Below are positions 1 through 64,000 of a DNA stretch of 64,000 nt, piece after piece. Position 1 is the stretch's first letter. Every line of letters begins with the position of its first letter. The position numbers and the translations under genes were made by a program. The notes under the pieces are model-generated. The model was not told the origin of the DNA. It did not search any database and saw only the letters and a list, made by a program, of their open reading frames with translations. Location: positions 18,440 to 82,439 of the forward strand of contig RWJK01001651.1 in assembly GCA_004335835.1 (NCBI GenBank), given 5' to 3'. This DNA is from Scenedesmus sp. ARA3 (Eukaryota > Chlorophyta > Chlorophyceae > Sphaeropleales > Scenedesmaceae).

Positions 1-580
1 GCTGTGGTTGTTGGAGGGGCGAGCACCAAGCGGGGGATCCACCTGCAGGCAGCAATCCATTTTTGAAGCACCAGCAAGATTCAGATTCTGCACTCATCAG
101 TAATCATACTGTAAGCAAGCAATTCATGCAGGGCCAGAGTAAGTGTTATGATAACAAATCTTAAATCCTGCAAGCACGCAGAGAAGCCTGCAAGCAACCT
201 GCACCTGATACGGTGGCGCGTTGTCTGGTCCTTGCAGGAAGCACTTGGAGCAAGCGCATAAAACGCCAGGGTGCCGCTGTTATATGTAACACTGCCGTCG
301 GCATTTGTTGTTTGAGTGTTGTCGTTGTCACAAGCCAGCAAATCAAGACGATTCACCTGCAGCAACCAAGCACATGTGTGTTTTCAGACGAAGGTTCTCA
401 GACGGAACACGGCCCAAAACAGGGTAAGCCTGACTGGAAACACGCACCGTGCAATCCTGCAGCACGCCTGCCACCAGGAACGTTGCCTGCACGGGGTCGG
501 CACTGCTGCTGCAGACTGGGTCGCCAGAGCGGTCCTGGCAGGCCAACCTGCATTGGAAGTGGCAAGAAAGGGTGTTAAAA

Positions 581-624
<44 letters not shown>

Positions 625-1249
625 CATGTAGGTAGGTGGTTGCGAGTGTGCCCAGGATGCCGGCAATCATTTCAGAACCATGCCGCCGTCCCCAAACATT
701 TGAAACATTTGATGGCTTCTGCTGGCACAAGTGTCTGGGTAAAAGCATGCACACGAAAGCAATATCCTGCAAGGTGTGCGCGGCAGCAGGCACTCACCCG
801 GGCGATGTGTCAGCGCAGCCCAGGTTGTCCCCAGAGGAAAAGGGTGAATTGCCATAGGAACCAGGCGTGGAACCATAAGTGCCAGACGTTGAGGCCGCCT
901 GCAGGGTGCGGCTGCCCAACACGTCATGTTCAAGCTGCTTGTAGTCAGGCAGGGGCTCAGGGTTGATATTGGCAGCACCTGCAGGATAGCATAAGGCAGC
1001 ACAGCAGAACAGGTCAGCACTGCAGGAGAGAGGCATCAGCTTATATGCCCACGCACACAGTATGCAGCTAGCTCCTGCTCTTTGCTGTTATGTCGCCGTC
1101 ACACAACCGGTTGCTTTATTGCGCAGCCAATAGCATGCAGTGCTACAGCTGCTGCAGTAGCAGCACTGGCACGCCATGATTCAGCACTCACCAAGCTCTG
1201 CGCCCCAGACCACGAGAGCCAGAGCTAGAAGCACTAGTCGCCTCATCAT
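1..1249 (-). CDS. Secreted cysteine-containing protein, 5' part (runs off the window start)
   Basis: The start at 1249 opens a typical signal peptide: two Met, two Arg, then a Leu/Ala/Val-rich core ending Val-Trp-Gly-Ala. Proposed exons on the minus strand are 1192-1249, 798-978, about 421-547 and about 205-356. The first three junctions agree in phase; the donor of exon 3 (near 421) and the end of exon 4 are uncertain. The mature part begins with a Ser/Thr/Gly-rich stretch, then a Cys-bearing segment (GDPVCSSSADPVQATFLVAG) and a later CDNDNTQTTNADGSVTYNSG segment, which look extracellular. I do not recognise the family; an algal cell-wall or matrix protein is only a guess. The intron between exons 2 and 3 carries a CTG run (coding strand) near its 3' splice site. 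The 3' end lies outside the window. Confidence 0.55.
583..626. repeat. CAG/CTG trinucleotide tract in an intron
   Basis: About 14 CAG units on the plus strand, so CTG on the coding strand of the secreted-protein gene. It lies about 35 bp before the 3' splice site at 547/548. Confidence 0.85.
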
Positions 1250-2991
1250 ATCACTGGACGGCGGATGAAAAAGCGGGCAGCGGGTCAGACCAAGAAATGA
1301 TTGCCAGCAGCAAGACGAGGATGGTGTAGCCGTTTGTCGAGGCATCGCCTCGTGTGTGGCTGTGATTATATAAGTGCCCAAGACTTCATGTATTGAAAGC
1401 CGTTCCAGAAGGTGCGACGCTATCTGCTCACGCAAAAGTCACTGCCGGTCCCTCTGCTCACCTCGTCGCTTGCAGAACTGCTGGGCTGTTGTGATGATGT
1501 AAATGAATTTGAAGTTATGCTTTCAAACGTTTCGACCCTATGCTGCTTGCTCAAGCGCTACAGACAGATATGCCTGGGCCTAGCTGAGCAGACAGCTGAG
1601 AGCTGCGCCTACGTGTCGCTTTATGTGCACCAGCTGGATAGCTGAAGCAAATGGTCATTACTAACAACAGGTCGTTCTGTGAGCCGGCTATTTATAGGCG
1701 GTCCAAGCTGTTATGTTTGAATGAATCGCACATCAGCAAACCCTAACCACTAGTGAACGGACCCAGTCGGACACGATGGAATACTAAAAATAGTATGTTA
1801 ATGTTTCTTACGCTGTTATCAAAGACGCGTTGGGCATCGCGTGAGACTGGAAGCCGCAGCTGCACGCCTGGTCCCGCACGTGTGTGGTCCCGCACGTGCG
1901 TGGCCCCTTGGTTGTCCGGTACTACCAGTGGTAGCTGATGCCTGCACGATGGATTGTGCCATATGGCACCACAGGCTGTGCTTTGTTTGCTGCTGAAAGG
2001 TTTTGCATTAGTGAACAGGCTTTCACGTAGCTCCAACTCAGTCACTTATCTGAAGCTGGACAAGCGCACTGCGCTGCTGCAGCTATGAGGTTGGCAAGCT
2101 GGCAACCTCGTCGTGAGGCACCAGCACGAGGCCCACAGCCAGCTATGAGAGCGTGGCGTAACATTGACAGTGCTGTGAGATGTACCACATCCCGGTTGCA
2201 ACCGTGCAGTAGCAGGAGAAACCAGTGCGCTGCCGGGGCTTGGCTGATCATCAGCTCAGCTTGGCGGCCAGACAGCCTGCCTGTCAGGCAGAAGCCTTTG
2301 ACATGTAAACGGGTCTTTGAGACGGTGGAGCCGTATCAATCCTTCCTTTTACATATTTCTGCAAACCAGCAAAGACTACAAGCAAGTGGCCTTCAAGGCA
2401 TGCCATTGCGTGCCTGCACCCCCCCCCCTCCCTGCACATCTGCTTGTCTACATCATCTGGTCTGGATAGGATGCAACGATGCTGGCCCGCCACAGACGCC
2501 ACGCATGCAGCATCACATTTCTACTGCACAGCGCCAACCCATGTCCATCTCGCAGGATGGCACGCTGCATCATCTGAGCGTCTGCAGGACGCTCAAGCTG
2601 CCTCAACGCGGCTTGCTGGCTGCGGCTGACAGGAAGTGCAGCTGGCGTGCGCAGCAGACTGCTAGCAAGTCTGCACTGGGCTGCTGCTGCTGCTGCTGGC
2701 CCTGGCTGACCCAGTCCATTGCATGCACCGCTGATTGTGTGCGCAGGGTGCTGAGCAGGTGCCCCTTCTGCAAGCATGGCAAGAACATCATGCAAGCCGT
2801 GGCTTATAAGTCATATGTGCTTGATGTAGACGGTTCGGACTCCTGGACTGTGCGAGACAGGCGTTGTCATTGGTACACGCCACCATGTTCATGCCGTCGC
2901 AGGCTGCAGGGTCAGCATGTACATGCCAGGTCACGCAGCAAGTCAGGTGCAGCTACTAAGCTTCTTGCACAGCGCCTGTTGCGGCTACCTA
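1250..2991. other. Intergenic region with no supported gene
   Basis: Between the 5' end of the secreted-protein gene and the 3' end of the WD40 gene. Open frames here have Cys/His/Gln-rich composition typical of shadow frames of CAG/TGCA-rich DNA, and no domain or signal is recognisable. It includes a run of ten C near 2419-2430. The 3' UTR of the WD40 gene must fall in the upper part. Confidence 0.6.
1366..1373 (-). promoter_or_regulatory. TATA-like box upstream of the secreted-protein gene
   Basis: TTATATAA stands about 117 bp before the start codon at 1249 in a GC-rich setting, a sensible distance for a TATA element with a short leader. The motif is palindromic, so it gives no direction by itself; the only credible gene nearby is the minus-strand one. 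Confidence 0.35.
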
Positions 2992-3682
2992 CTAGCTATG
3001 TCGTTCCTGCAAGCAAACATGGACCAACAAACGCAGAAAAAACAGGCCCCACAGGCAGCTTCCCACACCATAGCTGCGCAACATATGTCCCTGCACTGCT
3101 GCGCAGCTCGCACCTTGTTGTAGAGCCGCAGCTGTGGCTGCTTGCCGCTGCCGCCTGCTGCCAGCAAGCCCTCAGCTGCACATCCCGGCGGCCCAAACCT
3201 TGCTGCATACAGCATGCAGGCATCCTGCTGCGGCTGGTAGAAGGGCAGGTTGGTCAACAGCCTCCCACTGCCAAAATCCCACAGCTGCAGGACAGGCAGA
3301 GAGGCAGACGCACGCTCATGCTTGCAGGACCACTGTGTGCCATGTACAGCTTGCAGGATCTAGCAACCTGCAGGACTAAGCAGATGCAGGCACACTGCCG
3401 CAACACGTTTGATGCAAACGCTGCTCTACAGAACGCAGCCTTGCGCAGTCACATGCATGTGCCGCACACTCGCCAGGCCAACTGCATTGTCGCACATTTG
3501 CCTCCAGCCTCACCTGCAGTGGGTGCCTGTCTCTCCAGCTGCCAGTGAGCACTCTGCTGCCCTGCACATCCAAGCCGTCTCCACAAACCCAGCTGCCACC
3601 TGCTATGCTGCGCACCGAGTGGCCCACTCGTAGGTCCCACACCTGTACAGTGGCATCCCAGCCTGCACTCAGCAGCACCTGC

Positions 3683-3717
<35 letters not shown>

Positions 3718-6514
3718 TGCGGCCATTGCAGTATCAACATCATGCAGGACACAACCATCGTCCTGCAAGCACAGAGGAGCGGTTGAACAAGTTCAAGCTG
3801 CCAAGGCTAGCACAGCTGTAGTGGCACAGCAGCAGGCAGTTTCCTGCAAGCAGCACAGCCAAATCAACCAGCAGCAGCCGCCTGCAAAAGGTGCTACCCT
3901 GTGCAGCGCAGCATCACCTGGCAGTCCTCGGGCTTCCATGCCAGTCCAAAGCAGCAGCAATCCCATGCAAGACAGCACACCATATCCTGCAAACTCTGTA
4001 GCGCATTACCTGGCAGTCCTCAGGCTTCCAAGCCAGCCCAAACACAGTGTTGCTGTGCCCGCAGCAGTCCTTGCCATCACCGCCAGTGAGCCGCAGCAGC
4101 GGCGTGCGCTGCTGGTCGTCATACACGCGCACCGCCATGTCGGTGCCTGCAGTGGCAAACAGCTGTACAACATGTGCCAGCATGTGAAGATCAGCATCAG
4201 CAGTAGCAGCAGCAGCAGGATGCATGCGAGTCAGCATGTCAGCACGGCATGGCAGATGCCGTTGGTGCTCAGAAGGTGCAAAGGTAGTTTCCTGCAAGCT
4301 GCAACGGGATCATGCATGTGTGACAAATACTCCTCACGCTGGTGCTGGTGTCCTTCTTTCTACATGTACTGCAGTGATACAGCTTGCAGGAAGGCGACTG
4401 CTATGCCGCTTGCAGGAGTGCAGCTTGCAGGAACGCAATTGCTGTGTACAGCGTGGCACGTTGGCAAACATAACCACCACCAGTGATTTTTAGGGCACCA
4501 GCTGCATGGCAGCCACTCTTGCCAAGCGTAGCCGCTCTCTTGCATTGTTGCCGCCGACAGCAGTCGCTGACGAGACACAAATCAGGCGCCTCACCTGCCC
4601 ATCTGGCCTGATGCTGATGTTGTTGATCTTGCTGCTGCCCTCATCACTCTGGGCCACTACGCTGCGCGTGCCTGTGTGCACATGCAGCAGCTTGCTGCCC
4701 TGCAGTTGGCAGCAGCAGCAGCAGCAGCGTAGGCTAGGTCATGCACATGAAGGCTACAGTAGCTGATAGAGGTGACACACGGGGTGACCTCAACTCACTG
4801 TTGCAGACTGTGTGGGGCAACAGGCCTTTGTAAGCAGCCATGCCCGCACAGACAAACAGCTTGCGACACTGTCTGCTGTGTTTATTAACAGAAGGACAGC
4901 CGCAGGCAGGCAGAGCAGGTAAAGCAGTTCTGCTACCTGTGCTGCTGCTGCTGCGGCGGCGGCGTAATACCGCAAAACCGTGTGTGCGGAAGTGGCAGCA
5001 ATGCAACACAGCTGCTGTACAAAAATTGCAGCTCTGAGGGCGACACATGATGTAAGAGGACAAACATGATGTGCAGTGCACAGGCACACAGCCCACATGC
5101 AGCAGTCCAACACAGCACGTCCCCATACGGACGCAATGCATTGCGTGCTGATACAACGCTACACTGCCGCACCTTTGCGACTAGCAGCATGCTACGGTTG
5201 GCGGCACCACCAGCAGCGGTAGGCAGCCGGAAGCGCACAGCTGTAACCACAGCATCTGGTGCTTCCTGCAGCGGCAGGCTATCCAACACCTGCCCGCTGC
5301 TGGCGTCCACCAGCTGCATACACAGGACAGCAGACATACATAACAGCAGCCGCGGCACGATCATGAGGCAGCAGGTGAGATCACGTGCTCAGCTCAAGCG
5401 TCCTTGCAAATGCATCATACATGCGGCTGCGCTGTGCACATATGTGAAAGCCAGGTTGTGGCATCCATCTGCACTATGAATGCATGTGTTGAGTGCACTT
5501 GGCAACCACTGCACAAGCCCATACACCCCAGCAGCTGCCATAGATCCCTGTGACACAGCGTCTCCTGCCTGGCATTGATGCACAGCTGCAGCAACTTCCA
5601 CTCCCGCCAGCAATGCGCTGCTACCCCAGCAGCACGCACCAGCACTTGCCCCAGCCTGCAGCCCACTGCTGCTGTTGAGGTGTCCCTGGCTAGGCTGATG
5701 CAGGTGGCCTCCTGCCCCGGCTCCAGCTGCACCACACGGCCTGCGCATGGCAGCAGTAGTAGCAGCAGCAGCAGCGGCAGCAGCAGCAGCAGCAGCTTGG
5801 TAGGACTGGATGATCATGCATCATGGCAGGTTGCCAGAGACATGCTGCTGGCATGTGTCGAGGCTGGTGCTGGATGAGACCCTGCATGCATGGTGTGCAG
5901 CACAGCCCCTGAGCTGTTGCCTCATTGCCTGGGCCAAAAAGGCCTGACACCACACAGCTGAGTCCGTGATGCACTCGACATGTGCATTCGCTGTCATGTG
6001 TTGCATGCCCAACCTAGTGTCCAGCCTAACCTAGTGTGTTGTGTGTACATGGAACGGTTTCACAACGAGCATCGTATAGATAATAGCAATCTCAGGCCAG
6101 GCTGATCTGCTCAGGGTGAGATAGACACTGCATTACTATCTGAGGGCAGCTCAGCAGCCTTGACGGCACTAGCATAGTAAAACATGATCCAGCATCACGT
6201 ATCATGCTCGCTAGCTGCTGCACAGTCACCTGGCTGCAACTGTTCCCCATCCTTGACTGCCTGCAGCAGGAAGTTTAGCGGCTCTGCCTCAGGCTGGGGT
6301 GTGTACTTCTGCTGTGCTAGTTCACTTCGCTGCTGCGAAGAAAGGGATGAATTGAACAGATCTGCAGAAAACACAGGCTCCTCATCACGGATGTGCTCCC
6401 TGCAAGCAGCACGGTCGGTGCACAGTTCAGCAGAGAAGCATTGCTGTGCAGTACTCTACCTGCAATGCTGCGTGCGATCACAATCACCCACCCTTCATCA
6501 CCGGAGTATTCCAT
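2992..6514 (-). CDS. WD40-repeat beta-propeller protein
   Basis: Proposed exons on the minus strand: 6460-6514, 6230-6361, 5640-5740, 5173-5313, 4595-4699, 4010-4162, 3514-3678, 3114-3284 and a possible four-codon last exon 2992-3006. Phases agree throughout, giving about 345 residues. After a short N-terminus (MEYSGDEGWVIVIA) come propeller blades: a degenerate one around ISLARDTSTAAVGC, then VDASSGQVLDSLP, INNISIRPDGQ, LFATAGTDMAVRVYDD with GHSNTVFGLAWKPEDCQ, LLSAGWDATVQVWDLR, GSRVLTGSWR followed by LWDFGSG, and LLAAGGSGKQPQLRLYN. WD40 propellers scaffold protein complexes; nothing shows which complex this one serves. The length fits a single seven-blade propeller. The last exon is the weakest part of the model, and one small blade exon could be missing between 4700 and 5172. 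Confidence 0.82.
3909..4040 (-). repeat. Ghost copy of the 3' end of WD40 exon 6
   Basis: The true exon end (4010-4039, encoding LAWKPEDCQ then a GTAATG donor) is copied about 90 bp downstream at 3912-3947 with near-identical sequence and its own GTGATG donor. The copy lies in the following intron and is not needed for the reading frame. Confidence 0.8.
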
Positions 6515-7240
6515 GCGTGCAAAAACCAAAGTTACTGCTTCAGCTCGAGCAGGATTGGGCGATCCCTGACAAGCTCTCGGAGCCCGCCTTTTCACACGAC
6601 TTCACAGTACGGTTGCAGCAGGCAGCGCACAGTTTTCAGGTTTAATTGCATCGGATTCGTACTGCAAACGTTTCTCGACAAGCTCGAGAGTGTCAGAGCA
6701 GATGTTAAGAATGTGGAAGGCTGAGGGCAGGCAGGAGAGCATAGATCGGCCTGTAAAGGCCACCGAACTACCTGAGAAACAATTCTTTAAAGTATCTCGT
6801 CGAGTCTGCATTAATAAGGGTGTTCGTAACCACGACAACAACAGGCAATTGAGCTGAGCAGCCCCTTATCTGTATCGAACATTCGAAATGTTTATAGCAG
6901 CATAATCATTTCCCTTAGGTTTTAAACACACCTGCTGGTCGCTGCTAAACACTTCTAGGAACATCTGTAGCTGTGTTGGCGCTTGCGGGCTGCTTTGGCT
7001 GTTTGAGGTGCGCTTCTGCGAGCATTCTCGGCTTTAGGCATATATACCTTGATACTGAAATAGCTGCAGCAAGTCCTGCGCTTTCTGATGCACAGCAACA
7101 GCAGTGGCAGCAGCAGCAGCAGCACATGCACTACCTTACTCTCACTGGTAGCTGCCTGCAACTGCCTTTGTTCCCCTTTTGTTGACGACTGCGGCCATCA
7201 CTCCTGCAGCTAGCATAGCTTAGCAGCAGTCAGCTGCAGC
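6515..7240. promoter_or_regulatory. Divergent promoter region between the WD40 and BuGZ/SUF4 genes
   Basis: About 726 bp separate two start codons that face away from each other, so both promoters must lie here unless there are unseen leader exons. It is more AT-rich than its surroundings. A TATATA stands at 7041-7046, about 195 bp before the start at 7241. No single element can be assigned with confidence. Confidence 0.45.
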
Positions 7241-8848
7241 ATGGGGCGCAAGAAGAAGAAAAGAGAGGAAGACCAGAAGCCCTTCTGCTGGTACTGTGAC
7301 AGGGAGTTCATAGATGAGCCTACACTGGTGCAGCACCAGAAGAGCAAGCACTTCAAGTGCGCAGACTGCAACCGCAAGCTCAACACGGCGGGGGGGCTAT
7401 GCGTGCATGCGTACCAAGTGCACAAGCGCACCGTTACAGAGTGAGTAGGGATTAATGGCTACTGACAGCACAGCCGATCACAATGACAGTCCAGCCCCAG
7501 TCATGCAGTCTGACATGCATCTGCACATATGTTCAACTGCCTCGCATAATTTGCTGTCATTGTTTGCTTGCAGCAGGGTGGCTGAAGTGTGGATTGCTGG
7601 ATTCTGTCCACCCTCTGTTGTCGGCTCTGCAGCACATGACGCACGTACAAAGCTGCCCATTGCCCTCCTCACCCCTTGGTGCTCCTGGTGCAATATGTTC
7701 TGCAGGATCCCAGCAGCGCTGCCAGGCAGGACGGGTGTGGAGCGGGAGATCTTTGGCATGGCTGGCGTGCCTGCGGGCGCAAAGCCCGGCAAACCCTGGG
7801 GAGACGGTGCGTGGGCTGCTGCTGCTGCAGCCGCTTGTACGCGCGTTTGCAAGGTTGAGAGGTGGTTGTTGGGGCATGTGAATGCAGCAGGGATAAGCTA
7901 GATAAGCTAGAGTACGAGCAAACTGGAGAGGGACGCACCGGCAGTGACCATGTCCGCAGCAGGCACCAGCAGCTGCATGCTGATCTGCAGCCGATCGACT
8001 GTACAGCAATGTGGCATATAGCAGAACCACTTGCCAACCTGCCCACCACACATTGCGTCATTAGTTGCACTTGAACGTGCAGTCGTATCATCTGATCGCA
8101 AAGAATGTGTATATATTTTGTGCTGCAGAGGGCGAGCCGACCAGCAAGAAAGCCAAGACAGAGCCAGAAGCAGCAGCAGCAGCAGCAGCAGCAGGCAGCG
8201 GCCCGCCACTGCCACCTATGGGCATGCATGGCGGCCCTGGCAGCAACGGCATGATGGGGGGCCACATGGGCGGGCCTATGGGCGGGCACATGGGCCCTCA
8301 CATGGGCATGGGCATGCCACCTGGGCCTCACATGCCTGGCATGATGCAGATGGGCGGTGGGCCGATGGGCGGCGGGCCGATAGGTGGTGGGCCGATGGGC
8401 GGTGGGCCGCCGCCGCACATGCGGGGGCCGCATGGTGGGCCGGGCATGGGCCAGCCGCCGCCACCTGGCATGGGCATGGGGCCAGGTGAGAGTGTTGGCT
8501 GCATGGCAGGTGGTTGGTACAGCGGGTGGGCGCTGCTTCTTTCTTGTTTATGATGTTGTTGGGGTGCGGCTGCGCGTGCTGTGTTCATGTGCAGTGGCCG
8601 GGGGCAGTGCCAGGTGCTGCTCGGTGTGTGAGGGCAGTAGCGGCAGAGAGCTGGCTGTAGTGGGTGGTGCATGGGGCTGTGTGCAGTTGAGAGGCAGCAG
8701 GAGGAGCGCGTGCTGGCGTTTGTGATGTCAGCAGCGTAGCATAACTCGCCACACTATGAACTACCACCTGGGTGCTTGAGCTGTGCGCAGCAGCAACGCA
8801 CACCATGCATTGCTGCCACGCAATAGCTACATCGACAACTGTGCGGCG

Positions 8849-8887
<39 letters not shown>

Positions 8888-10521
8888 AGGCGGCATGGGC
8901 CCCATGGGTCCCCCAGGCTTCATGGGCGGCCCGCCACCAGGCATGATGGGCGGCCCACCGCATAGACCGTGGGTAGCAGCGGAAACTAACAACGCAACAG
9001 CAACGTGTACACAATGCTCAGCCGCCAGTGCACATCTGCGCCTTTCAGCGGCTCACGTGATATGCCCTCGACACATCTGCCTGTTGCCGGCTGTGCTGCG
9101 GGTGTGCCTGTCCTGCTGGCTTGTGCGCTGTTGTAGGTGATGTTGCTTGCTTTTGTGTGGTGATGCTGTCTGAGCAGCTGCATAACTGGTGCAGAGCAGC
9201 ACATGTAGTATCTATTTGTGTTTTGGCATCGGTTCAGCCCTGGCAGGCCATATACCGCATCTGGCAACTCGCACATACACTCACATGTTAGAGCACTCAC
9301 TGCAGCACCCTGCATTGCCTGCTGCTGTCTGCCGGCATCCCTCCTCCCTTTCCTCTGCAAGCAGCTTTGGCAACCAGCCGCCACGCCCGGGCATGTTTGG
9401 GGGCCAGCCGCCACCCCCCATGGGCAGGCCTGGAGGGCCCGGCGGCCCCAGGGGCCCACCAGGCGGCCCTGGGGGACACATGGACGGTCCCGGCGGGCCC
9501 CGGGGGCCACCAGGCGGTTCAATGGGACACATGGACGGTCCCGGCGGCCCAATGGGTGGCGGCCNCCCGCCTGGCTACGGGCCTCCTGGCGGGCCTGGCG
9601 GCTATATGGATGGCCCGCCACCTCCCGGCATGATGCACCCAGGGCCACCACCAGGTGCGGCGCTTGAGTTGAGCTGTTCATATGTGTGCTGCTGCTGCTG
9701 CTGTTGCCGTGCTTGGCATAAGCCTACTGCTGACCTGGCACAGCCTCGCTGCCCACCTGGCACCAGTGCATGTGATGTTGCTGACCTGGCACAGCCTGAC
9801 CGCTGACCTGGCATAGTCCTACTGCTGACCTGGCATAGTCCTGCTGCTGACCTGTCATAGCCCTACTGCTGACATGGCACCCGCTTGCCGCTGTCCTGCA
9901 TGTGATAGGCTGGTGTGGAAAGGCAGTTTCAAGGCATATGTTATGCTGGTGCCTGGCACACCCTCATGTGTGCATCAGGCACAGCCATTGCTTGCACCAC
10001 GCGCATGTGTGCGATGCTGTGCGAGCACCACGCACCACCCACAGTGCTTTGAGCAGCTTTGAGCAGCTTTGAGCATGTACACAAAAGCTCTGACAACTGT
10101 GTGTGGTACTGATGTGCTGCTGTGTGCAGTCATGCCCATGCGGCCGCCAGGTGGGCCGCTGTTCCCCATCGGGCAGCAAGGCCCACACAGCGGAGGCGGC
10201 CCTGGGCCAGCAGCAGCAGCAGCAGCAGGCCCCTCAGGCCCCAGCAGTGGCGGCCCTGGGCAGCCGTTGTTCCCTGTGCTGCCTGGCAGTGCTGCTGCGC
10301 CAGTGCCAGCAGCAGTGCCGGCGGCAGCAGCAGCAGCAACAGCAGCGTCAGCGGATGGCATGATGTTTGAGTCGAAGCTGGTGTGGGCGGATGAGCAGTA
10401 CTCTTTGGAGGAGCGGCGGGCGATGCTGCCAAAGTATGCCAAGGCACGTGCAGCCGCAGCAGCAGCAGGGGCGATGTCGATGGGTGCTGGCAATGGAGCT
10501 GCAATGGTGCTTGCGCCATGA
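7241..10521 (+). CDS. BuGZ/ZNF207 and SUF4-type C2H2 zinc-finger protein
   Basis: Exons 7241-7440, 7706-7806, 8129-8485, 8890-8968, 9362-9654 and 10130-10521 join in phase to about 473 residues. The N-terminus MGRKKKK and two linked C2H2 fingers (C16, C19, H32, H37 and C40, C43, H56, H61) match the start of animal ZNF207/BuGZ and plant SUF4. The [17 protein letters not shown] segment after them is the family's next conserved block. The middle is Gly/Pro/Met-rich and disordered. The C-terminus [20 protein letters not shown] matches the conserved SLEERR...LPKY tail. In animals BuGZ binds Bub3 and microtubules; in Arabidopsis SUF4 regulates FLC transcription. The algal role is not known from sequence. 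One base (9565) is unresolved, giving one unknown residue. A TGTAA element follows about 78 bp after the stop. Confidence 0.93.
8851..8886 (+). repeat. (CTG)12 tract just before a 3' splice site
   Basis: Twelve CTG units run directly into the acceptor CAG at 8887-8889 of BuGZ/SUF4 exon 4, so the repeat itself supplies the pyrimidine-rich tract. Confidence 0.9.
9565..9565. other. Unresolved base (N) in a coding Gly/Pro-rich repeat
   Basis: A single ambiguous base inside exon 5 of the BuGZ/SUF4 gene. The frame is preserved and one codon cannot be translated. Confidence 0.98.
9723..9881 (+). repeat. Intronic minisatellite, unit about 22-23 bp
   Basis: Imperfect copies of CTGCTGACCTGGCATAGTCC follow one another in intron 5 of the BuGZ/SUF4 gene. 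At least five are recognisable, with CACAGCC and CATAGTCC variants. Further along the same intron (10045-10075) there is a short triple repeat of GAGCAGCTTT. Confidence 0.75.
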
Positions 10522-10598
10522 GCATCAAGCTGTGTTGCGGTCGTGTACACACAAACTTTGAGCATACTGAGATGTGGTAGATGGGTAGATGCAGCAGC

Positions 10599-10603
10599 TG
10601 TAA
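10599..10603 (+). terminator. TGTAA polyadenylation signal of the BuGZ/SUF4 gene
   Basis: TGTAA is the usual polyadenylation signal of chlorophyte green algae. Here it lies 78 bp after the stop codon on the coding strand. Confidence 0.5.
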
Positions 10604-13600
10604 CGTACAAAGGGATGTCCAATCGCCTGCAGATCTGTTTGCTTATATTCACAACATCAGCAGCTCTGGCGTTGTGTGGTAGCTCTGCACTCAGGCTGTT
10701 GTGTGTCCCAGAAGACCTTTCAGGTGCTGCAATGCAGCAGCTTACGCTTCTGTCAACAGCGTCTGTCATATAGAGATCATGTCAAGATAAGGCGTATGAT
10801 TCCGAATGGTTGGGGCGATTGGATATGTTACGCTACTGGCAGATCGTTGCAAGCCTATGCAAGCTTTCTACCGTTGCCAATGCCGTTGGATGAACCACTG
10901 CCAACTTCGCCTCACCACCAGGCCACACATCCAATGGCAACAGCACCAAGGCATGTGGTAGCGGGGGCCAGCCTGTGATAGGCAGGTGAACAAGACGTCA
11001 GCCTTATGGGATAGAAAAGAGAGGGAAAGCGGCAAATTGCCACGCCAGCACAGCGTATCGTAACTTGGCACGGCGCGCAGCTACCAGCACGCTACGACCT
11101 TGCGGACTTGCCACTCCCTGGGAGTACATAACCCAGCCTCAAACCACAAATTGTCAATGTGATTTTGTCAAACTGATTGATGCAAGCCTGCACCAGGGCC
11201 ACGCAGCTGTGGGCACTGACGATCCGATCCGACGAACACCGACTTCGTTCACGAGGCGAGCTGCTGCTGCGGTGCCATAACTGTTCCACGCGCCAACGCG
11301 TGAAGGGCTTTGCCCATGCAGCCGCTGTTGTGACGCAGCACAGCAGGCCTGGTCGCCTGGTGTCACCTGACCGTGGCAGCTGCAGCTGCACTGGCTGGCA
11401 GCAGCAAAGCAGCACACACAGCACTAGTGCTGCAGCTCTTTCATGCACGCCCGGGACTGCAGTCCAGCATGCCTGCATGCACCTGCAACACGCCTGCTTG
11501 CACCTAGAAGCACCACACACTCCAGCAGCCCCCATTTACCGCCCCTTGTCGCGGCATGCCATGCCCACACTGAACAGTATGGGCACATGGGCATCGGTTT
11601 GGTGTTTTGACCACCCCTGGCACACACACCCTTCTGCCAGTGCATCCCCTGGCGCACCCTTGCGCATCATGTGTATGCAGCGGTTGGCAGCAGCACCATG
11701 CACAGCCCCTTGACTGTCTAGAAAACGCCCCACGCCCCATGGGGTCTGCTGACACAGACCCCAAACTTTGGGGAGTTGAACTCCCCACACAGCCCCCACT
11801 CTGCCCACACCATGCATGCCATGTTGGCGGGTGCACTCGCAACCATTGCGGGTGGGTATGTGGGTGACCCACTGCATCCACAGCTTTGAGGAGGGCATGC
11901 AGGCTCAGCTCAAATGGAAAGACACAGCATGACGTCAAGCATACATGTATGGTCGCAGAGCTGGCACTGCACAGCTTGGCACTGCACAAGCTGACAAAGC
12001 AGCTACTCTGAGCAGCGCCCAGTTGGAGTAGTAGTAATCCAAGCATGCAGTGCGGCTTCAAGCTGTTTGAAGTTCAAACATATATGGCACTGATGAGCAT
12101 GCATGTTTGGGCATGCAGCACAGAAGACAACATGATGCCGCAGCCGCGCAGCATCCGTAGATCATGGTGTTGAATGCAGCAGTCAGCAGCAATACTGCGG
12201 AAACTGCATCAGCATATGATGAGGGATGCAGATAACGACAGCTGAGGCATGAGGCAGCTCTCAGCAGCAAGCATCCAACAAGAAATGGTATCAACACATG
12301 CGGAGGCACCACATGGCTGAACACCACTCTTCGGGTTTGCAAGAATGAACAAAAGATGGTTGAATGATTAAATGAAACAAGACCGCCGCATGGATCAAAC
12401 TGCGCCTGGCACTGAAGCACGCATTGTTGTGCTTGTCAGCAGGCAATGCTCTGCTGTCGATGCACATGCACATCCTGTGCAGAGCAGCAAACAGCAAGAA
12501 GAAGCTGAAGGCCGGCCAGCGGTGTGGCTCACCACTTTGCGTGCCATTGAAGGAGCCAATGTGTTGTTTGCCAACAACCATACCATGCCTGTTGATGCAA
12601 ATGCTGTGCTGTGTGGCAGCACAAGACAGACGAGGATGTCCGCCTGAAAACTCAAGGCAATAGCCTGAACCACAGGCTGGGATCCCCCGTACAGGCGAGT
12701 TCATGGAACAGGAGCCCTCCGCCAGGGAGCGCAATGATCTTGCAATAATGATTGATCATAATGATTGATCATAACCACTGGGAAAGTGCCAGGTATGCCA
12801 AAAATAGCCTGAAAGAAGCCACACCACAACATGGATCACCACCACCAACCACCTAGTGAGCATAAACCCAATCCTAGCCAAACAGATCCGTTCAAACCAG
12901 TTTTAAACCATACAAAACTATGTTACATATACCCTGCACCAGACATCCCAACCAATCAAACACATCAAGCTGTTACAAAAGTCCCAACCAAACCAAAATG
13001 AAGGTCTCATCACAATGCCAACAGACTGCATGAAGCGTAACTCGAAGAAAGAAAAAACGTGACGAGCGCATGAGGAGACAGGTCACAAGATAATGAAGCG
13101 ACAGGCACACCACTGATGTGATGTAACCGTGCCAATGCTGTCAGTAAACCGATGCAGCCCTCCATTGGCATACGCAAGGGGTGCGTTGAAAGGAAGGTGT
13201 GCACACACGGAACGCTTCAACTCAACAGCTGCCATGTAAGGCCACACTGCTGTTGTGCAGCACTCAACCTGCAGCTTGGGAAGACCACAGCTAACATGCA
13301 CCGCATGCGCTGACCACACAGCACCAGCGCCGCTGTCAGTGCCAGCAAAAACAGCTGCCAGCCCAACACGTGCAAGCATATGCGCACAGCATGCCAACAA
13401 CGCGCGCGCAGCATATGTGCGCGCTTCGCTGTGAGGGCGGCAAACGTGCGTGCAGCCAACATGCGCACAGCTTACAGCTCAAGCTGCCGTTTCAGGTTGA
13501 CCGTACACTGCATGTTGCAAGTACAAGTATGCCGACTGTGATAACAGCAGCGCAGCACAGCACCAGGTCCAGGCCTTGTGCTGCTGTCAGCTCAAGAAGC

Positions 13601-14170
13601 CCTATCACTACCACATCCTTCATTGTGTCATGCTTGCATCAAGCTACTTGCAGCACCCTGCACTCACAGATATCCAACTGCTCCCAGCGGCAGCTGCTGC
13701 TGCAGCAATGCTGTGAAGGCGCAGCTAGCACCAGCTGACCACTCATCTTGCATATGATAGTGGCTGTCCATCAGCGCAGCTGCACCAGAGTATCAGGTCA
13801 ACCCAGCACTCAAGCGCTGCACCAAATGGTACAATATACTGCAGATTCATCATGTGTAGGGCTTTGAACAGGCCAGCAGCTATATGAGAAGGAAGGCTCA
13901 CCAGCACCACGTCAACTGCCTGCCGCTGCCTGGTCAAGACACCTGCTGTAATCACGCGCAACAACCCACGCTGCAGTCGCTCCTACGAGCGCTGAATTCT
14001 GCGACCACTGTTCCTGCCAGTGCTGTTTCCTGCAAACGCCTGGGCAGGCGCCCCTGCAGGGATGATCGCTGCAAGGCGCGCCATCTACTCTTGTACGCGC
14101 TGGCTGCTGCAAGCACCAGCTGCTGCAGGCACCGCTTCCTGCAAGCGCAGATCGCTGCAAAGCGCCCCAT
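10604..14170. other. Long convergent intergenic region, no supported gene
   Basis: About 3.6 kb between the 3' ends of the BuGZ/SUF4 and ALY genes. No frame shows a recognisable domain or a consistent exon chain. It holds two adjacent inverted repeats (11741-11786), a 13-bp direct repeat containing TGATTGATCAT (about 12745-12772), and an AT-richer, A/C-biased stretch (about 12850-13015) unlike the rest. Near 13980-14170 short imperfect repeats resemble the ALY terminal exon region. A mobile-element remnant is possible but neither target-site duplications nor a coding domain are visible. Confidence 0.5.
11741..11786. repeat. Two adjacent perfect inverted repeats
   Basis: GGGGTCTG/CAGACCCC with a 6-base spacer (11741-11762), followed 7 bases later by GGGGAGTT/AACTCCCC with a single-base centre (11770-11786). 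Either strand could fold into two short hairpins. Confidence 0.85.
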
Positions 14171-15879
14171 CTACTCCTGCATGAAGTCGCCCTGGGGTGC
14201 GCCCCTGCCCCTGAAGCTGCCACCTGCTGCCGCTGCTGCTGCTGCCTGCTGCGCCTGCCTGCTGACACTGCAGCAGCAACACACATGGCAGTGGCGATGG
14301 CAGCGCAAATTTAAATGTAAGAGGGTGCGCAGTAGCAAAAGGGTGATGCAGCAGGTGTGGCAGAGAATGCTTGCACCCTGGCCGGTGTTGCGGCAACTCA
14401 ATTAGCAGGCTGCACGCCCCACCAACACAGCCCGCAGCACTGCCAGGTACCAGTCTAGACAGCAGTAGCGAGCACTGACGCGTGGCGCTGGCAAGCCCTG
14501 CCTGCAGCAGAACCACATGCGACTGCACGACAACCTGCAGCCAGCCTCGCACTTGATGCCGCTGCTGCGCGCCTTCATATGTGTGCGCGCACAATACTGC
14601 GCTCCCACCACCATGATGCACACAGCAATGAAACAGCCTCGCCGACACAGCCTAAACCACAGCGGCCGCACTCACTTGATGCCGCTGCTGAGGGTCTTAA
14701 AAGTGCCCCGGGGCACTGCGCTCTCCACGACCTCGATGCTTACGACAAGAAGTCAACAGCCTCAGTAAGGCGCAAGCACAGCAACTGCACTCACTTGATG
14801 CCGCTGCTGAGGGTCTTGAAGGTGCCCCGCGGCACTGCGTTCTTCACAACCTCGATGCTCAATGCTGAGAACAACAACAATGACAGCCTCAGTAAAGGAA
14901 ACTGCTGCGGCCGCACTCACTTGATGCCGCTGCTGAGGGTCTTGAAGGTGCCCCGGGGCACTGCGCTCTCCACGACCTCGATGCTCATCTTCTTGTTGTC
15001 CAGGGCCACGTTGTTGTAGCGGTTGAACGCCGCCAGCGCGTCGCTGCGCTTCTCAAACACCACATATGCTGTGCCCATGGAGCGCCCGCTGCAAGCGCAA
15101 AAGAACGTGAGCACAACAATGTCAGCACAACACGAAGTAAGCCATGTGCGAACGGCGGACGGTACGGTGATCATGGGGAGCCCGCTGCAACAAACAAAGA
15201 AACAGGAGGTGGGAGGCAGGCAGCAGGTGTAAGGTCAGCGCAGTGATCTTCTTGTTGTCCAGGGCCACGTCGATGTAGCGGCTGAACGCCGCCAGCGCGT
15301 CGCTGCGCTTCTCAAAGACCACATATGCGGTGCCCATGGAGCGCCCGCTGCAAGTGAGAAGACAGTAAGAAAAACAGCAGCAAGCAGGCGATATGTCAGC
15401 AAGGCACATACAGGCCAGTTTGTCGTAGTGGATGCCGGAGTCCTTGATGGTGCCCACTGTGCTTAGTCACCACAACGCCCTGATACACACACGCGCCAGC
15501 GCACCTCTTGATGTAACACACAAGCCAGAGTCCTTCATGAGGCAGACACCAAGATCTAATGAAAAGAGAAATGCCGACAACAAACTCATCAGCAGTCTCG
15601 CCTCTTATCGTAGTGGATGCCAAAGTCCTTGATGGTGCCCACGCGCATGCCACGCAGTCGCACCGACTCTAGCACAAACACACGCTGGAGTGCTGTGCCC
15701 GCATGTCGAACACAACATTCACAGCATGCTCAGGTAATTGACAACATGAAGCAGCTCATCGCACCTCTTATCGTAGTGGATGCCTGAGTCCTTGATGGTG
15801 CCGACTGTGCCGAACAGCTCCTGGATGTCCTCGTCAGTCACCTTGAAGTCCAGGTTGGAGATGAAGCTGCGAACGTGAC

Positions 15880-15913
<34 letters not shown>

Positions 15914-16960
15914 GTGTCAGTGGCGGCAGCAGCACGTGATGTGCTCGCAGGTCACCTCAAATAAGCGGGTCAGAGGTGAAGCTGCAGGGGGTAGGCAGGT
16001 ATGAGCGCATGGCAAGTTCACAGCCGGATCTAATCCATCGTGACACGGCACGCTGGCAACAGGAGTGCCAGATCAGCAACAGCAGCTGCAGTGGAACAAC
16101 TCGAGACACATCACAACCACTCACAGCTTGGAGGATGTGCTGCTTGAAACCACGGAGCCGTCAAAGAGGTCGTTCTGCCACTTGCCGGACTGCGGCGCTG
16201 GTGCTGCTGCTGCAGGCACGGCAGCAACAGCAGCAGCAGGCGCAGCCATGGGCACGCCGCCTCCCATGCCTGCTGCCATACCCATGGGGCCCATACCCAT
16301 GCCCATAGGGGCGTGGTAGGGGGCCTGCTGCATCATGCCGGGGTGCATGTTGCCCATGAATCGAGTCTGCATGCCGCGTGGCATGCCCATACCCATGCCC
16401 CTGCCTCCCATGCCACCCCTGCCTGCCATTGGAGCCATACGCATGCCCATGCCCCTGCCTCCTGCTGGGCCCCTTCCGCCCATCTGCGGGCGAGCGCCAG
16501 CGCGTGGCACGACGCGAACATCGGGCTGGCTCTTGGGCCGCTGCTGCTGCTGCGATCGGGAAAGGCAGGGGCAGGGGGTGCGCGGGCAAAAGTCAGGTGG
16601 TTGACAAGGACAACTGTTAGGGTCTACAGGTCCCGCAAAGCAGCAGAGCATGTATAACTAAACAGTAATTATGCTTCTGAGCATCGTACACAACGATCGC
16701 ATGGCCCTGCGCACCTTGCCAGCACCAGGCTTGGCTACACCGCCCTTGGGCTTCAGCTGTACGCCAGTGCCCTTCTTTTGCTGGCCAACTGCAGGCTTGG
16801 CTGCTCCCTTGCCCCCTGCACCCTTCTGCTGCGTGCCCGGCTTTCCAGCCTGCTGCCTCTTCTGCGCGCCAGGCTTGCCTCCAGCCTGCTTGCCTGCTGG
16901 CTTTGTGCGGCCTGATTTCTTGATCAGGTCATCCAGGGACATGTCCAGCTTGTTTGACAT
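14171..16960 (-). CDS. ALY/REF family mRNA-export adaptor (THO complex subunit 4)
   Basis: Exons 16715-16960, 16125-16549, 15765-15866, 14921-15088 and 14171-14267 join in phase to about 345 residues. The start MSNKLDMSLDDLIKK is the conserved N-terminal UAP56-binding motif of ALY proteins. A Lys/Gly/Gln-rich region and a long Gly/Met/Arg-rich linker follow. The single RRM (about residues 224-300) is split between exons 3 and 4: RNP2 lies in LFISNLDF, and RNP1 in GRSMGTAYVVF at the start of exon 4. The C-terminus (GGSFRGRGAPQGDFMQE) is a short RG-type tail lacking the usual UAP56-binding helix at the very end. Family members load onto spliced mRNA with TREX and hand it to the nuclear export receptor. 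Introns 3 and 4 carry multiple ghost copies of RRM exon ends. Confidence 0.93.
14545..15653 (-). repeat. Ghost exon array inside the ALY RRM introns
   Basis: Downstream of exon 3, its 3' end (GTIKDSGIHYDK) recurs at about 15600-15650 and 15415-15460, and more weakly at 15500-15543. Upstream of exon 4, its 5' part recurs at 15250-15352 (acceptor plus RNP1, ending at NKK without a donor). Downstream, its 3' part (SAVPRGTFKTLSSGIK with a GTGAGT donor) recurs at about 14793-14863 and 14672-14742, with a decayed copy near 14545-14612. Only the complete exon at 14921-15088 keeps the frame from exon 3 to exon 5. Confidence 0.85.
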
Positions 16961-17666
16961 ATTGGCGGGTCGATCGAGAAGAAGTGAAGAGCAGAGTGTG
17001 TTGCACAACAACGAACACCTTCGATCTGTAAAGCTAGTCAGTGCAGGTGATAAGGCAATGCTTGTCGTGTCTTTGGCGTACAGCTGAGTTCAAGGCACGG
17101 AGTACTGTCACCACAGCATTGTCATTTCGCACCTCTGCTGGGGTTTTATAGCTGCGCTGATTGCTCCTTAACCTGTTAACACTGTATTAACGTTGCTCTA
17201 GTACCTGTTTAGTTGTTCTTCTGCTTGTCAGAGGCTGCTGGTGTCACCCAGTCTTCTGCTGGACTTCAGCTTGCCTGTTGCTGAATACGTGTGTTCCGAT
17301 CCCAGGCTTGCAGCCACCAGCTGTTGTGGGTGCTTCTGTGTCCAGATTGCCCCTAGCTGTGCAGGCAGGCAACACAGCACAGCAGTAGATCCAGACCTGC
17401 CCTCCACTGCAGCGGGTCATTCAGCTGCACACAGCACTGCTGCCGCATCTGCATCGTACGGTCACATGCTGACAGCCTGAAGCACAACAAAGATCCTGGT
17501 GCGTAGCAAAGCAGCTGGAGGGGAGGCGCTGGCGCTGGCAGTGACAATTTGCCATCGAAGTGTGCTCAGCGGAGCACTTGCAGCCTAGCAGAGCACATTG
17601 GCTGGCGCTGTCAGCTGCATTGCTGTGGGCCTCATCCTTCTGACCAGCCATTCAACAAGCACCTGA

Positions 17667-17713
<47 letters not shown>

Positions 17714-18181
17714 CGCAGCAGCGACAACAGCATCTGATAGCTGGTGTTAGCGCTGAGGTTCACACACACCAGCCCAGCGCAGCCGCCCGCGAAGCAGCAT
17801 ACCCGTTGCTGTGCGATTATCCAGCAGCACGTGAAGCAGCCAAGGCCACGTGTAAATTGACCTGAAGATCTGCAGCTGCAGGGAGAGAGACCAGGGGCGC
17901 AAGTACACAGCACAAGCAGGCAGCAGCAGGCTTGCAAAGCTGAAGACGGCCACGCAGCTGGGCCCCTTGGAGCCGTGTGAACAGTGAAGCAGTGCGGGCA
18001 GTGTGAATGACAGATGGGCCAGGCAGCAGTATGTGTGCCTCACAATAAACGGTTGCTTTGTAGACAGCAGCAGCAGCAGCTAAGGACACGAACTCTTCGA
18101 GTGGAAGTAGCAACACGCATAGAACAGCAACGGCAAGCCGGAAGCAGCAGCACGCACTGCGGCGTAAGACAGTAGGCAAGC
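16961..18181. promoter_or_regulatory. Divergent promoter region between ALY and the Arg-Ser-rich gene
   Basis: About 1.2 kb between two start codons facing away from each other. No coding exon is recognisable. It contains TTTATA near 17144, a short AT-rich patch with TTAAC/GTTAAC words (about 17165-17195), and a (CAG)14 tract at 17671-17712 that may lie in the leader of the plus-strand gene. Confidence 0.4.
17671..17712 (+). repeat. (CAG)14 tract upstream of the Arg-Ser-rich gene
   Basis: Uninterrupted CAG units followed by interrupted ones, about 470 bp before the start at 18182. It is outside any supported exon. Confidence 0.9.
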
Positions 18182-19155
18182 ATGTCAGACAGCCAGCGCA
18201 ATGGCGGCAGGGCAGGCCGAGACGGTGGCGGCAACAGGGAGGTGCCAGGCAGGGAGCAAGACAGCAGCCGCGGCAGAGACCGCCCACGCACTGCACCGCA
18301 GCAGCAGCAGCAGCAGCAGCAGCGGCCACGCTCGCCACCGCGCAGCAGCAGAGGTGACGACAGAGACAGAGACCACCGCAGGCCGCTGTCACCTGGCAGG
18401 CGCCTGCCGCCGTCCCCCAGGCACCGAGAGCCGTCCCGCGAGCAGCAGCAGCAGCAGCAGCAGCGGCGTCCTGAGTGGGACGAGCGGCAGCAGCGAGGGC
18501 CGCCGTCCCCACACGGGCCGCTGCCGGCCCTGCACAGCTTCCCACGGGACAGGGACAGGGACAGGGATGGCCCGATGGATGGCCCTGGTCGTGTAGGCGG
18601 TGGTAGTTACAGGGACGGTCCTGCTTGGGACCGCAGGGACAGGGACAGGGGCCCAGGGCCGGGGGCTTTTCCTCACAGAGAGCCACCGCGGGACGGCAGA
18701 GATCCTCACAGGGACTACTGGGACAGGGACAGGGACAGGGACAGAGATAGGGACAGGGACAGTGGCGGCTACAGAGGGCCACCAGGTGGCCCCAGGCCCT
18801 TTGCAGACGGCTGGCGCGGCGGTGGTGGTGTCCCGCCGCCTCCCGCTGTAGCGCGAGAGCGCAGCAGCAGCCGCGAGCGCGGCCGGGGGCCGCCACAGCA
18901 GCAGCAGCAGCAGCAGCATGGTGTGAACGCTGGCGTTGAGGGCGGCAATGCGTTTATGCTGCTGGAGCGCTTCTTGAGCAAGCACGAAGCCTTGAGGGTG
19001 AGTGGGCATGCAGCTGCCGCGTGTACACCCATGCTCAACCCTGCTGCTGTTGTCGCTGCTGTGCTGCACACCACAAGCTCACGCACAGGCCACAAGTGCC
19101 CCAAGCCCAGCCAACGAGAACACAGTGCACCTCCAGTACTGATAACATAGTTACC

Positions 19156-19202
<47 letters not shown>

Positions 19203-19285
19203 TTGTTTTTCTCGCAGGCTACCATGGCCCCAAGTGCCAGCCAACGTGCACATGGTGCACCTTCTGTGCTGATAACATTCTCACC

Positions 19286-19343
<58 letters not shown>

Positions 19344-22300
19344 CTGCTGCTGCGCTGCCTATTTGTACACGCGCAGGCCACCATTGCCCCAAGCGCAGCC
19401 AATGTGAACACGGTGCACCTGCAGCGCAACGACGCGCTCGGCTTCATCAACGTGCAGCAGTGGCTGGCGCAGCACCTGCGGCTGGAGCTGCAGCTGCTGG
19501 CAGGCACATATGTGCTAGTGCCTGCGCATGACATCCCGTTGCTTGGTGAGTTGCATAAGAGGTGTGGCTTGCATATTAGTGAGCAGCAGCTGCACACCTA
19601 GGGCGGCAGCTGCAGCTGCTGGCCGGCACATATGCGCTGTGCCCATACATGACATCTCCATGGTTGGTGGGTTAGCACAGAGGTGTAGCTTGCCACACTA
19701 GTCAGCTGCAGCTGCAGTGGCTTGCACAGCACCCAGGGTGTCAGCTGCAGCTGCCGGCAAGCAGATATGTGCGGGTGCCTGCGCACGGCATCGCGCTGCT
19801 TGGTGAGTTGCGGCCGTTACTGCTGCTGCTGCTGCTGCCAGGTGATGGCGGCGATGCGGAGCGTGCAGCGATCCCTCTGCGGGTGCGGCAGGTGGCTGCA
19901 GTGGAGCTGCCGCCAGCAGGCTTGCAGCAGCAGCAGCAGCAGCAGCAGGCTGCTGCGTCGGCGCTGGTGCTGCTGGAGGGTGGCGGGGAGGTGGCTGCTG
20001 GGCGGCTGGTTGAGGCGCCGCTGACAGACATGACGATCGTGCCAGGTCACCAGGTGAGAGAGAGTGAGAGCAAGTGAGAAGGAGTGAGGATGTGTGAGGG
20101 ATTTTGAGAGAGCAAGTGACTCAGAGGGTGGTGGAATTGGAGGCGGCGCTGACAGACATGACGATCGTGCCAGGTCACCAGGTGAGAGTCTGTTGGTCGT
20201 GGTGTCTTATGTCTGCTAATCTCGTGGTGTCCCGTATCTGCTTATAGTAGTGTCCCATGCCTGCTGATCTCGGAGTGTGCTGCTGCATGTGCTGTGCTGC
20301 TGTATGCGCTGCGCGCCTTCTTGCGCGCAGGAGCAGTGCTGCGAGGTGGCTGTGCTGCAGTGCCAACAACCGCTGGCAGATTGGGCAGATGGTGCGGCAA
20401 TGGCTTTATTGGCCCTGCTGTGTGCTTGCTGCTTTCCTTTGCGCGCGCAGGAGCTGTGCTGCGAGCTGGCGTCGCTGCAGTGCGAGCAGATGGTGCCGCT
20501 GCTGACGCTGCAGCAGCTGGCGCACACGGTGTGGCGGCTGCAGCTGTGCACCGACTTGGAGGGCATGATCGCCGCATTTGACAAGGTGAGCTGTTTCCTT
20601 TCTTGATCAGCCAAGCAAAAGTACAAGGCATCTTGGGTTGAACGCTCGCTTCCATGTATGGCGTGTGGCGGCTGCAGCTGGGCACAGACCTGGAGGGCAT
20701 GATCACCGCTGTGACAAGGTCAGCCGTAGTTTTTTCCTTTATTTTTCTACAAGCAATAGTACAAGGCTTCTTGGTTTGGATATTTGCTTCCATGTATGTG
20801 TATGACGTGTGGCGGCTGCAGCTGTGCACCGACTTGAGGGCATGATCGCCGCCTTTGACAAGGTGAGCCACCTCTTGCAAACCGCGCTGGCGGTTGGATG
20901 TTTCTTTCGATGTGCATATATGTCTCAGCACTGCACAGACCTGGAGGGCATATTCACCGCCTTTGACAAGGTGACCCATTTACGCCGCGCTGCGCTGACA
21001 CTTACTGGTGCTGTCTGCTGATGTCTGGTCATGCTGCACATGCCTGCGCTGCGCTGTGCGCTGCTGCCCTGATGGTGCTGCGCTGCTGTTGTAGCATGCT
21101 GCATGTGCCTGCGCTGCGCTGCCTTGCGCTGGCACGTGCCCGTTCTGTTCGCTGCATGTGTCTGCAGCGGCAGCAGCAGGGCCTGCGCAGTATGCGCCTG
21201 GATGCGGACACAGAGCGCAAAGCTGACATACAAATCGCTTCTCTGCTGCTGTTATGCAACATGCCTGCAGGAGCCTAGACGACGCAGCCACGCAGCATAT
21301 GACACCACTGCTGACTGCCCTGCTGCTGACCATGTGGCTATGCTGCTGTGCTGCTGTTGCCTCAAGCCCCTGCAGGAGCAGCAGCATAGCCTGAGTGAGC
21401 TCGGCCTGGAAGCGGACACGCAGCACAAATCAATGCTGCTGACTGCACTGCCGCTGACTGTGCTGCTGTGCTGCTGTTGTTGGCTCATGCCTCTGCAGGA
21501 GCAGCAGAACCTGAGTGAGCTGGGCATGGACGCAGACACGAAAGCCAATGCAGCCGCCAACAGCTACGCGATGATGCGGGCTCGCATCCAGCAGCTGCCA
21601 CAGCCCGCCTTCATCACAGAGGTGAGGCGCGCATTTGCTTTCCTTTCATAACCCAGCTTGGGCTCAGAGCATGTGGCTGCGCACTCCTCATTTTGTGCTA
21701 TTAAATGCCTCGTTCAATGCCGATGTGCTGAAGATATTAATTGCTCGGCTGCCGCTGCAAGTGCTAGCGTTTGTGAAGCAGCAGCGTAGGGGCCTGGAGG
21801 GGCTCCAGCTGCGGCTCATTCTGGTTCTGACCGCCCCATGCACTGCTGGTATTTTTGTGCGCTGCTGCTGCAGGTGCTGGCCTGCCTGAGGAGCTACCTC
21901 ATTAAAAGCTGATGTGCTAACGATTTTGATAACTCTGTTTTGTGTATTGCTGCAGGTGCTGGCGTATGTGGAGCAGAAGCCGAGGGGCCCTGAGGGCCTC
22001 AAGCAGCGGCTGAATTTTGGTAACAACCAATCCATGCGCTGCTGCTATAATTGTGTGTGCGCTGCTGCTGCAGGTACTGGCATATGTGGAGCAGCAGCCT
22101 GGCCGCATCGAGGAGCTATCGCACCAAATGCTTATGTGTTGGTGTTCTCTAATGTTTATATTTGGCTGTATTTGGCTGCTGCTGCAGGTGCTGGCGTATG
22201 TGGAGCAGCAGCCGGGGGGGCCTGAGGGCCTGAAGCAGCGGCTGGAGGCAATGGACGCCACCTGGCAGCAGTACAGGCAGGACATGATGGCAGGCAAGCT

Positions 22301-22370
22301 GCCGCAGCATCTGCCGCAGCAGCAGCAGCAGCAGCAGCAGGGCTTTTTGGGTGCCATGGCGCCAGCTCCT

Positions 22371-22405
<35 letters not shown>

Positions 22406-24041
22406 GGGTGAGAGCTTCGGCAACATGCAGCACCTAGATCTGCAGCAGCAGCAGCAGCCATACAGCCAGCAACAGCCTCAGCAGCAGCAGCTGCTGCCAG
22501 GGGCTGGCTCGGTAGGGTTTGATGCTGGCGGCGGCGGCTTAGGCCCTGGTTTAGGGTTTGATGAGGACCACTTGTTTGATGACCCTACAGGCCTAGGAGG
22601 GCTGTCTCCTCTCTCTCATGCTGTGGCTGCTGCTCCATCAAGGACCATTGCAGCACGTGCTGTGCTTCAGGGGCAAGGCAGCCTAGGGTTTGGCATGGCT
22701 GCCGGCGGCGGTTTGGGCGGTGCTGGCGTGGGCAGCTTCCAGACGCCTACACAGCAGCAGCAGCAGCGGCAGCAGCGGCAGCAGTTTGGTTCAGGGCCGC
22801 CGTCTGGAGGAGGGTTTGGTGGTATGATGCAGCAGCAGCAGCCTGCAGATTTGCAGGCATTCATGACAAAGTATGACAGCAGCGGCGGCGGCGACAGGGC
22901 AGTGGGGCGCAGCAGCATGAGCGGATCTGGGTTGCTAGATGCAGCAGCAGCAGCAGGTGGTGGTGGCGGTAGTGGCAGTGGGGCGGGGCCGAGCGCAGAT
23001 TACAGCTACTGGGTACAGCAGGGCGACAGGACAGCAGCACAGACATACCCCCGCACACGCAGAGCTCAGGGACTCATGATGCAGACAACAGCATCCGCAT
23101 CTGCTGCTGCTGCTGCTGGCCGCCCTCAGGGTCCGGGGGGTTTAGGGTTTAGCCACGGCATGGGGCCACCTGGTGGTCATACCCTGAACCCTGCAGGCAG
23201 CGGCGGCGGTTTTGGCTGGGAGGGCCCGCCAGCTGGCAGCTTTGCTGTGCCCCCAGGGCTAGGCAGTGGCGGTTTTGCAAGCCAGCAGCAGCAGCAGCAG
23301 CGGCCTGGCGGCAGCAGCGCAGGTGCTGCCAGGGTGTCTGTGTTAGACCGGCTGGGACCTGCAAATGCAGATGACAGCCAGCAGCAGCAGCAGCAGCGGC
23401 CGCGCAGCAGCAGGCATGAGTCGCCGCAGCCTTTGCGTGGTGGCAGCGGCAGCAGCAAGCGTGGCCGCAGTCCTGAGCTGCATACCAAGCGCGGCAGGGA
23501 GACCAGTAGAGACAGGGACAGGCAGCGCAAGGAAGCTGACAAAGACAGGGAGAGAGCCAGCAGCAGGTGGGTTTGCTGTGCTTGTATCAGCACACTGTTG
23601 CAGTGGTGCAAAGCGGGTGCTGCGCGCATGCATGTCTCTGCTCAAGCATGTGCATGTTTGCAGGACCATGCATGCACTCTCGCTAGGCGCGCAGCAGCTG
23701 CTGCCTTCTGCCTCTGCACCTTGTGTCACACGTAATCGCCAGGTGGAGCTGCAGTTGTGCTGCCATGGCAGCGCTGCGTGACATGCTGTGCAATATGTCA
23801 CGGTTGCTGCTGCTGCCCCTGCTGCTTGCAATGCTTGCAGGGACCGTGGCCGCAGCAGCGGCAGCAAGTGGCAGCAGCGCAGCAGGAGCAGGAGCAGAAG
23901 CAAAGGCCGCAGCCCCGCACCCCCGCCAGGCAGCAGCAGCAGCAAACATGCAAACCATGCTGGCAACAGCACGCGAGACAAGGACCGACAGGACCCCAGA
24001 CCGGCAGCACGGGAGCGCAGCAGGGATCGTGAGAAGGCCCC

Positions 24042-24083
<42 letters not shown>

Positions 24084-26572
24084 CAAAGATTCTGGCGGCC
24101 GAGACAAGGCTGCTGCTGGCAGCGGCGGCGGCAGCGTCAGCAGCAGGGATAAGGAGAAGGACAGGGACCGGGATAAAGCCCACAACAAAGATGGCAAGGG
24201 AACTGTCAAGCAAGTGCATGTCAGCAGGCCCCCACCGCCTGAGGTAGCAGACATCTTGCAAAGGCTGCTGCCCCAAGGCCCGCACAGCGCTGAGAAGGGC
24301 AGCAGGCAAGCCTTAGAGCGCCTCCGCAGCCGCAGCCGCAGCCGCAGCCGCAGCCGCAGCCGCAGCGCAGAGCGCCGCAGGAGCAAGCGCAGCCGGGGGA
24401 TCTCACCTCCTCCTGTTGCACGCTCGCCGCGCGACGCGGCAGCAGCAGCAGCAGCGGCGGCGGCGGCTGGGCCGGGTTTCAGGGTTGGCAGCCCTGCTGC
24501 GCCGCGAGTGGACTTGGAGGAGGCCCGGCGGCGCTTTGCTGGGCGGCTGGAGGGCGCTGACGCGCTGTTTGGGCAGGTGTCAGCGGAGGCTGAAACACGG
24601 GAGTGGCTGCACAGGTGGGCGTGCTGCTGTGCATGTGACTGCAGAACCCGTGGTGTGCACCATCAGGTGGATGTTGTCTCCTGGCTGCATGGCCTGCTGC
24701 GCCTGGAGCGCGCTTGTTGCATTGTTGTTACATCATGAACATCCACACTTCCAGCGTTCACTCTACAGCCCTGGTGCTGTGTGTGCTGTGCAGTGTGCAT
24801 GCTGCCTGCAGGCTGGCTGACCTAATGCACAGGAAGCGCATTCACAGCAATGACACATCAGCAACAATCATCGCTTGCAGCTTTCACTCTTCAACCCTGG
24901 TGCTGTGTGTGCTGCGTGCTGCCTGCAGGCTGGCTGACATGCTGCGCAGGGAGCGCACGCACAGCGTCCACCTGGGCATGATTGTCCGCCACATGCCCAT
25001 ACCCATGGAGGTGAGCGCAAGAGTGTTTGATGCAATGCTAATGGCAGAAACATTGCATTAGCTGTGGTTTGCTTGCAGCTGGGTGTCATTGTCCGCCACC
25101 TGCCGATACTTATGGAGGTGAGGGCAAGTTTTTTGATTGGTTGTTTGTGCAGACAAAAAGCATTGTGCTTTGTGTACACCTGGGCGTCATTGTGCCTGCG
25201 CTGCCTGTGTTCGCCTGATCCCATTGCCCATATCACACAAATGCAACAGGTGTACAAGCGCTGGGGCGGCGTGAACAGTTTCCTGTCCCTGCACCTCGCG
25301 CTGACCTACCAGCCCGCCACCAAGCTGGCGGGCCTGCTGGAGGGCGTTGACCTTACATATGTATGTTTCCAACTTGCGTTTGTTTCCACGCCACCTGGTG
25401 TGCAGGCACTGGCACGGCATCTTTTCTCTTGCTTCCTGGCGCTGACGCATGCTCAACACTGCCTGTGCCTGCCTGCTTTGAACATGTACTTGCTCAAATT
25501 TTAATGCTCGCAGGTGTACAAGCGCTGGGGCGGCGTGAACAGGTTCGTGTCGCTGCACCCCGCGCTGACCTACTAGCCCGCTACCAAGCTGGTGGCCCTG
25601 TGTTGTATATGGGACACCTCATGCCCATGCCTGCGTCCTGCTGCTCACAGGTGCACCGGCGCTGGCGCAGCATCTGCTCTTTCCTCTTGCTGCAGCACAC
25701 ATTGCTAAATGCTGAGGGCTGCCTGTGTCTGCCGTGCTTTTGCTATGTACAAACAGGTGTACAAGCGCTGGGGCGGCGTGAACGCCTTCCTGTCGCTGCA
25801 CCCCGCACTCACCTACCAGCCTGCCACCAAGAAGGTGGGCCTGCTAAAAGGCATTGACCTGGATGCAGTGCCCATGCTGCCACCCCCAAGCCGCGAGCAG
25901 CAGCAGCAGCAGCAGCAGCAGCAGTGGCGGGAGCCGCCTGGCCGGCGCGGTGAGTCGCCGGGTAGTGGCCCGGGCAGGTTTAGGCACGAGGGGCCGCCAC
26001 CTCCGCATTGGGAGAGAGGCGGGCCACTGTCCCCGCAGCAGCAGCAGCAGCGGCAGCAGGGGCGCTTTGGTGGGGGCTTCCCTGGCAGCGGCGGCAGCAG
26101 CAGGGGCAGGAGCCGGAGCCCTGGCAGCGGCCGGCCTGCAGCAGCAGCAGCAGTGATACCGGCGCTGCAGCTGGCGCAAGAAGACCCAGCAGCTAAGGAG
26201 CTGAGGGAGCAGGTGCTTGCGTTTGCGAGCTCGCTGCGGCAGCAGCTGGCCGCAAACCTTCCGGAGCATCAGTTAGAGCTTGCGGACGCTTATGCGCTGC
26301 TGCCGCTGCAGCTGCGCGATAAAGTAGCTCCCGGCTCGCCAGTCGACATGCAGAAGTTCCTGGAAGATAACATTGGAGGTGTTAAAGTGGTGCGGAAGGA
26401 CGGCCGCATGCTGGTGCAGGGTTTGGAGCCGGGCCAAAACCGCGAGCCGCAGCCGCCGCGGCAGTGTGCGTACTGGGATGCTGGAAGCTGGCTGGGGTGC
26501 TTCAAAGCAGCGCGCTGCAACTTCAGGCACGCGCTGGGTCCGTCAGACAAAGACCTCAAGATGTGGATCTAG
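18182..26572 (+). CDS. Gln- and Arg-Ser-rich nuclear-type protein with C-terminal CCCH-like finger
   Basis: Nine exons (18182-18997, 19377-19545, 19842-20053, 20451-20585, 21499-21621, 22188-23566, 23841-24614, 24929-25010, 25757-26572) join in phase to 1,501 residues. The N-terminal 270 residues are Arg/Asp/Pro-rich with poly-Gln and RDRDRD runs. A folded-looking region (about 285-485) contains GFINVQQWLAQHL and LTDMTIVPGHQ. A Gln/Gly/Ala-rich middle follows, then an RS repeat (about 1100-1120). Next come a conserved-looking segment with MIVRHMPIPME and VYKRWGGVNAFLSLHPALTY, and a C-terminal region ending in C1467-x10-C1478-x5-C1484-x3-H1488, a CCCH-like spacing. RS and RD repeats suggest a role in splicing or mRNA processing, but I do not recognise the family. 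Most introns hold ghost exon copies. TGTAA follows 83 bp after the stop. Confidence 0.78.
19088..19430 (+). repeat. Ghost copies of the 5' end of exon 2, separated by CTG runs
   Basis: The sequence after the acceptor of exon 2 (encoding ATIAPSAANVNTVHL, from 19377) is preceded by two copies at about 19091-19150 and 19215-19278. Each copy is followed by GATAACAT and a long CTG run (19157-19199, 19287-19337). The duplicated unit, about 130-160 bp, therefore includes the CTG tract and acceptor. Confidence 0.85.
19480..19815 (+). repeat. Ghost copies of the 3' end of exon 2
   Basis: The exon end encoding LQLLAGTYVLVPAHDIPLL (to 19545) recurs downstream at about 19602-19672 and 19737-19810. The last copy retains a GTGAGT donor. 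Intron sequence after the donor is copied too, with a unit of about 115-135 bp. Confidence 0.85.
20010..20185 (+). repeat. Ghost copy of the 3' end of exon 3
   Basis: The segment encoding LTDMTIVPGHQ with its GTGAGAG donor (to 20053) is repeated almost exactly at about 20140-20187. Confidence 0.9.
20320..20985 (+). repeat. Ghost copies of both ends of exon 4
   Basis: Upstream, the acceptor and first codons of exon 4 are copied at about 20320-20395. Downstream, the end encoding VWRLQLCTDLEGMIAAFDK recurs at about 20660-20718, 20807-20865 and 20928-20975. Each copy keeps a GTGAGN-like or GT donor; the second has lost one base (CTTGAGG for CTTGGAGG). Confidence 0.88.
21165..21560 (+). repeat. 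Ghost copies of the 5' end of exon 5
   Basis: The acceptor and first part of exon 5 (EQQNLSELGMDADTK, from 21499) are preceded by copies at about 21370-21430 (EQQHSLSELGLEADTQ) and 21165-21225 (QRQQQGLRSMRLDADTE). Both keep CTGCAG- or CAG-type acceptors. Confidence 0.85.
21755..22250 (+). repeat. Ghost copies of the 5' end of exon 6
   Basis: Before the true exon start at 22188 (VLAYVEQQPGGPEGLKQRL) there are three clear copies at about 21757-21830, 21950-22020 and 22070-22130, and a decayed one near 21867-21900. Each follows a (CTG)n-CAG type acceptor. Confidence 0.9.
24790..25200 (+). repeat. Ghost copies of both ends of exon 8
   Basis: The 5' end (RLADMLRRERTHS) is copied upstream at about 24803-24870. 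The 3' end (LGMIVRHMPIPME plus GTGAGC) is copied downstream at 25075-25120 with both an acceptor and a donor, and again, decayed, near 25165-25215. The 25079-25116 copy could in principle be spliced as a miniature exon. Confidence 0.85.
25240..25860 (+). repeat. Ghost copies of the 5' end of the terminal exon
   Basis: VYKRWGGVN-type sequence after an acceptor occurs at 25250-25362, 25514-25580 and, as the true exon, from 25757. The middle copy has an in-frame TAG after ALTY, so it cannot replace the true exon. Confidence 0.92.
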
Positions 26573-26830
26573 TGAGGTTTGCGTTGGGGCTCAGAGAGAG
26601 TGAATTACTTTTGAGTTGTGGAGCATTGGGGCAGCTGTCCAGGATCTCTGTAGCTGTAAAGGCATGGAACTTAGGACCCGGGCAGCTGACTGGGGTGTGT
26701 CAAAGTCCGCAGTCAGCCTGCGTTGCATGTTCAGGCATGCGCTGGGGCCGACTGACGCGCAGCTGAAGATGTGGATCTAGTGATGATGGAGCAGTGGTTG
26801 CAGGTTAGGCTCAAGGAGGGAGCTGCTAGC
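26500..26830 (+). repeat. Ghost copy of the gene's 3' end beyond its stop codon
   Basis: The last coding bases (RHALGPSDKDLKMWI and stop, 26525-26572) plus about 50 bp of trailer are copied at about 26690-26830. The copy again includes AAGATGTGGATCTAG, but its upstream frame is lost. Confidence 0.85.
26655..26659 (+). terminator. TGTAA polyadenylation signal of the Arg-Ser-rich gene
   Basis: TGTAA on the coding strand, 83 bp after the stop at 26572 and before the duplicated 3' end. Confidence 0.45.
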
Positions 26831-28298
26831 ACGGTGTGCAGGACGTAGTGTGGGACTGTAAAGATGGACAGTCTAGCAATGGTCCCAGGCTTGTTGCACT
26901 GCAACAGCTGAGCTGCATGTACATGCACTTGGCAGGGGTGTGGGATCAGGATGTTCACCCTGGCTCGACCGCAAAGCTTCGGGTCTTGTGCGGAGCTGTG
27001 CAGGCCTGCCTAGGCAGGACAGCTCCCGTTGTGGACCATCAGCATTCACTCTGGTTTAGGGACAATCAGGTTTACCTTGTGAGGTTGCGCGTTTTGTGGG
27101 TAGCTGTGTGCAGGATGTGTGCCAGTGGGGATGTACAGGGATGGTGTGTTTACTATGAAGGGCTCATGTTGCTGAGTTGTCTCGGGCGCTTGGCAGTGGT
27201 GCAAAAAGTTTTTGGGACCAGACATGAAGCATGCTGGGCCACAAGTCTGCTGCGGCAGCAGGTGTTCAAGATACTGTGCTTGTTGAGGATGCCGCATTGT
27301 TAGCAGTGCTGGTCGACGCAATATGTTGCATTGTGCTTGTGCTTGTAATGAATGCATTCGGCAACTTTTTCTTATCTGGTCTACCACTGGTAGATGCAGA
27401 TGATCTGCATCCCTACAGTCACAACGGCAGCGCAGGTCACGCGACTGTGTGTGAGAGACTCTCTCTGAGAGGTTGTGAATTGCAACGCTTGACAATATTA
27501 CCTTCCTTGCAGCCTGTTCCTTGACTAATATTTGCAAGCAGTATCAAGACACCGCATGAAGGGTGTCATGTCCAGGGTTTGTGTCGCCTGTGGACTGTCA
27601 TCAAGAGCGTACCGTTTCGATGAAGCTTAATACACATAAACTAGGAAATATTCACGCGTAAATCACAAGCTGGCACCGGCTGTAACCAGTGAAGAAGGTT
27701 TTCAGCATTGCAGTACTGTACTGCTCTCTTTGATCGTTCTGTGGTTGTTGGATTGTTCAAAATCCCAAGCCATCTTTATAGAAAACCAATTGCAAGCGAA
27801 TGAATGGGTGTATGCGCCCTCACAAGAGCCAAGACAGTACACCAGACATGCAGCTGTGGCTAACACAGTGTCATACCAGCATACTTGGGGGGCCTTACCT
27901 CTTACACGTTACTTTGAGATCTTACGATTCGTTTCGACTTAAGCGTCAGCTACGTACATGAACACTGAAATCACCCACCACTGGTTGTCATCGCCGGACT
28001 GCACTGTCAGCTGCACTTCTGCAACAGCGCCGGTTGAGTTGATACGCCGTTACATTGTTGACCAGTAAACTTTGCGGAATCCTCACTGTCTCAGCTAGGG
28101 ACATGCCCATTATCGCCGGTAGTGTCGGGATCATTTGAATCGTTTCGCCTCCGCGACAGATCGGCACGCAGCCTGAGTCACGTGGCATAATTGGTTACAA
28201 AACAGTTAGAATCAATGCCTTAGCTGATATCTTGCCAGAATTGGCAGTCAAACTCTTTGGCGGGAGCAGCAGCACCATCAAGCACCCCGAGGAGGTGC
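26831..28298. other. Intergenic region with no supported gene
   Basis: Between the Arg-Ser-rich gene (with its duplicated 3' end) and the glycosyltransferase. No conserved frame is seen. The part from about 27530 to 28250 is more AT-rich and should hold the glycosyltransferase promoter. Loose similarity among 26940-27010, 27040-27140 and 26573-26700 suggests further decayed copies of the preceding gene's trailer. Confidence 0.5.
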
Positions 28299-29172
28299 AT
28301 GGCTTGCTGCCCAGCAGCGTTGGCTGCTTGTGTGCTCCTGCTGCTAGCATTCAACAAAATATTATGCCATGCTTCATCAAGCGTGGACAGTGGCAGCTCA
28401 TCCAGCAGCCAGACAGGCAGCAGCAGCAGCGGCAGCAGCAGCAGCAGCAGCACAGGCGGGCCAAGCCAGCTTGCAAGAGCTGCTTATAAAGGCAGGCAGC
28501 AAGGAAGCAGTGTCAGCAGGCGGATGCTCGCTGACGCTTCAAGTGAGCCCTGCTATTTGTTTGTCCTGCAGCGGTGCCGGCCTTGTGGTGTGTTTGCAGC
28601 TGCTCACCTGCCACCTGGGAACTGCCAGTTTGCTGCGGCAGCACTCCTGCTGGCCTATACTTCAGGGTGACCAGAACACCAGAACTAGTGCTGGCTGGGG
28701 ATTTGTTTAACTGGTTTATCAACCCCTTAGAGTCAGCAGCACAGCCAGCTGCTACTGCCACGCGCCATGCACCATGCTGCATTCCCAGTCGTGCTGATTA
28801 CGTCTGACAAAAGATAACCTGCTGCCGCGCCTGCTGATCATGCATGTTCCAAGCAGCACCACAACTGCCAGGTCCACAGCAGCCCCTTGCACAAGCTGCA
28901 GCAGACGCAGCGCCGCGAAAGAGCCGAGTCACGTGCACAGGCTCCACCTTCAGCAAGCAGTCCTGTATGTTTGAAAACGTGTGCCTGCAGCCCAGCAGCA
29001 GCAAAGAGCAGCACTTGACCGCCTGGCTGATGGGCGCCGAGAAGAGCCAGGAAGCAAACCAACAGCACGCAGCGCTGCTGCAGCTACACTTGCAGCACGC
29101 CCTACAGGAGGAATACAGCGCAGTGCAGGTCAAGGTAGCCACGCTATCTGCTGCTGGCTCAGAAGGTGCTCC

Positions 29173-29210
<38 letters not shown>

Positions 29211-30686
29211 CTAATGCGAACCTGCCAGCTGTCAGCAGCAGGAGAAGGAGCAGGAGCCGCAGCATCGGCGCTGCTGCCACCCTCAGCAGCTTCCTCCTCC
29301 TCCTCCGCAGCAGCAGCAGCAGCAGCAGCAGCAACGCAGTGGAGCTGCAGGCTGACGCGGCCTTAACGCGTCTGCTTTCGCCATGGATCCTTGTTTGACA
29401 ATGTTGTGGCGCACTTCACGCCACAACCAGAACAGCTTTGGCCACTGTGAGGCCTTGCCTTGACCAGGTTATATTCTCTCATGGCTTAATGAGGCTTTGG
29501 CTCCCCAAACAAGCGGCTGCATGGCCGGGTGGCGCGCAGCCACACCAGTAGGTGTGGGGTGACGTGCTGTGGTTGAAGCACATCATACGCTCGGCAGCTG
29601 GCAGGCAGCTGCCCTGCAGCGCTAATGCTTGTGTCATGCTTCTATCAGGCTAGGCTGGACTGTCGCTTCATTCCCAGAGGCAACCCTGGCTGACACTCGC
29701 TGCTTTGTCATGTGCTGTGTCGCGCGCTGTCACCCTGCGCTGCATGCAGCACTCTTCAACGAGGCCCAATTTTTATGAAGCTACCTTGCTGCCGCACTTG
29801 CAGAGCCAATAGCTTGCTGCCAAGCACATGTTGCAAGCGTCTGGTTACCCCATGCTGTTACTGTGCTTTGCTGCAGCACTTGTCAACGAGGCCAATGTGG
29901 TTGTGAGGCTAGGTTGCCCTTGCGCTTGCAGGGCTGATAAGTTAAGCCAATAGTTGCTGACAAAACGCGTTGTATGCCTGCTGACAAAAAAATGTGTTGT
30001 TCGCGTGCCCCATGCTGCCGCCCTGCGCTGCATGCAGCACTTGTCAACAAGGCCTATCACACTGTGACGCTATCTTGCTGCTACACTTACATAGCCACCA
30101 CCTTGCTATCAAAACCGTGCTGTATGCCTCTGTTTTCTGTCCTATGCTGCCGCCCTGCGCTCGGTGCAGCACTCGTCAACGAGGCCTTCCCCATGTTCCT
30201 GGTCCTGCAGAACCACTTCCTGCAGCAGCAGCAGCAGCAGCAGCAGCGGCGGCGGCAGCAGCGGCTGCAGCTGCTTGCAACATCCACACTGGAGCCAGTG
30301 CTGCGCAGCGTGGTCCGTAACACATTAACAAATGACACGCAGCTGCTGTCTCAGCGGCTTGCAGGAATTGCAGCTGCAGGCAAGGCTGGCATCTGCTTCC
30401 GGTGGCTGCTGTTGGGCGATGGCGGCTACCACGTGAGCTTGTTGCTTCTATGTTGTCTGTTGATCGATTCGCTTGGCTGTCACTGCGCAGCACCCGTACA
30501 AATTTTAATGACAGCTGTCCAAAGTGCTGGCTGCTGCTGCAAACCACCTTGTCTGCTCCTGGTGGCACAGGCAGCCAGCTGCGCCCCGCTTGCCAGTATC
30601 TGGCAGCGGCATGCTGCTCAGTACGGCAATGCATCCAGCTTCTCTGGCAACTGCTGCATTCACTGACATTTCGTTGTATCAACATG

Positions 30687-30742
<56 letters not shown>

Positions 30743-31863
30743 AGGCGGCCAGTTATGCCTCACTGGCCAACAGCAAGCAGCGGCATGCTGCTCAGTACAG
30801 CGTTGAGCCCAGCTTCTTCAGTAGTGCCAAGTGGTGGGCCTTCAGGCAGCACGTGATGCAGGTGCGCAGGCTGGGAGTGAGGCATATGCTGTGCATGCAG
30901 GACTGTGTGCTGTGCATGCAGGACTGTGTGCTGTTGACACAGCAGCAGCTTGCAGCTGCAGGGTGCCTGCCTGTCTCTTTGGCTGGCCAGTCTCTATGTA
31001 GATGAGTGTGAGGACTTCCGGCCTTTGCAGCAGTGCTCGTTGGTGGACCTTCAGGCGGCACGTGATGCAGGTGAGCGGGTAAAGATGAGGGGGGGAGGGG
31101 GAGAACTTTGGGTGTGAGGAGAGGGTTGCGGCTGTTGGCGCCCCCATCTGCAGTCCTCCGCAACAGCGCCGGCTACCTCGCTTCGCTCGGCATGGAGGAC
31201 GCTTAAATAGTTATCTTACACCGGCTGCATGTGCAGTTGTCTGCTTGCGTGCAGGAATGCCCTTATTCGCTGCGCCGACACCACTGCTGCTACACGTCTG
31301 CTGCCTCTGCTGCTGTTGCTGCTGCCTGCAGTTGCATGGTGTGTCAGAGGCGACCCCTGCTGCCGCTGGCACCAGACCGCTTGTGGTGTTGAATGACAAG
31401 CGGCACGGGCCTACAGGGCAAGAGGATAGGCGCATGATCCTTGACATAGACAGTGTGGCAGCAAACCTGTCAGCTGCATACCCAGGCTGCGAGGTGAGGT
31501 GTGAATTGTGCAGTACTGGTGGTGGATATGTGTCCCGCAGGAGTGCATTGAGTTGTTGTCATTGCCCAATGAGCCTGTTATATTTCGGCTGCAGCAACGT
31601 GGCAGCCAACCTGTCAGCAGCGTACCCAGGCTGTGAGGTGAGGATTGGGCAGAGCTGATGCTTGTTTGATGGTCTGCTGTGATGAATGGTGGTCTGCCCT
31701 CGTTGTGGCCTTTTGCGGGCCCAATACACATGTCAGCCAACCTGTCAGCCGCACACCAGGCACCTGCTTTTCAGCTGCGGCTGCGGCAAGGCAACCGTTA
31801 CTTGGCACTTGCTAGCCAAATCGACACCAATGGCGCCGCTTAAAACGTGTCATGCACCTGCTG

Positions 31864-31903
<40 letters not shown>

Positions 31904-32316
31904 TGCAGGTGCGTGCGGTGCGGCTGTGTGACCTGTCATGGCTGGAGCAGCTGCGCCTGCTGTCACGCACCTCTGTGTTCATCACCACGCAAGGCAGCAG
32001 CGCTTTCCGGCTCGTGTTTTTACCTCTGGGAAGCACAGCACTCATCGTGGGAGGCCCCGAAACAGGAAGTTCTGCCTGGAAGAACTTCCACGAGCTGGAC
32101 CGCTGGTTCCCGCTGAGCTACGTGCAGTTTTCACGCTACGAAGTTCGCACTGGGAACAAAGAGGAGTATGAAGGGAAGGTGGTGCCAGGTATGTGGCAGC
32201 CACCGTGGACGGAGCCGATTGCGCGGCGCGGGTGGTGGCTGTACAATGCGAATGTGAGGGTGGGTTTGGCGCGGCTTCAGGCTGTGCTGGATTATGTGCT
32301 GCCGCAATACTACTGA
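28299..32316 (+). CDS. Type II membrane GT61/EOGT-like glycosyltransferase
   Basis: The ATG at 28299 starts a short tail and a hydrophobic anchor (AALAACVLLLLAF), then a Ser/Gln stem, as in Golgi type II enzymes. Likely exons: 28299 to about 28541, about 28571-28800, about 28850-29390, about 30165-30431, 30745-30861, one near 31150-31205, 31332-31493, and 31909-32316. TFSKQSCMFENVC resembles the early Cys block of GT61 proteins. KWWAFRQHV, LDIDSVAANLSAAYPG, LCDLSWLEQLRLL and SSAFRLVFLPLGS follow the order of the DUF563/EOGT core. The usual HGAG turn reads TQGSS here. GT61 enzymes transfer GlcNAc, xylose or arabinose to proteins or wall glycans in the secretory pathway; the substrate here is unknown. 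The join between 30861 and 31332 is unresolved because the best frame near 31153-31206 ends in stops. Three introns and the 3' flank hold ghost copies. Confidence 0.68.
29735..30205 (+). repeat. Ghost copies of the 5' end of a glycosyltransferase exon
   Basis: Sequence encoding PALxAALVNEA after a GCAG acceptor occurs at about 29735-29775, 29868-29905, 30018-30055 and finally 30150-30195, where the exon continues (AFPMFLVLQNHF). Spacing is about 130-150 bp. Confidence 0.88.
30560..31075 (+). repeat. Ghost copies of both ends of the KWWAFRQHV exon
   Basis: The 5' end is copied upstream at about 30566-30645 (AASCAPLA then a QRHAAQYGN-like segment). The 3' end (SAKWWAFRQHVMQ plus donor, to 30861) is copied downstream at about 31027-31075 with a GTGAGC donor. 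Confidence 0.85.
30688..30741 (+). repeat. (CTG)18 tract just before a 3' splice site
   Basis: Eighteen CTG units end in the acceptor CAG at 30742-30744 of the glycosyltransferase exon starting at 30745. Confidence 0.92.
31450..31770 (+). repeat. Ghost copies of the 3' end of the VAANLSAAYPGCE exon
   Basis: The exon end (to 31493, GTGAGG donor) is copied at about 31598-31645 with its donor, and a decayed partial copy lies at about 31728-31765. Confidence 0.88.
31869..31901 (+). repeat. (CTG)11 tract just before the last 3' splice site
   Basis: CTG units lie directly before the acceptor at 31907-31908 of the glycosyltransferase terminal exon. Confidence 0.9.
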
Positions 32317-32590
32317 GCAGGGTGCCAGTGATGTCTGGTCTTTTGCACAACCCCGCTTCCATGTGCACATGCCATCAGCACACAAAACTGTAGAGTTTTC
32401 CATGTGCACATGCAAGAATCAAGACATAGTGTCCTATTGCATGCTGTAGGCGTGTGTACGTGTGCAGCATCAACTGCTGATGTAGGTAGCTGGTGCAGTG
32501 TGTGCGCGCGTGGTGGCTGTACAATGCGAATGTGAGGATGGGGCTGGCGCGGCTTCAGAGAGTGCTCGACAATGTTGAGTGCAGAGTTAC
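32240..32590 (+). repeat. Ghost copy of the glycosyltransferase 3' end beyond its stop codon
   Basis: The terminal coding segment RGWWLYNANVRVGLARLQ (about 32228-32282) is copied at 32506-32575, about 190 bp past the stop, with two small changes and a diverged end. Confidence 0.9.
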
Positions 32591-34975
32591 GCCATTGAAA
32601 GAGCAGGTTTACAAGTTGGCCCTGGCACCATCTTCGATTATATGAGCCACAACAGGGTGGACGCATGTCATGGGGTTTGTGCTTGGGCTACTGCAGGAGC
32701 AGACGGTCCACGTATTTTAGGCTGTGTGGTTGGAGCTGCAGCACTGCCAGCAGTGCCTGCAACAAATGTGGTGGTGGTGTGCAACACACTGACGATAATG
32801 ACAGAGAGATTGCATTCAGGTGCATGTAAGCTTATGCATTGCATCATAGTGATCGTGCTCCCACCAAGACTGCAAGCTTGCAAGCATTGCAACCCATTTG
32901 CACCCGTGGGTCATCTTTTCACTCACTGCTGGTGCAGGTTGCCAGTGATGGCTCCAGTCTTATCTCTTGGCACAACCCCGCTCCCATCCATGTGCAAATG
33001 CCAGTGTCATCTGATCATGTCCTATTGCATCCTGTTGGCATGGGTGCATGTGCAGCATCAACTGCTGATGTAGGCAGCTGGTGCAGTGCTTGTATGCAGG
33101 CATGATTGCCTCAACACATCGTGTCCCATTGTGCATTGTGCACTGAGATGGAGGGGGGGGGGATGCTTTCATGGCTTGCATGCATCAAGCCTCGCTGGTT
33201 TCAGCTTGCTGCTATGGGTCAAGTTCTGCGTGCAACCAGCTATGGGTCAAGTGCTGCATGCAACCGGCCTCTCTTGTTGCTAAACTCACTGGACAGACCA
33301 ACGCAGGTATCAACAGTTGTTTCAACCTTTGCTGCGGTTAAAGCAGCAGCAAAGCCATCCAACACCTGCTGAGTATAGTCAGGAGCTTGCTTAGCAAACC
33401 AGTGGGCATCACGTGGAGCTTTGTTGAGTGAGCTGCGGCAACTGAGCTGAATCAATATGGCAGGCATGTGTCTGCAACACATGCTGCAGTCAATGCAGGA
33501 CCTGTCCTGAAACTGCATCGTGCGCTTGTGGGTACTGCCAACAACAGCGCTGCGGGGATGCACCCACAGAACCCCTTGAGCTGTGGCACCGCCATGCCAT
33601 ATGCCGTGTACTCTGTAACATGGGGTGTGCGTGTTTGGAAGATACTTGTACTTTTTGTGTGCCAGTGATTGCTGCAGTGTGCTGTGATGCAGGATACCAC
33701 AGCAACTAGCATGCCATTTGGGACGTTTTTCAGTGTATGGGCCCATACTGCGGCATGATGCTTCGCCTTTTGGCTTTGCCTTTTTCGCTTTGCCTTTTTG
33801 GCTTTGCCTTTTCGGCTCTGCCTTAAGGCTTCGCCTTGAATGGCTTTGAATTTTGGCTTTGCCTTTTGGCTTTGCTGATGTCAACATCTTCATTATGCAC
33901 ATGCCTGGCTGGCCTTGCATACAGTCAGTTTGACTAGTTTGATTGTCTTGTGGACACACTTCATTGGCTGCAGTGTACTGGGTGCCCCATTGCCGCGAGC
34001 CGCTGCACCTGTATCTTGAACTATATCTGCACTGCCCTTCTTTGATTGTCACAAGCGTGTTGACATGGCTGCGCCGCCCTACTGGGTTGCTAGTGTCCCC
34101 ATAGGTGACCGTAGAGGATGCCGCTGGGCCGCGTTGAATGCGTGTACAGTGGGGGCGTTGCTGTGTTGAATGGATGTATGAGCTACGCGTGGTGTGTTCA
34201 CACTTCACAGCAGCGTAAGTGAAGGAAGGGGACGTGTGTGGCGATGAGGATACCTCATGCGCCTCCACGCCTCCTACCAGCTGTGTTGGTGGTATGCTGT
34301 GCAGCAGCTGCCTGTCCTCCCCACCTAGCCGCGCCAGCCGCCCAGCACAAGCAGAGATGCAACATGCGCGGAGCGCCCGCATAACACATCTCAACCCGCA
34401 GCAGCTTGCCCACACCACGCAGCTGCGTCACCGGCCAACCACGAGACATCCTGCTGCAAGGGCAGAGCGCCGGCACTACACACCTCTCAACCTGCGGCAG
34501 CGAGCCGCGCCTGCAGCAGCTGCCGATGCTCCCCACCCAGCCCTGGCGCTGCCTTCCAGCACAAGCAAAACTGCTGCATGCGCCGAGCGCCAGTTCTACA
34601 CACCTCTCAACCTGCGGCAGCAAGCCGCGCCTGCAGCTGCGCCAATCGCCGCTGCAGCAGCTGCCGGTCCTCCCCACTCAGCCCCGCAGTGCCTTGCAGC
34701 GCAAGCGAACCTGCTGCATGCGCCGAGTGCCAGCACTAAACACTTTACTGTGCGGCAGCCAGGCGCGCCTGCAGCTGCGCCAGCCGCCGCTGCAGCAGCT
34801 GCCGATCCTCCCCACTCAGCCCCGCATTGCCTTCCAGCTGCCGCTGCAGCTCTGCTGCCTCCACCCGCATCGCCTCTCCATCTCGCTTTTGCTGGGCTTC
34901 GGCTTACTCATCCGTCAACCATAAGAAAAACTGTAAGAACATAAGGAGATTCCGAAAGCGCCAGCACTACACACA
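32317..34975. other. Convergent intergenic region with duplicated and simple-repeat segments
   Basis: No gene is supported between the glycosyltransferase and the giant coiled-coil/PLAT gene. It contains ghost copies of both neighbours' terminal exons (32506-32575; 34290-34860), a segment of about 170 bp present at about 32325-32505 and again at about 32930-33100, and a 14-bp tandem repeat (33761-33877). Confidence 0.65.
33761..33877 (+). repeat. Tandem repeat, unit about 14 bp (GGCTTTGCCTTTTT)
   Basis: Seven or more imperfect units of GGCTTTGCCTTTTT with TCGCTTTGCC variants. On the minus strand it opens a Lys/Ala/Lys/Pro-rich frame that is a product of the repeat. Confidence 0.88.
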
Positions 34976-35060
34976 TCAACCTGCAGCAGCCAGCCGCACC
35001 TGCAGCTGCGCCAGCCGCCGCTGCAGCAGCTGCCTGTCCTCCCCACTCAACCCTGCATTG
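34290..35060 (-). repeat. Tandem ghost copies of the terminal exon of the giant gene
   Basis: The last coding segment (QRQLEGNAGLSGEDRQLLQ to the stop at 34976) is followed downstream by copies at about 34745-34910, 34600-34690, 34485-34565 and a decayed one at 34290-34350. The period is about 120-150 bp. The nearest copy is the most complete and has its own in-frame stop after LAAAQ. Confidence 0.88.
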
Positions 35061-38000
35061 CCTTCCAGCTGCCGCTGCAATTCATCCGCCTCCACCTGCA
35101 CTGCCTCTCCATCTCCCCGCTTGCTAATCTTCGGCTTACTCAGCAGCACGGCCCGGCCCCGGCCCCTGCCCACCCAGCCGTTGTTAATAACGCTGTTACT
35201 GAAGCTGTAGCTGACGCCCTTCAGTGCAGCCTCCACTGTCACTTTTTCCAGGCACCAGCCGCCGCCGATGCTGCTTCCCTCTGGCTCCTGCCACAGCAGC
35301 AGCGCGGCCACCTCCCCCAAATCACCTGCCTCTGATAGCACTGTGAAGGACTCAACACTGCCTCTACCAAAGGAGCCGCGGGCTCGGGGCAGCTCTGCAT
35401 GCAGCAGCACAGGGCCCAGCGCCGCATCACTGCTGCTGCTGCTGCTGTTAGGAGCTGCTGCTGCTGCTGCTGCCTGCCGGCCAGCAGGCACAGGCTGTGC
35501 CCAAGGAGGAGCTAAACTCTTGCTGCTGCTGCTCGATGCTGCTGCTTGCCGGCCAGCAAGCGAGGGCCGAGCAGCCTGCGCAGCATGAGAAGGAGCTGGT
35601 CCCAGCAGCTGCAGCACGACCCTCTGCCCTGCCGGCAGCCCTGCACTGATGCGGTCTGCTGTGAAGAGCTGCAGCCGGTACTCTGCTGCCTTGTGGGTGG
35701 GCTTTGAAGCCACCAGCTGCACCGGCAGCATTGCTGCGCCACTGCCACTGAGAGACTCGGCGCCATATGCAGCTGCCAAGGCCCACTGCTGCTGCTGCTG
35801 CCCCTGCTGCTGTGACTTTGCATCTTGTGTGTCTCGCTTGGAGGCCATCAGCTGCACTGGTGTCAGTACACCGCTGTCACTCAGGGACTCGGTGCCATAT
35901 GCAGCTGCAGTCAAGCCCCACTGCTGCTGCTGCTGCTGCTGCTGCTCCTCCTGCTGTACATTGGGAATTTGAGTGTCTTGCTGCAGGCTGTCGCTGCTGC
36001 TGGTACTGCTGCTGCTGTGCATGAGTGTGTGGTAGCTGGCTGCGTCTGGTGGCGCCTGCAGCGACGTGAACTCGCCACCACCCTGCGCAGCAGCAGCGCA
36101 CACACAGCGGCAGCGATGGCAGTTGGTGTGTTGAGCTGCGCTTGCAACTGGCGAGCGCTGATGCTGCACAGTAACAGCAGTCATATCATGTGTCGGACAC
36201 ACATCAACAATCATCCTCACCTGTGCCTCCAGCAGCTGCTCCTCAGTGAAGCTCTCCACGCTGCTACTGTCATCATCCTCAGCGCCACACAACAGCTTGG
36301 CCAATGCCTTTGGCCGATGCCTGCCTTGCAATAGTGCCATTGCAGCAGCAGCCTCACCTGTGCCTTCAGCAGCTGCGCATCCTTGGTGAAGCTCATCGCA
36401 CTGTACACAACAGCTTGCTGCACATTTTGTGCCAAAAACCTTACAACACTCACCTAGTAACACACGAACAGAAGTGCAGCAGCCTCACCTGTGCCTCCAG
36501 CAGCTGCTCCTCAGTGAAGTCGTCATCCTTGCTGCCACACATCAACAAATTGTGTGCATGCCTCGCCAACAATGGTTGCAACCCAAGCAGCAGCCTCACC
36601 TGTGCCTCCAGCAGCTGCTCCTTAGTGAAGCTCTCGCCGCTGCTGCTGTCGTCATCCTCACTGCCACACATAAACAAATTGTGTGCATGTCTGTCATACA
36701 TCACTTCCACTGCAGCCTCACCTGTGCCGCCAGCAACTGCTCTTCCTCAGGAGAACTCCTCCCACTCTACACAACAGCTTGCCTCACACATGCATCGCAG
36801 CCCGCACAACTTCAAGAAATGTAAGATTTTGCAGCAGCCTTACCTGTGCCTCCAGCAGCTGCTCCTCATTACGACTCTCCACACTCTATGCAGCAGCCGG
36901 CTTTGCACGATGCATCGTAACCTGCCCAAGATCATACCAAAAGAGGTGCAGCAGCCTCACCTGTGCTTCTAACAGTTGCTCCTCAGTAAAGCTCTCCACG
37001 CTGCTGCTGTCGTCATCCTCGCTGCCACACTCCAGCTGCTGCACCCACTCACAAAACCGCACAGCCTTGGCAGCGCTGCCCGCCCTGCCGCTGCCAGGTA
37101 CAGCAGCAACTATCTCCAGCTGCCAAATACCTGCAACTAGGCTGTTTGCTGCTGCCCCTGCTGCTTCTGACTCGCTAGCTGTGGCAGCCGCCGCCTCTGC
37201 TGCTGCATCCTGCTGCTGCTCTTGGCCCTCCCCATCATCCCCAGTGAGGGACGCCTTGGGGGTAGGCAGCCGCTGCCTCACCCGGCCCTGACTCGAGCTC
37301 GAGTCCTGCCTGCTGACCTTCCTGCTGCTGTCACTGTCCAGCGGCTGCGCTATTTGGCCATCTGTATCAGAGGCAGTGCTGCTGCTGCTGCTGCTGCTGC
37401 TGCCTGGTTCGCTGCTGCTGTCCTGGTCCCAGTCTATCAGCGGCACTAGTTTTACTGTCCCAGCACTTCCAGAGACCCTCCTGCTGCCCTTTGCAGCAGC
37501 AGCAGCAGCAGCAGTGCTGGCTGTGCCAGCTGCAGCCTTTTTGGGCGAGGCAGCATGCCGCTGATGCAGCAGCAGCGGCTGGCAGCTATCACCGGCGGCA
37601 GGCGCATGCAGCAGATGCTCACTGTACGGCGGAGGGTCTGACAGAACTGGAGCGTCTGCTGCTGCTGCTGCTGCTGCAAGTGGTGCTGTTGCTGCTGCTG
37701 CTGCCTGCCGCCTGGCGGCTGGGCTGCTGCGCACAGTGCCGCCTATGCTGCCTCCAGTTGCTGCAACACCCTCAGCATCACTGCTGCAAGCCCTGTACAG
37801 CAACAGCTGCGGCCTGCTGCTGCTGCTGCTGCTGCCTAAACCTGTTACTGCATGTCCTACAATGGGGGACCCGGGTGCTGCTGCTGGCATCATATCTGGC
37901 TCACAGCTGTGTGCCCTGCGCACCGCCAGCAGCTGCCGCACGTGCTGCTGCTGCTGCTGAGGCTGTGTCTGTGCCTGGCAGCAGCGCGGGGAGCCTCTGT

Positions 38001-41000
38001 GCTTCAATTTGATGTCGTCTAGCGGTGCTGCTGCTGCCAGTGCTGCCGTCTCTGCTGCATCTTCTTCTGAAGAGCACGAGGCAGTTGATGACGGTGCAGA
38101 CGCATCCACAGCTGCTGAGTCGCCATTGGTGGTGACCGACGCTGACATGGCGGCGGCTGCATCATATGCAGCAGCACATGCTCGCTGCTGCTGCTGCCCC
38201 TGCTGCAAAGGTCCCTGCTGCGCAGCATCTTGCTGCCGCAGCTGCTGCTGCTGCTGCTGCAGCTCCCAGGCACCCTCCTCCAGCTGCTGCTGCTGCTGCT
38301 CCTGCTGGTGCTGCTGCCAGCTGAGTGTGCGCCGCGGCCAGAGCTGCCTGTCCTGCTGCTCAAGTACCTCTGCTGCCGGCATGTAGGTGAACACATCACT
38401 GTCATGCTGCTGGTCTGCCTGCTGACTAGACAGCGGGGTGAAGCTTTGCAGCTCATCGTCATATGAGACATCGCAGCGCTGCGCTTGCAGCAGCCAGATC
38501 GCCGGCAGCTGCACTGCAGGCTGCTGCTTCTGCTGCTGCCAGCCTCCCGGATGCTGTAGATCTTCTTGCTGCTGCTGCTGTTGCTGCTGGGGGTCAAGTG
38601 GTGCACACCCTGCATCTTGCAGCTGGTTATGCTGCTGCTGCTGCTGCGGCCAGATGTCATCTATGCTGGCTGCTGCAGCTGCTGCTCCTAGCTGCAGCCC
38701 ACCCTCTGCAAAGCCATCATCAAATGGGTTGTTGCTGCCATTGGGAGGTAATGCTGCCTCAGCTGCTGCTGCTGCTGGCATTGCAGCACCACATGCAGCA
38801 GCGGCATCAAATGCGACTGCAAAGGGGTTGTTGGAGCGGTTGGCCGTGGGCAGGATGCTGCTGTTCTCAAGTTCCTGCAGAGCTGGCGCTGCTAGCGCTA
38901 ATCGTCCCGAAGCACCCGCCATGTGATGCTGCTGCTGCTCCGTTTGCTGCTGCTGCTGCCTTGCAGAGTGCTGCCGGAGACTGGCAGCACTCAGCGCTGG
39001 CAGTGGGCAGTTCTCCTGGATGCCACTTGCCACCATCCTCAGCTGCCTCGCCCCACCCACCCCGCCACCCTTGATCCACGCCGTGCCGCTGCTGCTGCCG
39101 CTGCTGCTCACTGCAAACTGCCACCACTCGCCAGATCTCACGTGCTGCAGCAGCAGCCACTCCAAAAGCCACGCTGATGCATAGCCCCGCCCATCATGCC
39201 AGATGCTGATACTGCTGAAACCTGAGGGCTCGTGGTTGTTCAAACAGATCCAGTCATGCTGTGTGCTGCCAGTGGGGAGGCTGCAGCGGGCTCCGTTTGC
39301 TAGCTGCAGCTGGTGGCTGGTGCCCGAGGCTGCTCCTGTGAGACTGAGGCTGACCTGAAGGCGTTGGCATGCAGGTGGGTGCAGTGGGCAGTAGTTGAAT
39401 ACAATTGCAAGCAAGGCATGCAGGAGCAGGTGCCGGAGGCTGCTCCTGTGAGGCCGAGGCTGACCTGGAAGCACATTGACAGTTGAATGCAGTCGACATA
39501 TGTTTAGTGGAGTGCAACTGCGATGCAGTTGGTGGCTGGTGCCTGAGGCTGCGCGGATTCAACTGAGGCTGACCTGGCAGCAGATTGGCAGTTGAAAGCA
39601 GTTGGCAAAGAATGTTCAGTTCAGTGCAAGTGTGATGCAACAGGCAACTGGCCGTGTTGGTCATGGCAGAACATACACAGGCTGGAGACAGCTATCCTAA
39701 AACTGCGGCGCAACTGCGTCGGCGCCTGCTGTGGTCCTGTGTGGAGCTGGCTGCTGCAGCAGCCTGTGCCAGCGCAGCCCCTGAAATGCTTGGCAATGCA
39801 CTTGCGCAGCGCTTTGATCATCAGCAAGGATGCGTGCCAAACGTACCGCCTGCTTGTAAGGGCAATACATTGTTGATATGCCTATTTGGTGCAGAGACGC
39901 TACATTGCAGGACAAGCGTGTAAGGACACTCTGACAAACCATATACACTTGCTGTTTGTTACCAAGTGTGTATCATCATCAAAGCAACCGGAAACAGAGC
40001 AGGTAGCCAGTCAGGGCGCAATCCGCTGCTCACCAGCCATAGCAATCATGCAGCTATAGCCAACAGCTGCTGCCAGCTGTTCAGAGCTGCAAGTGCGCCA
40101 CCCAGATTAACAGACATTGATGGATCCGGCCGATTAGGGCTTCAATGCAGCCTACCCACCCAAACAAAAAATGCTGTGCAACAAGCTGTGGCGCGCTGCG
40201 AGTGTGCATGACCACACTACTACTGTGCACATCAAATTGATGATGATGATCTGCCGGAGCAGAGCACAGGAGCGGCACACACAGGAGGAGCAGGGCAGGC
40301 TGCTGCTCAAGCAGCAGCATGCTGCCGCTCACCTGTTTGTTGCTGGCTACGTTGGACACCACAATGGATTGCAACAATTGTAACACCTGAGATCGAGCTG
40401 CAGCTGTCTAGGCAGTTCTACTGGCACCACACAGCACCTCCCAATGGAGTGATTGCGCAGAAGCCAGGAACTTGGCGCCAAGGCACACGCAGCGGCCCAA
40501 ATAGCAGTCATAAGCGTTGTGCTGAGCATGCGCTGCGCATGTTAAGCACAGTCACAGTGCAGGTGGGTAACAAACGCCCAGAAAAACCCTCATATCAGGG
40601 CACAGAAGGCAGTACAAGTAACACATGCATACTGCTAGTGGTGTGTTGCTGACTGCCTGCAGCTGGCTGCCAAAGCGGTGCCTTAGAACAGCAGCTGCGG
40701 AAAGCCAGCAACGCATGTATGCAAACCACGCACAACCAGAACGCCTGCACTCTTAACCCTACTACTACTAGCTCAAAAGCCTTGCGCCTGTTTGTGTGAA
40801 GTCACCCCGTTAATCACATGTGAGGAACAGCATGAGCTGGCCGGCCTACTCTACCCCAGGAGGAATTTAGTAAAAGCACGGCTGTCCAAAACTTGTTGGT
40901 GCTGTCACAGGCGATATATGTGCGGTGGGCGAAGTGCTCCCATCGCCAAATGCACGCGTTAGCCAGGCGCGCACAATTGCACGCCCATCGCTCCACGAAT

Positions 41001-43127
41001 CCATTGCTTGTGGTTTAATTGCAGACTGCGTGAGGTTCGACCACACACAGCCAAGCCATGTAGTTGAGCCACAATTGAGCCAGCAGCAGCCCTCATCGGC
41101 TTACCCTGGTGCGCGTGCCAGCTCCGTGCTTGCTGCTGGTGTGCAGGGCCAGGCGGTAGCTGCCAGCGCCAGCAAGCCATGCTGCAGGCGGCGGCTCACC
41201 AAGCCAGGCAGCAGCAGCAGCAGCAGCACTGTCTTCATCAAGCTGCTGCTCGCCGTCTGTCTCAAGGTCCACACTGCCGCTGCTGCAGCAGCTGCCGCCG
41301 TTGTCACTGCCGCTGACGCAATCTGCGCTATCCTCGGCATCACAGCCAGCTGCAATGCTCCATGCGTTACCGCCGCCGCCTGCTGCTGCCTCAGACTGCT
41401 GCAGCGCGCTAGGCTGGTTCAGCAGCTTACTCTCTGTGCCATCGCCGCTGCTGTGGCTGCCGCCCTGCAGTCCATTCGCCTGGAGTGCTCCACCCAGACT
41501 CCTGCTGCTGCTGTTGCTGCTAAGCTTCCCAGTCAGTGGCTGTGCTGATACTGCTGGTACTGCCGTAGCTGCAGCTGGTACTGCCTGCAGCACGCCAGCT
41601 GCCGGCTCGCTGTAAGCAGCGCCTTGCTGCGCAAAGGTGCCCTGACTGTTGTGTGCTGCAGCTGCTGCCAGCTCTTCTTCATAGTCATCTCCATCTTCTG
41701 ATCCACAGTAGTCATCATAGGGATCATACGGCTCGTAGCCAGCGCCTGCAGTGGGATGGTGTGCAAAAACAGCCACGCAAGGTAAAAAGAGATTGAGCAA
41801 GGATACAGCCTGCATTTATCATCATAGGGATCATATGGCTCATAGCCAGCACCTGCAGTGAGGCAGGTGTGGTGGGTGCAGGCACAGCCACACGACGTCA
41901 GCCCTGCCCTGCTGCTGAAGCAACAGCGGCATCATCTGAATCAACTGCGCTGCAGAGTGTGTGCTGCACTACGTTGCACTGCAGCACACACAACAACTCA
42001 CGCTACTGCTGCTGCTGCTGTGCGCACTGCTCACCTCCCGTCATGCGCATCACTGGCAGCTCGTCATCGCTGCCAAATGACGCCCTGCCGTCATCCAGGT
42101 AGCCGCCGCCACCATCATTATCATCACCATCACCACCTCCCCCTTGGCCCTTCACTGCTCACCTCCTGTCATGCGCATCACCGGCAGCTCATCATCGCTG
42201 CCAAATGACGTCCTGCCGTCATCCAGGTAGCCGCCACCACCATCATTATCACCATCATCATTGGCCCCCTCACTACTTAGCAGCCAGCTGGCACCTCCAT
42301 CCAGCTCATGCGCCAGCTCCTGCAGCCCCTGCTGCTGCTGCTGCTGCTGCTGCTGACCTGGCTGCCGCCACTGCTGCTGCTGCTGCACTGGCCGAGGGTT
42401 GCCTGCGAGGGATAGCTCCTCAGCGCCCGCAGCAGCAGGGTTGGTGTACTCCACAAATGCAGAGCGCTCCACTTCCTCCTCCTCAGCCTCACTCGCGCAG
42501 TAGCTGCTGCTGATCGCGCTGCTGGCGTCGCTGCTGCTGTCACAAGGCACCAAGCTGCCCACCAGCTGCTGCGCCCCTGCTGCTGCTGCTGCAGGTGGAT
42601 CTCGCGCAGCAGCTGCTGCAGCAGCAGCTGGCTGCCATGCTTTGTCTGTTACATTGGACTCCAGCAGGTCACTGTCTGCCTCGGAACCTTCCAGATCAAG
42701 TGGTGCTCCAGTTGACAGCTCAGCAAAGCTTAACCCTGGGCTCAACGGCGCCACACCTGGCTGCTGCTGCTGCTGCCAGCCCAGGTGTGCTGTTGCCCCT
42801 GACAGATCACCATGCACTCCAGCCTGAGTGTGTAGTGGGCTCACAGGGGAGGACCAGGCTGAAGATTGGTTAAAGGCAATTGCTGCATTGTCAGAGTAGG
42901 CATAGCCAGCATAGCTGCCAGCTGCTGGCGAGCCGGGCGCACTGCACTGAAGTTCACAGTCCACATCACTGTGCGCAGCGCTATGAAGTTCACTGTGAGG
43001 GTCGTCACTGCCAAAGTCGCTGCTGCCGTTGCTTGCTGCTGCTTCCGCGGCACCAAATGCGCCCTGGATGGCTGCTACCGCCTGCAGCTTGAGCAAAGGC
43101 GGCTCGGGACTGCTGTGCCTGCTCGCG

Positions 43128-43165
<38 letters not shown>

Positions 43166-46100
43166 GTGTGGCGCGCCTGCTGTTGCATCTGCAGCTGCTG
43201 CTTGACCATAGCTGTGTCCAGCATGCACGTCTGCCGCAGGCGCTTCACAGCCAAAAGAATCGTACGATTCTCTGGCGCTGGCAGCAGCAGCGGCTGCCGA
43301 GTGCAGCGCTGCGGCAGCAGCAGCACTCGATGCAACCGCCAGCCGTGAGGGTGTAGCAGCAGGTGTCACTCCTGGTGTCACTCCTGCTGCTGACTTAGTA
43401 GGAGTGGCAGCAGGAGCACATGGCGCTGCTACTGGCGGGGACCAAGGAGCCATAGGCAGCGGAGGCAAGCCAGCGCCGCTGCTGATGCGCGCTCTCATTG
43501 CACTGCTGATTTGGCTGAGGCCACCCTCGCTGCTGCTGCTGCCGTCGTCACTGCTGCTGCTGCTGTGCCGCACACCTGCTGCTGGTGTTGCTGCATCTCG
43601 CTCGTCCTCCTCAAAAGTGGCATTTCTGTATACTGACAGCGGCGTGGATTGCACCAGCGGGCTCGCCGCTGCCACTGCTGCTGCTGTGTCAGCTGCGCCG
43701 TCGGCTTCTGCTGCTGCTACTGCTGCCGCAAACCCTAAGCCCTGCTGGGAAGAGCGCCCCATGCTGCGCAGCATTACATTGTCTGACACCCTAGGCGTGC
43801 GCGCGCTACCGCCCACCGACCCGGGCCCAGTTGCATGTGACAGCCGTGCAGCTGACATCACGGCACTGTGGCTTGCTGCTAGCATATCCGGGCTCGCCTG
43901 CTCTTCATCGTTAAACAGGCTGTTCTCAAAGATAGCGCTCTCACCCAGCGTGCTGCTGCATGCTGACAGGCCGCCGAGTGCAGCGCCAGCTGCTGTTGCT
44001 GCTGCTGCTATGCCGCCTGCTGAGGCTCGCAATGAGCTGCGCTGCGAGCTTTGTCCTGACAACAGCTGCTGTAGGCCCTCGCCAGCATGCAAACCTCCCT
44101 CGCTGACAGCAGCAGCAGCTGCCAGCACTGCTGCTGCTGCTGCTGCATCATCCTGCACAGATTCTGTGGCAGACATCCACGCATTGCTGCTGCTGCCGCG
44201 CACGGCGTCCACTTCAACTGTGTCATACGCAGCAGCAGCTGCTGCTGCCTCCTTGAACGAAGGCGAGTTCAGGCTGTCAATGCTTGCGCGCATCTGCTGC
44301 TGCTGCTGCTGCTCAGGCTCCCAGTCACCACTAGAGCCAGTACGCCTCAAGCTGCGGCTGGCGCTATCGGCACGCCACTGCCGCCTGCTGCTGCGCTGCA
44401 AAGCTTCTGCTTCTCCTTCTGCATCTCCCCACGCTGCATTGTCTGTGACAGCTGCAGCTCCGCCAGCTGCTGCTGCTGCTGGAGAGGCCTGCGGCGTCAG
44501 CAGCAGCCCGTGTGACCTAACCAGCGCTGCAGGCGGGCTCAGCATCCCCACCTGCTGCTGCTGCTGAGTCAGTGCTGCTGCCCTGGCTGCCTGCAGCGCC
44601 GAAGGCAGCGATGGCAGGCTCTGGTGCACCAGCAGTGGCGGGGTGAGGCCTGCAGGGCCTGGGGAGCTGAGGGTCGAGGGCACAGGGCTGATGGGGCCGA
44701 TTGCTGCCAGAGCCTCCTCCAGATCCTCCCTCAGGGACTTGGCCTGTGTGGGGCAGCAGGAACAAGCAAACAAGCAGCAACAATGAAGGTGGCAGCAGCA
44801 GTGTCAGCTTAATAGAAGCACAGGTGGTGCACATACACAGATGCACACATGCCCTTGCACACGACCGCTCGGGCGCGCATGCTCGCAAGCAGTCAACCCA
44901 CTTTGGCGCTTGGGCGCATACCAATTCACAGACCACTTGCGCACAGAAGAACATGCAAGCACATCACTTCGCATATGTTTACACTGAAGAATGCTGCGCC
45001 TGCGCATGTTTACAAAACAGCTGCAGGAACCACAGCATGCCCTGACAACTGTCTGCAACCACTTGTTGCTGTGCTACAAGCTGGGGCAACAAACGCCACA
45101 AGCACAAATGCAGAACAGGAACAAAAGACGCAAGCTGCATTCATTCTATCACTTCTTACGCATGCTGCATGGCGTGACGGCTACTTCAGAACCGCACAAT
45201 ACAGCTCTCGCTCACCTTTTCAGTGGCCGTGGCTGCCTCCAGCAGTGCTGCCTTGACATCATCTGCTGCCCGCGCCAGGTTGGCAGCTACATCCTGCACC
45301 TGGTGCTGCAGCTGCAGCATGTCCTGCTGCTGCTCATCCTCACGCGCCTGCAGCTCCAGCAGTTGCTGCTGCAGCTGCGGCAGCACCTGCAGGCGCTGCA
45401 ATGCAGCAGCAGCCGCCTGAGCGCTCGATTGCTGCTGCTCCTGCAGCAGCTGCAGCTCTTGCCGCGCCTGCTGCAGCTGCTGCTGCACCTGCGCCAGCGC
45501 AGCAGTTGATGCCTGGGACTGCTGCGACAGTGCAGCATCCTGCTGCTGCAGGTTGCGCAGCAGCTGCTGCAGCTGCTCAAGCTGCTGCTGGTGCGCTTGG
45601 TGCTGCTCGGAGAGTGCGGCAAGAGCTGCTGCGTCTTGCTTGGAGCCTGCTGCATGCTGGGCAGATAGTACGGTCTCCACCTGCAGGAGCAGCCACATGC
45701 GCGGCAGGCAGCATCCACATTGAGCACGCCATGCGCATGAACCTTCTGAAAGGAGCTCTACTTCACAGGCAGTTGCTGCAGCGTGCATTGCAGACTCGCT
45801 CACTGCACACTGCACACCATGCAGGTTATATAAAAAGTCAGCAAGCAGCCAAGCACCCCTAAGCAGTCAAGCACCCATACAATCATTCAAAATCCAAAAG
45901 AGCGGCTGACTGCTGGTCAATTGAAGCAACCCGTTGCACACACGCGCGCCCACCTTTTCCAGCGCGTCTGCCGCGGCTTCCTCAGCGCGCGCAGCAGCAG
46001 CCTTCCTTGATGCCTCCAGGATCTCCAAGTCCTCCAGCCGCTGCGTTGCATCACCCACACCATTCTGCATCTCCACGCGCAGCTCAAACAGCAGCTGCGA

Positions 46101-49100
46101 CAGCTCATCCAGCTGCTTCTGCTGCTGCACGGTCTGCTCCGCTGCCGCAGCAGCCGCGCTGCCGCTGCTGCTGGCCACAGCACCCGACAGCTGCGCCAGG
46201 TGCTGCTGCAGCTCAGCAACAGCAGCTGCTGCTGCTGTAGCCTGCCGTGCTGCCTCAGATGCTGCTGGCAGCTGCGTCTCTAGCCGCTGCACTGCTGCTG
46301 CTGTCTCTTCATGGCTCTCGGCTGCATCCTTGGCTGCTGCGGCAGCGGCCGCAGCTTCAACTTGCGCCTGCTGCACATCAGCACGCAATGCGAGCAGCTC
46401 TGCTGACGCACCTGCAGCTGCTGCTGTTGATGCACTTGCCTGCGACTGCTCAAACTCCTGCCGCAGCTGCGCAACTGCTGCTGCCGCAACAGAGCCCTGC
46501 TGTGCTGCATCCCTTGCAGCAGCAGCTGCGCTCTCAACACTGTCTGCCAGCCCCTGCACATCCCGCCGCAGCACAACACCCGCTGTGACATCCAGCTGCA
46601 CCTGGCTCTGCAGATCCTTCAGCGCAGCAGCAGTAGCTGCTGTCGACTGCTCAGCTTGCTGCCGCAGCTGATCCAAGCCTGCAGCAGCCTCTGCTGCTTG
46701 CTGTGCTGTGGCAGCTGCAGCCTCAGCCTGCGACCTGAGTGCAGCGGCCTCCTGGGCTGCTGCAGCAGCCTGCTTCTCTGCTGCTGCTACTGCCTCCTGC
46801 AGAGATGGCAGGCACTCTACTGCTTCCATCGCCTTCCAGGCTGCAGCAGCAGCCTGCTGCACCTCCTGCTGCAGCTGCTGCACTGCCTCAGATGCTGCCG
46901 TGCTCTGCTGTGCTGCTGCTGCAGACTGCTGCAGCGCCTCACGCAACTGCTCTGCTTGGTCCTTGCCCTGCTGCGTTGCAGCAATGGCCTCAGCAGCAGC
47001 AGCACCCACCTCCTGCTGCAGCTGGGCTACCTGTGTGTGCAGTTCCTGCAAGCAGAGCAGTGGCAGCAAGATGTGCGGCAGTGTAAGACAGAGCGTGAGT
47101 GCAAAAAGCATGCAGGCATGCAAGGCCTGCGCGCGCCCCACTAACGATTGCAACGATACCTGCAGAGCAATCAGCTGCGAGCGCGCGCTTGCAGCGCACA
47201 GAACACACACACGATACATAGACACGCGCGCACGCCATGCACAATGCATGTAACAGCGACACAAGCACACACATGCACACACTTTGCATATACATCAGCA
47301 CATGAGCAGCCAACATGCGTGCACACAGACGCACACGCGCGCACTTGCCAACACGCGCACAGCACACACGCGCACAGGTGCGCTCAGGCTCACATGCAAA
47401 AAAGCGCACACACGCCTGCACACCCTCGCGTACACGCACCTGAACACACGCGCGCGCACACGTTAAGCGCGCGCACACACATGCACACACGGATACGGGC
47501 GTGCACTGATGCACAACCAAAAGTACATGTGAGGCCACATGCTCTTGCACACGCACACATGCGTGCAGTTCAGCTACTTCCGCGTGCACGCGCATGCACA
47601 TGCACACACGCGCGCAAACAAAATTGTAACTGCACAAGCACATGCCAGGGCACAGGCACACTCAGACGCGTGCGCGCACATGCCCATGCACATGTGCACG
47701 TGCACGCTGTGTGTGTGGTACACACGAACCCGCGCTTGCACATGTGCATTCACATGCAGAGACGCGCACGCGCAACCACAGATGCACAGGCACGCCCGCA
47801 CGCGTACGCGCGCGCACAAACACAAAGGTGCATGCGGACATACCCGCGCACATACACACGCGTGTGCAAAAACATGCACTCACACCAGCACACGTGTCAA
47901 CCCAATGGGGCTCGCACACAAACACGCACACGCAGATACACATACGCGCGCACACAAGTGCAAGCGCACGCGCGCGCAGATGCACACGCCCACACACACG
48001 GCCCACACACGCGCACACTTAACACATTACATTGATATGTCACACGCGCGCACCCTTGCACGCCCACACACAAACACACGCACGCGTGCGCACATGTGCA
48101 AGCGCTGCGACATGAATGCTATACAGCACGGCGCCCACTGCACGTGCAGACAATGCACATGCGCGCATGCGCGTGCGTGTGCACACACGCTCTTACACAA
48201 ACGAATGCACATGCGCGCACAAACCCACACGTTTGGCAGAAAAATTCAGTCGTACACATGGGCAGCACACACATCCATTGAGGCACTCACTAGCAACAAA
48301 CACACCAGCGAACGCGCCTCTGATGCCCACATGCACAACATGAGTAATCCAGCTTGCACGCTGCAACACCACACAGCTAGCAGCCTGCTGCGCTTACCTT
48401 GAGTGTATGCGCCGGCATATCCTCCGGTTCCTGTGCTGCTGGGCGCAGCAGCTCCTGCTGCTTCAGCAGCTGCGCCTGCTCAGCAGCCTCTGCTGCCTTG
48501 TCAGCCGCTTGTTGTAGCTCTGACTTCATGCCTGAGGTGTCCGCAGTGACCTGCTGCAGCTCGGAGCGCAGCTGTTCAACATTCGCAGCTGCTGCTTCCG
48601 CTGCCTTTGCTGCAGCAGCAGCCTGTTCTCGAAGCTCAGGAGTCGACTGCGCTGCTGCTTGCGCTGCTGCTTGTGCTTGCTGCACAGCATCCTGAAGCTC
48701 GCGCATGCCTGCCGAAGTGTCCTCAGCTTGCCGGGCAGCTGCCGCTGCCGCCTGCTCCACCTGCTGCTGCAGCTGCGCAACGGCCGCAGACGCCTGCGTC
48801 GCCTGCTGCAGCGCGGTTGCCGTCTCTGAAGACTCCAGCAGCTGCGTCACTGCATCCGCTGCCACCTGGCCTTGCTGCGCAGCTGCTGCGGCCTGCTGCA
48901 CGTCCAGGCGCAGCTGCGGCAGCTGCTCTGCGACGTCCCTGCTCTGCTGCGCTGCATTGCTGGCAACTGAGGTGAAACTCTCAACCTCCAGCTGCAGCTG
49001 TGCCACTTGCTCGCGCAGATCCTGCAGGGGTGCAACAGGCAGCAGGAGATGGCAGCAGTGGCTTTCAAAGTGCCGCAGCGGACGAAGGCGCTGCAGCACA

Positions 49101-52100
49101 CACGTAAGCATATGTGCCACTCACACAGAGCTGCATGCTGTTGCCAGTGCCTTGGTGCTGTCTCACCCATAGACAACATCTATTAGCCAAGCCTCGGCAG
49201 CCCTCTGCAACCGTGCATGCCACCTGCACTAACGTGCTAGTACTGCTTTTTTTGCTGCTACTGCTGCTGCTGGCGCAGTGCCCCCTGCTGGTACGGTCCC
49301 CTGTTGCGCAAGCTACCCCAAATGTGCATATGCAATGCCACACGCACCTCCATTCCCTTCAGCGTCTCCTTCACGCCTGCAAGCTCCTCCTGCACCGCTG
49401 ACAGCAGCGCAGGCTGCGCTGCGCCACCCTGGCCTGCTGCCTGCTGCTGATCAACTCCCTGCTGGGCCCCTCCTTCTGCTGCAAGTGCCTCCTGCATGCC
49501 TACTACAGCCTCAGCTAGGCCCTTGCGCACATCCTCACGCAGCTGCTGCAGCCCTTCTGAGGCATCTGCTGCTTTCTGCGCGGCCAGCTCTGTCTCTGCT
49601 GCAAGCCGGTTCACCACAAAGCGCAGCTCAGTCACTGCGCCTGCAGCATTTGCAGCAGCCACGCCAGGGCTAGACAGCAGCTCCTGTACTTTCTGTGTGA
49701 GCTGCTCGAGTGCTGCAGTGGCAGTGCTGCTCTGCTTGGATGCCGCCTCTGCCTCGGCTACTGCTGCCTGCGCGTGCTGCACAGCCTGGTGCAGCTCTGC
49801 AGCTGATGATCCACTGAAAGTGTCCTGCAGCTGCTGAAACTCTGCGCGTAGCTGCTCCAAGCTGGCTGTGGCTGCCTCTCCTGCAGCCGGCGCATCGGCT
49901 GCCTCACCACCCATGCTGCTCAGCAGCCGCTGCTCTGCGGGAGTCTGCTCTGCCAGCTGCTGCTGCACTGCCTGCAGCTGAACCTGCAGCTCCTCAACTG
50001 CCTGGCTTGCTTTGCTGCCTTGCTCTGCGGCATCAACTTCAGCTTTCAGCTGCTCCACAGCAGCAGCGGCAGCAGCAGCAGCCTCAGCAGCCTGTTGCAC
50101 ATCTTCCTGCAGCTGCTCAACGGCAGCAGCCACTTCTTGCCCGCCACGCGCAGCACTTTCTGCTGATTTTGCTGCGCCCACCGCATCCTGTATACCCTGC
50201 TGCAGCTGCTCGATCGCAGCCGCCACCTGCTTGCTCTGCTCTGCCGCTGCAGTCGCCTCTGCAGCAGCTGCCAGTGCCCGCTGAACTTCCATGCGCGCGT
50301 CTTCAGCAGTGTCATCTGCATTCTCTGCTGCTGCCTCTGCTGACCTGGCAGCCTCCAGTGCAGCTTGCACATCTGCCTGCAGCTGCTCCACCAGCTCTGC
50401 TGTGCTGCTGCTGATTTCAGCAGCCTCAACAGCCTGCTGCACCTGCTGCTGCAGCTGCTCCACCTGTTGCTTGTTCGCCGTTGCGGATGCCTCTGCTGCT
50501 TCTGCTGCCCGAACTGCGGCCTGCGCTTGCTGCTGCTGGCGGCGCAGCTTGTCTTCCACCTGCACGCCAGCATAGCAGAAATAAAAGGTCTGTGAGCGAG
50601 CCTTGCAGTGACAGAAGCAATGGCGTGTGGCTGTGGTGCAGTGCACTTGAAAGGCAGGCAACCAAGGCACGCAATGATCAGCATGCATCACATGTGTGCC
50701 GATGATGATCTGCAATGTCTATGACTGCACTGCATCAGGTGAGTGCACCACCGCACACGCTGCAAGGCCAGCCATCAGCTGCAGAACAGCCCTCTTCCCA
50801 GAACGATCTGCTTGCACTATGCTGCGATGGGACAGTCCTGTACAACAGAACACCCCGCACTCACCACCTGCAACTGCAGGTCCAGCTGCAGCACCTGCTC
50901 AGCCAGCTGATCATTGCCTTGCTGCAGCTTCTGCTCAAGCTCCTGCAGCTGCTGCGGCTGCACATTCTGCTGCTGCTGGCTGCTGCTGCTGCCATCTGTT
51001 AGGTCTTCCAGCCGAGACTGCAGCTCTACAACTTCCTGCTGCAGCGTGTTCAACTGCTGCTGTAATTCTTGGCGGCTCTGCGTGCACAACACCACGGAGC
51101 CAACTTGTTGTCAGCAGTTGACACTAAACAACATTGCAAGAGCTGCAGGAGCGCAGAATATGTCGTGCGCGCTGGAAGACACTTCCAGCGAGCTGCTCTG
51201 TGTCGCTATGCACTCGTAGTTCAACGCAGTCTGTGCTTGTTGTTGCCACTGCATCTCTGTGTCTAAAAAGCATCGCCCCTTCATTTCCTACATGCAGTCC
51301 CGGATATGCTAGTTGCACTTGCTGACATGCATGCACGCATATGCCTTCTGGGCTTGGTGCAGAGCTATCACCCCAGGAAAAGCATCAGCAGGCACAGGCT
51401 CACCGCATCGCGTGTGAAGCTGCCGGAGAGGCTGCCGCGGAACTCTGCAGCCGTGGGCGTGCCGCAGCGGCTGCTGCTGGATAAGTGGCCAGGCGCAAAG
51501 CGGCTGATGGCCGCGTTCAGCTGCTCCTCAAACTGCTCAATCCTGCAAGGCAGAAACATTGGCAGAAACCGGCAACACCGCTTGGGCTGTGGGTTTTGGA
51601 TAGCGCTGATGGCAGCAGCAGAAGCAGCAACTGCTGCATGAATGCATTGCAAGTGCGCTCCAGGTGCTGCTTATGCACTACGCACGAGCGCAACAGATCA
51701 AGATGAAAAGGCAGCCGGCAAAGCACCCATCTACATGTCCTGCTACAGCAATCAAAAGCACTAACACCAGCGTACCTGTTCTTCACAGTGGGTTGCATCT
51801 CCAGCAATGCTGCAGACGCCTCGCCGCTCTGTGCTGCAAGGTACATCTGCTGATGCTGCTCCTCCAGCGCCGCCACACGCGCAGCGAGGCTGCCTAGATC
51901 CGCCTGCAGCTGGTCTGCGCCTGCAACCTGACCCTGCGCAGCAGCAGCAGCAGCAACAGCCGGGTGAGGACGGCGTGACAGCAGCGTAACATGGTGCTGC
52001 AGAGCCCACCAGATTGCACACCTGGGGCAGAGCAAGCTCAGCATGCGCTGGCACTTGCGCTGACATCTGCACTGGCAATGCCAGTCTGGCATCTGCGCTA

Positions 52101-55100
52101 GCAGTTGGGTTAGGACCATGTAGCCCTCATGCAGCCAGACACGCAGTAGTGAGCGTGCTTCCCCACGAGCCAGCTCACGCACCTGACGCTGCTGCTGCTC
52201 GCCCTGCGCATCTCCCGCTGCATCGTCCAGCCCCGCATGCCGCGCCGCATAGTCCTCCTCCAGTATTGCCAGCCGAGCTTCCACTGCCCCGCACTGCAAG
52301 CCATCCAGCGGAGCCGCATCTGCTGCTGCCTGCTCCACGTCCTGCAGGCGCCGCTTCACGCTCTTCAGCTCGGCTTGCAGCGCTGCAAACTGCACCTCGT
52401 CTGCCACCTGGGAGATGCGGTGCTGCATGGGGCTCAGCAGCGGCCGCTGCTGCTGCTGCTGCTGCTGCTGAGGTGACGCGAAGGGCGAGGGGCTGCGGGC
52501 TGCTGCTGGGCTAGCAAGGCAGGCCTGCACAAGTGCATGGGCACCACAGAACAAGTTGGATTACAATATTAAAGACGAGGGTGTGGCCGTGGTTGAGCAT
52601 GAGTGCGTGCAATGATGATCAAGCCAAAGCACCAGGCGCAGGCCCAACAGCAGACTTGCAAGCACCATGTACATGGAAACAAGTTACGGGCGGCACACAT
52701 ACATCAAGCATGCACATGCTGCTGCTAGCTTGCTGGTCAGCTCAATGGCAGCCTGCCATGCAGAAGGCTTCAAGCTGCTGCCTACGTGCTCACCTCTGCC
52801 TCCGCTGCGTCAGATGGCACCATGCTGGCAGGCTCTGGCAGCGAGAATGGCATGCATGGCGCGCGCTGCTGCTGCTGCTGCTGCTCAGCGCTGCAATCAG
52901 CACTGTCAGCGCTGCTTATCTGGCCTGCAGCGGGGCTGTCTTCTTCACAGCAGCTGGCTGCCATGCGCTCTGACTCAGGAAGTGTAGGCCATGGCACGCC
53001 AGCAGCTGCTGACAGAGCTGCAGCCACAGACGCACACTGCTGCTGCTGTGTGCTTTGCTGCACAGAGGGCGCCATGTCTGCTGGCTCGCTGAAACCGACT
53101 GGAATGAAAGCAGCTGCACTGCCAGTACTTGTAGCGGCCTGCTGCTGCTGCTGACGCTGCAGATAATCCAGTTTGCGGCTGTGCTGCTGCTCCCGCTCCA
53201 GCAGCCCCTCCTGCTCCTCCTCAACATACTGCAGCAGCGACCAACATCACATCCCAGCAAAATGAGTCGATTTGCGCAGTGATGCGGAGTCGCACCGCAA
53301 TATTTGTTTTGCTCAGACCCTCAATGCAGCGTGCGCTGAAGGATGGCAATATCCACAGCCTAAGCAAGCAACAGCACGCTGCGAAATACACAAATTGGCA
53401 AGCAGCAGCATGAGAGCACAGTGTAGTTTGTGTGCGCACCTGCAGCCTCAGCTGTAGCCCCTCCAGTCGCTCCAGCAGCTGGTCACTGCTGTCCTGCAGC
53501 ATGACAGTGACGGTGGACTCCTGCAGGACACAGAAGAGCCAGAAGAGGACAGGAAGCATCAGCACTGCTGCCACTCACAGCCATGTCGGCCTTGCACGCA
53601 GTTTGACAAGATAGCATGCACGCGCTACACATTGTACCAGGTTATGTGCAGAGTCAGACCTACAGCCCAAGCAAGCGCACGCCAGGATGACCGCACCCTA
53701 CCTGCTGCCTCTGCCTCTGCTGCAGATCCTGAAGCTCTTGCTGCACCTCATCCAGCTGCTGCTGGCTGCTGCTGCTGTCTGGCCTGTCAACTGCCACATC
53801 AGCATTTGCCTGTTGCTGCTGCTGCTGCTGCATCTGCTCTGTGAGTTGCGCAAGGGCTGTCTGTTGCTGCTGCATCTGCTGCTGCAGCTGCTGAAGCTCC
53901 TGCTGCAACTCCTGCCGGTGCTGCAGCTGCTCCATCTGCAGGTCAAGCTTCATGACATCACACTGCGCACCCAGCTGCTCTAAAGCATTTGCTTGCTGCC
54001 TGATGTCTGTGCGGCACTGCTGAACCTGCCGCTCCTGCTGCAGGCCCTGCAGCTGCTGTGTTGCCTCCTCAGAAGACCCGAACTTGCTGCTCTGCTCTGC
54101 CTGCTGCCTGAGTGACTCAGACTGCTGCTCCAGGGCACCCAGCCGGGCCTGCAGCTGCTGAGTTAGCTGCTCAGCTGCAGCAGCACGCGCGTCTGCTGCA
54201 GCTGCTGCTTGCTGTGCAGCCTCCGACTGTGAGATTGCCTTGAGCAGCTGCCCCAGGTGCTCAGAGTGTGACAGTGCTGGCATATGCCGGCTGCCCTGAT
54301 CAGCAGCCGCTGCTGCTTCGCCTGCATTTGCTGCTGCCGCTGTCACTGCAGCAGCAGCAGCTGCGCCGTCCAAGGCCTTGACCTTTTGTGCGGCTTCCGC
54401 TGCTGCGGACTGCAGTGCTCGCTCAACAGCTGCAGCTATCTTGTCATGTAGCTCGCTGCCGACTGCATGCACAAATAGCATTGTGGCGGAACATGACAAC
54501 TTGTGTTAGAAGTAGCAGGACAGAGAGAGCTTCACAGCTGGCTTCGAGCTCCCTCAGAATACGCAAGGGTTTTAGACTGCCGGCTGCTCTGAACTTTTGC
54601 TACTGCTAGCACTCTTTTGCAACAGAGCATGTCCAGAAGCCAGCTATTGAAGGATGGAGGCAGCGCACCTGCTGCCATGGACTCCAGTTGAATTGGCAGC
54701 GGCTCACTGCTGACAGGCAGATACCTGCCACCTAGGCTGCTCCTGCGTGAGCCTGCACAAACATTTAGGGGGGTGGCAGCAGCAGCAGCAGAGTAAGCTG
54801 TGATATGTGTGCTGTAATCAACGGCTGCTTGTGAATCTGCAAGGGAAGTCAACATGTTACGGATGCACTGCCATCCAGACAATGTTGCAGAAACAGTTCT
54901 GGTCACTCGTCATGTGCGCACCTGCATCGCTGAAGTCCAGGTGTTGCCTTGGTGTCAAGTTTGGGAAGCGCCTCGACAGGCTTTGCACCAGTGGGTCAAT
55001 GCCCTGCTGTTGCTGCTGCTGCAGCTGCTGCTGATATGCCAGGCTGCCTGCGGTGCTGTTACCAGCAGGTGCAGCAGGCCATGCGCTGATGCCGCCGTAC

Positions 55101-55606
55101 TGTGAGCTGACCCGGGATGCAGAGGCACCGGTGTTGATCTGCATCACCTGCCCCAACTCTTGGCGCAGCCCACCCAACGATGTCTGCACGCAGCACAGGA
55201 GTAAGCAGGCGTTCTGTGTTGTCCACACTGTGACAGCTGCTGTTGCTGGTGATGGTGAGCACATGGAGGTCGAGCTGCAGCTGATGCAGCTTACATTTTT
55301 TGCATTTTGAGCGCAAAATCTCGTTATTCAGGGGTGCTCACCTCTGCAGACTGTATTTTAGCGGACAACCCACCGCCCTCCTTCTTCATGCTGTTCATCT
55401 TGTGCTGTCGAGCGAACTGCACACATGCAACTTGCTGTTTGAGCAAGCTGAGAGCTTATGAGTTCTTATAACTGACAAAAGGCTGATCCTTGAGCAGGTA
55501 CTGCGAGCTGCTGTTTTCATTCAAGCCCTTGCAGCGTTTCCAGCACCTGATGGACGCTCAGCAGCTGTTCGACGTCATTGTTGGGCGTATCAATCTTATT
55601 CTCCAT
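34976..55606 (-). CDS. Giant coiled-coil protein with two C-terminal PLAT/LH2 domains (about 4,240 residues)
   Basis: Nineteen minus-strand exons join in phase: 55547-55606, 55342-55416, 54922-55183, 54669-54752, 53702-54462, 53440-53520, 52794-53228, 52183-52524, 51776-51933, 51404-51542, 50865-51077, 49348-50559, 48398-49021, 45954-47045, 45216-45680, 42163-44743, 41105-41745, 36961-39354, 34976-36082. Residues about 160-2000 are Gln/Ala/Glu/Leu-rich with heptad-like spacing (for example [20 protein letters not shown]). About 2000-3050 is Ser/Ala-rich and probably disordered. PLAT 1 (about 3056-3165) is split over a 1.75-kb intron: YRLALHTSSKHGAGTRTR joins VSLSLTGAASGTS, then SISIWHDGRGYASAWLLEWL. 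PLAT 2 (about 4014-4165) runs from YRLQLFTADRISAG to GSFGRGSVESFTV and LGEVAALLLWQEPEG, with a poly-Ser/Gln insert. PLAT domains bind lipid or protein partners, so this may tether a structure to a membrane. The function is unknown. Confidence 0.78.
36220..37040 (-). repeat. Array of seven copies of one exon end (true copy plus six ghosts)
   Basis: The end of the large PLAT 1 exon, encoding CGSEDDDSSSVESFTEEQLLEAQ with a GTGAGG donor, is the true copy at 36961-37030. Related copies follow at about 36840-36890, 36720-36765, 36598-36668, 36487-36540, 36357-36410 and 36221-36292, one every 110-135 bp. Three copies keep most of the acidic/Ser motif; others have decayed in the middle but keep the donor and EEQLLEAQ core. 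Confidence 0.9.
39320..39600 (-). repeat. Ghost copies of the 5' end of the PLAT 1 exon
   Basis: The acceptor and first codons of the exon starting at 39354 (VSLSLTGAASGTSHQ) are copied upstream at about 39425-39470 and 39530-39580. Confidence 0.8.
41715..41855 (-). repeat. Ghost copy of the 5' end of exon 17
   Basis: GAGYEPYDPYDD and its CTGCAG acceptor (true exon start 41745) recur at about 41818-41857 upstream. Confidence 0.88.
42030..42260 (-). repeat. Ghost copy of the 3' end of exon 16
   Basis: The exon end encoding LDDGRTSFGSDDELPVMRMT plus GTGAGC donor (42163-42235) is copied at about 42032-42110. The copy includes the CAT/ATC-rich stretch encoding GDNDGGG. Confidence 0.92.
47180..48330. 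repeat. Alternating purine-pyrimidine CA/CG-rich block inside an intron
   Basis: More than 1 kb consists almost wholly of CACACG, GCGCGCA, ACATGCAC and related dinucleotide-alternating words. It lies within the 1.35-kb intron between exons 48398-49021 and 45954-47045 of the giant gene, so it is TG/CG-rich on the coding strand. There is no fixed period. Long open frames on both strands (His/Thr/Ala/Arg or Cys/Val/Ala/Arg) are products of the repeat. Confidence 0.92.
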
Positions 55607-56894
55607 GGCGTGGCACTCGTACTGGCCATCTATCAAGCCTCACAATCACCTGCCAGGCTGTTCACGGCATGTTGTTCATGCTTGTTACTTGTTGATGCAT
55701 CTTTGTTGCGGAAAGATGCGCTATTTAAACGCACAGAGCACCTGCTGGAGCCAGGATGGAGCAGTGAGTTTGACTGCCCGTCACGGACCCTGTGACAGCT
55801 GCCCGTTACAGGGCAGCAGGAACCGATCAGCCACGGAACTATTGTTTAAATTGAGATCGTTTCATTTTTATCACAATGGCATCCTTGAAGGCAGATGTAC
55901 GGTGTCTTCGTCATGCGACCGTTGACTGGCACATGCCCAGTGGGCACTGCCTGCACCAGAATGACATGTAAAGTTGGACAGTCTAGCATAAAAAAAGCAA
56001 AGCTGCGCACCTTCAAAGCAAAGCTCGGCCAGAAGACCCCCCGCCCTGGGTCTCCCGGCGCTCCAAGTGGGCTGCACATGTAAGCACGTCCGTCCAGCAG
56101 CAAGGCATCATATCATCATGCGAAGTTCTCACCTGTAGGCGCAGAGAAGATTACAGGGCAGGTTCGTTAGGGGTCCTTTGGCGGGACCACCTGTGACCCC
56201 TGCCCCCCGTCTTCAAGTAGTCCTGGGTAGGCCGTGGTGTAGGTTCCAGTCATGACAAGGACACTCGCAGCAAAACACAGACAATCAAAAACCCACCGGG
56301 CATCAGTGAAATTCAGTACTCGTTGTTGCATGTGGTCATGAGTGCACACAAGTAGTCACAGTGGGTACGTCAACGTCAGCGACGGCATGTGGATCTGTTT
56401 GGCGTTTGTGTTTGTTTGTTGTGTTGTGTGTGTGTTTGTGCTTGTTTGTTTTTTTATTGTTTGTTTGTTTGTCGTTTGTTGTGTTGTTTGTTTGTTTGAT
56501 TGTGTGTTTGTTCGGTGGTGTTTGTTGTTGCTGTTGGGCTGTGGCGGCGTCGTGGTGGTGTAGAGATGGACATGTGCCGAAGGCCTCACATCGAACCATG
56601 AGGGCTGATCCTCCAACACGAATACACATTACAACAAGCCGGTGTGCTGAAGCTCTCAGAGCAAGTTACCGTTTCAGCTGCCAGCACATCAGCTGACCAG
56701 GTGCCGCACCACAATGATCACCACAATGCCACTTTGTCACACTCAAATGCACTCGACTGCATCACGCACGCACAGTACGAGCCATGCATCCCAAGTGGCC
56801 ATCACAGTTCGCCAGTTCAAAGCCAGCTACTGTTGCTGCACGAGCTCCTCAGTGGCTGTTGCAGCCCATGCGATCAACCATCTCCAGCTGTGGG
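55607..56894. other. Intergenic region between the giant gene and RPN7
   Basis: It should contain the promoter of the giant gene (start at 55606, minus) and the RPN7 3' UTR. It holds a TTTG-rich simple repeat (56400-56525). Two unassigned minus-strand frames (55846-56103 and 56167-56349) have more balanced composition than the surrounding DNA. TTACA near 56626 may be the RPN7 polyadenylation signal, about 265 bp after the stop. Confidence 0.5.
56400..56525 (+). repeat. TTTG/TGTT-rich simple repeat
   Basis: GTTTGTTTGTTTG-like sequence with GTGTGTGTTTG interruptions over about 125 bp, unlike the CAG-rich repeats elsewhere. It is intergenic. Confidence 0.88.
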
Positions 56895-59800
56895 TTAGTC
56901 CACGTCGATCACGCGGCTCAGCTTCTGCACCCTGTTGAGCAGCAGGTCGCCGCGCTTGATGGCCTCCAGGTACAGCGCGTTCTTGGCATCAGGCCTGCAG
57001 GACAGCCAAAACAACTCATGAAGAAACCCATACAAAAAGCAGCCTGCGTTTGTCGTGATCAGCGCTTGACGGCCTCCAGGTACAGCGCCAGCAGGAGCGC
57101 CAGGCATCAGGAAAGTCACATCAAGAAACAGCAGCCAGCACATGATCAGCAGCGACTAGCATGCCTCTGAAGAAATGTCATGATGACCAATGCTAGTGCT
57201 CTATGACACCGCCGCACCTCTTGGTATCTATGGTGCCTGCCGCCTTGTCGATCTTGGCGCTGACGTGTAGTTCAGATGATAACAACAGTCATGACACCAG
57301 ATAATCTGCAAACCGCACCTCTTGGTCTCGATGATGCCTGCCACCTTGTCGATTTTGGCGCTGATGCGGCCAGCACAGATGAAGTCCGCCACCTGCGCAG
57401 CAGCAGCACAACATGTACTGTGACAGAACAAGCTGCGTAGCAAGCACAGCGTAGGAAGCCAGCACGATGCAACCAGCTGCGCCAGCATGAGTGCTGATGC
57501 ACGTCACACGTGTGCATCAGTTGGTGCCACAGGCGCTGTCAGCAGCCGGCACTGTCCACATGAAGTGGCACCACGAGGTGCGCCACCAACTGTTTGTTGC
57601 GTAACGCGTACAGCAGCCGCAGCAGCAGCAGCAGCGCAAAGCCGGCACCATATGAGACTGGTGTACACAATGATACACGTCATAAATGGTCACTAGGCTC
57701 ACCTCAGTGTCCAGGAAGGGCAGGCCCACATCGAATGCTGTGGCCATGGACTCCAGCGTGACGCTCTTGTAGCTCTCCAGGAACTGCGGCAAGATATGAC
57801 AAGACGGTAGCAGCAGGAGGGCAGCATACATGCAACAGCAGATCAGCAGCAGTGCGGGTGCATTTACAGAGCGGCATGACAGCCTTGTAGATATCTGGAA
57901 CTGCAGCATGGAAGGCAGCAAGAGCAGTCAGTACAGTGCATCATCAGCATTACACGCATGCTACCAGCTAAGCCAAAGGCAATGACAAGGGCGGACGCAG
58001 TCGTTCAAGGCAAGGAAAGGCAAGGCCAAAGCACTGACAAGGCAGGAGGCAGCACACGGTAGAATGCACAATTTGCTTTGTGACAGATTAGGCTGAAGTA
58101 GCATCTCAAAGAAGGCTCACCTGGTTGTAGGCCACCAGGCGCACCTCGCGCATGTAGTAGCGCACGTGCGGGTGCGTGTACATGTCGGCGCGGATGATGT
58201 CAATCACGCCCAGCAGCGACTGCGCCAACAGCAGCAGCAGCAGCAGCAGCAGGAGCAGCAGCAGCAGCGGTCAATGGGATAACAGGGGCCTGCTAGAGAG
58301 CACTCCTTACACAGACCGGGCTTCAAGGGAGCAGCAGCCAGCATGCAGCTGACCCTCACCACTAACAGCGCACCCTGCCCAAGTTCACACCTATGTTCAC
58401 AAAAGACTTCATGTGCTCACCCGAAAGAACTCCCTGTAGTTGCAGTCGTGCAGCGCGTTGAGGCAGGACTCCAGCGCCGGCACGTGCCCGATAACGCTGC
58501 GGATCTCTGGGCTGTCCACCACACGCTCCTTGAGCGCCACGCGGTCCAGGCTGACCAAGCTAGCCGCCACTGCGTAGCTCACGCAGCTTGTGTAGGTGAA
58601 CAGCTCCGACCTGCAAGAATTGTGGTAAAACGGTCACAAAAAGGGCAGTGTGTTGGTGCCAATTAATCCAGGCTGACCAGGCTTGCTGCATAGCTCACAC
58701 AGCTCGTGTAGGTGAACAGCTCCGACCTGCGGGAGCGGATACATAGAGCAGGTCACTTGAGCACAGACAATTTGTGGAGTGTGTCAGCGCCATGCAGCCC
58801 AGGCTGCGGCTACGTAGCTCACGCACGAAGTGTAGCTGCAGAGCTTCAGGCTGCAGAAAAGGCTAGTGATACAGGTGAGCAAAAGGCAACTGCTGGATCT
58901 CATGAAAGGCATCGTGAGTTCACAGCGGCAACCAGAGTGTGCCCTTCAGCATTCTATCCAGTGCCGGACAACTCCAACCCCAGACAATGAGGGCTGCAGA
59001 CACTTGCTGTGCTCACGTGGTGAAGGTCTGGATGGAGTCCAGCAGCAGCTCAGCGGCCCGCTTGAAGTCCCGGCTGTACATGGCAGCAACGCCCTCATAC
59101 ACCTGGCGGCAGCAGCAGCAGCAGCAGTAGTAGGATACTTAGACAAAGTAGTAACACAGGCAGGAGCGGCAGCGGGCTGATCCAGCATCCAAGTAGACCT
59201 TGATGCTTAGTCCTTGATGCTTGCTTTCAGCAACCACGAAACACCGATACGCCGGTTGGCAGCTTGCAGCTACGCGACAAGGAGTAGCATGCTGGGTGCT
59301 GAGCCAACAGGCCATACCTTGAGCTTGTTCTTGTGCTCCCAGTCGCCTCCCGCCTCGCAGATGGTCTTGGCATGCGCCAGCAGCTTCTTCACGCCGTGCC
59401 AGTCCTGGTACAGGATGGCCAGCCTGCAGCAGCACGATGATTGCATGCAAGCATGAGCGTAAACATTATATACACTGCAATGAAATGTGTGAACAGGCGC
59501 ACAGCAGCTGCGGTCCATCAATCCACACACGCCAAGGCCACGCAACCTGTATATGCACAGACAGCAATTTCTACCATTCTGCGCGCAGGAGACAACAGAA
59601 CAGCCGTCGCTGTGTCACCACTCAACCACGCACCGTATCTGCGCGAAGACCATGTCTGCCTTGGCGGCGCCACTGGCCGTCTTGCTTTCTGTGTCGCTGT
59701 AGGCTGCCGCTGTACTGACACAATGTCTACCTTGCCAAGAACTCACAACATCAACAGGAAAACCATATGCAAGGCTGAGTACACGACGGAGCGTGCGGAA

Positions 59801-61914
59801 GGAGCATCACCCGCTCACAGAAACCAAGGACAAGGAAAGGTAAGCCAGCACTCAACCAACAGCCACGCACCGTATCTGCGCGAAGACCATGTCTGCCTTA
59901 GCGGCGCCACTGGCAGTCTTGCTTTCTGTGTCGCTGTAGGCTGCTGCTGCGCCCTCGCGGTCCCCGATGCTGCCCAGGAACGCAGCCTTGGCGGCAAGTG
60001 CGTCGCGCACCTCGGTCTCGCCAAGGTTCTCTTCAGCATCCTGCAGAAAGATGATGACAGACAAAAAGGATCAGGCTTGAAAAGTGTGGCTATACCCAGC
60101 AAGTGCGTTGTGCGCCTGCGTTTCACCGAGGTTCTCTTCAGCATCCTGCAGGCATGACACAACCAGACAGACACAGACGCAAGGTTTGAACAAGGCCGCC
60201 GTAGCAGCGAGTGCGTCGCGCACCTCCGTCTCACCGAGGTTTTCCTCAGCATCCTGCAGTTGCCAAAGACAGACAGCAACACACATAAGGCTTGAGGAAC
60301 GCAGCCTTGGCGGCAAGTGCATCGCGCACCTCGGTCTTACCAAGGTTCTCCTCAGCATCCTGCAGCAAGCACACAACCAGAGAGACACAGACGCAAGGTT
60401 TGGACAAGGCCACCTTAGCGACAAGCGCGTCACGCACTGCAAATTCACACTGAAGTTCTCTTCAGCATCCTGCAGCAGTGACACGCGCAGACAGTAACAG
60501 ACACAAGGAGGCCCTGTCACACACTTGCTGCTGCATCGATGCTGCTGCTGCTGCTTGCACAAACGTCTGTGCACCAGCAGCACCTGCACGCCTGCCAGGG
60601 CAACGCGAGCCCGCAATGGCCCACACATTGCAGCCCCAACGCCACTGCTTGACTGTGTGTCAAACTAAACAAAGGGACAGCAACCACCTTTTGGAGCATG
60701 CCGTCCATTGATCTGCGGTGCATTTGAGGCGCACCTAGACTAATGAGGCTAATTCTCCCAGGTGCTTTGCGTTGCTGGCTTGGCGCTGACGTTAACAATT
60801 GTTGGTGTTTCCGATTGCTCCACTTGCTAGAGCATCCAACCCGCTATGCATGCAGCTTGACTTCGGCTTGCAGCTCTTGCATCTGCTTTGCATTGCTGGC
60901 CTGCACCTCCTGCAAGCCTGTCAGGCGCAAGTGCGCCCCCCGCCTCCGCCATTGCCCTATACAACTGCCGTCTTGCGCGCTGCGCATGAACTCCGCTGCA
61001 TCGGCTGCGCCCCTGCTAGACCATGTGCCAAACGTCATCAAAATGAGGTGGAATCCACACACCTCCCACACACTATCCACACACCATGCAAAGAGCCATG
61101 CATGTCCTTTGCAGTGCACACACCTTGATCTTTGCTGCAAGCTCCCCTAGCTGCTTTGCGTTGCTGGCCTGCATCTCCTGCAGCTTGCCCTGCTGTTGCA
61201 CTAAGTGTCAAACCAAGAAGCATCAAGCAAACATGATGCGAAATGGTTCTACTATGACATGCATGTGCAGCACACCTTGATCTTTGCTGCCAGCTCCTCC
61301 AGCTGCTTTGCATTGCTGGCCTGCATCTCCTGCAGCTTGCCCTGCTGCAGCTCCCAGCCCAGCTCCCCGCATAAGTGCTCGTAGTAAGGGGCCAGGCCTG
61401 CAGGACAAATGCAAATATGCACAAAAAGATGATGTTGTACAAGATTTTGTTGATGGCGTGAGTTGCAGGAACAGCAACACGAGGAAGGTGCAGCCCTGCT
61501 GCCCCAGAGCAGGCGATGCTGCTGCTTGCTGGGGTTGGTACAGCCAGCAGTCAAGACAAATCTGGCAAGAGGCTTGACGTTGAATATTAAAATACAATTG
61601 TGCTGAGATCACGAACATTGAGCCTGTGAGCTATGCCCAAACGCTTTTGAAAATACTAGTGCACCACAGAAGAGCAGCGCACACCTTTGCTGAAGATGGT
61701 TTGTAGGATCTGCGCCTGCAGCTTCGCTTTATCGACTCCAGCTATATCTGTCGACTTGAACAGGAAGACCTGCAAGGGTCCTGGCAGTTAGTACAGCTGC
61801 ACGGGATGCACAGCTAAAAGCCATCAGCAGTACTAGCTGCATGCTATCCCAACCCGGCACCTGCTGCGCTAGCTCAAGCCGAAAATCTTGCTTCTCTGAT
61901 TCGTTTTCTGTCAT
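56895..61914 (-). CDS. RPN7: 26S proteasome regulatory lid subunit RPN7 (PSMD6)
   Basis: Eleven exons (61861-61914, 61685-61769, 61276-61397, 59871-60040, 59318-59423, 59017-59102, 58421-58610, 58121-58219, 57703-57783, 57319-57392, 56895-56994) join in phase to 388 residues, the usual RPN7 length. Landmarks in order: [64 protein letters not shown], the PCI region with [40 protein letters not shown], and the closing [19 protein letters not shown]7 is one of the six PCI-domain subunits of the lid; it helps hold the lid to the base and supports deubiquitination of substrates. At least ten introns or intron halves here carry ghost exon ends, yet the full-length frame is intact. Confidence 0.95.
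56940..57370 (-). repeat. Ghost copies at the last two RPN7 exons
   Basis: Upstream of the terminal exon, a partial copy of its ALYLEA region lies at 57066-57105. Downstream of the exon ending at 57319, a copy of [15 protein letters not shown] with its GTGCGG donor lies at about 57212-57265. Confidence 0.85.
58540..58870 (-). repeat. Ghost copies of the 5' end of the RPN7 exon starting at 58610
   Basis: The segment [20 protein letters not shown] with its acceptor is copied upstream at about 58666-58730 and, more decayed, at 58795-58860. Confidence 0.88.
59629..60480 (-). repeat. Ghost copies of both ends of the central RPN7 exon
   Basis: The true exon is 59871-60040. Its 5' end ([19 protein letters not shown] after CTGCAG) recurs upstream at about 60107-60149, 60203-60258, 60292-60361 and 60410-60474. 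Its 3' end ([20 protein letters not shown] through the GTGCGT donor) recurs downstream at about 59629-59712. Confidence 0.93.
60850..61370 (-). repeat. Ghost copies of the 3' end of RPN7 exon 3
   Basis: [20 protein letters not shown] with its GTGTGC donor (true end 61276) is copied downstream at about 61130-61197 and, more diverged, at 60860-60925. Confidence 0.9.
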
Positions 61915-62473
61915 GATCGATGGCAAATGTGGCCAAGTCGAAGCGCTGGTGCAAAGTGAAGTCAGTTGCGGTGGGTGCAAGACGTTGTGCTGCCTACGTG
62001 AGTACTTTAGTGTCGTTTCAACCACTTGTAACCTTGATCTCCCGCTTAAGCATCGATCCATCCATCTACGTGCAGTACACGTCCCTCTCGTTGTGCACTG
62101 TTCTGGCTAGGGCTCAGTGCCTGGACGGGGAACCGCAGGTCGCCGCAAATCCAAACAAGAAACTCAACAATATACAACAGAAACAACATCAGTATGAAGC
62201 GTGTGTATTGCAGCTACACGTAATCGTGAACCCCCCAGGGGTGACCTGGCAAGACAGCAAATCTGCTTTGCTGAAGTGAGCTTTCCTACGCTAGCGTCGT
62301 TGGAAGCTTAGTACGTCGTGCAAGCATATGAAACAAGTTTAACACAACTACTCCGTATCAGCCGTGCGGTGAAGTGTAGCAGAAGCAGTAGCATGTCACA
62401 CTTCTCTGCCAGCTCAGGCCTTGGGCATGCTACCTGAACTCTAGGGCTGAGAGCGCCTTACAAGCAGACCATC
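61915..62473. promoter_or_regulatory. Divergent promoter region between RPN7 and L-asparaginase
   Basis: 559 bp separate two start codons facing away from each other. I see no exon, and no single TATA element stands out. Confidence 0.45.
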
Positions 62474-62729
62474 ATGTTACAAAAGGCTTTGATAGCATCC
62501 AGGGCATGCACTGCTGTGCACAGTGCCGCTTTAGGCAAAGCAGCGTGCCGCCAGTCATTCAGTCCTGGCACAATGCGTGCTGCTGGCTCATGGCCTGCAG
62601 CAGCCAGGCCTGCCACTCCGCACAGGCAGTTTGGCATGCGCTTTGCCAGCTGTCGCGCTGTCAAGCCAGCAGGAGCAATTGCAGTGCCTGCGATGCAGCT
62701 CAGCGACACTTGTGGGCATGAAGATATTT

Positions 62730-62779
<50 letters not shown>

Positions 62780-63951
62780 CGGCACCAGCTTGTATCAGCA
62801 GCAACAGCGGCGACTAATGCGGCTGCTGCGGCAGCAGATGCCGCATCTGCTGCGGAGCAGCCTCTCAACCCTAGAAGGCGTGTGCGAAGGAGCACCCGCT
62901 CTGCACGCCACACCCAAATCTTGAGCCCTGCTGAGCCATCTGCTGCACACTCCAATGAGGCTGCTGCTACTGCTGCTGCTGCTGCTGCTAGCGAAGCAGC
63001 TGCACAACATGCCAACAGCAGCGGCAGCAGCAGCGCTGCCACAAGCAGCAGCAGGAGCAGGAAGGCAGCAGCCCCTGCAAGCCGGCAAGCAGTGCAGCAA
63101 CATGCACGCAGCAGGCGCAGCACCAGCAGCGGCAGCAGCAATGGCCACAGCGGCAGCAACGGGGTTGTGAGGGAGGTTGTGCAGGGCCCACATGTGACTG
63201 TGAGGGAGGTTGTGCAGGGCCCACATGTGACTGTGCCGCAGCCGTTGCCACATGTGCTGATCCTGCACACAGGAGGCACGCTGGGCATGGACGTCAAGGT
63301 GGGCGCAAAGCTATGATTTTCAAACCTGATTTGAAATGCCAGATTGGCTACAAGTTGTATTCGTTTCGCCATGGTTCCACGCACCCTTATCCAGAGCAAA
63401 GGGGATGCTAGGAGTACAAGTGTTCTCAGCTGGTGCACTCTGTTAGAACAATGAGTGGTGCAGCTGGTGCATGCAGTGACGCTGCCTCCTGCAGCAGCGC
63501 CTGGTGCCTCGTGCGTATTGCACATGCACAAGGCACATCACACTGGATTAAGCAGACAGTAACGCGCCGCGCTAAACAGGAAAAAACTTTCCCAAGGTCT
63601 GCACAACATGTGACCATTGCATTACAAAGGTGTAATTTCACATGTTACAGGAGAGTTTTGACGTGGACCCAGAGGACCCCCACCACCTTCAAATCAAGAA
63701 GGGCACCGGCGGCATATACGGCGGTGAGCACTGCAGCGTTGGCATGCACGGTGGCCCACATGCTACCCTGCGACTTCTAGTCACATAGTATGTGTGGGCA
63801 GAGTCGAGAGATGTCGCTGCTGTGATGCTGATGTTGTCACAGTGCAGCTATGCTCCAGCTGCCCCTCGCAATGTGGCTGTGGGTGTAGCTGGCACTCCAA
63901 CACCAGCTTGTCTCACCTGCGCTCCTTCGCCTCTATCTCTGCTGCTGCTGC

Positions 63952-64000
<49 letters not shown>
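62474..64000 (+). CDS. L-asparaginase (AnsA-type), 5' part, probably organelle-targeted; runs off the window end
   Basis: Exon 1 (62474-63298) and exon 2 (63651-63723) are in phase; the remaining exons lie past 64000. LILHTGGTLGMD near residues 262-273 holds the TGGT motif of bacterial-type asparaginases, whose first Thr is the nucleophile. SFDVDPEDPHHLQIKKGTGG on exon 2 is the following conserved block. The enzyme hydrolyses asparagine to aspartate and ammonia. The first 75 residues are rich in Ala, Arg and Ser with no acidic residue, which fits a chloroplast or mitochondrial transit peptide. Residues about 80-250 are an unusual Ser/Ala/Gln low-complexity linker with a (AGC)14 Ser run and a perfect 33-bp duplication. 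The window ends in a CTG run that probably leads into the next 3' splice site. Confidence 0.82.
62735..62778 (+). repeat. (AGC)14 coding tract (poly-Ser) in the asparaginase linker
   Basis: In-frame AGC units encode about 15 consecutive Ser residues. Confidence 0.92.
63168..63233 (+). repeat. Perfect 33-bp tandem duplication within the coding sequence
   Basis: Two identical in-frame units encode VREVVQGPHVT twice in a row, just before the catalytic block. Confidence 0.95.
63939..64000 (+). repeat. CTG tract at the window end
   Basis: (CTG)4, CCG, then at least 15 CTG units continue to the last base. By analogy with other genes here it probably precedes a 3' splice site of the asparaginase gene. 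Confidence 0.9.

Follow-up and report, generated by a model that had tools for sequence, protein, structure and literature searches.

Short tandem copies of exon ends recur in the genome of Scenedesmus sp. ARA3, and the more diverged copies carry an excess of synonymous differences

The window, i.e., the whole stretch of 64,000 nucleotides from Scenedesmus sp. ARA3 that was analysed (contig C1255, 18440-82439, in an assembly of 87.3 Mb and 1567 contigs), includes two minus-strand genes, RPN7 (58.4-61.4 kb) and ALY (14.5-17 kb), in which complete exons are accompanied by truncated copies of their own ends, here called ghosts (Table 1). Four RPN7 exons match the family profile PF10602 in order, and the partial protein encoded by the complete exons only aligns without gaps over 220 of 224 residues to 8amz (E 8.3e-61), the best solved relative, which is named PCI domain-containing protein and is followed by chains named RPN7 or subunit 6. 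Another gene with RPN7-family matches, perhaps COP9 subunit 1, lies at G000:C1024:15571-17862. The RRM match of ALY falls below the curated cut-off (E 0.004), the GT61 match falls below its own cut-off (E 0.0069), and in a WD40 scan none of the matches listed among the 150 scored of 459 candidates lay on the window's contig. The original prediction had named the WD40, ALY, Arg-Ser-rich, GT61-like, coiled-coil/PLAT, and RPN7 genes as carriers of the copies; RPN7 is solid as a carrier, ALY and GT61 are identified by sub-threshold matches, and the repeat arrays are not special to these six genes, as 133 of them were encountered in a sample of the genome.

Table 1. Complete exons, ghosts, and repeat arrays in the window (spacings in bp; S, synonymous and N, nonsynonymous differences from the complete exon)
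Positions	Strand	Feature	Remarks
14550..14861	-	ALY, three ghosts of the 3' end of exon 14921-15088, the third decayed	spacing about 123
14921..15088	-	ALY, complete exon (GRSMGTAYVVF...)	
15246..15376	-	ALY, ghost of the 5' end of exon 14921-15088, with acceptor	
15420..15642	-	ALY, two ghosts of the 3' end of exon 15765-15868	
15765..15868	-	ALY, complete exon (SFISNLDF...)	
19080..22244	.	seven arrays, smallest spacings 107-129	almost without gene models
24969..33088	.	nine arrays	without gene models; sub-threshold GT61 match at 31816-32313 (+)
34300..37036	-	three arrays (34300-35142, 35701-35908, 36212-37036)	
39305..39639	-	array with an intron-only label, spacing 110	
41712..42231	-	acceptor-type (spacing 107) and donor-type (spacing 128) arrays	
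56952..57364	-	two arrays, spacings 110 and 101	close to predicted exons
58421..58610	-	RPN7, complete exon (SELFTYTS...)	
58667..58730	-	RPN7, ghost of the 5' end of exon 58421-58610	S 5, N 0, with 6 bases in gaps
59017..59102	-	RPN7, complete exon	no ghost recognised
59318..59423	-	RPN7, complete exon	no ghost recognised
59623..59712	-	RPN7, ghost of the 3' end of exon 59871-60040, including donor	S 3, N 0
59871..60040	-	RPN7, complete exon	family and structure-relative match
60041..60508	-	RPN7, four ghosts of the 5' end of exon 59871-60040	spacing about 105-108
60853..60914	-	RPN7, second, more diverged ghost of the 3' end of exon 61276-61397	
61110..61195	-	RPN7, ghost of the 3' end of exon 61276-61397	93% identical, 150 bp off
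61276..61397	-	RPN7, complete exon (LAPYYEHL...)	

Each of the four ghosts at 60041-60508 consists of an intron tail ending in CTGCAG and an exon head starting with GATGCTGA, and one junction is common to all RPN7 5' ghosts. In two ghosts of exon 59871-60040 the exon head contains a donor-like GGTGAG or GGTAAG, where the true exon reads GGCGAG. The ALY gene holds ghosts of both the 5' and the 3' kind. By translation, 14 ghosts in RPN7 and ALY could be aligned with codon-level similarity to the 5' or 3' end of the complete exon; the protein-family scans did not show the ghosts. When compared with the assembly, the RPN7 stretch matches itself alone, with no second diverged copy, and the ALY stretch matches itself and short partial sequences only.

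The sample comprised the window and 27 further readable 10-kb pieces (28 loci, 334 kb in total). Piece L012 (G000:C805:1-10000), which is N throughout, was left out of the counts, and L027, which contains dense short repeats, was left out of the gene-model and border-placement counts (132 arrays) and kept in one array-density figure. Short-period repeats were masked prior to the repeat search, and copies less than 1500 bp apart at E of at most 1e-4 were taken as close pairs; the apparent unrelatedness of some spacers is partly an effect of the masking. Exon models were obtained with a gene finder trained on this genome's own sequence, which recovers the RPN7 exons and most ALY exons; its faults are that genes are merged, that 17-34 kb of the window is nearly unmodelled, and that some ghosts are called exons. 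The splice signals learnt from the sequence were (C/A)AG/GTGAG for donors and CTGCAG/G for acceptors (the last slash marking the border); together with the CAG-rich composition they would suit a green alga. Finally, a set of 76 ghost-true pairs (49 donor-type and 27 acceptor-type) was picked as truncated copies, at an identity of at least 75%, with one pair per border and the complete exon defined by the gene models.

Close repeats in the window are almost exclusively direct, with 67 direct pairs versus 1 inverted pair in the whole window and 66 versus 0 within 14,545-61,370, which confirms the predicted short tandem copies of splice-site-spanning segments in this region. Among the 32 arrays of the window 31 fall in this interval, the smallest spacing is 101-150 bp in 22 of these 31, and the copies in pairs differ by about 2-33%. 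The arrays are unevenly spread, with 25 in 14.5-43 kb and 6 in 56.9-61.4 kb. Array-poor stretches lie beside the one with 25, with none in 43-56.9 kb and one in 0-14.5 kb; long predicted exons may be the reason for the absence in 43-56.9 kb. The geometry supports tandem duplication of segments straddling a border, and all 14 hand-aligned ghosts in RPN7 and ALY obey the rule that copies of an exon's 5' end lie upstream and copies of its 3' end downstream of the complete exon. This rule had been predicted to hold in every case; by the gene models, among pair-border rows with a complete exon in all loci but L027, 125 of 159 obey it and 34 break it, the latter number being probably overstated because the gene models call some ghosts exons. 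As tandem duplication across a border gives such geometry, the rule is no evidence of targeting.

Operation of the process across this genome is supported by the sampled pieces. The 133 arrays in 28 loci correspond to about 4 per 10 kb and span 13.8% of bases, with 0 to 11 arrays in each sampled piece other than the window and smallest spacings that are mostly 80-140 bp; a ghost of at least 75% identity was found on 76 of about 796 predicted borders in the sample. Two paralogs, at L028 1489-1625 (reverse orientation) and L030 380-700, which we take to be kinases by motif, both have ghosts of one and the same exon end; breakpoints and spacings differ between the two, and these duplications therefore look independent. 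Locus L031 contains about five tandem copies at 2534-3130 (spacing near 115-121, up to 90% alike), and the end of a different exon has two short matches there.

The tests of the originally predicted border targeting point in different directions: an excess was detected in the sets defined by conserved blocks, but not for donors in arrays with full units. A predicted border is present in 67 of 132 arrays, compared with 45.7 (sd 4.9) under random placement in the same locus, whereas exon-only arrays (6 versus 11.4, sd 3.3), intron-only arrays (26 versus 35.7, sd 4.7), and arrays labelled intergenic (25 versus 28.1) fall below random; 20-33.1 kb of the window, a stretch in which the models failed, accounts for 14 of these 25. 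Strong donors are found in 47 of 132 arrays (one copy per array; 24.4 at random, sd 3.9) and in 18 of 39 first copies of the most alike pairs (5.0 at random, sd 2.0), and the motif AGGTGAG occurs in 21 of 133 arrays (10.2 expected, sd 2.4). Acceptors showed no excess by site score (15 versus 12.7 expected), nor did the acceptor motif TGCAGG in the 133 arrays (49 versus 60.7 expected); CTGCAG is very common in this genome. Contiguous whole units exist in 34 arrays, while the spacers of other pairs do not align. In these full-unit arrays, detected with Tandem Repeats Finder, gene-model borders occur in 24, against a random mean of 18.1, and no excess of strong donors was found (17 of 34 versus 16.1, sd 2.6); the power of this test is low, since random placement alone gives a rate of about one half.

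In donor-type pairs the aligned block mostly covers 20-100 exon bases and often only 5-20 intron bases. Moreover, in 26 pairs with an exon identity of at least 0.93 the adjoining 40 intron bases have an average identity of 0.65, versus 0.50 when shuffled. The border excess comes at least in part from exon-derived sequence staying recognisable.

Analysis of the 76 ghost-true pairs revealed that differences at codon positions 1, 2, and 3 occur at rates of 0.064, 0.060, and 0.176, with 226 synonymous (S) and 164 nonsynonymous (N) changes and 6 stops. The ratio of position 3 to positions 1 and 2 is 2.84 (2.39-3.38), whereas a copy unused in one lineage should give at most 1.65. Frame-shifted readings reverse the pattern (76 S and 301 N, and 70 S and 304 N), so the signal follows the reading frame. 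The 14 hand-checked ghosts of RPN7 and ALY contain 51 S and 33 N and no stop, and RPN7 ghost g2 contains 10 S and 1 N. Furthermore, 5 to 6 stop codons were found in ghosts versus 11.7 expected, and gaps amount to 24 per 395 substitutions in the exon part versus 60 per 226 in noncoding pairs.

A copy unused since its birth beside a constrained exon is expected to show an N/S of at least 1.42, a value derived from 19 noncoding pairs with 17-34.2 kb excluded from the noncoding spectrum. Classing by intron identity covered 75 of the 76 rows (one row having no measurable intron stretch) and gave N/S values of 1.40 at an identity of at least 0.75 (n=13; 20 S and 28 N), 1.06 at 0.62-0.75 (n=13), 0.76 at 0.55-0.62 (n=16), and 0.53 below 0.55 (n=33), the first and last classes being different (Fisher p 0.0045). 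Where introns can still be aligned, ghosts thus behave like dead sequence. Where they cannot, 64 N and 121 S were counted, against 108.6 N expected, and for much of their history constraint at the protein level seems to have acted on these still recognisable ghosts. This is an anomaly, because such a synonymous excess should be absent from a copy that has gone unused in one lineage ever since it arose. It can be argued that, with one coding copy at a time per lineage, intragenomic conversion or role-swapping should not push N/S below the expectation either. In simulations, intron identities of 0.55 or lower were usual only once the pairwise neutral divergence had reached at least about 0.4-0.6, and the third-position rate of 0.206 in this class is lower than the divergence simulated for such introns; fast intron change and spacers that were never homologous are the candidates offered for this mismatch. 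With paralogs as outgroup for four pairs of one gene, 12 changes were assigned to the ghost side and 3 to the true side, with 3 undecided, a skew as expected for dead copies; all 15 decided changes derive from three pairs, two of which have a common true exon.

At the sequence level, the predicted near-identical competing splice sites are borne out. The mean donor score is 6.57 for true sites and 6.03 for ghosts, and of the 45 ghosts with a preserved GT, 27 score the same as the true site. In the 76 pairs donors are aligned to donors and acceptors to acceptors (one of the two underlying comparisons covering pairs of at least 82% identity). No sign of selective removal of decoys was seen: 45 of 49 donor-type ghosts (40.5 expected from divergence) and 25 of 27 acceptor-type ghosts (21.9 expected) retain their splice dinucleotide, a share that leans upward because presence of the site was part of how the blocks were selected. 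For 16 of the 76 ghosts, and for 7 of the 34 in the old class, the mRNA could be entered by an open in-frame route; ghosts show no preference for lengths divisible by three, and most acceptor-type ghosts are without a usable donor. According to the gene models, both border kinds are present in 25 of 132 arrays, and whole exons are possible in some. Ghosts starting with AG were considered as hidden cassette exons and rejected, since among pairs of at least 82% identity an AG occurs near the block start in 36 of 46 donor-type ghosts, compared with 35.3 expected. The simplest inference from the DNA is that splice sites would be recognised across exons and a ghost passed over for want of a partner site; judged by anatomy, the first of the duplicated donors and the last of the duplicated acceptors would be the ones chosen.

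Minisatellites are tandem arrays able to change copy number; unlike these, the arrays described here have longer units, few copies, and locus-specific sequences, and they include coding borders. Like tandem exon duplication and mutually exclusive exons, they involve exon sequence repeated in tandem inside one gene, but the ghosts analysed, having been picked as truncated copies, are exon ends that each possess one splice site. One sequence in many unrelated introns, as for introner-like elements, was not found for the three stretches checked (RPN7, ALY, and L028), the L028 stretch matching itself, its paralogs, and short repeat-like sequences in the assembly. Small tandem duplications in rice were reportedly studied by Vaughn and Bennetzen in 2014. 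Among the titles listed by searches of one open literature library, none describes an alga whose exon ends are duplicated genome-wide, and the closest case there was that of a potato RdRp gene. In this gene a tandem genomic duplication across an intron-exon boundary copied the acceptor and created an additional intron, the splicing of which was demonstrated with RNA reads, and the gene also has an 83-bp duplication inside an intron (PMC4974935). The segments duplicated in Scenedesmus likewise cross the intron-exon border and include the acceptor; in contrast to the single potato gene, they recur across the sampled genome, and most ghosts are without an open in-frame route. An intron as long as the unit, as expected for a new intron, was not found among the 76 pairs, in which donors are aligned to donors and acceptors to acceptors. 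According to a second report, end joining of breaks with overhangs gives small tandem duplications, and studies of human and plant insertions are cited there for a break-repair origin (PMC8355091). The copies in Scenedesmus resemble these in being direct, adjacent, and short; those insertions, in contrast, are below 100 bp and follow induced breaks, and for the Scenedesmus copies a repair origin is a proposal.

The explanation that we favour, with somewhat better than even confidence, is that small tandem duplications, whose units measure roughly 80-170 bp and which show little regard for splice sites, form a high background in this genome. It draws on the direct orientation, the unit size, the sample-wide spread, the lack of donor excess in full-unit arrays, and the neutral pattern where introns align. 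The duplications would arise by break repair in which staggered ends are filled in, and those wholly within exons would mostly be purged by selection. Duplications at borders would be tolerated, as a ghost usually has one of the exon's two splice sites and an exon-pairing spliceosome would skip it. Border ghosts would seem over-represented because their exon-derived half is still recognisable after the intron half has decayed; together, the loss of exon-only duplications and the longer survival of the exon half can give the direction of the border excess. Counted against this account are the border excess, the deficit of intron-only arrays, the N/S of 0.53, and the same-border ghosts in two paralogs, whose different breakpoints could point to hot borders. 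The synonymous excess in ghosts with unalignable introns is left unexplained by it.

A candidate source of that excess is unequal recombination between well diverged alleles, which would reshuffle ghost and true exon ends in a very variable species, such that until recently many ghost ends would have served a function in some other individual. Such inter-allelic exchange is rather unlikely in our judgement, although it can add to the background of duplications; it fits the codon-structured differences, the 64 N versus 121 S of the unalignable-intron class, and the composition of RPN7 ghost g2. It also fits the shortage of near-identical arrays, with none of 44 array rows with units of at least 70 bp reaching 95% identity, whereas 37 of 281 do among those with units of 10-44 (overlap between rows being possible), but this shortage fits assembly collapse equally well. 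Likewise, in the window and L002-L029 without L012 and L027, none of 51 rows with units of at least 45 bp reaches 98%, and 31 of 281 with units of 10-44 do; the missing near-identical long-unit arrays are likely a matter of assembly collapse. Exchange would moreover require a synonymous diversity near 0.13 by our own estimate, and the single assembly match of the RPN7 stretch, the merely short additional matches of ALY, and the common junction of the RPN7 5' ghosts, unlike single captures, argue against it. A doubtful extension of the idea is that in a highly diverse species that recombines ghost ends form a living reservoir, in which exon ends would shuttle between coding and ghost positions by unequal allelic exchange and introns would store recently functional variants that can return.

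A process that copies about 100-150 bp around splice sites appears improbable, despite the border and donor excess in conserved-block sets and the same border being hit in two paralogs, given the missing donor excess in full-unit arrays, the missing acceptor excess by site score, the 26 intron-only and 25 intergenic labels among the 132 arrays (14 of the 25 intergenic ones where models failed), and a positional rule that is geometric. It is still less probable that the older ghosts are used as alternative or extra exons under selection. Codon-structured divergence, intact splice sites, and the scarcity of stops and gaps would agree with such use, but acceptor-type ghosts share the signal (27 N among 73 old-class changes) and seldom have a donor, an open in-frame route exists for 7 of 34 old ghosts, no preference for lengths divisible by three exists, and RPN7 aligns to its relatives without insertion. 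An assembly artefact is hardly credible even for a fragmentary assembly of 1567 contigs for 87 Mb, as false duplication would give near-identical copies and those in the window are about 2-33% apart with codon-structured changes.

If the rate of 76 in about 796 borders holds genome-wide, the background of small tandem duplications favoured here would provide a natural experiment on splicing that ignores near-perfect decoys. A concrete anomaly lies in the more diverged copies, with their excess of synonymous changes.
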